Virus record (IMG/VR): IMGVR_UViG_3300024319_000043
Span: 1-33,175 of that record
DNA: 33,175 nucleotides
Reading direction: 5' to 3' (one strand)
Source of the DNA: a virus
Shown here: positions 1 through 33,175 of the stretch, piece by piece
How positions within the stretch are numbered: the first letter of the stretch is position 1
How the letters are laid out: each line of letters begins with the position of its first letter
Made by a program: the position numbers and the translations under genes
Notes under the pieces: generated by a model
The model's input: only the letters and a program-made list of their open reading frames with translations
What the model was told of the DNA's origin: nothing
The model's database searches: none

Positions 1-138
1 AGGCTCGCAACAGAGACTCACAGCGCCAGACAACAAAGCGCTTGGACACATCGAGATTTATTGCTCAAAGGCGTAGCTAATGCAGAAGATCAGAGTACCC
101 CAGAACAGCTTCCAGTTTGGTGAGGTTAGCGGGTCGCT
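1..138. repeat. Terminal redundancy, left copy
   Basis: These 138 bases recur at 33038..33175 with one mismatch (A at 12, C at 33049). The copy covers the 3' end of the tail tubular A-like gene and the 5' end of the tail tubular B-like gene, so both genes read through the junction. The simplest reading is a circular assembly, or a headful-packaged, permuted genome, with overlapping ends. A true short terminal repeat interrupting two genes would be odd. Confidence 0.93.
3..80 (+). CDS. 3' fragment of tail tubular protein A-like gene (duplicate end)
   Basis: This is an open frame of 25 codons plus stop, identical in protein to the last 25 residues of the gene at 32533..33117. Its only base difference changes one Arg codon to another (AGA here, CGA there). 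It is not a separate gene; it is the same gene seen across the junction. Its stop TAA overlaps the ATG of the next gene (TAATG). Confidence 0.9.
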   Translation, partial: ARNRDSQRQTTKRLDTSRFIAQRRS

Positions 139-2281
139 CAAGATGCGGACTGATAGTCCCGTCTATGCCGCGTCTGCATCCAGCCTTGAGAACATGATCG
201 TTATGTCCGAAGGCAGCGTTAAAAAGCGCTTCGGGTTAAAGTTCATTCATGACTACGGTTTAACCTATGACGCCGCGCATCCAGCGCAGTCTCACTTGTT
301 TGACTTCTCTTTCTCCGACGATGAGCAATATCTTATCTCGGTGGAGCATCAGAAGGTTCGATGTTTTTTCCTGGATAAAGCCGCAGGAACCGTTGACCTG
401 GTGGAGACGATTACCGCAGATACTGATGCTGCGGCCCTACCCTTCGATGAAGAATATCTTCAAGAGTACACCGTCGCTCAGTACGGCGATGTGATGTTTA
501 TCTGTCACCCTCTGTTCATGCCTCGGATGCTTATCCGCACGGCGCTAGATGCGTTTGAGATTACTACCTACTCATTCGATCAGCGCTCTGATTCAAATCA
601 GACCTATCAGCCATATGCTAAGTTCCAGGCGTTTGGTGTGACACTAGACCCTAGCGGCGTTAGTGGCTCTATTACGCTGACCACAAGCGAGCCCCACTGG
701 ACTTCGGATCACGTCGGAACCATCGTTAGGTATGGAGGCAATGAGATTGATATTACGGGGTACACTAGCTCAACTGTAGTTACCGGCACTGTTGTTGACG
801 CTCTGACAATACGTCTCTCAGTTCTTAATCCCCTTAGAACAACTGATGGCAGTTCCAGGGTTGAGGTAACTCATATTAACCATGGCTATGCTGGCGGTGA
901 GGGTGTTGTTGTTTCTGATGCTTCTGCCGTAGGCGGAATAAACACTGCAAGCATTAACGGTTCCAGGACTGTTAGTGGGGTGATTGATGAGAACACCTGG
1001 TATTATTTTGCTGGGGCAACAGCTAATTCATCAGAGGATGGTGGCGGCTATGTTAAGCTGACAACTCATGCGCCTACCGCTGATTGGGACGAGCAGGCTT
1101 TCTCTGCGGTTCGCGGCTATCCTGCGGCTGTTGCCTTCCATGAAAACCGTCTCTGCTTTGGCGGTACAATTTCTCAGCCTGATGCAATCTGGATGTCTCA
1201 GATTGGCAGCTTCTTTAACTTCGATGTTGGGGATGCAGACGATACTGATTCGATTGCTATCATCGCGGCGACTGGGCATGTGAATGAAATTCGCTACATG
1301 ATTTCCAACAGGGACTTGCAAATCTTTGGTGCGTCTGGGGAGCTATATGTTCCGACATATCTAAACCAAGCTATCACACCGACTAACGCTCAGATCAGAA
1401 TGCAGACGCCGTTCGGTTGCTCATTCACTCAACCTGTTTCGATCGATGGCGCCACTATCTTTGTTCAGAACGGTGGTAATGTCGTGCGCGAGTATCTTTA
1501 TACGGACGCTGAAGACGCCTACACTTCGACCTCGATCTCCTCTATTTCATCGCACCTAATTGTCTCCCCAAGCTGCATGACTGTTTCTCATGGTGCGTTC
1601 CAGGGCGCTGAGTCCTACGCCTTTATGTCTAACGGCAATGGTGATCTTGCCCTGTTTAACTCTAGCAGAGCTGAGAAGCGCGCAGCCTGGACGCGAGTAA
1701 CTACCGATGGAAACTTCTGTTCGGTGTGCGGCATTCACGATCGAGTGTTTGCAAACATCTGGACGCCTGATGGCGACCTGGTTCTTTGCGAGTTTGATGG
1801 TGAGATTGGCCTGGATCGATACCTAGTTGTGGACGTGACCTCTAACTATGCTGATGTTAGTGACGCCTATTCGGTAGGAGATACGGTTCAAGCTCTTAGC
1901 TCCGATGGCCTAACCTACTATGGGGAGTACACTGTTGTGGATAATGGCGGTACTGCTTCGATCAACATCACCCTCGATGATAGCACTACGATCTGCGTAG
2001 GCGTCAAGTTCAACGCAGTGATCGAAAGCAATGCAGCTGATGCCAACATGACCGGTGGTCCGGTGACCGGTGAGATACGCGGCATTCACACTGTCGTTGC
2101 AGACATCAAAGATACGTCTTCGATTAAGGTAAACGATAGAGCGACCAGCCTTTCATCGCCTTTCTCTGGCAAGAAAGAGTATAGGTTGCTTGGGTACAGT
2201 CGCGACCCGAAGGTAACTATTTCACAGAACGAGCCACTTCCAATGCAGGTCAACGGCTTCATCGCGGAGGTAATTCTATAA
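80..2281 (+). CDS. Tail tubular protein B-like (tail nozzle)
   Basis: The protein has 733 residues, close to T7 gp12 (about 790), and follows a gp11-like gene directly, the usual T7 order. It opens with a basic segment followed by the stretch SLENMIVMSEGSVKKRFG, which I associate with marine podovirus nozzle proteins ('N-x-x-V..G.-.-.R.G' start). The rest is rich in Ser, Thr, Gly and Val, as expected for beta-rich tail proteins, with no membrane segment. It would form the distal tail tube through which DNA leaves. The start ATG overlaps the upstream stop (TAATG), with AAAGGCG upstream. The family call rests on position, size and composition; a search against gp12-like proteins would confirm it. 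Confidence 0.75.
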   Translation: MQKIRVPQNSFQFGEVSGSLKMRTDSPVYAASASSLENMIVMSEGSVKKRFGLKFIHDYGLTYDAAHPAQSHLFDFSFSDDEQYLISVEHQKVRCFFLDKAAGTVDLVETITADTDAAALPFDEEYLQEYTVAQYGDVMFICHPLFMPRMLIRTALDAFEITTYSFDQRSDSNQTYQPYAKFQAFGVTLDPSGVSGSITLTTSEPHWTSDHVGTIVRYGGNEIDITGYTSSTVVTGTVVDALTIRLSVLNPLRTTDGSSRVEVTHINHGYAGGEGVVVSDASAVGGINTASINGSRTVSGVIDENTWYYFAGATANSSEDGGGYVKLTTHAPTADWDEQAFSAVRGYPAAVAFHENRLCFGGTISQPDAIWMSQIGSFFNFDVGDADDTDSIAIIAATGHVNEIRYMISNRDLQIFGASGELYVPTYLNQAITPTNAQIRMQTPFGCSFTQPVSIDGATIFVQNGGNVVREYLYTDAEDAYTSTSISSISSHLIVSPSCMTVSHGAFQGAESYAFMSNGNGDLALFNSSRAEKRAAWTRVTTDGNFCSVCGIHDRVFANIWTPDGDLVLCEFDGEIGLDRYLVVDVTSNYADVSDAYSVGDTVQALSSDGLTYYGEYTVVDNGGTASINITLDDSTTICVGVKFNAVIESNAADANMTGGPVTGEIRGIHTVVADIKDTSSIKVNDRATSLSSPFSGKKEYRLLGYSRDPKVTISQNEPLPMQVNGFIAEVIL

Positions 2282-2733
2282 TGGACCCAATTACTGCGAG
2301 TTTGTTGGCTGGTAGCACCTTTCTTTCAGCCTATGGGACCGTCACGGCTGGCAAGGCTGCAAAGCGTGCTGGAGAGTTAAACGCTTACAACATTGAGACC
2401 GAGCGTGAGTTAAATAAAGCTCAGGCTGCTCAAATCGCTAATGCGCGTATGGAAGAGTATCGCTCAGCTACGTCCTCTAACCAGGCTGCGTTTGCCGCTA
2501 TGGGCCGAGACATTGGCTCTGACACAAGCGTTCGAGCCTTCATGGAGAAGCAAGCTGAAACGATTGGGACTGACCTTAGACGGGCTCAAAGGCAAACAGA
2601 TATTGAGTCTATACAGGCAGCTCAAAGGGCTGGCGCTGAGCGTTCTCAGGGTCGTGACGCATATCGCGCATCATTACTTCAGGCAACTCAAACGCTGGCA
2701 TCTGGCGCTTACAAATATCAACGGGCTAAATAG
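2281..2733 (+). CDS. Internal virion protein, gp14-like
   Basis: The protein has 150 residues. A short hydrophobic N-terminus (residues 4-25, ITASLLAGSTFLSAYGTVTAG) is followed by a long, charged, Ala/Gln/Arg-rich helical stretch. This matches the T7 gp14 type of ejection protein, which inserts in the host outer membrane as the DNA channel forms. The start overlaps the stop of the nozzle gene and has a strong GGAGGT nine bases upstream. It is the first of three genes (2281..9376) in the T7 gp14-gp15-gp16 order. Sequence similarity to T7 itself is not obvious by eye. Confidence 0.65.
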   Translation: MDPITASLLAGSTFLSAYGTVTAGKAAKRAGELNAYNIETERELNKAQAAQIANARMEEYRSATSSNQAAFAAMGRDIGSDTSVRAFMEKQAETIGTDLRRAQRQTDIESIQAAQRAGAERSQGRDAYRASLLQATQTLASGAYKYQRAK

Positions 2734-2741
2734 GTTTTACG

Positions 2742-5700
2742 ATGGCGGTTATCAGGCAGAAAACTCAGACCTTTAACAAGCCTATTGGTGTTGTTAGGGC
2801 AAGCCAGGGTGGCAGGGCTGTTGGTGAGGCAATTAGTTCTTTCGCCAACGAGGTCACTCAAGAGGCATATCGCGTTGCTGCCAATCAAGCAGAAAAGCGC
2901 GGCGAAAAAGAGGCCATGTCTCGATCTTCTTCTGACGTTGTAAACATTGATCCCGAAACCGGTAAGCCTATCGCATACACTGCACCGTCTTCTTACGGCT
3001 CGATTGCAACTGAGGCATATCAGGACTTAATCGATCGTCGCTTTCAGGATTCGGTCCTATCCGAAATCCAGGCTAAAGGCTCTGAGCTAGCGAGTAGTTC
3101 TGCAAACGCCGATCAGTACCGTCAGCGTATGTCCGACTACGTTGGAGCCATGTATGAGAGCGCGGTAAAGGAAGACGGTGAGCTAAACTTTTATGGTCGC
3201 GTTTTGCAAGAAACTGGTCAGCAGTATGTAGCCAGCACCTACGCAACTCTAAAGAAAAAAGAAATCACAGCTCAAAGGGCTGCAATTCGACGCGCTAATC
3301 AGATTGCATCTTATGAACAGATTAGCTTTGCCGGTGATTTGATTGCGAAAGGTGGAGACCCAGAGCAAATCAGGATCATCCTTGCCAATGAGCGCCTGCG
3401 CAATCAGTCGCTCTTTGATTCGCCTAATGGGATATCTGTTTCCGAGTACATCAAGAGTAACGAAAAACTTGATGGCCTCGAAAGCATGATGGACAGTAAT
3501 CGCCTGATGACTACGTTCTCAACGCTATCTGAGGGCGAGCAGGCCAAGCTAAAGCTAGCGGTTCGCAACCCGTCCTTGTCTATAGAAACTGCGCAAGAGC
3601 TTGGCATTCCAGACCTTCCGGTAATGATTGCCTCTGCGTCTGCCAGTCAAAGCGCTGGTTCTATTATTTCTGCGCTCGATTCTATTGCGCAGCTGGATAC
3701 TGATATTGAGAAGGTCGCTGTTGAGGATGCTGTTGGCGATCTTGAGATTCAGCCAGGCACAAGCCTGAATGATTTAATTACCAGCGTAAGTAGCATTGCT
3801 GATGTTGATGTTCGCCAGGGGGCTATGGCTGAGGCACTGCCAACATTTTTGGTTAAGAAGCTGGATGCCCTCGATCTTAGTTCTGATGACATGGACAAGA
3901 TTAGCATTGAGCTACAGTCTAGTCGCCCAGACCTTATCGAACTCCAGGGCGTTCTTGGTGACGAGCAAGGCTTAGAAGTCTATCGAGCAATGATCGAAAT
4001 GGAAGAGGACTCTCGATCTTCTCTAGCCACTCGCTTTATGGATGTTCGGCCAGAGCGAGCACGCGGAGAAGAGCTGCGAAACACATCTGCAACCTCAGCG
4101 TTCAGCCAGCAAATACGAGACTTAGAGCAATCTAATGATCTTGCCGGTGATAGCATGGCATTGTTGAGCCGGATTAGTATGTCCGGCCTAAGCAATACTG
4201 ATACGCTTCTAGGCAAAGCCAACTCTATGATTTCGTCTGTTGCTTCAGTAAAGCAGAGGGACATACCTGTATCCGCAGAGGCATACGGCAAGATTGAAAT
4301 GGCTGTTGTATCAGGCTTGCCCTTCACTGCTGAGTCCGATGATGAACAGAAACTGTTCGACCTTCTCAGCGTTAGCTACAAAGCCTCGGACAGCGTAACG
4401 AGAGGGTTCATGGCCGCCCGGCTTAATGCCCTAAATGAAGACGCAGCGGATCAAGTTAAGCGAACCTTCTCAAGTTCTGTTGAGACTGCCATACAGTCTG
4501 GCCTTTCTGTATTGCCTGATGACCTAAAGGCTTACGACAACTCTATATTCGATGGCCAAGCTGTTACAATTTCTCAAGCGATTAACAATCCAAAGGCTAA
4601 CGCAGCTTTCCAGAAGGGCATCATCCTACCTACTGTAGCTAAGGCAATGAAGTCTGCATTGACTAGCAACAACCAGGAAGAGATCGAAGGCGCGTTTGCT
4701 TTCTTTGAGCAGGCGAGCAATAGCTTTGGAACGCTGGATGATGGAACGACGGTTCCGATTGATGCCATGCGGTCGGCTTTGAGCGAAGATGCTTATGCTC
4801 AATACTCTTCTATCCTGCTGGCTTCGCGTCAGTACGGAAAGTCTCCGGTTGAAATCCTGGCTCTAGAGCGAACCTATGATGGCAACCTAACAGCTGATCT
4901 AAAGTCAGACCTTGAGCTGCCTAAGTCTGGGACCATTTACGCTGCGCTAGATGGCTTCCCTATGAGCAATAGCTACAAGAAACAGGTCATTGCTTCTCTT
5001 AGGTATGCCAAGTTAAACGGTCGCCGCATCACGCAGGATGTTGTTTCCGAAATCGTTGATGACATTAGCGAGGGGGCCATTGTCGATACCCAGGTTGTCG
5101 GCCCCTACATTGGCGACTCTACTGTTTATGCACGCTTAAATTATGTGTCTAGAGGTGACATCCTGAACAACGTAGATCAGCTTGCTGACCTTATATCTGA
5201 GTCTGGAGATTTCAGTGAGCTAATGCGCGGTGGTACTGCTTTCGACGCTGGGGTCGAGGGCTTGCGTGACCTTGTTGGCTTGAATGTCTTAACTAGATCA
5301 AGGGCCGTTGCTCAAGTCTTTACCTCAAGCATGGAAGCTCAAACTAGATTGCAGCGCAGAGATCGAATCTACGCTGGCCTTCAAGCGATTGGCGTTGAGC
5401 TAAAGTATCGCCCAGTTATTTCTAGCTTCAACGAAGGTATTCCCCGGTGGGATGTTGGGTACGACGATGGCTCAGGCTTTACGCCAATCACTATCAACGA
5501 TGAGATATGGTCCCTTACAGCTCTACCCGCTAGTTCTGACAGCAAGAGTGAAGCTCGTCATACCGCAAGGCGCATGTTGGACTTTGGCCACAGGGCAGGC
5601 GTCTCGGACGAAAAAATTGTTGAGTTAGATATCGAATACCTAGCAACACTGGATCATGTTACTGCTGAATCCTTTGAGTCCAGCCCTGATTATATGAAGT

Positions 5701-5777
5701 ACAAGAGGGAGCTCGATGGTGTAGACCCTCTTGATATCTTCAATGAAGCCCGTGAAAAATATGAGGCGTTACAGTAA
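2742..5777 (+). CDS. Internal virion protein, gp15-like
   Basis: This is a 1011-residue, mostly helical, highly charged protein with no signal peptide, membrane segment or cysteine-rich region. T7 gp15 is 747 residues, so this one is longer. Its place between a gp14-like and a gp16-like gene, and its coiled, Ser/Ala/Glu/Asp-rich composition, suggest the middle ring of the ejectosome that crosses the periplasm. The opening segment (RQKTQTFNKPIGVVRASQGG) looks like the N-terminus of marine podovirus homologues. Its stop overlaps the next start (TAATG). No catalytic motif is visible. Confidence 0.6.
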   Translation: MAVIRQKTQTFNKPIGVVRASQGGRAVGEAISSFANEVTQEAYRVAANQAEKRGEKEAMSRSSSDVVNIDPETGKPIAYTAPSSYGSIATEAYQDLIDRRFQDSVLSEIQAKGSELASSSANADQYRQRMSDYVGAMYESAVKEDGELNFYGRVLQETGQQYVASTYATLKKKEITAQRAAIRRANQIASYEQISFAGDLIAKGGDPEQIRIILANERLRNQSLFDSPNGISVSEYIKSNEKLDGLESMMDSNRLMTTFSTLSEGEQAKLKLAVRNPSLSIETAQELGIPDLPVMIASASASQSAGSIISALDSIAQLDTDIEKVAVEDAVGDLEIQPGTSLNDLITSVSSIADVDVRQGAMAEALPTFLVKKLDALDLSSDDMDKISIELQSSRPDLIELQGVLGDEQGLEVYRAMIEMEEDSRSSLATRFMDVRPERARGEELRNTSATSAFSQQIRDLEQSNDLAGDSMALLSRISMSGLSNTDTLLGKANSMISSVASVKQRDIPVSAEAYGKIEMAVVSGLPFTAESDDEQKLFDLLSVSYKASDSVTRGFMAARLNALNEDAADQVKRTFSSSVETAIQSGLSVLPDDLKAYDNSIFDGQAVTISQAINNPKANAAFQKGIILPTVAKAMKSALTSNNQEEIEGAFAFFEQASNSFGTLDDGTTVPIDAMRSALSEDAYAQYSSILLASRQYGKSPVEILALERTYDGNLTADLKSDLELPKSGTIYAALDGFPMSNSYKKQVIASLRYAKLNGRRITQDVVSEIVDDISEGAIVDTQVVGPYIGDSTVYARLNYVSRGDILNNVDQLADLISESGDFSELMRGGTAFDAGVEGLRDLVGLNVLTRSRAVAQVFTSSMEAQTRLQRRDRIYAGLQAIGVELKYRPVISSFNEGIPRWDVGYDDGSGFTPITINDEIWSLTALPASSDSKSEARHTARRMLDFGHRAGVSDEKIVELDIEYLATLDHVTAESFESSPDYMKYKRELDGVDPLDIFNEAREKYEALQ

Positions 5778-8700
5778 TGGACATTAAAGTTCCTCCAGCT
5801 AAACCGTTTGTATCACAAAAAGGTCAAAACGCGGATGTGCGACCTACGCTCGGACAAACAACAAATGCGCTCTGGGGGGATGTATTTAATCCAATAGCCA
5901 CTGAGCTTCAGACATACACTAGAAACGACTTTGAGCCTGACAGCGTTGATAGGGTTGAGTCTTATATCGAACGCAATCCTATGTCGAATGAAGATGCTCG
6001 CTTCCTTCGGCGCAACGGCATTGGGAGCGAGGTCAACTTCAATGCCACACTAAACTCCCTGTCGCGTACAAATCAGTACAAAGAAACGATTGCCCGCTCT
6101 TCTACTGCAAATGTTATGATCGGCCATCCGACCACGGCTGCTTCTATCCTAATTCCCTTTGCCGGTTCGATTGGCTTCAAGGGATTGCAGGCAGGTCTGA
6201 CTAAGGCCCCTGCATTTGAAGGTGCAGTTCAGGCTGCGGCTAGACCTATTACCGCTAGTCGCATTGCGAAGATTGGTGCGATTGATGCTGGTGTGACTGA
6301 GCTTGCATATCAGGCGCCATCGACTCTTAGTGCGATTGGTATTTCTGATGACCCATCCCAAGAGCTTAGGGATGCTGCATTAGTTTCCGCGGCGGCTCCA
6401 CTGCTAGGCGCCACTGTTGGTTATGGCCTTGGTCGAATTATGGGTGCTCCCGCTCGTCAGTCTGAAAGGACGCGACAAGGCGCAAAGGGCATGCGCGAAT
6501 GGCTAAGCAATGTCCGCAATGTTGAAGGCGAAGCTGCTGCCTCAAGGTCTGCTGATGGAGACGTTGGCTCCCCTGATGATTTCACGCAGACCGGCAAGTG
6601 GTTCAATGAAAGCCCTCTATCAGGGGTTGTTCCTACGCCTGTTCGCACGGAGCTGTCTGATCCAGATATTCCCATGGAGCATAAGCGAGGAATGCTAGAA
6701 CTTGCTGGCGACAATGGCTCACTGCTCGTTGCCAATAAGCATCAAGGTAGTGTTGGTAACTCTGTCTACATGGAGGCCGGGCGTAGGGATGGTGATTGGT
6801 TCTCTGCCCTAGAGGTCATTGACAATAACTATCGAGAGGTGAGCCCCAGGGGCAATGCTTCTGTTCTGGGCATTCCTGTCGGAGCTTATGTCGAGACCAT
6901 TCGCAGGAAACTAGGCAAAGACAGCTTCGCGCCTTCTGATTGGTATGAGCATATTGGCGATCTTTACATGTCCAATACGCCTTATGAAAAGATGACCCCG
7001 CAGGAAGCTGCTTCCGTTCAGGCAGTTGAGTCGTTCATGCTTAAATACAAGGGCGACCTTCAAGACGTTGGTCTTATTGGGACTGAGGACATTTTCGTTG
7101 AAAACTTGCTCAAGCAATCTGGCAGGCAAGGCGAAATGATCAGCGTGACTAACAGTATTATTGCTCAGAACCGCAGGTGGATGACGGGAGCGTCAGAAAA
7201 GTTACGCAAACAAACTCAAAAAAAGATTGATATTCTTGAATCTCTGCGCGCACAGGCGTCTAGCCGAGGCTTGAGCGAGAAACAGCTAGAGCTTCAGAAA
7301 AAACTAGAGTCTGAGATTGAAGGCTCTCTTGCCAAAATTGATAAGTTTGAAGAGCAGCTTGAGCTTATCAATAACGCTCGAAGCGTTGAGGAAATTGGTG
7401 ACATTTACAAGCAGCTAGATTTAACGCCTTCCATGTTCGATGCGCTTGGCGATCTAAGCAAAGCAATGAATGATACGCGGGTTAAGATTCAAGGCTACCT
7501 AGATGCAATCGAGTTTCGCAAGGCGAAGTACGCTGGAAAGCCTAGTGGACTAAAGCGACACTTCCCTCGCTTTTACAACCGGCGTGCAATCGAAGCTGAT
7601 CGAGAGGGTTTCTTTGGAATACTTGCCAAACACTTTCGGGAAAACCCAGAGGATTACGTTACGCAGCCCGATGGCACGGTGAAGTACATTAAGTATTCTA
7701 CTGATCCAGCTGAAATCGCCAAGAGGGTAAACCAAACGATCGACAACATTCTTGGCCAGACTGATGAAGATATGCTGGATGCAATCTTTACTGGCTTCGG
7801 TAGGTCATCACCTTTGATGTCTCGGCGCCTGGATATTGATAACGCCCTAATCGCTGACTTCCTGGTGAAAGATGTGAAGTCTGTAATGATTGCGTACACA
7901 AGCAGGGTCGCTCCTAAGATTGAGTTCCATAAGCGAGTGCGCAACCCCAAGACAGGTGGCTTGATTACCCTCGAAGATCACCTGATAAACATCCGCGCGG
8001 ACATGGCGGAGCAGGGCGTACCTGAGAAGAAGATCGATCGGTACATCTCCAACTATGTTGGCGCATACGATCAGATTGTTGGCACAAACCGCCATCGAGT
8101 GGATGCTATCGATACTAAAATTGCAGAAGGTTTGCGCAACGTAACCACCTGGACGTTTCTCTCCAGCTCTGGGATTGCTGCGTTTGGTGATGCGGCTTCT
8201 TTGTTCATGGATCATGAGATGAAGGTGATCGGCAAGGGCGTCCTCTCACTTATGGATGATGTATCTCTGGGGCTGGGTAAGCGTGAGCTGAACTTGGCGG
8301 GTGAGGCACTTGAGCAAGTGAAGGGCACTACGATGCTTCGGTATCAAGAGAGCCTAAGCAATGACATGTTCAACAATGGGCTATCGAACAAGCTCAACAA
8401 TGCCTTCTTTAACTTAAACCTGCTTGGCCCAGTGACCATCATGATGAAGTCAATGGATGGTTTGCTGCGTGGGCACACAATCATCGAGGCGTCTGAAAGA
8501 TTTCTTGCCGGAAAAGCTACGAAGTTTGAGAAGGAGTTTCTTGCCAGGTACAATATCAGTGAAGACATGATGCGTCGGTTTGGCGAAATGCCAACTGAGA
8601 AGAGCCAGGGTGGATTGATCCTTCCGAACACAGACGCCTGGACTGATGAGGATGCACTATTAGCTTTCCGAAACGCTTTGAAGTCTGGCGTTATGAACCG

Positions 8701-9376
8701 GATTATTATGGGTACGCCTGCCGATAAGCCGCTTGTGATGGGTGGTGTTGCCTACATCCCGGAAAGCGTTGCAAGCAAACTGCCGTTTGAGTTGCCGATC
8801 GACCCAAGGGTTAAGGGATATCGTCGCGCTGAGAGTGGCCTCCTTGCTCTTCCGTTTGTTTTCTACACATACACAATGGGCGCGCTCACAAAAATTACGG
8901 GTAACTATGCGTCCGGTTCGGTTCGCAACAACATGGCTCACATTGCCATAGCAATGGGTCTTGGTGCTGCGATCGTTAAATTCCGCACACCAGATTATGT
9001 TTGGGATAATATGGACCCAGAAGACAAGATCATGAGGGCCTTTGACTTCTCTGGCTTGGCGGCAATTTACAGTGACATGACCTATCGTGGCATTGCCATG
9101 GCGCATGAGCTTGGCATTGAGTCGAGCTTTCCAATTCAGCCTAAGTTTTCTGGTGATGTTGATCCTCTTGGCGCTGCCATTTCTATTGGAGGCGCGCCCG
9201 CTGACTACGCTTACGGCGTTACCAAGGCGATGGGGGATATGTTGTCTGGCAATTACAACGAGGGCGCAACTGACCTGGTTCGCCTGATGCCCTTGATTGA
9301 CGCAATGTCTTTCGGTGGTGTCTTGGAGGGCGCTGCTCAGGGCGCTGTTGATTACACAATGCCAAACAGGCCATAA
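5777..9376 (+). CDS. Internal virion protein, gp16-like, no lysozyme domain seen
   Basis: The protein has 1199 residues. Two hydrophobic, Gly/Ala-rich stretches occur near residues 113-135 and 195-225. A charged coiled coil follows at about 470-570, and more hydrophobic patches lie in the C-terminal third. Size and position after a gp15-like gene point to the largest ejection protein, which enters the inner membrane. T7 gp16 (1318 residues) starts with a soluble lytic transglycosylase domain; I find no such motif here, so cell-wall opening must come from elsewhere or be unnecessary. The stop is followed by a 72-base gap holding the recurring TTTGTGCGTTG box. Confidence 0.6.
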   Translation: MDIKVPPAKPFVSQKGQNADVRPTLGQTTNALWGDVFNPIATELQTYTRNDFEPDSVDRVESYIERNPMSNEDARFLRRNGIGSEVNFNATLNSLSRTNQYKETIARSSTANVMIGHPTTAASILIPFAGSIGFKGLQAGLTKAPAFEGAVQAAARPITASRIAKIGAIDAGVTELAYQAPSTLSAIGISDDPSQELRDAALVSAAAPLLGATVGYGLGRIMGAPARQSERTRQGAKGMREWLSNVRNVEGEAAASRSADGDVGSPDDFTQTGKWFNESPLSGVVPTPVRTELSDPDIPMEHKRGMLELAGDNGSLLVANKHQGSVGNSVYMEAGRRDGDWFSALEVIDNNYREVSPRGNASVLGIPVGAYVETIRRKLGKDSFAPSDWYEHIGDLYMSNTPYEKMTPQEAASVQAVESFMLKYKGDLQDVGLIGTEDIFVENLLKQSGRQGEMISVTNSIIAQNRRWMTGASEKLRKQTQKKIDILESLRAQASSRGLSEKQLELQKKLESEIEGSLAKIDKFEEQLELINNARSVEEIGDIYKQLDLTPSMFDALGDLSKAMNDTRVKIQGYLDAIEFRKAKYAGKPSGLKRHFPRFYNRRAIEADREGFFGILAKHFRENPEDYVTQPDGTVKYIKYSTDPAEIAKRVNQTIDNILGQTDEDMLDAIFTGFGRSSPLMSRRLDIDNALIADFLVKDVKSVMIAYTSRVAPKIEFHKRVRNPKTGGLITLEDHLINIRADMAEQGVPEKKIDRYISNYVGAYDQIVGTNRHRVDAIDTKIAEGLRNVTTWTFLSSSGIAAFGDAASLFMDHEMKVIGKGVLSLMDDVSLGLGKRELNLAGEALEQVKGTTMLRYQESLSNDMFNNGLSNKLNNAFFNLNLLGPVTIMMKSMDGLLRGHTIIEASERFLAGKATKFEKEFLARYNISEDMMRRFGEMPTEKSQGGLILPNTDAWTDEDALLAFRNALKSGVMNRIIMGTPADKPLVMGGVAYIPESVASKLPFELPIDPRVKGYRRAESGLLALPFVFYTYTMGALTKITGNYASGSVRNNMAHIAIAMGLGAAIVKFRTPDYVWDNMDPEDKIMRAFDFSGLAAIYSDMTYRGIAMAHELGIESSFPIQPKFSGDVDPLGAAISIGGAPADYAYGVTKAMGDMLSGNYNEGATDLVRLMPLIDAMSFGGVLEGAAQGAVDYTMPNRP

Positions 9377-9390
9377 TTTGTCCTAGCATC

Positions 9391-9402
9391 TTTGTGCGTT
9401 GA
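9391..9402 (+). promoter_or_regulatory. Recurring box, candidate phage promoter element (copy 1)
   Basis: TTTGTGCGTTGA lies in the gap between the gp16-like and tail fibre genes, about 47 bases before the fibre ATG. The same 11-mer occurs at 24417 and, within one base, at 28307 and 31542. TTGATG could serve as a -35 hexamer, but no clear -10 follows at 16-18 bases. Confidence 0.45.
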
Positions 9403-9448
9403 TGTTGCCTGGCTCTGCGTGAGAACAAAGCAGAAAGCGAGGTAGTCT

Positions 9449-11947
9449 ATGACCATTGATGTATCGAACAACAATCCACGAATTGAGTACGCACTAGGCC
9501 AGGGCGTAAGCCAAAGCGTCTTTGCGGTTCCGTTTGAGTTCTTTGATAACAGCGACGTGAACATCTACTTCGATGGCGTCCTGAAGACTCAAGGCTCAGA
9601 CTACACGCTGACCGGCGGTGATGGCTCGACGGGCACAGCTACATTTAGCGTAGCTCTTGTTGGGGCTACCGGTGGTTCTATCATTTCGGTGGTACGCCAT
9701 GTATCCTTGGAGCGCAGCACTGACTTCGTTGCTGGCCAAGATATTAGCCGGGCCGCTTTGAATGAGCAGCTTGATACGATCATCGCTCAGATTGCTGATC
9801 TTGATAGTAAGGTTGATCGAACAATTCACTTGAGCGACTTCGAGGTTGCTCCTTCTATGCTTCTTACCGACGATCGCAAAGGTCGGGTATTGGCATTTGA
9901 CGCATCGACTGGCGATGTTGGTGCTGGCCCATTTTCAAACGACATTCAGGTCATTGCGGATAACATTACTCAAATCCTCGATGCAAACAATCAGGCTGCT
10001 GCTGCTGCTGCAAGTGAGGCTGCTGCTGCCAACAGTGCGACTGCTGCTCAAACTGCTGAGACTGCTGCTGAACTAGCTGAGACAAATGCAGAAGCGGCTG
10101 AGGCCAACGCTGCTGCAAGCGAAACTGCTGCCGCCTCTAGCGAAGCTAGCGCTGCAACATCGGCATCAAACGCTGCAAGCTCTGAGACTGCTGCCGCTTC
10201 TAGCGAGGCGAATGCAGCAAACTCAGCCACAGCTTCTGCTGCAAGTGCGTCATCCGCATCAAGCAGTGCAAGTGCAGCTTCTACTTCAGCCACGAATGCT
10301 GCTGCCTCAGAAACCAATGCCGCATCATCTGAAGTCAACGCAGCAGCAAGTGAGGCGGCAGCAGGCGGGTCAGAGGCTGCTGTTGCGTTATCAGCAACGA
10401 ACGCGGCAGCCAGCGCAGCCAGCGCGGCGACTTCGGCCTCAACAGCAACGACGAAGGCGTCTGAGGCACTGTCTTCAGCGTCAGCTGCGTCTGCAAGCGA
10501 GACGAACGCCGCAGCCAGTGAGGCAGCCGCCGCATCCAGCGAGGCAGCATTGGCGGTTTCTGAGGCTGCTGCGCTAGCATCTGAGGTGGCAGCCGCAGTA
10601 TCTGAAGCAAATGCCTCAGCGAGCGCATCGACCGCCTCAACGGCAGCGACAACAGCGACCACGCAGGCATCGAGCGCAACATCATCAGCGTCTAGCGCAG
10701 CAACAAGCGAGGCAAACGCAGCCACGTCTGAAACGAACGCAGCCTCAAGTGAGGCAGCCGCCGCTACTTCTGCATCTGCTGCCTCTACTAGCGCAGTCAA
10801 CGCGGCCACGTCAGAGACCAACTCGGCCTCCTCCGCTACGGCGGCAGCGTCTTCTGCGACATCGGCTTCGGCGTCTGCCGACGCAGCTCTTGCAGCTTTG
10901 GACAGTTTTGATGACCGCTACCTCGGGCAGAAGGCTTCTGATCCTACACTGGACAACGATGGCAACGCTCTTGTGGCTGGCGCTCTGTACTTCAACACCA
11001 CTGACGACATCATGAAGGTTTACGAGGGCTCTGTGTGGGTGGCTGCATATGCTTCACTCTCTGGAGCTTTGTTGCAAGCCAACAACCTTTCGGACGTTCT
11101 GAACGTTGCTGCGTCACGCACAAATCTTGGCCTTGGAACTGCGGCGATTACCGATGCAACCGCTTATGCCACAGCGGCTCAAGGCTCGCTTGCTGACAGC
11201 GCAGTCCAGCCCAACGACGTTAATCCACTTGTAGACACCCACCTAAACACTAGCACAGCTACCTCTGGTGAGGCATTGTTGTGGAACGGTAGTGACTACG
11301 AGTGGGGTGCTGGTGGTGCTACATCTCTTGATGGTCTATCTGATGCTAGAGTAGCAGATAGCTCTATTGGTATTGGTTCTGACGCTCTTGCTAATGACGA
11401 TGGCACAAACAACATTAATACTGCTGTGGGTGGCTTTGCACTTAATGCTAACACTTCTGGTATCAGAAATGCTGCGCTTGGCTATCAAGCTCTGCTAAAT
11501 AACACAACTGGTGCAAACAACGTAGCTGTTGGTCAGGGTGCTGCATTACTTAACACTACAGGTCAAGACAATGTTGCTATTGGTAGAATTGCAATGTCTA
11601 GCAATGTGTCAGGCGGAGAGAATGTAGCTGTAGGCTATCAAGCACTGTTTAACAGCACAGTAGGCCAGAACGTAGCTGTAGGTTATGACGCTGGTTCAAC
11701 GATTACTACAGGTACAAACCTGACTGTGCTAGGCCATAATGCTGAACCGTCTTCTGCTACAGCTACTAATGAAGTAACGCTCGGCAATACTTCGGTAGAC
11801 AAGTTCCGTATTCCCGGTTTGCAATCGTCTGCATCAGACGGTGACATATTGACCTACAACTCAAGTATTGATGCAATTGAATTGCAGCCATCTTCGGGTC
11901 TAAGCACAGGTAAAGCTATCGCTATGTCTATTGTCTTTGGAGGATAA
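9449..11947 (+). CDS. Tail fibre protein (T7-type N-terminus, Ala/Ser repeats, YadA-like C-terminal repeats)
   Basis: The protein has 832 residues. Residues 1 to about 140 match the T7 gp17 N-terminal, tail-binding type (opening VSNNNPRIEYALGQGVSQSVFAVPFEFF). Residues about 183-485 are an almost pure Ala/Ser/Thr/Glu/Asn repeat (motifs like AASEAAAASSEA), probably a trimeric coiled shaft. A transition segment near 490-550 (DRYLGQKASDPTLDNDGNAL) precedes a region at about 650-765 with NVAVGxxAL repeats, as in YadA/Hep_Hag beta-rolls. No S74 autocleaving chaperone is visible at the C-terminus. The fibre would recognise the host surface. The start has GAGG ten bases upstream. C-terminal codons are more AT-rich than the shaft, which suggests exchange. 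Confidence 0.82.
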   Translation: MTIDVSNNNPRIEYALGQGVSQSVFAVPFEFFDNSDVNIYFDGVLKTQGSDYTLTGGDGSTGTATFSVALVGATGGSIISVVRHVSLERSTDFVAGQDISRAALNEQLDTIIAQIADLDSKVDRTIHLSDFEVAPSMLLTDDRKGRVLAFDASTGDVGAGPFSNDIQVIADNITQILDANNQAAAAAASEAAAANSATAAQTAETAAELAETNAEAAEANAAASETAAASSEASAATSASNAASSETAAASSEANAANSATASAASASSASSSASAASTSATNAAASETNAASSEVNAAASEAAAGGSEAAVALSATNAAASAASAATSASTATTKASEALSSASAASASETNAAASEAAAASSEAALAVSEAAALASEVAAAVSEANASASASTASTAATTATTQASSATSSASSAATSEANAATSETNAASSEAAAATSASAASTSAVNAATSETNSASSATAAASSATSASASADAALAALDSFDDRYLGQKASDPTLDNDGNALVAGALYFNTTDDIMKVYEGSVWVAAYASLSGALLQANNLSDVLNVAASRTNLGLGTAAITDATAYATAAQGSLADSAVQPNDVNPLVDTHLNTSTATSGEALLWNGSDYEWGAGGATSLDGLSDARVADSSIGIGSDALANDDGTNNINTAVGGFALNANTSGIRNAALGYQALLNNTTGANNVAVGQGAALLNTTGQDNVAIGRIAMSSNVSGGENVAVGYQALFNSTVGQNVAVGYDAGSTITTGTNLTVLGHNAEPSSATATNEVTLGNTSVDKFRIPGLQSSASDGDILTYNSSIDAIELQPSSGLSTGKAIAMSIVFGG
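9995..10890 (+). repeat. Ala/Ser-coding degenerate repeat in tail fibre shaft
   Basis: This is a long run of GCN, TCN/AGY and GAG codons coding imperfect 7-14 residue Ala/Ser units. The codons drift from GCT-rich at the start to GCA/GCC-rich later, so the array is not a recent perfect tandem duplication. It creates long spurious frames on both strands. Length variation by recombination is expected in such shafts. Confidence 0.85.
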
Positions 11948-11952
11948 GAAAA

Positions 11953-12306
11953 ATGGCAGCTCCTAATATTGTGAACGTAACTACAATCACAGGCAAAACG
12001 GCAGTGCAGGCTGTTGGCACTAGCGCCACGGCAATCGCCACCAACTCTGCGGCAAGCGGTAAGGTGCTGAAGGTCAATGCGCTGTATGTGTCGAATGTGG
12101 ATGGCACAAATAACGCTGAGATTAACGTGGATTTATTCCGCTCAAGCACTGCGTATCACATTGGCAAGACGATTGTTGTGCCTGCCGATGCAACGCTCGA
12201 TGTTATCTCGAAGCCTATCTATCTTGAAGAGGGCGACAGCTTGCGCCTGACTGCCAGTGCGGCATCTGACCTAGAGGCGGTTTGCTCCTACGAAGAGATT
12301 AGCTAA
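11953..12306 (+). CDS. Small virion-type protein, cyanophage-like
   Basis: The protein has 117 residues (APNIVNVTTITGKTAVQAVG at the start, AASDLEAVCSYEEIS at the end). I recognise this as a small structural protein type common near fibre genes of marine phages and cyanophages; its function is unknown. It is predicted to be beta-rich, with no signal peptide. GGAGG sits nine bases before the start, and the stop overlaps the next gene (TAATG). It may form a decoration or a collar for the fibre or adhesin set, as inferred from its place between the fibre and the LamG proteins. Confidence 0.65.
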   Translation: MAAPNIVNVTTITGKTAVQAVGTSATAIATNSAASGKVLKVNALYVSNVDGTNNAEINVDLFRSSTAYHIGKTIVVPADATLDVISKPIYLEEGDSLRLTASAASDLEAVCSYEEIS

Positions 12307-13046
12307 TGGCTGAGTTCCCATCATCCAGTGTAGCTGATGGCGTCTGGACACTGAAGCAGCAGCGCAGGGCATTGCTGGGCAGTGCTTGGCCTGTTGCTGC
12401 TCCGACTGACCAATACTTTGCCAATGTCAGCTTATTGCTACATGGCGATGGCACTGATGGCTCGACTACGTTTACTGATAGTTCTTCTAATAATCTTACT
12501 GTAACAGCAAACGGCAATGCGCAGATCGACACTGCGGTTGTAAAGTATGGCACTGGGTCGATGCAGTTTGGTGCAGTTGGGAATTATATCTCTGTAGCCG
12601 CCGACACAGCCCTTACCTTTGGCTCTGGTGATTTTACTATTGAGTTTTGGGTTTACTTAAACACGCTGTCTGACAATGATTCTATTATATCTCAGGGAAC
12701 ATCTTCACAAAGTGATAACTGGCAATTAGCATATATCAGTAGTCGACTTTATTTTTATTATAGTAACCAGTCAGCTTCACTTGGTTCAACTTCTTTTTCA
12801 ACTGGGCAATGGTATCATATTGCAATGGTTGGAGAAGGCAGCACTATAAAAATTTATGTTGATGGCACTTTGGATGACACTGTTAATTATTCTTATAACT
12901 ATGGGTCGTATGTAACCAGAGTTGGTATAAATCGCGGCGGAACTGAAAACCTTGATGGTTATATTGACGACCTCCGCATCACCAAGGGCATTGCCCGTTA
13001 CACTGCCAACTTCACGCCGCCCACGGCTCCATTCCCAGATCAATGA
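12306..13046 (+). CDS. LamG-type adhesin with short N-terminal tag
   Basis: The protein has 246 residues. Residues 1-29 carry a tag (EFPSSSVADGVWTLKQQRRA ending in WP) that returns in the next two genes. Residues about 37-245 form one concanavalin-like LamG_3 domain: 'VSLLLHGDG', 'DSSSNNLTV', 'FTIEFWVYLN', 'GQWYHIAMV', 'IKIYVDGTLD' and 'GYIDDLRITKGIARYT'. Such domains bind carbohydrate, so a role in host-surface or capsule binding is likely. The middle (12660-12960) is visibly AT-rich compared with its surroundings. It is a paralogue of 13924..15378, with exact shared DNA segments. Confidence 0.75.
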   Translation: MAEFPSSSVADGVWTLKQQRRALLGSAWPVAAPTDQYFANVSLLLHGDGTDGSTTFTDSSSNNLTVTANGNAQIDTAVVKYGTGSMQFGAVGNYISVAADTALTFGSGDFTIEFWVYLNTLSDNDSIISQGTSSQSDNWQLAYISSRLYFYYSNQSASLGSTSFSTGQWYHIAMVGEGSTIKIYVDGTLDDTVNYSYNYGSYVTRVGINRGGTENLDGYIDDLRITKGIARYTANFTPPTAPFPDQ

Positions 13047-13054
13047 GGTGAGAC

Positions 13055-13924
13055 ATGTCGTATCCAACAACATCCTCTGCATCTGACGTTTGGTCTTTAC
13101 GTGATGCTTATAAAGCTGAGGCGGGTGATAACTGGCCTGCATTGCCTGAGCCTTTATCTGTTGATTATCTTATCATCGCAGGCGGTGGTGGTGGTGGTGA
13201 ATGGCAAGGCGGCGGTGGTGGTGCGGGTGGATACCTGACTGGTACAAGCTTGTCACTAGAGACTGGCATAGAATATACAATCACTGTTGGCGCTGGTGGC
13301 CCTCCAAAGGATCGTGGCTCATCAGGAACAACTGGCGGTAACTCTTCAGCATTTAGCCTCACAGCTATTGGTGGTGGTTATGGCGGCGCTAACGATGAAA
13401 ACGGCGGCGCTGGTGGTTCTGGTGGTGGTGCATCCGATGCAACAAGAAGTGGTGGTGCTGCCACAACTGGTCAAGGCTACCGTGGCGGTAACACTTTTGG
13501 CAACGGCGCAGGTGGTGCAGGCGGTGGTGGTGCAGGCGGACAGCCAATTGACATTACGTCATCGTCTCAGGCCAACGTAGTAGCCGACCACTTAGGCGGC
13601 GCAGGTCTTTCATCTAGCATTACTGGCACTGCTGTTCTTCGTGCAAGTGGTGGTAGCGGTGCATTATATAGTGACTCAACTACTGTTGGCCCCGTTGAGG
13701 GTGGCGGTGGTGCAGGTGGTGGCTCGTTCACTGCTGGAACTGCAAACACTGGCGGTGGTGGTGGTGGTAGCTACAGCTACACGCAAGCAGCAGCAGGCGG
13801 CTCAGGCGTAGTAATCATCCGCACTTTATCAACCGCAGCCTCCACAACAGGTTCACCAACTGTCACGACAGACGGATCGTATAACATCTACACCTTTACT
13901 GGCTCGGGGAGCATCACGTTCTAA
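13055..13924 (+). CDS. Glycine-rich adhesin-like protein with same N-terminal tag
   Basis: The protein has 289 residues. The N-terminus (SYPTTSSASDVWSLRDAYKA, then GDNWP) is the same tag as in its neighbours. After the lead-in VDYLIIAGGGGGG, residues about 45-255 are mostly Gly runs with Ala, Ser and Thr, and the end is 'SYNIYTFTGSGSITF'. This matches the glycine-rich surface domain found in phage tail tips, where poly-glycine helices form a receptor-binding sandwich (known for S16 gp38-type adhesins). No enzyme motif is seen. The start has GAGGTGA upstream, and the stop overlaps the next ATG. Confidence 0.7.
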   Translation: MSYPTTSSASDVWSLRDAYKAEAGDNWPALPEPLSVDYLIIAGGGGGGEWQGGGGGAGGYLTGTSLSLETGIEYTITVGAGGPPKDRGSSGTTGGNSSAFSLTAIGGGYGGANDENGGAGGSGGGASDATRSGGAATTGQGYRGGNTFGNGAGGAGGGGAGGQPIDITSSSQANVVADHLGGAGLSSSITGTAVLRASGGSGALYSDSTTVGPVEGGGGAGGGSFTAGTANTGGGGGGSYSYTQAAAGGSGVVIIRTLSTAASTTGSPTVTTDGSYNIYTFTGSGSITF

Positions 13925-15378
13925 TGGCACAGTTTCCTTCATCATCATCGGCATATGGCATCTGGTCTTTGAAAGAGCAGCGTGACGCTGTGCGTGGAGA
14001 TAACTGGCCCTTATACACACCTCCAAGCGATCCAAACTTTTCTGATGTCAGCTTATTGCTGCATGGCGATGGAACAAGCGGTGCGCAGAACAACACGTTC
14101 CTCGACAGCAGCACTAACGACTTTACCATCACCCGCAATGGTAACACCACGCAGGGCAGTTTTTCCCCATACAGCGTGTCTGGCCCGTATAACCCTGCAA
14201 CACACGGCGGTAGCGGGTATTTCGATGGGAGTGGGGACTATCTGTCGATATTAGATAACACTGCATTTGACCTAGAAGGTTCTGATTTTACTATAGAATG
14301 TTGGGTTTACCTTAACACTTATGGCAGCAATTCATTTTCTGCGCCTGTAAGTAAGTGGGTTACTGGCATCCAGTCATGGACAACGTATATAAGTTCTAGT
14401 TCTATTATCTTCTCATATTCGCCTGATGGTTCAGCAGCTAGCTATGTAAACTATACTGCTTCTGTATCTAATCCTTTAAGCACATGGAGCCATTACGCTT
14501 TCACACGTTCAGGTGATACACTTTACATTTTTAAGGATGGTGTTCTTATAAACACTTTTTCTGTAACTGGTCTGGTTATACCAAACCGAACCAGCGCCTT
14601 GCAGATTGGCGCAACAAACAATGGCGGGTATGGAAACTTAAACGGCTATATAAACGACCTCCGCCTTGTCAAAGGCACAGCCCTCTATACATCTGCCTTC
14701 ACCCCACCAACCGCACCCCTCACTGCGGTATCTAACACATCGCTTCTGTGCAACTTCACCAACGCAGGCATCTTCGACAGCACTGGCAAGAACGTGCTTG
14801 AGACTGTGGGCAATGCGCAGATCGACACTGCGGTGACTAAGTTTGGCACTGGGTCGATGGAGTTCGATGGGAGTGGGGATTATTTATTTTCTTCTGCCAA
14901 TACCGCTTTTGACTTTGGGCTGAGTGCTGTTGATTTCACAATAGAGGCTTGGATTTATCCGCAGCAAAACAGAACAGTTCATACGATTGCGGCTGTGTGG
15001 CCCCAAGGTCTTGGCGAGGATCAATGGATTTTTTGCATAAGAGACGGAGTTGTTGGCCTTGTATGGTCGCCAGATAACACAAACGATGTCTTTATAAGTG
15101 GTGGCTCTGTAGCGTTAAATCAGTGGCATCATGTTGCAGTTACAAGAAACGGAAACACTTTTAGGACGTTTTTAAATGGGACGCAAACCGCATCTGGCAC
15201 TAACTCCTCAACATCTGGATCAAGCAACCCACTAACGATTGGATATTTTGGATCGGGGTCTGGAACATCTTCAACCTCTTATTGGGATGGCTACATAGAC
15301 GACCTACGCATTACCAAGGGCGTGGCTCGCTACACCACTAACTTCACCCCACCAACAGACCCATTCCCAGATCAGTGA
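13924..15378 (+). CDS. Double LamG adhesin with same N-terminal tag
   Basis: The protein has 484 residues. The tag (residues 1-29, AQFPSSSSAYGIWSLKEQRD then GDNWP) is followed by two LamG_3 domains, about residues 38-260 and 275-482. Both carry 'FTIExWVYxxx', 'W.H.A.T+.G', a 'DG/NG' turn and a closing 'GYI(N/D)DLR(L/I)(V/T)KG' motif. It looks like a partial duplication of the gene at 12306..13046: parts of the second domain and the C-terminal 'PFPDQ' end are nearly identical in DNA. It is likely a tail-tip carbohydrate-binding protein. Confidence 0.75.
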   Translation: MAQFPSSSSAYGIWSLKEQRDAVRGDNWPLYTPPSDPNFSDVSLLLHGDGTSGAQNNTFLDSSTNDFTITRNGNTTQGSFSPYSVSGPYNPATHGGSGYFDGSGDYLSILDNTAFDLEGSDFTIECWVYLNTYGSNSFSAPVSKWVTGIQSWTTYISSSSIIFSYSPDGSAASYVNYTASVSNPLSTWSHYAFTRSGDTLYIFKDGVLINTFSVTGLVIPNRTSALQIGATNNGGYGNLNGYINDLRLVKGTALYTSAFTPPTAPLTAVSNTSLLCNFTNAGIFDSTGKNVLETVGNAQIDTAVTKFGTGSMEFDGSGDYLFSSANTAFDFGLSAVDFTIEAWIYPQQNRTVHTIAAVWPQGLGEDQWIFCIRDGVVGLVWSPDNTNDVFISGGSVALNQWHHVAVTRNGNTFRTFLNGTQTASGTNSSTSGSSNPLTIGYFGSGSGTSSTSYWDGYIDDLRITKGVARYTTNFTPPTDPFPDQ

Positions 15379-15384
15379 GGCAGC

Positions 15385-15846
15385 ATGGCACACTTTGCAA
15401 AAATCGTTGGTAATGGATACAGGGTTGCTGAAGTTATCGTGGTCAACAATAGCGAACTGCTTGACGAAAATGGTGTTGAGCAAGAGCATCTTGGTGCTGC
15501 CTTCTGCGAGAAACTGCTTGGCGGTCGATGGGTGCAAACAAGCTACAACGGCAACCTCCGCAAGAACTTTGCAGGCGTTGGTTATTGGTATGACCCACAG
15601 CGTGATGCCTTCATTGCACCACAGCCATATCCAAGCTGGACGCTAGACGAAGATACCTGCACTTGGGTTGCACCTGTTGCCTATCCTGACGATGGCAATG
15701 CGTATATCTGGGATGAGCAGTCAGTGTCTTGGGTTGAGCCACAGACAGAACCAGTGATTGACACCATTGCCTCTGTAATTGCAGATGACACAGTGATTTA
15801 TGTCTCTGGTGATGATACAATATTCGGAAGTGACACAGCAGGATAA
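15385..15846 (+). CDS. Conserved marine phage protein, function unknown
   Basis: The protein has 153 residues. The first 110 residues (AHFAKIVGNGYRVAEVIVVN, 'GGRWVQTSYNGNLRKNFAGVGYWYD', 'PYPSWTLDEDTCTWVAPVAYP') are a pattern I know from cyanophage and other marine phage genomes, often near fibre genes. The rest is acidic and variable. It probably belongs to the virion or fibre cassette, but no function is established. GAGG lies eight bases before the ATG. Confidence 0.65.
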   Translation: MAHFAKIVGNGYRVAEVIVVNNSELLDENGVEQEHLGAAFCEKLLGGRWVQTSYNGNLRKNFAGVGYWYDPQRDAFIAPQPYPSWTLDEDTCTWVAPVAYPDDGNAYIWDEQSVSWVEPQTEPVIDTIASVIADDTVIYVSGDDTIFGSDTAG

Positions 15847-15890
15847 CTTCCGAGATGATGTGACGTGGCCTGCTAAACCGGAATAAAGCT

Positions 15891-16115
15891 ATGGACTTAC
15901 TTAACCTCGTTATTGAATACATCGTCGTGCCAATCTGCGCGGCTGTCTGGCTGATCTATAATAAGATCAACACGCATCACACCGACATCGAGGTTCTGAA
16001 GGCTACCGCTGCGGCCAACAAAGAGGCCCATGACCGTGAGTTCAAAGAGGTGCGCGAAAACTTTAAGCGCGTGTTTGAGAAGCTGGATGGCATTGAAGAA
16101 GCATTGAGGAAATAA
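15891..16115 (+). CDS. One-helix membrane protein in lysis cassette
   Basis: The protein has 74 residues. One hydrophobic helix (about residues 5-23, NLVIEYIVVPICAAVWLIY) is followed by a charged coiled coil (residues 28-74). The N-terminal anchor plus long helix just before holin and endolysin genes resembles an inner-membrane spanin or a holin accessory protein. No paired outer-membrane lipoprotein was found, so the spanin call is only a suggestion. Confidence 0.6.
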   Translation: MDLLNLVIEYIVVPICAAVWLIYNKINTHHTDIEVLKATAAANKEAHDREFKEVRENFKRVFEKLDGIEEALRK

Positions 16116-16119
16116 TCTG

Positions 16120-16485
16120 ATGGGTATTCTTGCAAAGATTTTTGGATCAGGTGACGTAATCAAGTCAGGCATCGATCTGATTGATAGCTTTCACACCTCT
16201 ACTGAGGAAGAGATCGCGGCTAAGACCAAAGCCAAGGTCGAGATCATGAACGCCTATGCTCCATTCAAGCTGGCGCAACGTGTGATCGCATTCTCTTTCA
16301 CTGCAACGTACCTAATCTGCTTTGCCATGGTGCTAGGCTTTACTTTGATGGACCGCGTAGCTGACGCAGCCAAGGTTCAACAGGTGCTCGAGGACTTTCA
16401 GATTGGCTGGTCGATGCTGGTTATTCTAGGCTTTTACTTTGGCGCTGGTGCTGCTGAAGGGTTTCTCGAAAGGAAAAAGAAATGA
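16120..16485 (+). CDS. Probable holin (GTA-holin-like)
   Basis: The protein has 121 residues. A short amphipathic N-terminus (LAKIFGSGDVIKSGIDLID) precedes a charged helix and two hydrophobic helices, at about 55-74 (VIAFSFTATYLICFAMVLGF) and 95-112 (WSMLVILGFYFGAGAAEG), with a Lys-rich tail. This matches the phage/GTA holin type that makes membrane holes for endolysin release. It overlaps the endolysin gene by four bases (ATGA) and has AGGAAA upstream. Confidence 0.72.
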   Translation: MGILAKIFGSGDVIKSGIDLIDSFHTSTEEEIAAKTKAKVEIMNAYAPFKLAQRVIAFSFTATYLICFAMVLGFTLMDRVADAAKVQQVLEDFQIGWSMLVILGFYFGAGAAEGFLERKKK

Positions 16486-16934
16486 CCTTCCGACTTTCAG
16501 GACGCAGCTTGAGCAAGCTGGCAGGCGTGGATGAACATCTGGTAGCGGTAATAAAAACTGCTATTCACCTGACCAAGACTGACTTTGGTGTGATCTGCGG
16601 TGTGCGCACGATTGAGGAGCAGCGCCAGCTAGTAGCCAAGGGCGCCAGCAAAACCATGAAGTCTAAGCACCTGGACGGTGACGCTGCGGACCTCATGGCA
16701 TACATTGGCCCGCGTGGTTCCTGGGAGTTGAGTCTTTACGATGACATTGCTGATGCGATGAAGCAGGCCGCTATTGCTACGGGCGTTAGCCTTCGCTGGG
16801 GTGCAGCCTGGCATATCAATGATATTCGTAAATGGGACGGGACTATGGAAGAGGCGATGAATGAGTACGTTGATCTTCGCCGGTCGCAAGGTAAGCGCCC
16901 ATTCATTGATGGGCCTCACTTTGAGTTGACATAA
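16482..16934 (+). CDS. Endolysin, M15-family L-alanyl-D-glutamate-type peptidase
   Basis: The protein has 150 residues, with the zinc peptidase motifs of the M15C type: SKHLDGDAAD (residues 61-70, His63 and Asp70 as ligands), RWGAAW (105-110) and GPHFEL (144-149, His146). The length fits single-domain endolysins such as the T5 type. No signal peptide is present, so it needs the holin upstream. AAAGGAA precedes the ATG. Its 3' end overlaps the convergent DnaA-like gene by 19 bases, leaving no room for a terminator after the last late gene. Confidence 0.9.
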   Translation: MTFRLSGRSLSKLAGVDEHLVAVIKTAIHLTKTDFGVICGVRTIEEQRQLVAKGASKTMKSKHLDGDAADLMAYIGPRGSWELSLYDDIADAMKQAAIATGVSLRWGAAWHINDIRKWDGTMEEAMNEYVDLRRSQGKRPFIDGPHFELT

Positions 16935-17404
16935 TTCATTACGACATCGGTGATCTGATCCGCAAAGTATTCGGCCATGGTTTCGTATCTTTCTTTGATC
17001 GCTTCATCCACACACTTATCCAGGCATTCTTCGGAGAGCCTGGTATAAAGCAGCTCTGACATCGAGCCTGTCTTCAGGTCTATCTTTCTGAAGACATCTC
17101 CCTTTTTCCGCGCGTATCTCATGGCCTCATGATCCACGTCTTTATGGCAAGGCATTTTCTTTTTGCTAGCTTGCGGTCCTTTTAATAGTTCGCTGTGCCG
17201 ATAGATGCCGTGCGTCACTGACGAGTGGTGGATATTGAAGAACCTAGCAATCTGCCCTGTTGTGTATCCTGCCGCATTGAATGCGTGCATCGCTTCTTGG
17301 CGAGCCCTAACGAGCCTGGCATCTCTGTCTTTGCGGAGCATTTGCTCTACGGTGAGGTGATGCTTCTTGGCCACTGAGAAGAAGATTTCATTGTAGTCTG
17401 TCAT
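16916..17404 (-). CDS. Orphan DnaA domain IV-like DNA-binding protein
   Basis: The protein has 162 residues. Residues 1-27 resemble the helix leading into DnaA domain IV. Residues 28-70 (DARLVRARQEAMHAFNAAGY, then TTGQIARFFNIHHSSVTHGI) match its DnaA-box-binding helices, including a variant of the 'DHTTVxHA' signature as 'HHSSVTHG'. There is no AAA+ domain. The remaining 90 residues are charged and unknown. It could bind DnaA boxes in host or phage DNA and alter initiation. GGAGAA precedes the start. It is the last leftward gene, beyond a strong terminator, so its expression may differ from the rest. Confidence 0.78.
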   Translation of the reverse strand: MTDYNEIFFSVAKKHHLTVEQMLRKDRDARLVRARQEAMHAFNAAGYTTGQIARFFNIHHSSVTHGIYRHSELLKGPQASKKKMPCHKDVDHEAMRYARKKGDVFRKIDLKTGSMSELLYTRLSEECLDKCVDEAIKERYETMAEYFADQITDVVMNYVNSK

Positions 17405-17419
17405 GGTGTTCTCCTGATG

Positions 17420-17444
17420 AAAAAGGCGGGACCGAAGCCCCGCC
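17420..17444 (-). terminator. Rho-independent terminator with UUCG loop (leftward)
   Basis: Read on the minus strand: GGCGGGGC, loop TTCG, GTCCCGCC, then TTTTT. It has an eight-pair stem with one G-U pair, the very stable UUCG tetraloop and a five-T run. It lies between the SSB-like gene and the DnaA-like gene and should end most early transcripts. Confidence 0.9.
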
Positions 17445-17472
17445 AGTTGGATGCAAAAGCACCGGGCAGTAA

Positions 17473-17850
17473 TTAGAAGGGGATGCCATCGTTCAGGTCT
17501 TGCCCAAACTGTGGCTTGCTGGACTGTTGCTGGCCTGACTGTTTGTCAGACACATTGAAGGTCATGTAGGGCTTATCGTCTTTCATCTTGCGCCATGCAG
17601 CAAGCCGACGGAATACATTGAATGGGCCGGTGTAGTCTGGCGCTGCTTCATTGCCTTTCTTATCGTTCTCAAACAGAACGCCTGTCTTTTCGAAGACCTC
17701 GATGATGGTCTTGCCATCGCGTGTTTGATCTTTAACCAGGACGATCTTCTTGTCTTCGCCGTTGTCATTGATCTTGCCTTGCAGGATTAGCTTCTGCGTT
17801 TCGAATGGTGCGAATGCTGCACCGCGGTCTGTGTTGTCATAGTCTGCCAT
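17473..17850 (-). CDS. SSB-like single-stranded DNA-binding protein
   Basis: The protein has 125 residues. Two short OB-like segments are visible: an N-terminal 'DNTDRGAAFAPFE...LILQGKIND' and a core 'TGVLFENDKK...PDYTGPFNVFRRLAAWRKM...MTFNVSDK', the pattern of small phage SSB-like proteins. A Gln/Ser linker follows, and the end is DLNDGIPF, like the acidic SSB tip (DDDIPF) that recruits replication and repair partners. It would coat ssDNA for the annealing protein and exonuclease encoded just upstream. GGAG sits seven bases before the ATG. Confidence 0.7.
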   Translation of the reverse strand: MADYDNTDRGAAFAPFETQKLILQGKINDNGEDKKIVLVKDQTRDGKTIIEVFEKTGVLFENDKKGNEAAPDYTGPFNVFRRLAAWRKMKDDKPYMTFNVSDKQSGQQQSSKPQFGQDLNDGIPF

Positions 17851-18043
17851 GCTTCTGGCTCCTTTGAATGTGTGCTTCTAAGTGTCTTAGTTTACGCCCT
17901 GCGGCTACGATGCTTTTCTTTTGGTCTGCGCTTCTTTCCTTTCCTGTTTGCAGACTGTCGATGATGCAAGAAATAAGAGCTTGCACCTCCGGCAGGGTAA
18001 GTTTTACTGCGCTTCTTTTCGTGGGGCTTCTACCACCCCCCAC
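17837..18043 (-). CDS. Small helical protein of recombination operon, unknown
   Basis: The protein has about 68 residues if the GTG at 18043 is used; it overlaps the annealing-protein gene by 14 bases and the SSB-like gene by 14. The visible core (LTLPEVQALISCIIDSLQTG, then a basic helix) looks all-helical, with a Lys/Arg/His-rich end. The frame extends further upstream, but that part lies fully inside the neighbour. I do not recognise the family. Tight coupling in the operon suggests a recombination or replication accessory. Confidence 0.6.
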   Translation of the reverse strand: MGGGRSPTKRSAVKLTLPEVQALISCIIDSLQTGKERSADQKKSIVAAGRKLRHLEAHIQRSQKHGRL

Positions 18044-18482
18044 TGTTGCCACCGCTAGGTTTTGATGTGGCATACTTGTTGCCATCCATCTTCCCAAGGA
18101 AGACATCAGCATCACATCCGATATGGGACAACGCTTTGGTCAGTCCGTCTGTGACTGCCATCTTCGGTGCATCTTCGGCCATCCGGCTCTTGGCTGCATC
18201 AAAGAACTTGCGGCACCCAGTGAAGGCGCCGAATGAGTTGGCTCGATCTGTGTGCCATACAGTGACATGGGCAATAACTGCACTGTCACCATTCGATACG
18301 CTCACGATCTCAGTCCTGCTATCCCAGCCCCAGCCCTGGCCAATAGGCCCGAACTGTTCTGTCATCTTCATGACCTGGTATTGAGGGTCGATAGCACTAA
18401 AGCTGCGCGACCCGAAGCTAACTGGCTTGAGATATTTAGGGTCAGTTTTGGACAGCTTGTCCCAGATTTCCATGTTGCTCAT
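18030..18482 (-). CDS. Rad52/ERF/Sak-like single-strand annealing protein
   Basis: The protein has 150 residues from the ATG with AAGGAG upstream. Conserved features seen: 'SFSAIDPQYQVMKMTEQFGPIGQGWGW' (residues 27-53), a beta segment 'AVIAHVTVWHT', and 'DAPKMAVTDGLTKALSHIGCDADVFLG' (104-130). This is the helix pattern typical of phage annealing proteins of the Rad52-like/ERF type. The Gly/Ser-rich tail is short. It lies next to a YqaJ-type exonuclease, the usual two-part recombination system that pairs resected ends to build concatemers for packaging. The exact subfamily is uncertain. Confidence 0.75.
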   Translation of the reverse strand: MSNMEIWDKLSKTDPKYLKPVSFGSRSFSAIDPQYQVMKMTEQFGPIGQGWGWDSRTEIVSVSNGDSAVIAHVTVWHTDRANSFGAFTGCRKFFDAAKSRMAEDAPKMAVTDGLTKALSHIGCDADVFLGKMDGNKYATSKPSGGNSGGW

Positions 18483-18492
18483 GATGTTCTCC

Positions 18493-19260
18493 TTACTTGC
18501 GCGCGGTGATGCGTAGCGAGCCACGCTTGTCACGCTTAACCGTTAGGCTATTGCAGTAGACCTCCCGCTCATCGCTGCCGACCATTGCCTTGAGGTCTTT
18601 CTTGGCACCCTCAAATGTCTTGGCTGCAAGCTCATGCTCTAGGTAGGTGTGAGCCGCATCGATGAATGCGTTATCTCTTGAGGCGTCACGGCGAACCATG
18701 TTGTCCACCTCGATCTTGTCGATGCTGATCGATGGTGTCTCAATACCAACAGGCTCTTGATCCCGAATAACGTAACCCCAGAAGTCTGACACCACTGTCC
18801 ACATTGAATCGAAATAGTCCTGGTTGCGTTTGACATAGGCCGACTCCCACTTGTTGTTGCCAAAGATGACAGACAGGTACGCGCCATCAGAATTGGCTAG
18901 GCGGGCATACGTTTGAATCTGTGGCATGTAGTATTCGATCGCCTTGTCCATGTTGTTCATGGAGTTGGTGTGCTTGGCTTCTACGATGCAGCCATCATAC
19001 ATGCCATCGATCGTGCCCCTAACCGGGACATAGCCAATCTTTTCCTGGAATGTTTTCTGAGTGTCGGTGACTGTGCAGCCATACTCATGCTCAAACCATT
19101 TGATGTTGAAGTCTTCTGTCCAGATGCCAAGCTGCACTGCGATGTTGCGGCTTAGGTCTTCTGGTTCTGAGCGGCCAGTCTTTTGCTGCCATAGCTCAAG
19201 CCATCTTCCTTGCATGATCTTCACGCAATCTGATCCGCCGATAAATCCGGTACGGTCCAT
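18493..19260 (-). CDS. YqaJ-type phage exonuclease (lambda exonuclease-like)
   Basis: The protein has 255 residues. It shows the PD-(D/E)XK motifs of the YqaJ family: 'GGSD' (8-11), 'LGIWTE' (44-49, Glu49), 'GTIDG' (82-86, Asp85) and 'VEAKHT' (93-98, Glu94 and Lys96). It would degrade one strand from DNA ends and hand ssDNA to the annealing protein encoded ten bases downstream. AAAGGAG precedes the ATG. Length is normal for the family, with no domain missing. Confidence 0.88.
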   Translation of the reverse strand: MDRTGFIGGSDCVKIMQGRWLELWQQKTGRSEPEDLSRNIAVQLGIWTEDFNIKWFEHEYGCTVTDTQKTFQEKIGYVPVRGTIDGMYDGCIVEAKHTNSMNNMDKAIEYYMPQIQTYARLANSDGAYLSVIFGNNKWESAYVKRNQDYFDSMWTVVSDFWGYVIRDQEPVGIETPSISIDKIEVDNMVRRDASRDNAFIDAAHTYLEHELAAKTFEGAKKDLKAMVGSDEREVYCNSLTVKRDKRGSLRITARK

Positions 19261-19304
19261 GTCTGTTCTCCTTTGTGGTGAGGACTCCCATCCTCGATAG
19301 TAGG

Positions 19305-19778
19305 TTACTGCTTATGTGCAGCCCTTGCAACATAAGAATCGTAAGGTGCCAGGTTCTCTTCAGTGATGTTGTACTCCTCAATGAGTTTCTTGCGTGCATC
19401 TCCGTGAAGGTATGAATCACACACGGGCATGCCTGAGAGTATTCTTTGTGCGTTCAGGTGGTACCTGTCCAGAGAGGTGGTAGTTGGTGCTGAGCGAGCC
19501 GCTCCGCCGCTCTGAGCTACATTCCTGGCTGCATCTACGAACTCTTTGACCGAAGGTAGGGTTCTGGTGCGCGCGGTTTGCGTTACCTCTTTCGCTATGA
19601 GGGCGACGAGGGAACGCACCCGCTCCGGTGTCGCCTGGTTGGGGATGTTGCTGTTGACTGCTTCGATCACGTCCATTGCAACGAGGGTGGGATCGAGATC
19701 TCGTGGCATGTTGAAGCGACTGATGATGTCAGCCTTGAACCATTCCTTGATGAGATTGATGCGCTGTTCATAGGTCAT
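19305..19778 (-). CDS. Probable replication accessory, helicase-loader position
   Basis: The protein has 157 residues, is helical and has no recognisable Walker motif. It starts inside the 3' end of the O-like gene (11-base overlap), which is the place of lambda P. It shows 'WFKADIISRFNMPRDLDPTL...' at the start, a Thr/Ser linker near 90-105 and a charged helical end. A P-like role, bringing host DnaB helicase to the origin, is inferred from order alone. A simple unknown DNA-metabolism protein is the alternative. Confidence 0.5.
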   Translation of the reverse strand: MTYEQRINLIKEWFKADIISRFNMPRDLDPTLVAMDVIEAVNSNIPNQATPERVRSLVALIAKEVTQTARTRTLPSVKEFVDAARNVAQSGGAARSAPTTTSLDRYHLNAQRILSGMPVCDSYLHGDARKKLIEEYNITEENLAPYDSYVARAAHKQ

Positions 19779-20424
19779 TGATCCATCCGATTACCTTTTT
19801 GGTTTCTGCTTTCTCTGACTCGAGGTCATCTTCCCAACGCTCACCGTTAAGCCAGGTCGATGGGTGTGGGATGTATTGTTTCTCTGTGCCCATCTCATCG
19901 CAGTGCTGGGAATAATGAAGGGCGCCCTGGATTATGGTATCACCGTCAGCAAACTTGAGAGCTTTGGCAAACGCAGTACGCGCAGCACCCTTGCCAATGC
20001 GTCGAGGGTAGGCATGCCAGAACGCTTGGAAGAACGCTGTGTTGCCTGGATGGGAAGATTTTTCCGGGGAAGTAGTTATAACTTTATTACTATTAGCTAA
20101 CTCTAGCTTAGTAATATTACTTACTACTTCGGAGGAAGATTTTTCCTCATGGTCCATGTCGTACTCCTTCATTGAGTTGATGATGTAAAAGTTCGATGTG
20201 TTCGGGCGAGCGATGACTTCGATGTATTCGTTCTCCGCAAGCCACTTGATTGCAGTGCGGACTGTTCGATCGCTTATGCCTGTGTCTTCAGCAAGCTTAG
20301 GCTGAGAAGGGAAGCATTCACCTTTTGAATTTGAGTAGGTGGCAAGTGCCAGAAGGACCGCTTTCGCAGTCACATTTTTTATTGGCATAAGCGCAATGTC
20401 TACGATAAGATCATAGTCAGTCAT
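19768..20424 (-). CDS. Lambda O-like replication initiation protein
   Basis: The protein has 218 residues. Residues about 17-82 form a winged HTH ('CFPSQPKLAEDTGISDRTVRTAIKWLAENEYIEV'), the HTH_36 type found in phage initiators. Residues 92-130 are a Ser/Asn/Lys linker encoded by very AT-rich palindromic DNA. Residues 131-200 carry the C-terminal initiator pattern 'FFQAFWHAYPRRIGKGAA...YIPHPSTWLNGERWEDD'. It would bind the phage origin, probably within its own gene as in lambda. AAAGGA lies upstream of the ATG. Confidence 0.82.
   Translation of the reverse strand: MTDYDLIVDIALMPIKNVTAKAVLLALATYSNSKGECFPSQPKLAEDTGISDRTVRTAIKWLAENEYIEVIARPNTSNFYIINSMKEYDMDHEEKSSSEVVSNITKLELANSNKVITTSPEKSSHPGNTAFFQAFWHAYPRRIGKGAARTAFAKALKFADGDTIIQGALHYSQHCDEMGTEKQYIPHPSTWLNGERWEDDLESEKAETKKVIGWINDL
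20053..20146. other. Candidate replication origin inside the O-like gene
   Basis: Two identical 13-mers, GGAAGATTTTTCC, sit at 20053..20065 and 20134..20146. Inside them an 8-bp inverted repeat (GAAGTAGT at 20069..20076, ACTACTTC at 20123..20130) brackets 46 bases that are about 78 percent A+T. That stretch itself can fold, with TTACTA/TAGTAA and AGCTA/TAGCT pairing. Position within the initiator's linker codons matches lambda ori. Confidence 0.55.
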
Positions 20425-20481
20425 TTGGTCCTTTCACCTGACTTGTCATCAGTTCTCCACTTGTGACCCTGCTCGCTACTT

Positions 20482-20514
20482 GAAACGCCGCGCTCCCACG
20501 TGGCGTTTCTTTTT
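20482..20514 (+). terminator. Rightward rho-independent terminator within leftward genes
   Basis: The plus strand reads GAAACGCC, a 12-base loop, GGCGTTTC, then TTTTT. The stem is eight perfect pairs. On the minus strand the stem is followed by AAGTAG, so it would not terminate the leftward genes around it. It faces transcription coming from the late genes. Confidence 0.85.
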
Positions 20515-20517
20515 ATA

Positions 20518-20748
20518 TCAGGGCCATGGCTTCTCTGGCCACTTATCTTTGTCGTTGACCAAGAAGTAGTGACCGACCTTGCGACCATCGCCTATATCTA
20601 GGGGGTCGCATATGATGGGCCATCCTTCCTTCTTGAGATCAAAGATTCGGCTCGCCAACCTAAACGTGCCGAATATCTTAAGGGCATCCATCGGGGTCAG
20701 TGATTGACCTGTCTTGAGATAGCTAAGTATCTCCTGTTTCTGTGTCAT
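20518..20748 (-). CDS. Small HTH protein (HTH_39-like)
   Basis: The protein has 76 residues. 'EILSYLKTGQSLTPMDALKIFGTFRLASRIFDLKKEGWPI' matches the small phage winged-HTH type (HTH_39) with its 'G..RL..RI.DL+..G' core. It is a likely DNA-binding regulator of nearby genes. GGAG sits seven bases before the ATG, which overlaps the nuclease gene by 26 bases. The terminator at 20482..20514 lies directly after its stop. Confidence 0.72.
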   Translation of the reverse strand: MTQKQEILSYLKTGQSLTPMDALKIFGTFRLASRIFDLKKEGWPIICDPLDIGDGRKVGHYFLVNDKDKWPEKPWP

Positions 20749-21064
20749 GCTGGTTCTCCATCAGCTGTTCAAATATATCACCTCTAAGGATGACGATCGT
20801 CTGCGGCTCTCCAGTTCGCCGCTTATAAATGGCCATGTCTCGGCCATCTAATACTGTGAATGGACTCGGGAAACCTGACTTGTCCCGGTACTTAATCTCA
20901 CCTACCAGTTCGTGTCCCATGAGTTCGAGCTTGATGTCTCCTCGATACTCTCCTCCCAACGCTCCTGAGAGGGGCTGGCGCTTGGCTTTGATCCCGATCT
21001 TCGTGAGCCACTCCACGATTTTTCTTTCGTGATAGTATCCCTTTGACTTATTTTTGTTTGCCAT
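20723..21064 (-). CDS. Holliday junction resolvase-like PD-(D/E)XK nuclease
   Basis: The protein has 113 residues. Order of motifs: Glu13 in 'YYHERKIVEWL', 'SGALGGEYRGDI' with Asp43, then 'GEIKYR' with Glu56 and Lys58. This is the Hjc-like/VRR-type small nuclease layout. It would cut branched DNA made by recombination or debranch concatemers before packaging. AGGGA lies upstream of the ATG, which supports this start inside the 3' part of the zinc-ribbon frame. Confidence 0.75.
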   Translation of the reverse strand: MANKNKSKGYYHERKIVEWLTKIGIKAKRQPLSGALGGEYRGDIKLELMGHELVGEIKYRDKSGFPSPFTVLDGRDMAIYKRRTGEPQTIVILRGDIFEQLMENQHDTETGDT

Positions 21065-21216
21065 ATGTCCCTCTCATAGCAACTCATGCACACAAACCAG
21101 TGCTTGTGCTTTGTTTTCTCGTGGCCATTTTTGAGGACAGCGACAAAGTTTCTAACCTGTCGTTCGCAGGAGTCGCACTCAGCGATGCCTCTTTCTAACT
21201 TGGATTTCGTAGTCAA
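20902..21216 (-). CDS. Small zinc-ribbon-like protein, long overlap with nuclease gene
   Basis: The frame has 104 codons and starts with TTG. Residues about 14-46 carry CDSC and CMSC pairs ('ECDSCERQVRNF' and 'WFVCMSCYERD') with His residues between, a probable zinc ribbon. From about residue 52 the frame runs through the nuclease gene for 163 bases, and that part is Ser/Trp/Gly-rich and looks like read-through of the other frame. The N-terminal 50 residues are probably genuine; the tail may be a by-product. The ribosome site is weak. Confidence 0.45.
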   Translation of the reverse strand: MTTKSKLERGIAECDSCERQVRNFVAVLKNGHEKTKHKHWFVCMSCYERDIWQTKISQRDTITKEKSWSGSRRSGSKPSASPSQERWEESIEETSSSNSWDTNW

Positions 21217-21427
21217 GAGCGTCCAACCAACACATCAGAAGGAACCCGGAGGGGATTCGCTTGTGTGTTTCCCATTTGTGAACCAACGATACAGTGCATC
21301 CAATGCTATGAGCTAGAGCTTCTTGGCTTAAACTTTGCTCTAACCTTGCGTCGATCAATTCTTTCACCAGACTCTCGTAGTTCTCTGGTATGCTCACGGG
21401 CTTGTTGAAGTGCGTGAAGTTTTTCAA
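21179..21427 (-). CDS. Xre/Cro-like HTH regulator
   Basis: The frame has 82 codons with a TTG start (a GTG within the first 25 codons is also possible). Residues about 22-75, 'ELIDARLEQSLSQEALAHSI' then 'GCTVSLVHKWETHKRIPSGF', form a clear Cro/CI HTH with the 'W' and 'R.P' after the recognition helix. It likely binds operators in this leftward region. Its 5' part overlaps the upstream regulator gene by up to 122 bases in another frame, and its end overlaps the zinc-ribbon start by 38. Confidence 0.65.
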   Translation of the reverse strand: MKNFTHFNKPVSIPENYESLVKELIDARLEQSLSQEALAHSIGCTVSLVHKWETHKRIPSGFLLMCWLDALDYEIQVRKRHR

Positions 21428-21590
21428 GTTCCTTCATGGCCTTCCTTGCTGTCTCGTAACGGAGTTCAGTCACGCCATTGACGGTGCGATAGAAGGTCGA
21501 AGTCGGTATGCTTGCAGCCTTGAACGCCTTCAGCAATTCAATGCCGGACTCAGCCGACTTCTCCTCGAGTAGTTTCAGATATGATTTCAT
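21306..21590 (-). CDS. Small HTH-like regulator
   Basis: The protein has 94 residues from the ATG at 21590. 'SYLKLLEEKSAESGIELLKA', then 'FKAASIPTSTFYRTVNGVTELRYETARKAMKELEKL', reads as an HTH of the small transcriptional regulator type. A very basic tail (RRKVRAKFKPR) follows. A TTG 18 bases upstream is an alternative start. A 6-bp hairpin (21590..21607) separates AGGA from the ATG. The 3' third overlaps the Xre-like gene. Confidence 0.55.
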   Translation of the reverse strand: MKSYLKLLEEKSAESGIELLKAFKAASIPTSTFYRTVNGVTELRYETARKAMKELEKLHALQQAREHTRELRESGERIDRRKVRAKFKPRSSSS

Positions 21591-21607
21591 GCTGCGTAAG
21601 TGCAGCA
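21590..21607 (-). promoter_or_regulatory. Small dyad at the start of the regulator gene
   Basis: TGCTGC, six bases, GCAGCA lies exactly between AGGA and the ATG of the regulator at 21306..21590. It could be an operator, or a hairpin that brings the ribosome site close to the start codon. Confidence 0.4.
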
Positions 21608-21611
21608 ATCC

Positions 21612-21767
21612 TTATTTCGAGTCAAGGTGCTCGATCATATTCCGCATGACCTTGAGGAATTGATGGTCTGGAATCATGGCAACAATCTCACCGTTGCGAT
21701 AGATGCAGAGTGCATCGTTGCGCATGATCCAAATTGTTGGGCTTCGATCTGCAATTGGCATTTCCAT
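21612..21767 (-). CDS. Small unknown protein, 51 residues
   Basis: The frame begins MEMPIADRSPTIWIMRND and ends MIEHLDSK. GGAGAA lies six bases before the ATG, the same type of ribosome site as its neighbours. 'IWIMRNDALCIYRNGEIVAMI' looks like a short beta hairpin or strand pair. I do not recognise it. It fits the run of small leftward genes that often modify host functions in phages. Confidence 0.6.
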   Translation of the reverse strand: MEMPIADRSPTIWIMRNDALCIYRNGEIVAMIPDHQFLKVMRNMIEHLDSK

Positions 21768-21795
21768 TTGGTTCTCCGTTTGTTATCAGTGTTAT

Positions 21796-21877
21796 GCGAG
21801 GCGTGATTCATACGGCATTTGCAGTGTGGACGAATGTGTTACCGAATGCGCCAACCATTTTTAACCATGCGCCTCGC
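21796..21877. repeat. 8-bp inverted repeat bracketing a short gap
   Basis: GCGAGGCG (21796..21803) and CGCCTCGC (21870..21877) are perfect complements 66 bases apart, within the 116-base gap between two leftward genes. They could hold a leader structure for the 51-residue gene or be paired protein sites. Confidence 0.4.
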
Positions 21878-21883
21878 ACGACT

Positions 21884-22114
21884 TCACTCAAATTCTAGCT
21901 CGTCTGCTATGTCGAGGATTGCTGCCTGTAAATCTTTGGGCAGCTTCTCATACGTCACGTCGCATCCAAACATTTCGATGGAGTGAACGCTGATCGTGTC
22001 ATCATCTACTTCATAGTATGTGGGTGACTCAGGGACACCGTAGTCCCAGGGTGATAGCTCTGCCGTGAATGTTATTTCTACGTCATCGGTTGCGTAGATT
22101 GCCTGTACTGTCAT
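21884..22114 (-). CDS. Small acidic protein, unknown
   Basis: The protein has 76 residues and is strongly acidic (segments YYEVDDDTIS and DIADELEFE at the C-terminus). The N-terminal 'DVEITFTAELSPWDYGVPESPTY' appears beta-rich. GGGAGAA precedes the ATG. Its acidity recalls DNA-mimic or host-inhibitor proteins of phages, but that is only a composition argument. The family is not recognised. Confidence 0.55.
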   Translation of the reverse strand: MTVQAIYATDDVEITFTAELSPWDYGVPESPTYYEVDDDTISVHSIEMFGCDVTYEKLPKDLQAAILDIADELEFE

Positions 22115-22126
22115 GTCGTTCTCCCT

Positions 22127-22342
22127 TTATCTGCGCTTTGTGGGCCTGACTGATGTTGCGGGCGCATGAGTGTATTCGCAGTGTCCATCTGCTTTACCGC
22201 CCTGGTCCTCGATCATTTGAATAGCCCAGTCCATGGCCACGGCACACTCAACAGGCTCTCTCGAATAGAAGCGTGTGCCAAGAGGAATCTCAGGTGTGCC
22301 CTGCGTCACGACGATCGTTACAAACGCTAGTGTTTCAATCAT
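22127..22342 (-). CDS. Small unknown protein with hydrophobic start
   Basis: The protein has 71 residues from the ATG with AAGGAG upstream. Residues 3-13 (ETLAFVTIVVT) are hydrophobic, and the middle has 'YSREPVECAVAMDWAIQMIEDQGGKADGHCEY' with two Cys. The basic end is 'RPTKRR'. It might be a short exported protein, but the hydrophobic stretch is short and lacks a leading positive charge. Function unknown. Confidence 0.55.
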   Translation of the reverse strand: MIETLAFVTIVVTQGTPEIPLGTRFYSREPVECAVAMDWAIQMIEDQGGKADGHCEYTHAPATSVRPTKRR

Positions 22343-22356
22343 CTTGCTCTCCTTTC

Positions 22357-22584
22357 TCAATATGGTACTGAGTCATCGATGTCTTCCGGCATAGGGTTTC
22401 GTTTCTCCCAAGCTGCGACTGATCGCTTTAAGAATTTATCCCTATCAAACAAAGGGTTGGTTGCTGCAAGTTCGTCAGCTACTACCTGCAATTGTGATGG
22501 CCAAGCGACCATAGGTCCAATCATATCTGCAATGAAGTTGTAGTGTTGACGTGTCATCTTTGGTGCGACTGTTGGGTTAGGCAT
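22357..22584 (-). CDS. Small conserved-looking protein, unknown
   Basis: The protein has 75 residues, starting at the ATG with CGGAG eight bases upstream. Helical segments 'RQHYNFIADMIGPMVAW', 'SQLQVVADELAAT' and 'RDKFLKRSVAAWEKRN' are followed by an acidic end. The pattern 'YNFIAD.I..........FADELA..NP.FDRDKFL+A' is common in small phage proteins of unknown role. The start overlaps the preceding gene by eight bases. Confidence 0.65.
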   Translation of the reverse strand: MPNPTVAPKMTRQHYNFIADMIGPMVAWPSQLQVVADELAATNPLFDRDKFLKRSVAAWEKRNPMPEDIDDSVPY

Positions 22585-22771
22585 TTTCGTACTCCGCTTT
22601 GCGTGATAGCCGACCTGGCTTATTGTTTGAGTTGTATTCTTTGCATAGTGCTTGAGCATCTGCTTCGGTGGTGGCAAAGCCGATGGTTGTCTTAGGTCCG
22701 GCGTGTGGTTCCAGACCTTTGGGCCAGTCTGGATTCTCACGCCACCATGTGCGGTGGAATACTTTATACAT
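22577..22771 (-). CDS. Small unknown protein, 64 residues
   Basis: The sequence 'YKVFHRTWWRENPDWPKGLE' then 'TTIGFATTEADAQALCKEYN' suggests a small alpha/beta protein like those that start 'Y.V..RTWW..N..WP.GLEP' in other phages. Its start overlaps the upstream gene by eight bases and its end overlaps the downstream start by eight, so the three are translationally coupled. Function unknown. Confidence 0.62.
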   Translation of the reverse strand: MYKVFHRTWWRENPDWPKGLEPHAGPKTTIGFATTEADAQALCKEYNSNNKPGRLSRKAEYENA

Positions 22772-22982
22772 CTTCAGAAGCCTTCATTGTGCGAGCGTGT
22801 GATTCCAATAGGACAGCTGAGTTCTCTTTGCTCTCGAGAAGCAGCTTCTTAAACTGGCGCAGGGTGTATGTATCTTGCGCGTCTTCAATCTCTGATATGA
22901 TATCTAGCAATCGATCGATGTCATCGAGTGTGATTGCGATGTTAACGTAAGTGCCTCCGATGTCAGTGTATGCGTACTTCAT
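22764..22982 (-). CDS. Small helical protein, unknown
   Basis: The protein has 72 residues. An opening beta segment (YAYTDIGGTYVNIAITLDDI) leads into two charged helices ('DRLLDIISEIEDAQDTYTLRQFKKLL' and on). AAGGAGAA lies eight bases before the ATG. It overlaps its upstream neighbour by three bases and its downstream neighbour by eight. Not recognised. Confidence 0.6.
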   Translation of the reverse strand: MKYAYTDIGGTYVNIAITLDDIDRLLDIISEIEDAQDTYTLRQFKKLLLESKENSAVLLESHARTMKASEDV

Positions 22983-23146
22983 TTGGGTTCTCCTTCTTGA
23001 GTTACTTTAGCGGCCAGGTTCCAGGCCATTGCTGCGGCGCAAGTTAGATGCGCTCGATCTTCCAGGCTGTGTGCGTCAATCCATTTCATTAGTTCGTCCC
23101 AATCTTCGGGAGTGTGGAACAGATTGACGGGTGCAATTTTAGGCAT
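22979..23146 (-). CDS. Small unknown protein, 55 residues
   Basis: This short frame begins MPKIAPVNLFHTPEDWDELM and ends KVTQEGEPK. 'NLFHTPEDWDELMKWIDAHSLEDRAHLTCAAAMAWNLAA' looks like a compact helical protein. The pattern of helices with 'A.MAWNLAAK' resembles small phage proteins seen near similar gene runs. AAAGGAAA precedes the ATG, and its TGA overlaps the next start (ATGA). Confidence 0.6.
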   Translation of the reverse strand: MPKIAPVNLFHTPEDWDELMKWIDAHSLEDRAHLTCAAAMAWNLAAKVTQEGEPK

Positions 23147-23484
23147 GTGCTTTCCTTTTCGTTTTAAATTTCGCAGGCGATCTCGGCACCGGCAGCTGCC
23201 GCTACAGATTCAATCCCCCGCGTGGCCCCCGATGACCCTCGCCACCAGCGTTGTCCTGTGTGTCTGAGAGACCTGGGTTCTGGGTGCTTCGCTCGCAGCT
23301 GAGAGACCTGGGTTCTGGGTGTTCCCGTTGATAGCTGGGCACTCTCAACGGCTCAGCCAGGATCAACTTCAGCCATCCTAGTCCCTGTCAGGAGAAGCAG
23401 GCTAGAGAGCGAGCGAAGCGAGCGGAAAATTTTTTGGGCCACCCTCTCGAGTGACCCGCCATTGTTTCCGCTATTTGGTGTGGT
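23147..23484. other. Gene-free, GC-rich gap with repeats
   Basis: No convincing frame is present on either strand. The gap holds a pair of 23-base direct repeats (23264..23286, 23299..23321). It also holds a 6-bp hairpin (CGTTGA/TCAACG near 23327..23351) and a repeat-rich GAGCGAGCGAAGCGAGCG stretch near 23409. A stem GGGTCAC/GTGGCCC near 23440..23461 lies beside an A6T4-type tract on the minus strand. It separates the 155-residue gene from the run of small leftward genes and may hold a leader or second promoter. Confidence 0.6.
23264..23321. repeat. Two 23-base direct repeats
   Basis: The unit starts CTGAGAGACCTGGG and ends TTCTGGGTG. Copies lie at 23264..23286 and 23299..23321, identical, 35 bases apart start to start. 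The 12-base spacer contains GCTTCGCTCGC. Two copies are too few for a CRISPR array. Protein-binding iterons or an RNA leader element are possible. Confidence 0.8.
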
Positions 23485-23952
23485 CTAGGCTTCGATGCCC
23501 AGGGCCGCTAACTTGGCACGCTCCTCGGCGCTAACCTCTGGCTGACTTCCGTCGTCCAGCACGTTGGACGTTGGGGCGGTGCTGTACCCGTCTCCGAAGT
23601 CTGCCTTGTAAGCCGCTTGCGCCTCGCTCAACAGGGACTTGAGCGTGGTAACGGTGAATAGCTCGGCTTGTGCCTGTGCAACGCTGGCTTGGTAGTTGTT
23701 CTCGCTGATCTCGTCGCCGTTGCGGGCCCGCAGCCAGTGCTTAACCCAGCCGCGTTGCGTGTCCAGTCGCTTCTCCGCGCGGGGTAACCAGTACTCACAA
23801 AAGCGAATCTCTTGCTGCAGCTTCATCTGCCGCATAAAACGTAGGGTGTCTACTTGGCGCCAACCGTCGGCTGTTCCCTCGGTGTTGCTCGAACGAATGA
23901 ATTGCTCGCTCATGTTGGTGAATGTTTCCGCGATTTCGTTTACAAGTGTCAT
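23485..23952 (-). CDS. First leftward gene, unknown coiled protein
   Basis: The protein has 155 residues from the ATG with AGGAGAGAG upstream; a longer frame to 24048 is unlikely. It is helical and charged: 'TLVNEIAETFTNMSEQFIRS', 'RFMRQMKLQQEIRFCEYWLPRAEKRLDTQRGW', an Ala/Gln-rich helix near 95-120, and an acidic end. It is the gene nearest the divergent region on the leftward side, set apart by 338 bases from the rest. That place suggests an early regulator or host-takeover protein, but no motif supports a specific function. Confidence 0.6.
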   Translation of the reverse strand: MTLVNEIAETFTNMSEQFIRSSNTEGTADGWRQVDTLRFMRQMKLQQEIRFCEYWLPRAEKRLDTQRGWVKHWLRARNGDEISENNYQASVAQAQAELFTVTTLKSLLSEAQAAYKADFGDGYSTAPTSNVLDDGSQPEVSAEERAKLAALGIEA

Positions 23953-24020
23953 CTGATCTCTCTCCTGATCGGTTGTTTTATCTTCTGCTCCGCGTTTTTT
24001 TGCCCAAAGTGGGCGGCTGG

Positions 24021-24208
24021 AACGAGACAGGCTAGGAGTTGCCCACAACCGACGTAAGGAGGCTTGCAGTTCGCAATGGTCTTGTCTTGCAGGCCAACAG
24101 TAGCCAAGCAGGCTGAGCTATCGGAACAAGAGCCACATCGGCAAGGCAGAGAGAGGGTGGGAGAAGGCCATTGCGAACTGTTGTGGGCTGCTCCAAGCAG
24201 GGCTCGAT
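24021..24208. repeat. Large imperfect inverted repeat with exposed TAAGGAGG bulge
   Basis: Left arm GCTAGGAGTTGCCCACAA (24031..24048) matches the complement of 24181..24198 at 15 of 18 positions. CAGTTCGCAATGG (24067..24079) is a perfect 13-bp match to 24168..24180. An 18-base bulge between the left arms (24049..24066) holds a full ribosome-binding consensus on the plus strand. The apex is 88 bases and can fold further. Confidence 0.82.
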
Positions 24209-24416
24209 CTAGCCGTCCACTAGCAAAAAATCCCCTCACTATCCTATTCTCTCCCTTCTTCGCCTTCAGCCAGGAAAGAGCAATGAATGGAGCGCAACCC
24301 CGGACAAGCGATACTCACCCTTTAGGGCAGAGACAAGCAAGGCGCAGGCTCTGTTCATGAGTAGCGCGGTACTCCACCCCGACCAAAGGAGGGCGGAGTA
24401 TGGCCCAAGGTCACTC

Positions 24417-24428
24417 TTTGTGCGTTGA
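24417..24428 (+). promoter_or_regulatory. Recurring box before terminase genes (copy 2)
   Basis: TTTGTGCGTTGA runs on into CA, giving a perfect TTGACA -35 hexamer. TGTTAT or TATCAA lie 16-19 bases on as possible -10 elements. The box sits 79 bases before the small terminase start. This copy is the best candidate for the main rightward promoter. Confidence 0.55.
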
Positions 24429-24495
24429 CACAAGGGTTTAGCGACGTGTTATCAACGGGGGGAGAGAGGGAGAGGGGGGCTACAAGGAGACGCTG

Positions 24496-24873
24496 ATGAG
24501 CAACGTAGCAACTAGAAAACTAACCAGACGTCAGATAGCTCTGGTGGATATAATGGTATCAGAGGGGCTCAAGCCAGCACAGGCCGCTGAGAAGGCTGGG
24601 TACGCTCCTGGCAAGGCTGGGTATGTCAGTGCGTACAAGAGCCTGAAGACACCACACGTGCAGCAGTACATGATGCAGCGAATGAATGAGGAGTTCGGGC
24701 TAAGTGCTATGGCAGCGGTCAACACCGTGCGCAGACTGGCAACAGGGGCCAAGAGCGAGTACGTGCAGCTAGAGGCTAGCAAGGATTTACTTGATCGCGC
24801 TGGCTACAAGCCCATCGATCGGAGCCAGGTGCAGGTGGCGGGGGACATCAAAGTTAGTATTGACCTTGGATAG
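24496..24873 (+). CDS. Terminase small subunit
   Basis: The protein has 125 residues. An N-terminal HTH ('KLTRRQIALVDIMVSEGLKPAQAAEKAGYAPGKAG') leads into 'SAYKSLKTPHVQQYMMQRMNE', a helical middle, and 'YVQLEASKDLLDRAGYKPID' as in many phage small terminases. It would bind the packaging site, perhaps in the adjacent region, and deliver it to the large subunit at 26777. AAGGAG precedes the ATG. It is separated from the large subunit by nine small genes, which is unusual. Confidence 0.78.
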   Translation: MSNVATRKLTRRQIALVDIMVSEGLKPAQAAEKAGYAPGKAGYVSAYKSLKTPHVQQYMMQRMNEEFGLSAMAAVNTVRRLATGAKSEYVQLEASKDLLDRAGYKPIDRSQVQVAGDIKVSIDLG

Positions 24874-24932
24874 GGGTGGGGGGGGGAAATCCCAGACACA
24901 TGTTCCGTCACTGGTCCCCCACAAACATTTTT
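24871..24932 (+). terminator. G-run stem with T-run, possible weak terminator
   Basis: GTGGGGG (24876..24882) can pair with CCCCCAC (24916..24922), followed by ATTTTTC. The loop is long (33 bases), so termination would be partial at most. The first 15 bases (TAGGGGTGGGGGGGG) occur again after the capsid gene. Confidence 0.4.
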
Positions 24933-24969
24933 CTGCTCTAAGGTCCGCAACAAAAGTGTGAGGTGAGAT

Positions 24970-25089
24970 ATGGGTCGTTATGCTAAGAAGCCTGAGAAGT
25001 CTGTTCGTAGTGATACGAAGGTGGCTAAGGCGAAGTTGAGGAGTAAGGGCTATGGCAAAAAGTCCGGCGTGGCAAAGAAAGGCGGGTAA
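24970..25089 (+). CDS. Very small basic protein, 39 residues
   Basis: The sequence begins MGRYAKKPEKSVRSDTKVAK and ends KKSGVAKKGG. About a third of its residues are Lys or Arg. GAGGTGA sits five bases before the ATG. It overlaps the next gene by 38 bases. It is the first of a set of tiny basic proteins; nucleic-acid binding is plausible from charge only. Confidence 0.6.
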   Translation: MGRYAKKPEKSVRSDTKVAKAKLRSKGYGKKSGVAKKGG

Positions 25090-25351
25090 GAACCCGAAGG
25101 GGGGATTGAACGCGAAGGGTCGAGCTTCTTACAAGGGCGGTACATTGAAGGCGCCTGTTAAGAGTGGTGATAACCCGAGGCGTGCTTCTTTCTTGGCGCG
25201 GATGGGGAATATGCGTGGCCCTGAGCGTGATGAGAAGGGCAAGCCTACGCGTCTTCTTCTTAGTTTGAGGGCTTGGGGTGCATCGTCCAAAGCTGATGCC
25301 AAGGCGAAGGCTCGTGCTATTAGTAAGCGTAACAAGGCGAAGAAGGATTGA
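25052..25351 (+). CDS. Basic conserved protein, DUF6321-like
   Basis: The protein has 99 residues. 'SPAWQRKAGKNPKGGLNAKG', 'LKAPVKSGDNPRRASFLARM' and 'LRAWGASSKADAKAKARAIS' form a pattern I know from marine phages, which I believe is Pfam DUF6321. Pfam number and match were not checked. It is strongly basic. AGGAG is ten bases before the ATG. Function unknown; possibly it binds DNA or the packaged genome. Confidence 0.68.
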   Translation: MAKSPAWQRKAGKNPKGGLNAKGRASYKGGTLKAPVKSGDNPRRASFLARMGNMRGPERDEKGKPTRLLLSLRAWGASSKADAKAKARAISKRNKAKKD

Positions 25352-25355
25352 TCTG

Positions 25356-25541
25356 ATGTGTGGTGGTGGTGGCGGCAAGACCGCTGATGAGTATTATGAA
25401 GAGATGGACAAGCCTGAGAAACAGCCCTTGCCTTCTCTTAGCATGGCCAAGCGTGGAAGCCGCGAGCCGAAGTACGGTGGCGTTAAGGTTGGGCAGAAGC
25501 GTAGGAATTTGTTAATGCCGTATGGTGTTAATGATGAGTGA
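25356..25541 (+). CDS. Small protein with N-terminal Cys-Gly run
   Basis: The protein has 61 residues and begins MCGGGGGKTADEYYEEMDKP, then a Lys/Arg/Gly-rich part ('KYGGVKVGQKRRNLLMPYGV'). The MCGxxx start recurs in the gene at 28368, so Cys2 could be a modified or exposed residue. A longer frame upstream exists but is less likely. Its 3' end overlaps the next start by eight bases. Function unknown. Confidence 0.6.
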   Translation: MCGGGGGKTADEYYEEMDKPEKQPLPSLSMAKRGSREPKYGGVKVGQKRRNLLMPYGVNDE

Positions 25542-25704
25542 GGTTAATAAGGCTGGGAATTATACGAAGCCTGCGATGCGGAAGGCGATCTTCCGCAAGG
25601 TGAAGGCTGGTGGCAAGGGTGGTAAGCCTGGTCAGTGGTCTGCTCGTAAGGCTCAGATGTTGGCCAAAGAATATAAAGCAAAAGGTGGAGGATACACATC
25701 ATGA
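25534..25704 (+). CDS. Small basic conserved protein
   Basis: The protein has about 56 residues (several nearby ATGs could be used). 'KPAMRKAIFRKVKAGGKGGK' and 'PGQWSARKAQMLAKEYKAKG' closely resemble a small conserved segment found in marine phage and other virus proteins. It is rich in Lys, Gly and Arg. The stop TGA overlaps the next ATG (ATGA). The role is unknown. Confidence 0.66.
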   Translation: MSEVNKAGNYTKPAMRKAIFRKVKAGGKGGKPGQWSARKAQMLAKEYKAKGGGYTS

Positions 25705-25829
25705 CTAGAATTACGTTTACAAGTTCGAGCATTTTCATGGAAATGCTTCTTGAGCTTCATGAGCGAGGCATTGATTGCTGTGGCGCTTCTGATGGCACGG
25801 GCTTTTACCATATTGATATTAAAAGATAA
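25701..25829 (+). CDS. Very small protein, 42 residues
   Basis: The frame begins MTRITFTSSSIFMEMLLELH and ends GFYHIDIKR. It has both ends coupled (ATGA at the start, TAATG at the stop), with GGTGGAGG upstream. It is neutral rather than basic, unlike its neighbours, and carries a Cys-Cys pair. It is not recognised; coupling is the main support. Confidence 0.5.
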   Translation: MTRITFTSSSIFMEMLLELHERGIDCCGASDGTGFYHIDIKR

Positions 25830-26062
25830 TGAAGGCGTCTCAGCGTTCCCTGGTTAATTGGACCAAGCAGAAGTGGCGCACTAAGAGTGGCAAGCGTTCC
25901 CGGGATACTGGTGAGCGCTATTTGCCGGAGAAGGCGATTAAGTCTTTGTCTTCCTCTGAGTATGCGGCCACGACAAAAGCAAAGCGTGAGGGTAGTGCGA
26001 AGGGGAAGCAGTTTGTTTCTCAGCCTAAAGCCATTGCGCGTAAGGTGAGGAAGTATCGGTAA
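25829..26062 (+). CDS. Basic conserved phage protein, unknown
   Basis: The protein has 77 residues: 'SLVNWTKQKWRTKSGKRSRD', then 'TGERYLPEKAIKSLSSSEYA', 'ATTKAKREGSAKGKQFVSQP' and 'IARKVRKYR'. This set of motifs is widespread in marine phage genomes, typically beside structural genes. It is strongly basic and may bind nucleic acid; no function is established. It overlaps the previous and next genes by one base each. Confidence 0.72.
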   Translation: MKASQRSLVNWTKQKWRTKSGKRSRDTGERYLPEKAIKSLSSSEYAATTKAKREGSAKGKQFVSQPKAIARKVRKYR

Positions 26063-26277
26063 TGCCCTGGCAGTTTAAGAATGATGGTGAGGTTTGGAGT
26101 GGTGGCACGCATGAGCTTGCGGGTCGCACGTTTAGCGGAACCACTCGAACGCCTGCCTCCCGTCCCCTTGTTTGGGTTGACGCGCCGGCGCCGAAGAAAA
26201 CCCCTACCCCTTCTAAGCCTAAGCAGCCTAGAAAGAAGCAACCACCAAAGCCCAAGGGCGCAACAGCATGGGACTAA
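26062..26277 (+). CDS. Pro/Lys-rich small protein
   Basis: The protein has 71 residues. The first 30 (PWQFKNDGEVWSGGTHELAG and RTFSG) look like a small folded motif; the rest is a disordered Pro/Lys tail (PKKTPTPSKPKQPRKKQPPK) ending in an aromatic-acidic 'WD'. It is coupled to its neighbour by TAATG. The motif 'G..W.G..H...G..YSG..RTP.SR.L' appears in other phages. It is probably a DNA- or protein-binding accessory; function not known. Confidence 0.6.
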   Translation: MPWQFKNDGEVWSGGTHELAGRTFSGTTRTPASRPLVWVDAPAPKKTPTPSKPKQPRKKQPPKPKGATAWD

Positions 26278-26280
26278 GAC

Positions 26281-26583
26281 ATGCCTGATACAAAATTCAA
26301 GCCAGCCTCCTCTTCCCTGCACCGCTCTTTGCTGAAGCAGCACCGTCAGTTGCAGCAACAGCTGAGCGCAATGGAGGGCAAGCTAGAGAAGCAGCAAGAC
26401 AAGCCTGGCGCTAGTCTGTTGAGCCGTGGCCTGCGCGCCTACAACAACACGATGGTTGATATTGGTGAGAAGCTGAACAAGGCCAATCCTTCTTATCGTG
26501 CCATTCAGCGGCGCTTGAACAAGGTTGAGAACCAGCTGGATACCGAGTCGCAGCGCCTCAGTCGCCAAGGCGGGAGTAAGTAG
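26281..26583 (+). CDS. Coiled-coil protein upstream of terminase, unknown
   Basis: The protein has 100 residues with two coiled-coil segments: residues about 12-42 (Leu/Gln heptads such as LLKQHRQLQQQLSAMEGKLE) and 65-95. It is basic overall. The ribosome site is poor, so translation may depend on the upstream gene. It could be a packaging or scaffolding accessory, from its place three bases after one packaging-region gene and next to others. Confidence 0.58.
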   Translation: MPDTKFKPASSSLHRSLLKQHRQLQQQLSAMEGKLEKQQDKPGASLLSRGLRAYNNTMVDIGEKLNKANPSYRAIQRRLNKVENQLDTESQRLSRQGGSK

Positions 26584-26585
26584 GC

Positions 26586-26780
26586 TTGAGTTTTATCAAT
26601 ACCCTTTCTCAGCCTGAGCGAGATACTCTTCGGCGGGTGGTGAAGCTGGTTCACATGAAGCACCACCCCAAAGAGTTTGTAACCAACTACGAGGCCGACA
26701 AGATCATTGAGTCGATCGGGCCCGAAGTGGCTGGTCGCATGATTAAGGTTGGCATTGATAACCAGATTGGCAGCAAGTGA
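26586..26780 (+). CDS. Small helical protein with TTG start
   Basis: The protein has 64 residues: 'SFINTLSQPERDTLRRVVKL', then 'VHMKHHPKEFVTNYEADKII'. The TTG start has GGGAGTAAG upstream and sits just after the previous stop. The last codon overlaps the GTG of the large terminase. The pattern 'LS..E.+.LR.+V...H......+.T..EADK.I...GPE' is familiar from marine podoviruses, where such a protein precedes terminase. Function unknown. Confidence 0.62.
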   Translation: MSFINTLSQPERDTLRRVVKLVHMKHHPKEFVTNYEADKIIESIGPEVAGRMIKVGIDNQIGSK

Positions 26781-28306
26781 TAGACTTCAAATACAAACCG
26801 GACGGTGATGTTCTAAAGGCTTTCATGAAGTCGGACACATTCTTTCGCGGCATCCGCGGTCCGGTTGGTAGCGGGAAGTCTGTTGGCTCCTGTGTTGAAG
26901 TATTCCGGCGCGCGCTCGGTCAGGCTAAGGGGCCAGACGGGGTGCGTAAAAGCCGCTGGGCAATCATTCGGAACACAAACCCGCAGCTGAGAACCACAAC
27001 GATTAAGACCTGGTTGGATTGGTTTCCCGAGAATAGCTGGGGGAAGTTCACCTGGTCGGTGCCTTACACGCACCACATCAAGAAGGGTGACGTTGATCTT
27101 GAGGTAATTTTCCTGGCGCTCGATCGCCCAGAGGATGTGAAGAAGCTCCTTTCATTGGAGCTTACTGGCATTTGGATTAACGAGGCGCGTGAGATTCCAA
27201 AGAGTATCATCGATGCGTGTACTATGCGCGTTGGTCGTTATCCTTCTATGCGCGATGGTGGCCCTACCTGGACGGGTGTTATTGCTGATACGAACGCGCC
27301 CGAAGAGGACCACTGGTGGCCTATCATGTCCGGTGAGGTTCCTATTCCGGACCACATTCCGCGCGAGCAGGCAAAGATGCTGGTCAAGCCAGACAACTGG
27401 GAGTTCTTTACTCAGCCCGCTGGTATGATCGAGACCCGCGATGAGGATGGCGAGATCAACGGCTATGAGCCGAATAAGAGCGCCGAGAACCAAAAGCACA
27501 TGATGAATTCGTACTATCCGAACTTGGTTCAGGGTAAGACGAAATCATGGATCGATGTTTATGTGATGAATCGATTTGGCCACATTCAGGATGGGAAGCC
27601 AGTGTATCCAATGTTCGCGCCTGAGGTTCACATCGCCAAAGAAGAGATACCCATTGCGGCTGACCTGCCTGTTTATGTGGGTGTTGACTTCGGCCTTACC
27701 CCTGCCGCTGCTATTGGGCAAAAGGTTCGAGGCCGATGGTTGATCCAATCTGAGATTGTAGCCGTAGATATGGGTGTGGTTCGGTTTGCAGAGGTTCTGC
27801 GAAACGAGCTGTCTACCCGTTTCTTTGCCTGCCCGGAGGTTCATATCTTCGGTGATCCGGCTGGTGACTTCAGGGCTCAAACCGATGAATCAACGCCGTT
27901 TCAAATCTTGAGGGGCGCGGGCCTTCGAGCGTTCCCTACACACTCAAACTCTGTTGATCTTCGCCTTGAGTCGGTGGCTTCTCAGCTGATGAAGATGTCA
28001 GAGGGTAAAGCTGCGTTCTTGATTGATCGTCGGTGTGGCATGTTGATTAAGGGATTTGAGGGCGGATACGGATACAAGCGTATGGAGGTTAGCGGTGAGC
28101 GCTATGCCGACAAGCCTGACAAGAACATGTTCTCTCACATCCACGATGCGTTGCAGTACCTAATGCTTGGCGCTGGTGAGGGCCGGGCTCTGATGAACAA
28201 TCAGAATGCAGCCCAGCATACCGTTGCCAAGCGTGACTTCGATGTGTTTAACAAGCGATCAAATGGCAGGGGCCAGCGTAGGCAAGGCTTGTGGGCGCGC
28301 ATGTAA
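26777..28306 (+). CDS. terL: Terminase large subunit
   Basis: The protein has 509 residues. The ATPase half has Walker A 'GPVGSGKS' (28-35) and a Walker B-type 'LTGIWINEARE' (129-139) with Glu136 as the likely catalytic residue. The nuclease half has 'VGVDFG' (301-306, Asp304), 'FGDPAG' (358-363, Asp360) and 'SHIHDALQY' (453-461, Asp457). It pumps DNA into the procapsid and cuts concatemers. The GTG start overlaps the upstream stop. Full length for the family; no frameshift. Confidence 0.92.
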   Translation: MIDFKYKPDGDVLKAFMKSDTFFRGIRGPVGSGKSVGSCVEVFRRALGQAKGPDGVRKSRWAIIRNTNPQLRTTTIKTWLDWFPENSWGKFTWSVPYTHHIKKGDVDLEVIFLALDRPEDVKKLLSLELTGIWINEAREIPKSIIDACTMRVGRYPSMRDGGPTWTGVIADTNAPEEDHWWPIMSGEVPIPDHIPREQAKMLVKPDNWEFFTQPAGMIETRDEDGEINGYEPNKSAENQKHMMNSYYPNLVQGKTKSWIDVYVMNRFGHIQDGKPVYPMFAPEVHIAKEEIPIAADLPVYVGVDFGLTPAAAIGQKVRGRWLIQSEIVAVDMGVVRFAEVLRNELSTRFFACPEVHIFGDPAGDFRAQTDESTPFQILRGAGLRAFPTHSNSVDLRLESVASQLMKMSEGKAAFLIDRRCGMLIKGFEGGYGYKRMEVSGERYADKPDKNMFSHIHDALQYLMLGAGEGRALMNNQNAAQHTVAKRDFDVFNKRSNGRGQRRQGLWARM

Positions 28307-28317
28307 TTGTGCGTTGA
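28307..28317 (+). promoter_or_regulatory. Recurring box after terminase (copy 3)
   Basis: TTGTGCGTTGA begins right after the terminase stop, 61 bases before the next start. The following 30 bases resemble those after copy 2 (AGCG, then GTGTT, then AA). A promoter for portal and capsid genes is possible. Confidence 0.45.
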
Positions 28318-28367
28318 TGGCTGGATAGCGCTGTGTTTACCAATGCGTAATTTAGAAGGAGCATACC

Positions 28368-28607
28368 ATGTGCGGACGATCCGGCCCATCAGCGGCAGAA
28401 CAGCAGGCAGCAGCGCAGCGGCGCTTGGAAGCAGAGCAAGCTAAGCAAGAGGCAATCCAAGAGCGTGCCGGGCAAAAGCGCGAAGACATTAGCGATGCTC
28501 TTAGCGCACGCAGTGAGCGCAAGGGCACACGCGGTGGCGTAGGTCGTCGCTCACTGTTTTCCTCATCTAACACTGGGTCGGGCTTTATTGGTCGGTTCTC
28601 ACGATGA
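28368..28607 (+). CDS. Small Cys-start coiled protein upstream of portal
   Basis: The protein has 79 residues and begins MCGRSGPSAAEQQAAAQRRL, then a Gln/Glu/Arg-rich helix and a Ser/Gly/Arg tail. The MCG start parallels the gene at 25356. AGAAGGAG precedes the ATG, and the end overlaps the portal start by four bases. Such small helical proteins often lie before portals in T7-like marine phages; role unknown. Confidence 0.65.
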   Translation: MCGRSGPSAAEQQAAAQRRLEAEQAKQEAIQERAGQKREDISDALSARSERKGTRGGVGRRSLFSSSNTGSGFIGRFSR

Positions 28608-30133
28608 ACGACGCCGCAAAGAAGTACCTCTCAAAGTATGAGAAGGCCAAGGCATTCCGTGAAAACTGGGTGCCTCTCTTTGAGGAGTGCTATGAGTATG
28701 CGCTTCCTCAGCGTGAGTCATTTTATGCTGAGACTGCGGGCCAGCGTCGAGATGATAAAATCTTTGACGAGACCGCTGTCGTTGGCGTGCAAGAGTTTGC
28801 AAGCCGACTACAGCATGGCATCGTTCCTAACTTTGCTCGCTGGGCTGACTTTGCCGCAGGTAGCGAGGTTCCGCTAGAAGAACGTGACCGCGTTGATAAC
28901 GAGCTAGATGAAGTTACCGAGTATGTGTTCGAGGTGATCCAGAACTCAAACTTCGGCCAAGAGGTGCATGAGTCATTCATGGACCTGGCGGTTGGTACTG
29001 GCGTTATGGCGGTTGAGGAAGGGGATGCACTAAATCCAGTAGTGTTCTCTGCCATCCCCCTACCACATGTTGTGCTAGACACTGGCCCTGACGATCGAAT
29101 CGATCATGTGTTCCGCGAGCGCAAGAAGGTTCCCTTCGAGCATTTGCCGCTGATGTATCCTAAATCTACCTTCGACCCGAAGGTGATGGCGCTTATGTCT
29201 ACTGACAACACGACCGATGTTCTTGAGGTTGTTTGTCGTGATTACAGCAAGCGCAATGAAGAGGCGTACCTGCACTATGCAATCTGCCAGCGAACAAAGA
29301 CTGTTCTGCACTACAAGCAGATGAACGGTGTGGGTTCGAACCCATATGTTTGCTTCCGCTGGACTAAGTGTGCTGGTGAGGTCTATGGCCGTGGCCCGCT
29401 CATTAATGCGCTGTCGGCAATCAAGACAACGAACCTAACTATCGAGTTGATCCTTGAGAATGCTCAGATGTCTATCTCTGGGATTTACCAGATGGAAGAT
29501 GATGGCGTTGTGAACCCTGATACTATTCAGTTGGTTCCTGGCTCGATCATTCCCAAGGCAATGGGGTCGAGCGGATTGCAGCCTATCAATGCGGCTGGTC
29601 GTTTTGACGTGGCTCAGCTTGTTCTCAGCGACATGCGGCTGAACATTAAGCGCGCTCTATACAACGATATGCTTGGCAATCCTGACAAGACACCTGCGAC
29701 TGCGACTGAGGTTGCGGAGCGTATGGCCGATCTATCCCGCCGGATGGGCGCCGCCTTTGGTCGCTTGCAGTCTGAGCTTGTTCAGCCTGTTCTTCAGCGT
29801 GTGGTCTACATCTTGAAGAAGCAGGGCCGTATCGAATTACCAACGATCAATGGTCGTGAGGTCAAGGTTAAGCCGACATCGCCTCTCGCGCAGGCTCAAG
29901 CTAACCAGGATATCTCAAGCGTAGCTCGCTTCCTGGAAATGGTTGGAGGCGTCTTCGGTCCTGAAATGTTGCAGATGCTCATAGACAGTGAAGAAGTAGC
30001 TGTTCACCTTGCTAAAAAGTTTGGTGTGCCAGACCGCTTGATTCGTGACGAAGAACAGCGTAAGCAGATAGCTGCATTAGCGCAGCAAATGGCTCAACAG
30101 CAACAGGGGATGCCAGTTGAACAAGAAGGTTAA
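28604..30133 (+). CDS. Portal (head-tail connector) protein, T7 gp8-like
   Basis: The protein has 509 residues, close to T7 gp8 (536). 'YEKAKAFRENWVPLFEECYEYALPQRESF' at the start, 'LQHGIVPNFARWADFAAGSE' and 'TPATATEVAERMADLSRRMGAAFGRLQSELVQPVLQRVVYIL' near 360-410 are hallmarks of the podovirus head-to-tail connecting family. It forms the twelve-part ring for DNA entry and tail attachment. Its end overlaps the next gene by 17 bases. Confidence 0.9.
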   Translation: MNDAAKKYLSKYEKAKAFRENWVPLFEECYEYALPQRESFYAETAGQRRDDKIFDETAVVGVQEFASRLQHGIVPNFARWADFAAGSEVPLEERDRVDNELDEVTEYVFEVIQNSNFGQEVHESFMDLAVGTGVMAVEEGDALNPVVFSAIPLPHVVLDTGPDDRIDHVFRERKKVPFEHLPLMYPKSTFDPKVMALMSTDNTTDVLEVVCRDYSKRNEEAYLHYAICQRTKTVLHYKQMNGVGSNPYVCFRWTKCAGEVYGRGPLINALSAIKTTNLTIELILENAQMSISGIYQMEDDGVVNPDTIQLVPGSIIPKAMGSSGLQPINAAGRFDVAQLVLSDMRLNIKRALYNDMLGNPDKTPATATEVAERMADLSRRMGAAFGRLQSELVQPVLQRVVYILKKQGRIELPTINGREVKVKPTSPLAQAQANQDISSVARFLEMVGGVFGPEMLQMLIDSEEVAVHLAKKFGVPDRLIRDEEQRKQIAALAQQMAQQQQGMPVEQEG

Positions 30134-30374
30134 TATTGGGGTCGATGGGTTTCAACGCTCGCAGGAGCGCGACCTTGAGATCAGCAAGAACTTAGCCACT
30201 GTTTTTTCTGGGCCCACTGGCAAGGAAGTGCTTAGCTATTTGCGCTCGATCACCATTGAAATGGTTCACGGGCCTAATGTGACATCGGAAGAATTACGGC
30301 ATCATGAGGGCCAGCGTTATCTCGTTGGCATGATTGAGCAACGTATCTCGCACGCGCATAGGAGCAAGCAATGA
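30117..30374 (+). CDS. Small protein between portal and scaffold, TTG start
   Basis: The protein has 85 residues; the only start before residue 20 is TTG, with AGGGG upstream. The visible part 'GFQRSQERDLEISKNLATVFSGPTGKEVLSYLRSITIEM', then 'HEGQRYLVGMIEQRISHAHR', resembles the small protein that precedes scaffold genes in many marine podoviruses. Helical; no enzyme motif. It overlaps the scaffold start (ATGA). Confidence 0.68.
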   Translation: MNKKVNIGVDGFQRSQERDLEISKNLATVFSGPTGKEVLSYLRSITIEMVHGPNVTSEELRHHEGQRYLVGMIEQRISHAHRSKQ

Positions 30375-31111
30375 GCGAATCGCTTATCACAGAAGGTCAG
30401 CCTGAGACGACGCAGGTTGAGCAAACGGAAGCCGCTTCGGGCGAACCCCCCTCCTCCCTCCCTGAGCGTCCGGAGTGGCTTCCTGAGAAATACAACACCG
30501 GCGAAGATTTGGCCAAAGCATACAAGGCTTTGGAGTCTAAGCTGGGCAGCAAAGAAGAAGACCTTCGGAAGACTATCCTCGATGAGCTTCAGCAAGAGGC
30601 TTACGGTGATCGGCCCGAGAGTGCTGGTGATTATCAGTTGCCGGAGTCAATTGATCCTGAGACTGCGGTTGATAGCGAGCTTATGTCTTGGTGGTCGGAA
30701 CATGCGTTTGAGAATGGCTACAGCCAGGACGAGTTCCAAAAAGGCATTGAGATGTATATGCAGGCCACGCAACAGAATGTGCCTGACCTCGATGCTGAGG
30801 CTGCTCGACTTGGCGACAATGCCTCTGCGCGCGTTGAGTCAGCTAGTGCCTTTGCCTCTAAGTTCTTCCCCGATGAAGTAATGCCTGCCATTGAGCGGAT
30901 GTGCGAAAGCGCTGAGGGCATCATGGCGCTTGAGGTTATCATGGAGGGAATGAAGGATGGTTCATTCTCTGGCGATACTTCTGCCGTTGATCGCCTTACG
31001 CCTGAGTCACTTCAGACCATGATGCAGGACGATCGGTATCACAACCCAGCGCGTCGTGATGCTGGCTTTGTTAAGCAGGTAGAAGATGGCTTCAAGAAAC
31101 TCTATGGCTAA
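30371..31111 (+). CDS. Scaffolding (capsid assembly) protein
   Basis: The protein has 246 residues and is very acidic. A Gln/Glu/Thr-rich disordered N-terminus leads into 'RPEWLPEKYNTGEDLAKAYKALESKLGSKEEDL', the pattern of T7 gp9-like scaffolds. The end is helical and more basic ('FVKQVEDGFKKLYG'), as needed to touch the capsid protein. It lies between portal and major capsid protein. The end overlaps the next frame by up to 26 bases. Confidence 0.82.
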   Translation: MSESLITEGQPETTQVEQTEAASGEPPSSLPERPEWLPEKYNTGEDLAKAYKALESKLGSKEEDLRKTILDELQQEAYGDRPESAGDYQLPESIDPETAVDSELMSWWSEHAFENGYSQDEFQKGIEMYMQATQQNVPDLDAEAARLGDNASARVESASAFASKFFPDEVMPAIERMCESAEGIMALEVIMEGMKDGSFSGDTSAVDRLTPESLQTMMQDDRYHNPARRDAGFVKQVEDGFKKLYG

Positions 31112-31607
31112 GCCACTGATTTCGCACGGTAACTTTGAGCTGCACAAATTGCGGGAGCGTGACATCTCCCCTTTTGTGTCTGCTCTTTCCAAAGAGAACG
31201 TCCGAGAGTTTGAAGTTCTTTACGAAGACAGCCCTTACGAACGTCTGATCGATTCCCTTGGCGATGACCTAATCCATGCAGTTTGGGTTGAGGGTGAAGT
31301 CCTGGCAATCACTGGCGTCTATGAGGGCGTCTTCTGGATCATGTTCTCGCGTGAGATCGTAAAGCATTGGCGCGGCTTGGTTCGGGCCGCACCTAAGCTG
31401 GTTCAGTTCTATCATAACTTCCATGATGAGCTTACCTGCGACATTTGGTCAGAGAATAAGTTCACCCTGAATTGGGCGACTAACCTGGGGTTCGAGCCTC
31501 AAGGCGTCTACGATGATGAAGGTGGCAACGCGATTGTGCATTTTGTGCGTTGCAATCACTGGTACACTAATGTTGGTTCGGAACCATCACGGCCCGTGAT
31601 GCACTGA
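31086..31607 (+). CDS. Gp13-like internal virion protein (GNAT-like fold)
   Basis: The protein has 173 residues from the ATG at 31086, or 167 from the ATG at 31104, which gives 'MAKPLISHGNFELHKLRERD'. Segments 'AVWVEGEVLAITGVY', 'FSREIVKHWRGLVRAAPKLVQFYHNFHDELTCDIW' and 'NWATNLGFEPQGVY' follow the acyltransferase-like layout seen in T7 gp13-type proteins, which help assemble the internal core. The acetyl-CoA loop is not clear, so enzyme activity is doubtful. A copy of the TTTGTGCGTTG box lies in its 3' part (31542). Confidence 0.62.
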   Translation: MASRNSMAKPLISHGNFELHKLRERDISPFVSALSKENVREFEVLYEDSPYERLIDSLGDDLIHAVWVEGEVLAITGVYEGVFWIMFSREIVKHWRGLVRAAPKLVQFYHNFHDELTCDIWSENKFTLNWATNLGFEPQGVYDDEGGNAIVHFVRCNHWYTNVGSEPSRPVMH

Positions 31608-31633
31608 GAGGCCCTATTGGACACCCTCATTGA

Positions 31634-31671
31634 AGTGAAGTAACGGACACCCGTCTATCGTAAACTTCACT
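31634..31671 (+). promoter_or_regulatory. Inverted repeat in the capsid leader
   Basis: AGTGAAGT (31634..31641) and ACTTCACT (31664..31671) are perfect complements 22 bases apart. Inside, ACGG ACAC CCGT can form a second small stem. No T-run follows, so this looks like a leader hairpin or processing site just before the capsid ribosome site (AGGA). Confidence 0.55.
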
Positions 31672-31685
31672 CTTAGGAAAATCCA

Positions 31686-32495
31686 ATGGCCAACACTATT
31701 GACCAAGCCTTTATCAAGCAGTTTGAAACTGAGGTTCACCTTGCGTATCAGCGCATGGGCTCCAAGCTGCGTAACACTGTTCGCACATCGAACGTATCCG
31801 GTTCTGTAGCACGCTTCCAGAAGATCGGCGCTGGCGCTGCATCGACTAAATCGCGCAACGGTGACGTGACAACGATGGAACTGGCGCACACCAACGTCGA
31901 AGCAACGATGGCTGATTACTACGCAGCCGAGTACATCGACAAGCTGGACGAGCTGAAGATCAACATCAACGAGCGCCAAGCTGTAGCAACATCCGCTGCT
32001 TCTGCCTTGGGTCGTAAGACTGATGAGCTGATCGTTGCCGCAATGGATGCTGGTGCAAACGCTACGCAAATCGCTGATACATCCGGCGCACTTGCTAAAG
32101 CTGACCTGCTGACATTGTTCGAAACCTTTGGTGCTGCTGACATTCCAGAAGACGGACAGCGTTATCTCGCTATGTCGCCTGCTGGTTTTGCTGACCTGTT
32201 CAACATCAACGAGTTTGCATCGAGCGACTACGTTGGCGATCAGAACCTGCCCTTCGCAGGTGGCATGACCATGAAGGAGTTCTTGGGCTTCAAAATCTTC
32301 TCGACCTCTGCGGTTGCTGGCGGCAAAAACTTTGCATACCACACGACTGCAATCGGTATCGGTATCAACTCCGATGTCCAAACCGAGATGAATTATGTGC
32401 CTCAGAAGGTTGCACACCTTGCCACGTCGATGATGTCGATGGGTGCGGTTGCGATTGACGACAACGGCATCTACGAAGTTCTCGACAACAACTAA
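31686..32495 (+). CDS. Major capsid protein
   Basis: The protein has 269 residues. Position after scaffold, the compact size and the sequence support this: 'QAFIKQFETEVHLAYQRMGSKLRNTVRT', 'ATMADYYAAEYIDKLDELKI', 'YLAMSPAGFADLFNINEFASSDYVG' and 'AFHTTAIG..' type end strands. This is a short HK97-fold capsid type known from marine phages rather than the T7 gp10 type (345 residues). AGGA precedes the ATG, within a structured leader. A strong G/C hairpin follows the stop. Confidence 0.85.
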   Translation: MANTIDQAFIKQFETEVHLAYQRMGSKLRNTVRTSNVSGSVARFQKIGAGAASTKSRNGDVTTMELAHTNVEATMADYYAAEYIDKLDELKININERQAVATSAASALGRKTDELIVAAMDAGANATQIADTSGALAKADLLTLFETFGAADIPEDGQRYLAMSPAGFADLFNINEFASSDYVGDQNLPFAGGMTMKEFLGFKIFSTSAVAGGKNFAYHTTAIGIGINSDVQTEMNYVPQKVAHLATSMMSMGAVAIDDNGIYEVLDNN

Positions 32496-32524
32496 TAGGG
32501 GTGGGGGGGGCTAAGTCTCCCCCC
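32496..32524 (+). terminator. G8/C6 hairpin after capsid gene, no T-run
   Basis: G-run 32503..32510 pairs with the six C at 32519..32524 across an eight-base loop. It follows the capsid stop and ends eight bases before the next ATG. It may act as a partial terminator or a 3'-protecting stem. The same 15-base TAGGGGTGGGGGGGG start follows the small terminase gene. Confidence 0.6.
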
Positions 32525-32532
32525 AAACTTTC

Positions 32533-33117
32533 ATGCCAGATATTGCAAACACAGCCATCAAAGTATGTTCGCGGGCGTCTATCCTCATGGGTGGTGCGCC
32601 TATTACTTCATTTGCGGACGGTTCTGCTGAGGCTGACGTTTGCGATGCAATGTATGAAGACATTGCGCGGGCATCCTTGACCAATTCTCGGTGGCGCTTT
32701 GCCACCAATCAAGCGGTTCTAAACCGCCTTGCCTCCGCGCCTGTTGGGCGTTGGGACGCAGGCTATCAGTTGCCAGCAAACACACTAACGGTGAATGCCG
32801 TGACAGTGAATGATTACCCTATCGGCTTCGATACTTACGGGGATAACATCTACTGCAATGCCAGCGCGACTGATGAGCTTGTTGCTGACTACATCTTCCG
32901 TGCGACTGAGGCGCAATGGCCCTCTTACTTCACTGTAGCTGTTGAGTACGCGATGGCAGCGGTGCTTGCTGTATCTGTTGCTCGCGACGCTTCGATGGCT
33001 CAGATGATGGAGCAGAAGGCGGCTCTCGCTATGGCCCAGGCTCGCAACCGAGACTCACAGCGCCAGACAACAAAGCGCTTGGACACATCGAGATTTATTG
33101 CTCAAAGGCGTAGCTAA
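32533..33117 (+). CDS. Tail tubular protein A-like (gp11-type adaptor)
   Basis: The protein has 194 residues, matching T7 gp11 (196). 'TAIKVCSRASILMGGAPITSFADGSAEADVCDAMYEDIARASLTNSRWRFATNQ' is the typical opening of this family ('N.AL..LG..PI.S.....A...C...Y......L....W.FA'). It joins the portal to the nozzle. No Shine-Dalgarno is visible between the C-run hairpin and the ATG, so translation may be weak or coupled. The stop overlaps the nozzle gene start. Confidence 0.85.
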   Translation: MPDIANTAIKVCSRASILMGGAPITSFADGSAEADVCDAMYEDIARASLTNSRWRFATNQAVLNRLASAPVGRWDAGYQLPANTLTVNAVTVNDYPIGFDTYGDNIYCNASATDELVADYIFRATEAQWPSYFTVAVEYAMAAVLAVSVARDASMAQMMEQKAALAMAQARNRDSQRQTTKRLDTSRFIAQRRS

Positions 33118-33175
33118 TGCAGAAGATCAGAGTACCCCAGAACAGCTTCCAGTTTGGTGAGGTTAGCGGGTCGCT
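33038..33175. repeat. Terminal redundancy, right copy
   Basis: This is the same 138 bases as 1..138 except C at 33049 for A at 12. It contains the end of the tubular A-like gene and the first 59 bases of the nozzle gene (33117..33175), which continues at 139 in the circular reading. Confidence 0.93.
33117..33175 (+). CDS. 5' fragment of tail tubular B-like gene (duplicate end)
   Basis: These are the first 19 codons of the nozzle gene, identical to 80..138, cut by the window end. It is the same gene as 80..2281 across the junction, not an extra copy. Confidence 0.9.
   Translation, partial: MQKIRVPQNSFQFGEVSGS

Follow-up and report, generated by a model that had tools for sequence, protein, structure and literature searches.

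Many ocean phages carry T7-like virion genes and no RNA polymerase, which raises the question of how they time their late genes. One isolate paper only remarks that a polymerase was not detected and deduces that the phage relies on its host (PMC8024684). We addressed this question in a viral DNA stretch of 33,175 nucleotides (IMG/VR record IMGVR_UViG_3300024319_000043), here called the window. No phage RNA polymerase or sigma factor was present among the best 25 of the 28 Pfam families matched by 44 window proteins; the three remaining families had E values of about 0.005 or worse. An earlier note on this DNA had claimed a recurring same-strand box, located in three gaps and in the gene before the capsid, and had read it as a sigma-70-like -35 region or a site for a phage activator.

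A recurring box in front of the late genes

The conserved core of the box is the 10-mer TTGTGCGTTG. Four exact copies were found in the window, at 9392, 24418, 28307 and 31543, all on the plus strand and none on the other, where 0.07 copies were expected; none of 100 dinucleotide shuffles of the window gave four copies. The 11-mer TTTGTGCGTTG is exact on the plus strand at 9391, 24417 and 31542, and the copy at 28306 reads ATTGTGCGTTG. When two mismatches to the 11-mer were allowed, 13 sites were found against 11.6 expected. There was thus no excess, and only near-exact copies are meaningful. Three copies lie in the intergenic gaps 9377-9448, 22983-24495 and 28307-28367, and the fourth lies in frame inside the ORF at 31086-31607, in agreement with the positions claimed before. 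We concluded that the box is a real recurring element.

Each copy precedes a late gene on the plus strand. The box at 9392-9401 stands before the tail-fibre gene (9449-11947; PHROG tail fiber protein, E 8.4e-33), and the box at 24418-24427 before the small terminase gene (24496-24873; PHROG terminase small subunit, E 2.8e-14), the first gene of its unit. The box at 28307-28316 follows the large terminase gene (26777-28306) and is separated by a small ORF (28368-28607) from the head-tail connector gene (28604-30133; PHROG head-tail adaptor, E 1.4e-92). The in-frame box at 31543-31552 is followed by the major capsid gene (31686-32495; PHROG major head protein, E 1.4e-59).

The earlier note had named as a refutation the case that relatives lack the box in these gaps. 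Comparison with the relatives among the matches listed (many further relatives exist) instead placed the box at the same four positions and on the same strand. With at most one mismatch it was present in 77 of the 90 distinct gaps between terminase and connector, and in none of the 90 on the opposite strand. Upstream of the capsid gene 52 of 55 distinct stretches had it, and upstream of the small terminase gene 29 of 67, again with no copy on the opposite strand in either set. At the small-terminase promoter a palindromic element replaces the box in many relatives (53 of 127 distinct stretches). Across 17 records, all 41 exact copies pointed towards the late genes, whereas copies with one mismatch were scattered (30 facing the late genes, 18 opposite). 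A ten-base match at 19445, reported in the earlier note, was found again within a leftward gene; given this position and the one-mismatch copies on both strands, chance is its best reading. In a database-wide 14-mer scan, 39 of the 77 further stretches examined carried genes of the phage group, and the remaining ones look like chance.

The capsid box lies within codons, and the comparison established its conservation at the nucleotide level. Leaving out stretches with more than two mismatches (1 of 55 distinct stretches), the box codons were fixed at synonymous positions: TTT in 44 of 44, GTG in 42 of 43 valines and CGT in 43 of 43 arginines. The codon adjoining the box edge varies (TGC/TGT 34:10), and a look-alike motif in the connector gene varies freely.

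Architecture of the putative promoters

The last TTG of each box opens a -35-like hexamer. At the small terminase gene this is an intact TTGACA (24425-24430), followed by TG at 24447-24448 and a -10-like TATCAA at 24450-24455. The hexamers of the other three window sites only partially match TTGACA: TTGATG at the tail fibre (9399-9404; TG 9420-9421; -10-like 9423-9428), TTGATG at the connector (28314-28319; TG 28334-28335; -10-like TTACCA 28337-28342) and TTGCAA at the capsid (31550-31555; TG 31571-31572). Spacers in the window measure 17-19 bases. TG is enriched at the place expected for an extended -10 element, but the four -10-like hexamers of the window (GAACAA, TATCAA, TTACCA and TGGTTC) are poor. 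From the -10 placement, transcripts would start at about 9435, 24462, 28349 and 31586, some 7 bases further on.

The fixed distance of the TG was evident in the relatives. Among sites that differ from the core by no more than one base, which were also those used for the site alignments, TG followed the box by 16-18 bases in 36 of 43 gap sites, 18 of 21 capsid sites and 25 of 36 other sites (in this last set only exact TTGTG[CA][GA]TTG sites), against a background of 11-19%. Small-terminase promoters showed this spacing in just 4 of 15 sites, and all 15 non-redundant small-terminase box sites of relatives read TTGTG[CA][GA]TTGACA. Of the downstream bases that had been noted as shared by the copies at 24417 and 28307, GTGTT and AA form a -10-like element that is conserved in relatives, but AGCG shows no conservation in the gap between terminase and connector. 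Since the final TTG of the box occupies the -35 position and TG follows most copies 16-18 bases on, the box sites are probably late promoters for the host RNA polymerase with an additional upstream site.

The box could in principle be nothing but the -35 region of a strong sigma-70 promoter that the host enzyme uses without any phage factor. The intact TTGACA of the small-terminase promoters and the fitting spacer lengths agree with this. However, the -35 and -10 hexamers are both poor at three of the four window sites, and the aligned sites conserve the seven bases preceding the TTG almost as strongly as the TTG itself. Furthermore, a clade that lacks the XRE gene described below retains TTGACA at its small-terminase promoter without the box, which argues for a separate function of the upstream part. 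We therefore consider a bare host promoter very unlikely. The two earlier readings of the box are both supported and can hold together: its last TTG sits at the -35 position (TTGACA at the small terminase, TG 16-18 bases on at most other sites), and the upstream TTGTGC[GA] is gone in a clade that lost one phage regulator gene.

The box also resembles part of the DnaA box (TTATNCACA), and a window protein (16916-17404) matches Bac_DnaA_C. This reading was rejected, as only 1 of 21 other records has a DnaA domain IV match and 18 of 21 have the box.

Candidate readers of the box

The best candidate for reading the box and activating the late genes, judged by comparative data, is a 72-residue XRE helix-turn-helix protein. 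Its gene (21179-21397, minus strand, GTG start; the protein is encoded by 21182-21397) runs in a different frame across the 3' end of the gene that follows. The protein matches Pfam HTH_3 (PF01381) with 29.8 bits against a cut-off of 23; its AlphaFold model has a pLDDT of 91.5, and the fold matches XRE structures with a best TM of about 0.8.

Comparison of the 35 records that measure 25 kb or more revealed joint presence and joint loss of gene and box; G001 and G063 were not counted because their early region is missing. All 21 XRE-bearing records have 3-5 boxes. The four long records of a box-less clade have all lost the XRE gene, keep the neighbouring early genes and contain no box; over the whole clade, 16 of 16 records lack an exact box and 16 of 16 loci lack the XRE gene. 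An unbiased 9-mer census of the 21 XRE-bearing records put those of the box in first place, and the box-less clade contains no copy of TTGTGCGTT. This clade is nested inside box-bearing phages (tree support 0.99), and its state is thus a loss. Its fibre box and its terminase/connector gap box are gone, and its capsid box carries a synonymous change, still matching the box at 9 of 10 positions. The loss of the XRE gene was a single evolutionary event, which counts against the candidate. Also counting against it, record G062, whose sole XRE protein is divergent, still has one exact box at the capsid gene, the capsid copy of the box-less clade remains a near match, and in the window no exact box adjoins the XRE gene. 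Dimeric binding to dyads is usual for XRE proteins, whereas the box is not palindromic, and no conserved second half-site was found in the aligned sites. Two features of the small-terminase promoters likewise weigh against the model: the palindromic element that many relatives use there in place of the box, and the deviating TG spacing at most of these sites.

A clade represented by L050 and L070 combines a changed box, TTGTGAGTTG, with a changed regulator helix. We do not rely on a simple base-for-base covariation of the two, as records L060 and L221, with the usual helix, also show TTGTGAGTTG at the small-terminase site.

The XRE protein might instead bind the box as a repressor that silences the late genes early, with expression following its dilution or inactivation. 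Small XRE proteins are often repressors, and binding over the -35 element would block polymerase. But the clade without the XRE gene has lost the fibre and terminase/connector promoters whole and not their operators alone, as expected if the promoters were useless without an activator, and the promoters seem too weak for repression to be necessary. Repression appears quite unlikely to us.

A neighbouring 94-residue helix-turn-helix protein (21306-21590, minus strand), with a LacI/XRE-like recognition helix, was at first favoured as the reader and late regulator with the box as its operator, because of its co-occurrence with the box and its nearly fixed recognition helix. Of the 21 records of at least 25 kb that carry both the XRE gene and the box, 20 have the protein; the seven box-less Hodr/MEP301-type records lack it. 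Its profile weakly resembles LacI/CcpA headpieces (E 0.017), the lac operator half-site TTGTGAGC resembles the box, and a search with its predicted structure returned only general XRE/LacI-like matches. The conservation of the helix is biased, as the retrieval of loci L146-L225 relied on a pattern within it. Record G007 keeps three boxes without this protein, however, and the four long records of the box-less clade, to which G018 belongs, keep the protein with no box. Protein and box are thus dissociated in both directions, and we rejected this reader as unlikely.

Some other factor, whether a regulator of the host, a phage sigma factor that escaped recognition or activation of the SSB type known from phage N4, would be a rather improbable reader. 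An SSB-like gene (17473-17850) occurs in 18 of 21 XRE-bearing, box-bearing long records (the misses G028, G043 and G064 are all below 29 kb and possibly fragments), and the host could supply a regulator. Yet the SSB-like gene is kept in three of the four long records of the box-less clade (it was not found in G018) and so does not follow the box, and the matches listed for the 44 window proteins contain no sigma or polymerase family. Together with p157 (19305-19778) and p72 (22357-22740), which likewise co-occur with the box, it was rejected: each of the three is absent from one or more long records that have boxes, and each is kept in records of the box-less clade. As to the host, binned contigs gave a contradictory picture, with large-terminase relatives in MAGs called Rhodobacterales, Gammaproteobacteria, Euryarchaeota and others. 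Overall, the other phage genes and the bare host promoter fit less well than the XRE protein.

We consider it likely, from the sequence comparisons, that the box marks four late promoters, before the packaging, connector, capsid and tail-fibre genes, which host sigma-70 polymerase would read and the phage XRE protein would switch on. Each promoter would consist of TTGTGC[GA] joined directly to the -35 TTG, a spacer of 17-19 bases and a TG-containing -10 region. A phage XRE protein of 70-84 residues, made from the leftward early operon, would bind the box beside the -35 element and recruit or activate the polymerase, and the structural genes would be switched on once early gene products have appeared. 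Three elements of this model are our inference: binding of the box by the XRE protein, its action as an activator and not as a repressor, and its partnership with host sigma-70. The analysis gives a specific promoter set, a single 72-residue protein and a natural gene-loss clade as control, and the motif could serve to annotate late promoters in many unannotated marine contigs of the group.

Comparison with known regulatory systems

Neither the box nor its regulator was described in the open-licence papers that our literature searches listed. By sequence, the nearest solved structures to the XRE protein are the controller proteins C.EcoT38IS (E 1.6e-6) and C.AhdI (E 0.0085), which are also among its fold matches. 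These and C.Esp1396I are, like the candidate, small XRE proteins. C proteins use paired dyad-symmetric C-boxes and govern their own operon, whereas the phage box is a single non-palindromic 10-mer and the candidate would govern four phage late promoters. Restriction-modification families were absent among the matches listed for the 44 window proteins, and hence the linkage typical of a controller protein was not seen.

Lambda CII is a small helix-turn-helix activator that binds over the -35 element at a TTGC-N6-TTGC direct repeat. The XRE candidate has weak CII-like PHROG matches (E 1.9e-5 to 0.006). The repeat was not present in the aligned box sites, and no lysogeny genes were among the matches listed in the window scans.

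In T7, class III promoters stand one each before the connector, capsid and tail-fibre genes, and the box promoters precede the same genes in a T7-like structural gene order. A T7 promoter is one continuous site for the T7 polymerase, whereas the site here is bipartite with a variable spacer and its candidate activator is small.

Phage Mu encodes C, a late activator of several promoters that works with the host polymerase (PMC4461284). The proposed system would resemble it in being a phage activator of several late promoters acting through that enzyme, and differs in that the box is fused to the -35 TTG; no match to the Mu C family was among those listed for the window proteins.

We see about an even chance that an undescribed family of phage proteins of 70-84 residues is the single late switch of a widespread group of marine podovirus-like phages. 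It would act on an asymmetric ten-base box that is joined to the -35 element of late promoters in four T7-like places. A tiny activator and the host enzyme would then replace the T7-style pair of polymerase and promoter, and the box could be exchanged for a different upstream element while the promoter core stays, or disappear along with its regulator.

The recurrent box in the genome and in relatives

The first and last 138 bases of the 33,175-base virus record (1-138 and 33038-33175) are alike except for one mismatch, and because the ends repeat each other the record is probably a phage genome of about 33.0 kb that is circularised or has terminal redundancy. Its closest isolate is Pelagibacter phage Hodr (62% identity in the large terminase). 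The rightward genes are those for terminase, connector, capsid, tail tube, internal virion proteins, tail fibre and endolysin. Leftward genes, at about 16.9-23 kb, have roles in replication and recombination or specify small helix-turn-helix proteins. No polymerase or sigma factor was found among the matches listed (25 of 28 families; Pfam, 44 window proteins). A stand-alone protein with the DnaA domain IV helix-turn-helix (16916-17404, minus strand; PF08299, E 6.4e-9, above cut-off) has a possible replication or regulatory role and was seen in one of 21 other records (G011 only). Two ORFs 3' of the tail fibre (12306-13046 and 13924-15378) match identical baseplate/virion families, had no relative among the 16 records compared and are likely host-binding cargo. 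Pfam Laminin_G_3 was matched by two window proteins (best E 8.7e-39).

The 10-mer core TTGTGCGTTG was found exactly at 9392, 24418, 28307 and 31543, each time on the plus strand, where 0.07 copies were expected in the window. This bears out the recurrent plus-strand box described in the earlier note; looser matching in the window gave no excess. Relatives were gathered from viral contigs via the large terminase (at least 80 loci), and each place was counted over distinct stretches from these loci and others in the collection. A match with no more than one mismatch to the core was present in 77 of the 90 terminase/connector gaps, in 52 of the 55 stretches upstream of the capsid and in 29 of the 67 that cover the 200 bases ahead of the small terminase, so that the expected presence of the box in equivalent gaps of relatives was upheld. 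On the opposite strand of these three sets no such match was detected. In most of the close relatives that lack the terminase/connector copy, the terminase gene is followed by a start codon at a distance of about 15 bases or less, leaving no gap. Over 17 records, 41 exact copies lay in the late direction versus 0 in the opposite one (one-mismatch copies: 30 versus 18). The motif TTGTGC[GA]TTG occurred 133 times forward and twice in reverse in 783 kb of close relatives; the corresponding numbers in 595 kb of Hodr-like relatives were 0 and 2.

The capsid copy lies in frame within the preceding gene and codes F-V-R-C. Among 44 distinct stretches the codons were TTT in 44/44, GTG for 42 of 43 valines and CGT for 43 of 43 arginines; the cysteine codon, whose third position falls just outside the box, was TGC in 34 and TGT in 10. 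A look-alike in the connector gene (coding LCVEEGD) varied freely in its codons over 30 distinct copies. By this comparison of codons, the capsid box is conserved as DNA rather than as protein. In the short capsid/tail tube gap (32496-32530) a G run stands opposite a C run and a strong hairpin can form, which perhaps serves in RNA processing or termination.

Promoter-like anatomy of the box sites

A TG followed 16-18 bases past the box at 36/43 gap, 18/21 capsid and 25/36 other sites, the last mainly before the tail fibre and some in the small-terminase region; the background in other windows had means of 11-19%. At small-terminase sites the TG was at 16-18 in 4 of 15 and at 19 in 6, and each of the 15 non-redundant box-type sites had the complete -35 hexamer TTGACA. 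With the box-final TTG read as the start of the -35, the window spacers are 17, 18, 18 and 19. This anatomy suggests that the box is probably part of a promoter.

The small-terminase promoter exists in two forms that have TTGACA, the -10 region and a G-rich leader in common. Its upstream element (127 distinct stretches) was the box in 64, a palindromic GTGACGnnACGTCAC-like element in 53 and another sequence in 10. Since two interchangeable forms stand on one TTGACA core, the upstream part is a module apart from the -35. The GTGACGnnACGTCAC element (L012, L026, L037, L077 and other loci) often has a second related copy farther upstream, and its distribution follows neither helix-turn-helix gene. 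The leader GGGGGGAGAGAGGGAGAGGGGGG (24456-24480), directly past the -10, is nearly unchanged in many relatives and may serve as a packaging signal or transcript leader or fold into a G-quadruplex.

The gene that follows the box

The XRE protein (21182-21397, minus strand) has 72 aa and a GTG start, and matches Pfam HTH_3 (29.8 bits; cut-off 23). Its structure was predicted with a pLDDT of 91.5, and the fold matches were XRE proteins such as HipB, C.AhdI, C.BclI and P22 C2 (E 0.003 or worse). By profile the closest solved chains were C.EcoT38IS (E 1.6e-6) and further small XRE proteins, among them C.AhdI; PHROG matches, all weak, were to transcription regulators, CII-like ones included. The recognition-helix stretch SL(I/V)HKWE..KR(I/V)PS is nearly constant among box-bearing phages. 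The start of the gene overlaps, in another frame, the 3' end of the gene for a 94-aa helix-turn-helix protein (overlap 21309-21397), and this pair was conserved in 147 of the 150 loci whose sequence extends far enough to judge; the other 3 all belong to record G018.

Candidate early genes were followed through 35 records 25 kb or longer. The stand-alone XRE gene was present in 21, and the number of exact boxes in each of these 21 was 3-5. Neither the XRE gene nor any box was present in four other records (G018, G070, G071, G075), which kept the genes for the 94-aa protein, p72 (22357-22740), p157 (19305-19778), RusA and exonuclease. Seven Hodr- or MEP301-type records lacked both the box and a stand-alone XRE gene; in five of them a longer protein contains a related XRE domain whose recognition helix differs, and no such domain was found in G051 or MEP301. 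In Hodr-like phages (L083 15431-15958; L322-L328) this related domain is fused within a protein of about 160-180 aa, and no box is present. G062 had a divergent XRE and one box, and the early region was missing from G001 and G063. G013 (L140-L142; 43,851 bases) may be a joined or mixed contig, because several early genes are duplicated.

With wider sampling of the G018 clade, 16/16 records had 0 exact boxes, and in 16/16 both neighbours of the XRE gene were retained but the gene itself was missing. A tree built from terminase, connector and capsid proteins placed the clade within the box-bearing phages (support 0.99), and thus its lack of the XRE gene and of the boxes reflects loss. No fibre box remains in this clade upstream of a homologous gene, and in the three records where the capsid copy was readable (G018, G070, G075) a synonymous valine change has turned it into TTGTTCGTTG. 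The 94-aa protein (21306-21590, minus strand) was rejected as the box reader, as it is absent from G007, which keeps the XRE gene and 3 boxes, and present in four box-less records of the G018 clade. Among the genes tested, the XRE gene alone follows the box both ways.

Proposed activation of the late promoters

Leftward early transcription would yield the XRE protein, which may bind the box adjoining the -35 and recruit the host sigma-70 polymerase to promoters whose own core elements are weak; packaging and virion genes would be switched on as the outcome. We consider such XRE-driven late activation most likely. Sequence comparison shows the promoter-like anatomy and the gene-box coupling, and we infer the binding, the activation and the host sigma factor. 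The XRE protein might otherwise act as a repressor of the late promoters; activation is preferred because the promoters disappear entirely with the loss of the protein. Against XRE-driven late activation count the loss of gene and boxes as a single event, the G062 record, the small-terminase promoter without a box in many XRE-bearing relatives and, as XRE proteins usually act as dimers, the lack of a conserved second half-site at the box.

In the open-licence literature searched, no description was found of the box, of its occurrence at four late promoters in a T7-like arrangement or of the proposed regulator. Phage activators that work at -35 regions are a known kind, as are small activators of the XRE family. 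According to PMC4041747, the controller protein C.Esp1396I, bound upstream, recruits the sigma subunit, and it provides a precedent for the recruitment proposed for the XRE protein.

Follow-up and report, generated by a model that had tools for sequence, protein, structure and literature searches.

The window analysed here is a 33,175-base IMG/VR marine phage record that represents a genome or near-genome, in which the structural genes (terminase, tail, and capsid-like proteins) lie on one strand and the replication block runs leftward. At 12306-13046 and 13924-15378 (plus strand), it encodes two related proteins that resemble each other in sequence at their beginnings and ends; the longer has LamG/concanavalin-like domains, and both probably belong to the virion surface or to fibres. 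A 23-base direct repeat (CTGAGAGACCTGGGTTCTGGGTG, 35-bp spacing, 23264-23321) is present in non-coding DNA upstream of the leftward early genes. The replication block contains a gene for an O-like replication initiator (Table 1), and this protein has both the winged-helix N-terminal domain and the family profile of the PHROG 270/HTH_36 phage initiators (Pfam HTH_36, E=2.9e-15; PHROG 270, replication initiation protein, E=4.2e-46). In the AlphaFold model, a confident winged helix is followed by a disordered linker (residues 88-125) and a helical C-terminal domain; the numbering of the recognition helix is derived from this predicted structure. A sequence search for a solved relative of the initiator returned weak winged-helix matches only, and a fold search returned generic winged helices and no solved full-length relative. 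The product of the next gene, for which neither a family match nor a meaningful fold match was found, may be a helicase loader by its position.

Table 1. Features of the replication block and of the element within the initiator gene.
Feature	Position	Strand	Basis or remark
O-like replication initiator gene, 218 aa	19768..20424	-	HTH_36 winged HTH, disordered linker, and C-terminal domain
Recognition helix, residues 52-64	20233..20271	-	AlphaFold model helix; residues 53, 56, and 57 covary with half-site bases
Linker codons with the candidate origin element, residues 88-125, pLDDT < 50	20050..20163	-	AlphaFold model; synonymous trough in the homologous stretch of five families
Candidate initiator site 1, GAGGAAAAATCTTCCTC	20132..20148	-	Contains the 13-mer at 20134-20146; centre 20140
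Candidate initiator site 2, CCGGAAAAATCTTCCCA	20051..20067	-	Contains the 13-mer at 20053-20065; centre 20059
Inward-facing GAAGTAGT beside site 1, one inverted-repeat arm	20123..20130	-	Its AAG is in 51/51 distinct cores
Inward-facing GAAGTAGT beside site 2, other inverted-repeat arm	20069..20076	+	Its AAG is in 47-48/51 distinct cores
A+T-rich core, 78.3%, probable DNA-unwinding element	20077..20122	.	Base composition
Next gene downstream, 157 aa, helical	19305..19778	-	In the relatives checked, it adjoins the initiator gene; candidate helicase loader (P-like position)
DnaA domain IV homologue (Bac_DnaA_C)	16916-17404	-	End of the replication block; in only 13 fetched loci

A preliminary description of this DNA had reported twin 13-mers around an 8-bp inverted repeat and a 46-base core of about 78% A+T, placed in the linker between the DNA-binding and C-terminal domains of the O-like protein. 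The coordinates and composition were confirmed, as was the placement, by the HTH_36 match and the modelled linker. No exact copy of the 13-mer GGAAGATTTTTCC besides these two occurs in the record, and the two sites are 81 bp apart from centre to centre. To the earlier account it can be added that each 13-mer is itself palindromic (GGAA n5 TTCC) and that an inward-facing AAG stands beside each of them. The 8-bp inverted repeat (GAAGTAGT / ACTACTTC) is exact, the 24-base arms at 20053-20076 and 20123-20146 are 75% complementary, and 5 of the 33,130 46-base windows of the record reach the A+T content of the core.

The 13-mer repeat alone is weak evidence, since 4 of 100 versions of the full record with shuffled dinucleotides contained a 13-base direct repeat at a distance of 20-100 bp, and the real record holds three other such repeats. 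When synonymous codons were shuffled with the protein preserved, 2 of 1000 trials reached the observed palindrome-plus-match score, which assumes a 5-base gap and an odd centre; the score was short of significance for three relatives (L004, L189, and L190), each with at least one imperfect site. An Rfam search of the window gave no matches. GC skew, which had been suggested as a means of mapping the start of replication, did not show a clear switch at the element, and it is uninformative as an origin marker because this stretch is confounded by gene direction. The strong evidence for the element is comparative and does not come from the window alone.

The protein and an alignment were both used to scan viral contigs for relatives; nearly all of those collected are metagenomic contigs, and their identity ranges from 100% down to about 30%. 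Across dozens of distinct relatives, two matching palindromes lie around an A+T-rich stretch in the linker of nearly every one. Counted from its centre (0), a site generally consists of a half-site at -6 to -3, five bases, and the complement at +3 to +6. The window and L186/L188 have GGAA as the half-site, L264 has GGCA, and L059 has TCGC, and large groups of relatives have TGCC, TGCA, TGAC, or TGTC. Of the expectation that the 13-mers would be conserved, the palindromic form was borne out, but the 13-mer as written is specific to its lineage. In 51 distinct cores, the centres are 63-87 bp apart, the DNA between the sites is 67-83% A+T, and an inward AAG occupies +11 to +13 beside the left site in all 51 and beside the right site in 47-48. 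When the inner flanks are compared as inverted copies, 7.25 of 12 bases are alike, against 4.9 for shuffled flanks. Helical phasing of the two sites was rejected: the spacings vary in 3-bp steps through all helical phases, so that no fixed rotational relation between the two complexes can be required.

One imperfect site is seen in a few relatives (L004, L010, L186, L188, and L198). In L186 and L188, where a looser site finder picked the wrong sites and the assignment was made by eye, the second site is a hybrid, GGAAAAATyTGCA, with one half of the GGAA type and the other of the TGCA type, which is possibly a specificity shift in progress. In some distant relatives (L249, L258, L259, L260, and L410), the linker repeats look clustered or tandem and not bracketing. 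No such element is present in Pelagibacter phage Hodr, which by terminase is the closest cultured relative and in which no initiator homologue was detectable, or in Methylophilales phage MEP301, which has a weak winged-helix match only.

Ten whole records of 22-45 kb (five TGTC, two TCGC, and three TGAC) each hold exactly two copies of the palindrome of their own lineage and zero copies of reversed-pattern controls, and in cross-checks the palindrome was absent from records of another lineage. A blind search of 303 loci (1.69 Mb) for two identical palindromes with inward AAG gave 236 matches; every one was of a palindrome type already known, and low-A+T cores did not occur among them. In a forward test, DNA patterns alone were run against 2.9 million viral contigs; the TGTC pattern found 108 contigs and the GGAA pattern found 4, and at all 111 loci analysed from these DNA-only scans the element is contained in an O-like gene. 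The TGAC scan found 21 contigs in which the gene is split and which, wherever their helix was read, have R53 and R57; it also found the distant phage L410, whose winged-helix protein has tandem TGACAC..GTGTCA repeats in its linker. Since the element is recognisable from DNA alone, it can serve to mark putative origins in viral metagenomes.

The sequence of the half-site follows that of the recognition helix. Among 61 distinct DNA-binding domains, Arg at residue 57 goes with C at base -3 in 53 of 53 and Thr or Ser with A in 8 of 8; the adjusted mutual information of this pair is 1.00 with S and T merged and 0.90 unmerged, and that of the next best column is 0.29. Further pairs are Arg56 with G at -6 (4/4), Ser53 with T at -4 (24/24), and Ala53 with CG at -5,-4 (3/3). 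These counts come from related sequences and are not independent, and how often the base has switched is more informative. A tree from which the helix and linker were left out requires at least five switches at -3, and the GGAA lineages do not form one group on it. In the forward test, S53 and R57 were found in 103 of 103 TGTC loci with an intact N-terminus, and R53, R56, and S/T57 in 4 of 4 GGAA loci, three of which had not been used in forming the rule. Because the half-site bases covary with recognition-helix residues, the 13-mers are read as probable initiator sites, in agreement with the preliminary description.

The same description had conceded that part of the repetition could be coding, and in its full form this explanation would place the repeats at the protein level only, as a selected linker peptide (EKSS) with the DNA repetition secondary to it. 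In the window, both copies are indeed read in one frame and give EKSS. However, the encoded pairs, EKSS/EKSS in the window, are EKSS/ETIS in L398 and L399, ENIS/ENIS in L397, and unrelated elsewhere, and hence vary across lineages and even between the two copies of one gene, while the paired palindromes, the A+T core, and the inverted AAG...CTT persist. Synonymous sites are frozen at the element: in five families, the synonymous differences inside it are 0.24, 0.47, 0.20, 0.22, and 0.00 of the residue-matched expectation, for four families no resample out of 10,000 gave a value as low and for the fifth 49 of 10,000 did, and in four of the five the lowest synonymous window of the gene is on the element or within a few codons. 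The linker is, moreover, predicted to be disordered, and the layout survives a split of the gene, which in the L069/L077 lineage yields a 93-aa winged-helix ORF and a 136-aa ORF with the element at the start of the second. Therefore, the DNA and not the peptide is under selection at the element, and the earlier prediction that sites and dyad persist while linker residues drift is borne out. In view of the synonymous constraint and the change of peptide with the palindromes kept, the repeated-peptide explanation was rejected and has hardly any chance of being correct. Split initiators, with the winged helix in one ORF and the linker and C-terminal domain in the other, occur in L077 (5986-6667), L069, L076, L165, and L400-L417; the ORFs overlap by a few bases, and the element is retained at the start of the second. 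An additional stretch separates the two ORFs in L074.

Taken together, the conserved layout, the synonymous constraint, the uniqueness of the pair in each genome, and the covariation support the original interpretation of an intragenic origin with initiator sites: the element is very probably a phage replication origin within the coding sequence of its initiator, the winged helix of which would bind two lineage-specific palindromes bracketing an A+T core. From these sequence comparisons we infer both origin activity and protein binding. With one site per side and two altogether, the element has fewer than usual, which counts against the origin reading, as do the few relatives with one imperfect site and, subject to the confounding noted above, the lack of a clear GC-skew switch. 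The palindromes might instead serve autoregulation or partition-like roles, as an intragenic operator or roadblock, and have no part in opening; paired palindromes bound by a winged helix would fit operators too, and covariation indicates cognate binding, not its purpose. Such a role is nonetheless unlikely, since the pair is deep within a coding sequence, on either side of the record's most A+T-rich stretch, the protein is in a replication-initiation family with a conserved C-terminal domain, and there are no further palindrome copies near promoters. It is very unlikely that the two-site origin is real and yet opened mainly by host DnaA or by the DnaA-like protein of the phage. The window and some relatives do encode a DnaA domain IV homologue, and AAGTAGT resembles trinucleotide origin motifs, but that gene is confined to few loci (Table 1), the palindromes track the helix of the O-like protein, and no DnaA box is near the element, the nearest consensus matches, and the only ones in the window, being at 1936 and 14011. 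Host DnaA boxes were rejected for this reason, and DnaA-trios were rejected by inspection, as the AAGTAGT repeats are without trio polarity next to either site.

If the element is an origin opened by its own initiator, the winged helix would bind each palindrome, probably as a dimer, and the bound initiator would open the A+T-rich core, which would be clamped from both ends with one dimer per side. The C-terminal domain would then bring in the replicative helicase, perhaps via the product of the next gene. One possible, though rather doubtful, elaboration is a mirror-symmetric minimal origin in which there is one dimer per side, each with a separate inward AAG(TAGT), the sites serve one fork apiece, there is no phasing between them, and the residue-to-base code (53, 56, and 57 with -4, -6, and -3) has been rewired repeatedly in nature. 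In lambda, an initiator dimer occupies each palindromic site, supercoiling and binding open the A+T tract, and the helicase is loaded (PMC5043065, PMC7466680).

Lambdoid origins are located inside O and consist of iterons and an A+T-rich tract (PMC5043065; PMC7466680). The present element shares with the lambda and Stx origins its location within the initiator gene, palindromic sites (here putative initiator sites), and an adjacent A+T-rich region (PMC5043065, PMC7466680). In those phages a replication partner gene comes next, and here the initiator gene is followed by a conserved helical gene that is a candidate partner by position. It likewise lies in the initiator linker between domains, with an A+T-rich tract beside the sites (78% in the window and within the range given for the 51 distinct cores), and the palindromic form and helix covariation would fit dimer-bound iterons. 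However, lambda has 4 iterons and Stx phages 6, described on one side of the A+T-rich tract, whereas the window and its relatives have exactly two sites, placed on opposite sides of the tract and accompanied by a mirrored AAG motif, unlike those origins; a covariation code of this kind is not reported in PMC5043065 or PMC7466680. The lambda-like reading thus holds for an intragenic origin in the linker with an A+T tract, but not for tandem sites on one side, and the element is classed as a variant of ori-lambda since it would work like ori-lambda and fails the feature of a one-sided iteron array. The bracketed layout pulls apart two questions that are tangled in lambda, namely how many initiator sites are needed and whether phasing or one-sidedness is required. 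In the open-licence literature, neither a description of a bracketed two-site layout nor a study devoted to these phages was found.

The lactococcal phages BK5-T, P335, and PLgT-1, and the cultured phages PL-1, Pam4, phiPsal1, and Abidatro, also have a winged-helix initiator with linker repeats, often beside an A+T-rich stretch. In those examined, the repeats are tandem or clustered, and none brackets the A+T-rich stretch with two copies. In each of the initiator genes of BK5-T, P335, and PLgT-1 (L086, L087, and L095), the A+T-rich stretch ends with a perfect 18-bp palindrome of one family (TATCGGACTTGTCCGATA / TATCGGACAAGTCCGATA), and the repeats of PLgT-1 are unlike those of BK5-T and P335 despite this common family. 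SaPI origins have repeats on both sides of an A+T-rich stretch, as here, but their initiator is a helicase-type Rep, unlike the present one. A precedent for initiator and origin covarying as cognate partners is the V. cholerae satellite PLE, in which the DNA-binding domain of RepA and the origin covary and swaps show cognate pairing (PMC8263062). PLE RepA differs in that it belongs to the RepA_N family and acts at an origin in a noncoding region with clustered iterons, and only two specificity groups are described (PMC8263062), whereas the compact element of about 100 bp described here is part of a large natural series of matched initiator-origin pairs from uncultured marine phages, and the specificity rule suggested by its residue-base pairing can be tested by swaps.

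Follow-up and report, generated by a model that had tools for sequence, protein, structure and literature searches.

In phage lambda, cos lies just upstream of the small terminase gene and, to our knowledge, is not a long covarying hairpin. The element described here occupies the same place, just upstream of a small terminase gene (terS), but it is a long covarying hairpin and shows no sign of cohesive ends. Integron attC sites fold as single strands and combine a conserved stem with a variable terminal structure, and both properties recur here; unlike attC sites, however, the element occurs in one copy per matching contig, and no integrase was present among the proteins scanned. Like c4 antisense RNA (RF01695) and phage early-gene leaders, many relatives of this locus show complementarity to the ribosome-binding site of the gene that follows. 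In contrast to c4 antisense RNA, the wobble pairs fall on the opposite strand and no Rfam match was obtained. For T7 infection, a hairpin containing the terminal repeat is mentioned in PMC4281155, and this concatemer junction hairpin is comparable in being a DNA hairpin tied to packaging ends in a podovirus. Here, by contrast, no terminal repeat or end was found, and the host-dependent replication genes, the sequence and the length all differ from T7. No description of the element was found in the literature searched, and the term terminase is absent from the accessible part of the text of a paper on marine and phage RNA motifs (PMC2864571).

A long hairpin between gene 1 and the small terminase gene

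The window (the whole stretch of DNA analyzed, 33,175 bases) is the entire record of a marine bacterial virus that is uncultured. It carries head, portal and tail genes of podovirus type together with TerS and TerL, and the leftward block contains genes for a RecE/YqaJ-like exonuclease and an O-like replication protein. The hairpin is positioned between the leftward gene 1, which starts near 23952, and the small terminase gene, and is organized as follows:

23485-23952, minus strand: gene 1, leftward neighbour, predicted helical hairpin protein
23996-24003, plus strand: outermost stem, 5' strand (T-rich), from the fold; partner 24223-24230
24008-24049, plus strand: P1, 5' arm of the long stem, from folds and own-arm test; partner 24180-24221, with small internal loops
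24050-24067, plus strand: junction / P2 region, holding the non-conserved TAAGGAGG at 24055-24062
24068-24090, plus strand: P3, 5' arm of the core stem, conserved CAGTTNGCAA
24091-24156, plus strand: variable terminal region of the core, between the P3 arms
24157-24179, plus strand: P3, 3' arm of the core stem, conserved TTGCNAACTG
24180-24221, plus strand: P1, 3' arm of the long stem, from folds and own-arm test
24223-24230, plus strand: outermost stem, 3' strand (A-rich), from the fold
24496-24873, plus strand: small terminase subunit gene (PHROG 2538 and 51)

The initial annotation had described an inverted repeat with a perfect 13-bp inner arm, an outer arm and a ribosome-binding consensus, and each of these was confirmed. 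The inner arm pairs 24067-24079 with 24168-24180 and is the sole exact 13-bp inverted repeat with a spacer of up to 150 across the 33,175-base window. The core of the proposed structure thus stood, but its extent of 24021-24208 was too short, as the hairpin spans 23996-24230; the plus-strand fold adds eight pairs beyond the earlier extent, between the T-rich and A-rich strands of the outermost stem. Folded as plus-strand RNA, 24000-24230 reached -115.9 kcal/mol compared to a shuffle mean of -79.1 (sd 4.6, z = -8.0), with none of 200 dinucleotide shuffles matching this energy, while the minus-strand fold of the same hairpin was weaker (z = -5.8).

Gene 1 produced no PHROG or Pfam match. There are two gene 1 families that share no sequence relation, and a helical hairpin is the predicted structure in both; a structure search of BFVD and PDB, which covered the commoner family, gave no informative match.

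The hairpin recurs in one slot among related phages

IMG/VR protein searches with TerS and portal identified at least 160 loci, and in many of these the core (GCTTGCAGTTNGCAA ... TTGCNAACTGTT) lies upstream of terS. Two pattern scans matched 57 and 10 contigs, partly overlapping, each with a single copy. After duplicate removal, the same element was present in at least 79 distinct viral loci, between the leftward gene and terS; the window, which is the same as L225 over the core plus 300 bases on each side, is counted once in this set. The TerS gene follows the hairpin by 203-709 nt in 76 of the 79 loci, with no TerS match on the other three contigs, and the leftward open reading frame starts most often ~78 nt before the core, although none is listed for several loci. 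Core length ranges from 40 to 121 nt, and a small hairpin occupies the junction / P2 region in many relatives.

A strong hairpin was also detected, by a crude measure, in 32 of 37 terS-upstream regions outside the 79-locus set, for which the fold z-scores are inflated (best of many windows, crude block shuffle). Thirty-six of these regions came from IMG/VR, including some near-duplicates of the 79-locus set, and one from Pelagibacter phage EXVC031P Hodr. The latter is the closest cultured match found (63% identity for portal, 47% for TerS), and carries a strong hairpin of different sequence in the corresponding slot. No match to the hairpin stretch was obtained by blastn against 50,697 cultured phage records. 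Searching 84,980 species genomes returned a single match, the contig L229, on which a TerS relative is encoded as well; it belongs to a Euryarchaeota MAG and is probably a viral contig binned there. Overall, the element is shared by a large set of phage contigs, its structure being conserved and not its sequence.

The close relatives L043 (near 1426-1730) and L051 (near 2368-2700) share the outer stem and have wholly different inner hairpins, which shows that the core can be swapped as a module.

Pairing is maintained by compensatory change

The initial annotation had proposed a covariance check on relatives, taking an absence of compensatory changes as grounds to discard the structure; the check was run and such changes were present. 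Compensatory change preserves the hairpin, with its conserved core and long arms, at a single position across a large and for the most part uncultured group of phages. Because the MAFFT columns for P1 were unreliable, pairing was assessed sequence by sequence. For P3, one or more of 34 short-form sequences had both bases replaced and still paired at 5 of 13 pairs. For P1, each 5' arm of 37 cluster representatives was scored with all 37 3' arms, and its own arm ranked first in 30 (in the window, the own arm scored 83, whereas the other arms averaged 34.3 and reached at most 55.5). Among close relatives, sorted into 12 groups, a Watson-Crick pair was restored by 19 of the 24 double changes, and one-sided changes comprised 42 G.U, 28 A.C and 47 others. 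The hairpin is therefore very likely a real working element, its pairing being kept in many related viruses despite changes of the letters. Compensatory changes are what a structured RNA should display, and a DNA hairpin would display them equally.

The plus strand is the folding strand

Mismatches flanked by Watson-Crick pairs were scored strand-symmetrically in 48 loci and, read on the plus strand, included 78 G.T and 5 A.C, a tally that counts related sequences repeatedly and is better replaced by cluster-weighted figures. After weighting, G.T exceeded A.C by 33.4 to 1.5 in the inner stem (37 clusters) and by 115 to 8 in the long arms (8 clusters), where other mismatches were commoner than A.C. 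Polarised third-position changes on the plus strand (C>T plus A>G vs G>A plus T>C) were used as a control for mutational strand bias. These were 233 to 348 for portal, 88 to 135 for TerS and 249 to 275 for TerL, and 19 to 47, 52 to 75 and 48 to 87 for three overlapping gene 1 queries; as third-position changes show no bias in the required direction, mutational strand bias was rejected as the source of the G.T excess. Within groups, single changes produced 42 G.U and 28 A.C, compared to 39 and 11 among fixed mismatches, and the weaker bias of single changes is as expected if selection acts after mutation. Because G.T far exceeds A.C without a matching mutational bias, plus-strand pairing, as RNA or single-stranded DNA, is what is kept. 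Transversion counts matched neither pure maintenance of plus-strand pairing nor pure decay and were therefore discarded as a ground for rejecting RNA outright.

A separate local hairpin is found by the ribosome-binding site of gene 1, ~60-40 nt before the core in relatives (24001-24013 in the window), and its odd pairs fit the minus strand (A.C 11, G.T 4 on plus). The local hairpin and the long stem are mutually exclusive, since both use one shared strand.

Long arms mirror gene 1 in some relatives

The stem spans the ribosome-binding site and start codon of gene 1 in many relatives. In 12 of the 79 loci (L006, L017, L022, L025, L037, L063, L068, L189, L198, L200, L207 and L215) the inverted repeat extends for at least ~420 nt, the limit of the search, into or through gene 1, with arm scores of 467-631 compared to 278-323 for one shuffled control each. 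When eight of these loci were analyzed with a longer limit, high pairing continued to about the end of gene 1 in most. Conversely, pairing over 420 nt was near the control level for the remaining loci, including the window (345.5 vs 338.5). The L017 structure folded at -697 kcal/mol on the plus strand and -522 on the minus strand. The long arms are rich in indels and mismatches and track the neighbouring gene, and in L022 double changes are clustered in a patch.

On the terminase side of the hairpin, L017, L189 and ten other loci have a degenerate, inverted copy of gene 1, and nearly all bulges in L017 lie on the gene side. A coding function of the mirrored arm was rejected, the longest stop-free plus-strand frames within 750 nt being 41, 48 and 46 codons in L017 and L022, in a partial check, since terS itself can enter the figures of other loci. 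With these mirrored gene copies, how long inverted repeats arise and are maintained in phages becomes directly testable.

Possible functions of the hairpin

Our tentative preference is that the hairpin may be a cis-acting plus-strand fold-back element that acts on DNA near the terminase, in replication or end processing. The plus strand would become single-stranded, for example as a 3' tail or during replication, and then fold at the hairpin; such a tail could result if the phage's YqaJ/RecE-like exonuclease acted on an end produced by cutting near terS. The fold might mark, protect or prime at this place for end processing, packaging start or replication, and fold-back copying at the hairpin would also account for the degenerate, inverted gene 1 copy that several lineages have on the terminase side. 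Action on DNA is put slightly ahead of a structured RNA because of the low share of G.T pairs, the lack of plus-strand transcript signals, the triloop tips and the place by terS, none of which is decisive. In the inner stem, the weighted 33.4 G.T pairs compare to 1812 Watson-Crick pairs (~2%) and are no commoner than G.A (33.0). A scan for promoter-like sites found none on the plus strand left of the core in the window and none that was clearly positioned in relatives, and the T- and A-runs at the base of the stem are reversed for a terminator of either strand. Read by eye, the P2 and P3 tips of relatives are often triloops, including GNA. Of 65 contig ends within 7 kb left of the portal gene, seven fall 4.0-5.0 kb upstream (terS plus hairpin) among the matches listed, and this hand tally, of contig ends rather than virion ends, revealed no pile-up at the hairpin, which is weak evidence against action on DNA. 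Also against it, G.T tolerance and covariation are classical signs of RNA too, and it is hard to see, for either DNA or RNA, how selection could act on single pairs when the stem has hundreds of them. Neither model simply predicts the surplus of other mismatches over A.C in the long arms. If the element does act on DNA, it would provide a new handle on replication or packaging in this phage group.

Also possible, with a little less weight, is a structured non-coding RNA transcribed from the plus strand, which in many relatives would be antisense to the start of gene 1 and could act in trans, provide a site at which RNase III processes rightward read-through transcripts, or bind a protein. The stronger plus-strand fold, the compensatory changes and the excess of G.T over A.C on the plus strand are all consistent with such an RNA, as is a T-run after the stem in L043 and L051. 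However, the window has no terminator-like T-run after the 3' arm, which adds to the missing promoter and low G.T share noted above. Rfam covariance models likewise gave no matches at the gathering score across the whole window, the four matches in 23900-24520 being at chance level (E up to 5) and including neither c4 nor 6S, and no tRNAs were found. If the element acts as RNA, it would represent a new phage RNA family.

A more elaborate version of the preferred DNA fold-back reading is rather improbable, namely that of a self-building phage element in which the plus-strand core hairpin would prime copying of the neighbouring gene into a long inverted mirror; selection on plus-strand pairing would then maintain the mirrored hairpin, of up to about 1.1 kb, as a structure for end processing or one akin to a telomere, in a phage with double-stranded DNA.

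Control of gene 1 translation by the leader of the leftward mRNA, with minus-strand RNA folding over its ribosome-binding site and start codon, appears unlikely. Leaders opened by RNase III are a precedent for leader control, and this alternative was modelled on these or on c4-type antisense leaders. The stem does cover the ribosome-binding site and start of gene 1 in many relatives, L013, L017 and L144 have leftward promoter-like sites immediately to the right of the 3' arm, and the predominance of A.C over G.T in the local hairpin is G.U-compatible on the minus strand. In contrast, precisely those mismatches that the minus strand would read as G.U are avoided in the long stem, folding is weaker on that strand, and the ribosome-binding site is not clearly covered by pairing in the window, L139, L183, L203 and L217. 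Minus-strand wobble combined with pairing of the ribosome-binding site was thus not found in all members.

Slightly less probable still is a functionless by-product, in which inverted duplications would arise at a palindrome and be kept alike by template switching. The many indels and mismatches of the long arms, the way arms track the neighbouring gene and the L022 patch of double changes are in line with this process, but it leaves unexplained the plus-strand G.T bias, the core conserved in 79 loci and those members with arms that do not reach into the gene. The ribosome decoy suggested by the initial annotation was rejected and TAAGGAGG regarded as incidental because the motif is not conserved, one of the 79 loci having TAAGGAGG and six having AGGAGG.

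Features between the hairpin and terS

A rightward promoter-like site (TTGACA, 16-nt spacer, TGTTAT) was observed at 24425-24452 of the window, within a short inverted repeat (GTTGACAC...GTGTTATCAAC). The interval from the hairpin to terS also contains, at 24457-24479, a polypurine, near mirror-symmetric 23-mer, GGGGGGAGAGAGGGAGAGGGGGG, which is a candidate packaging, triplex or G-quadruplex site. It is letter-perfect in 57 of 78 relatives tested, with similar G/A tracts substituting in some of the others.
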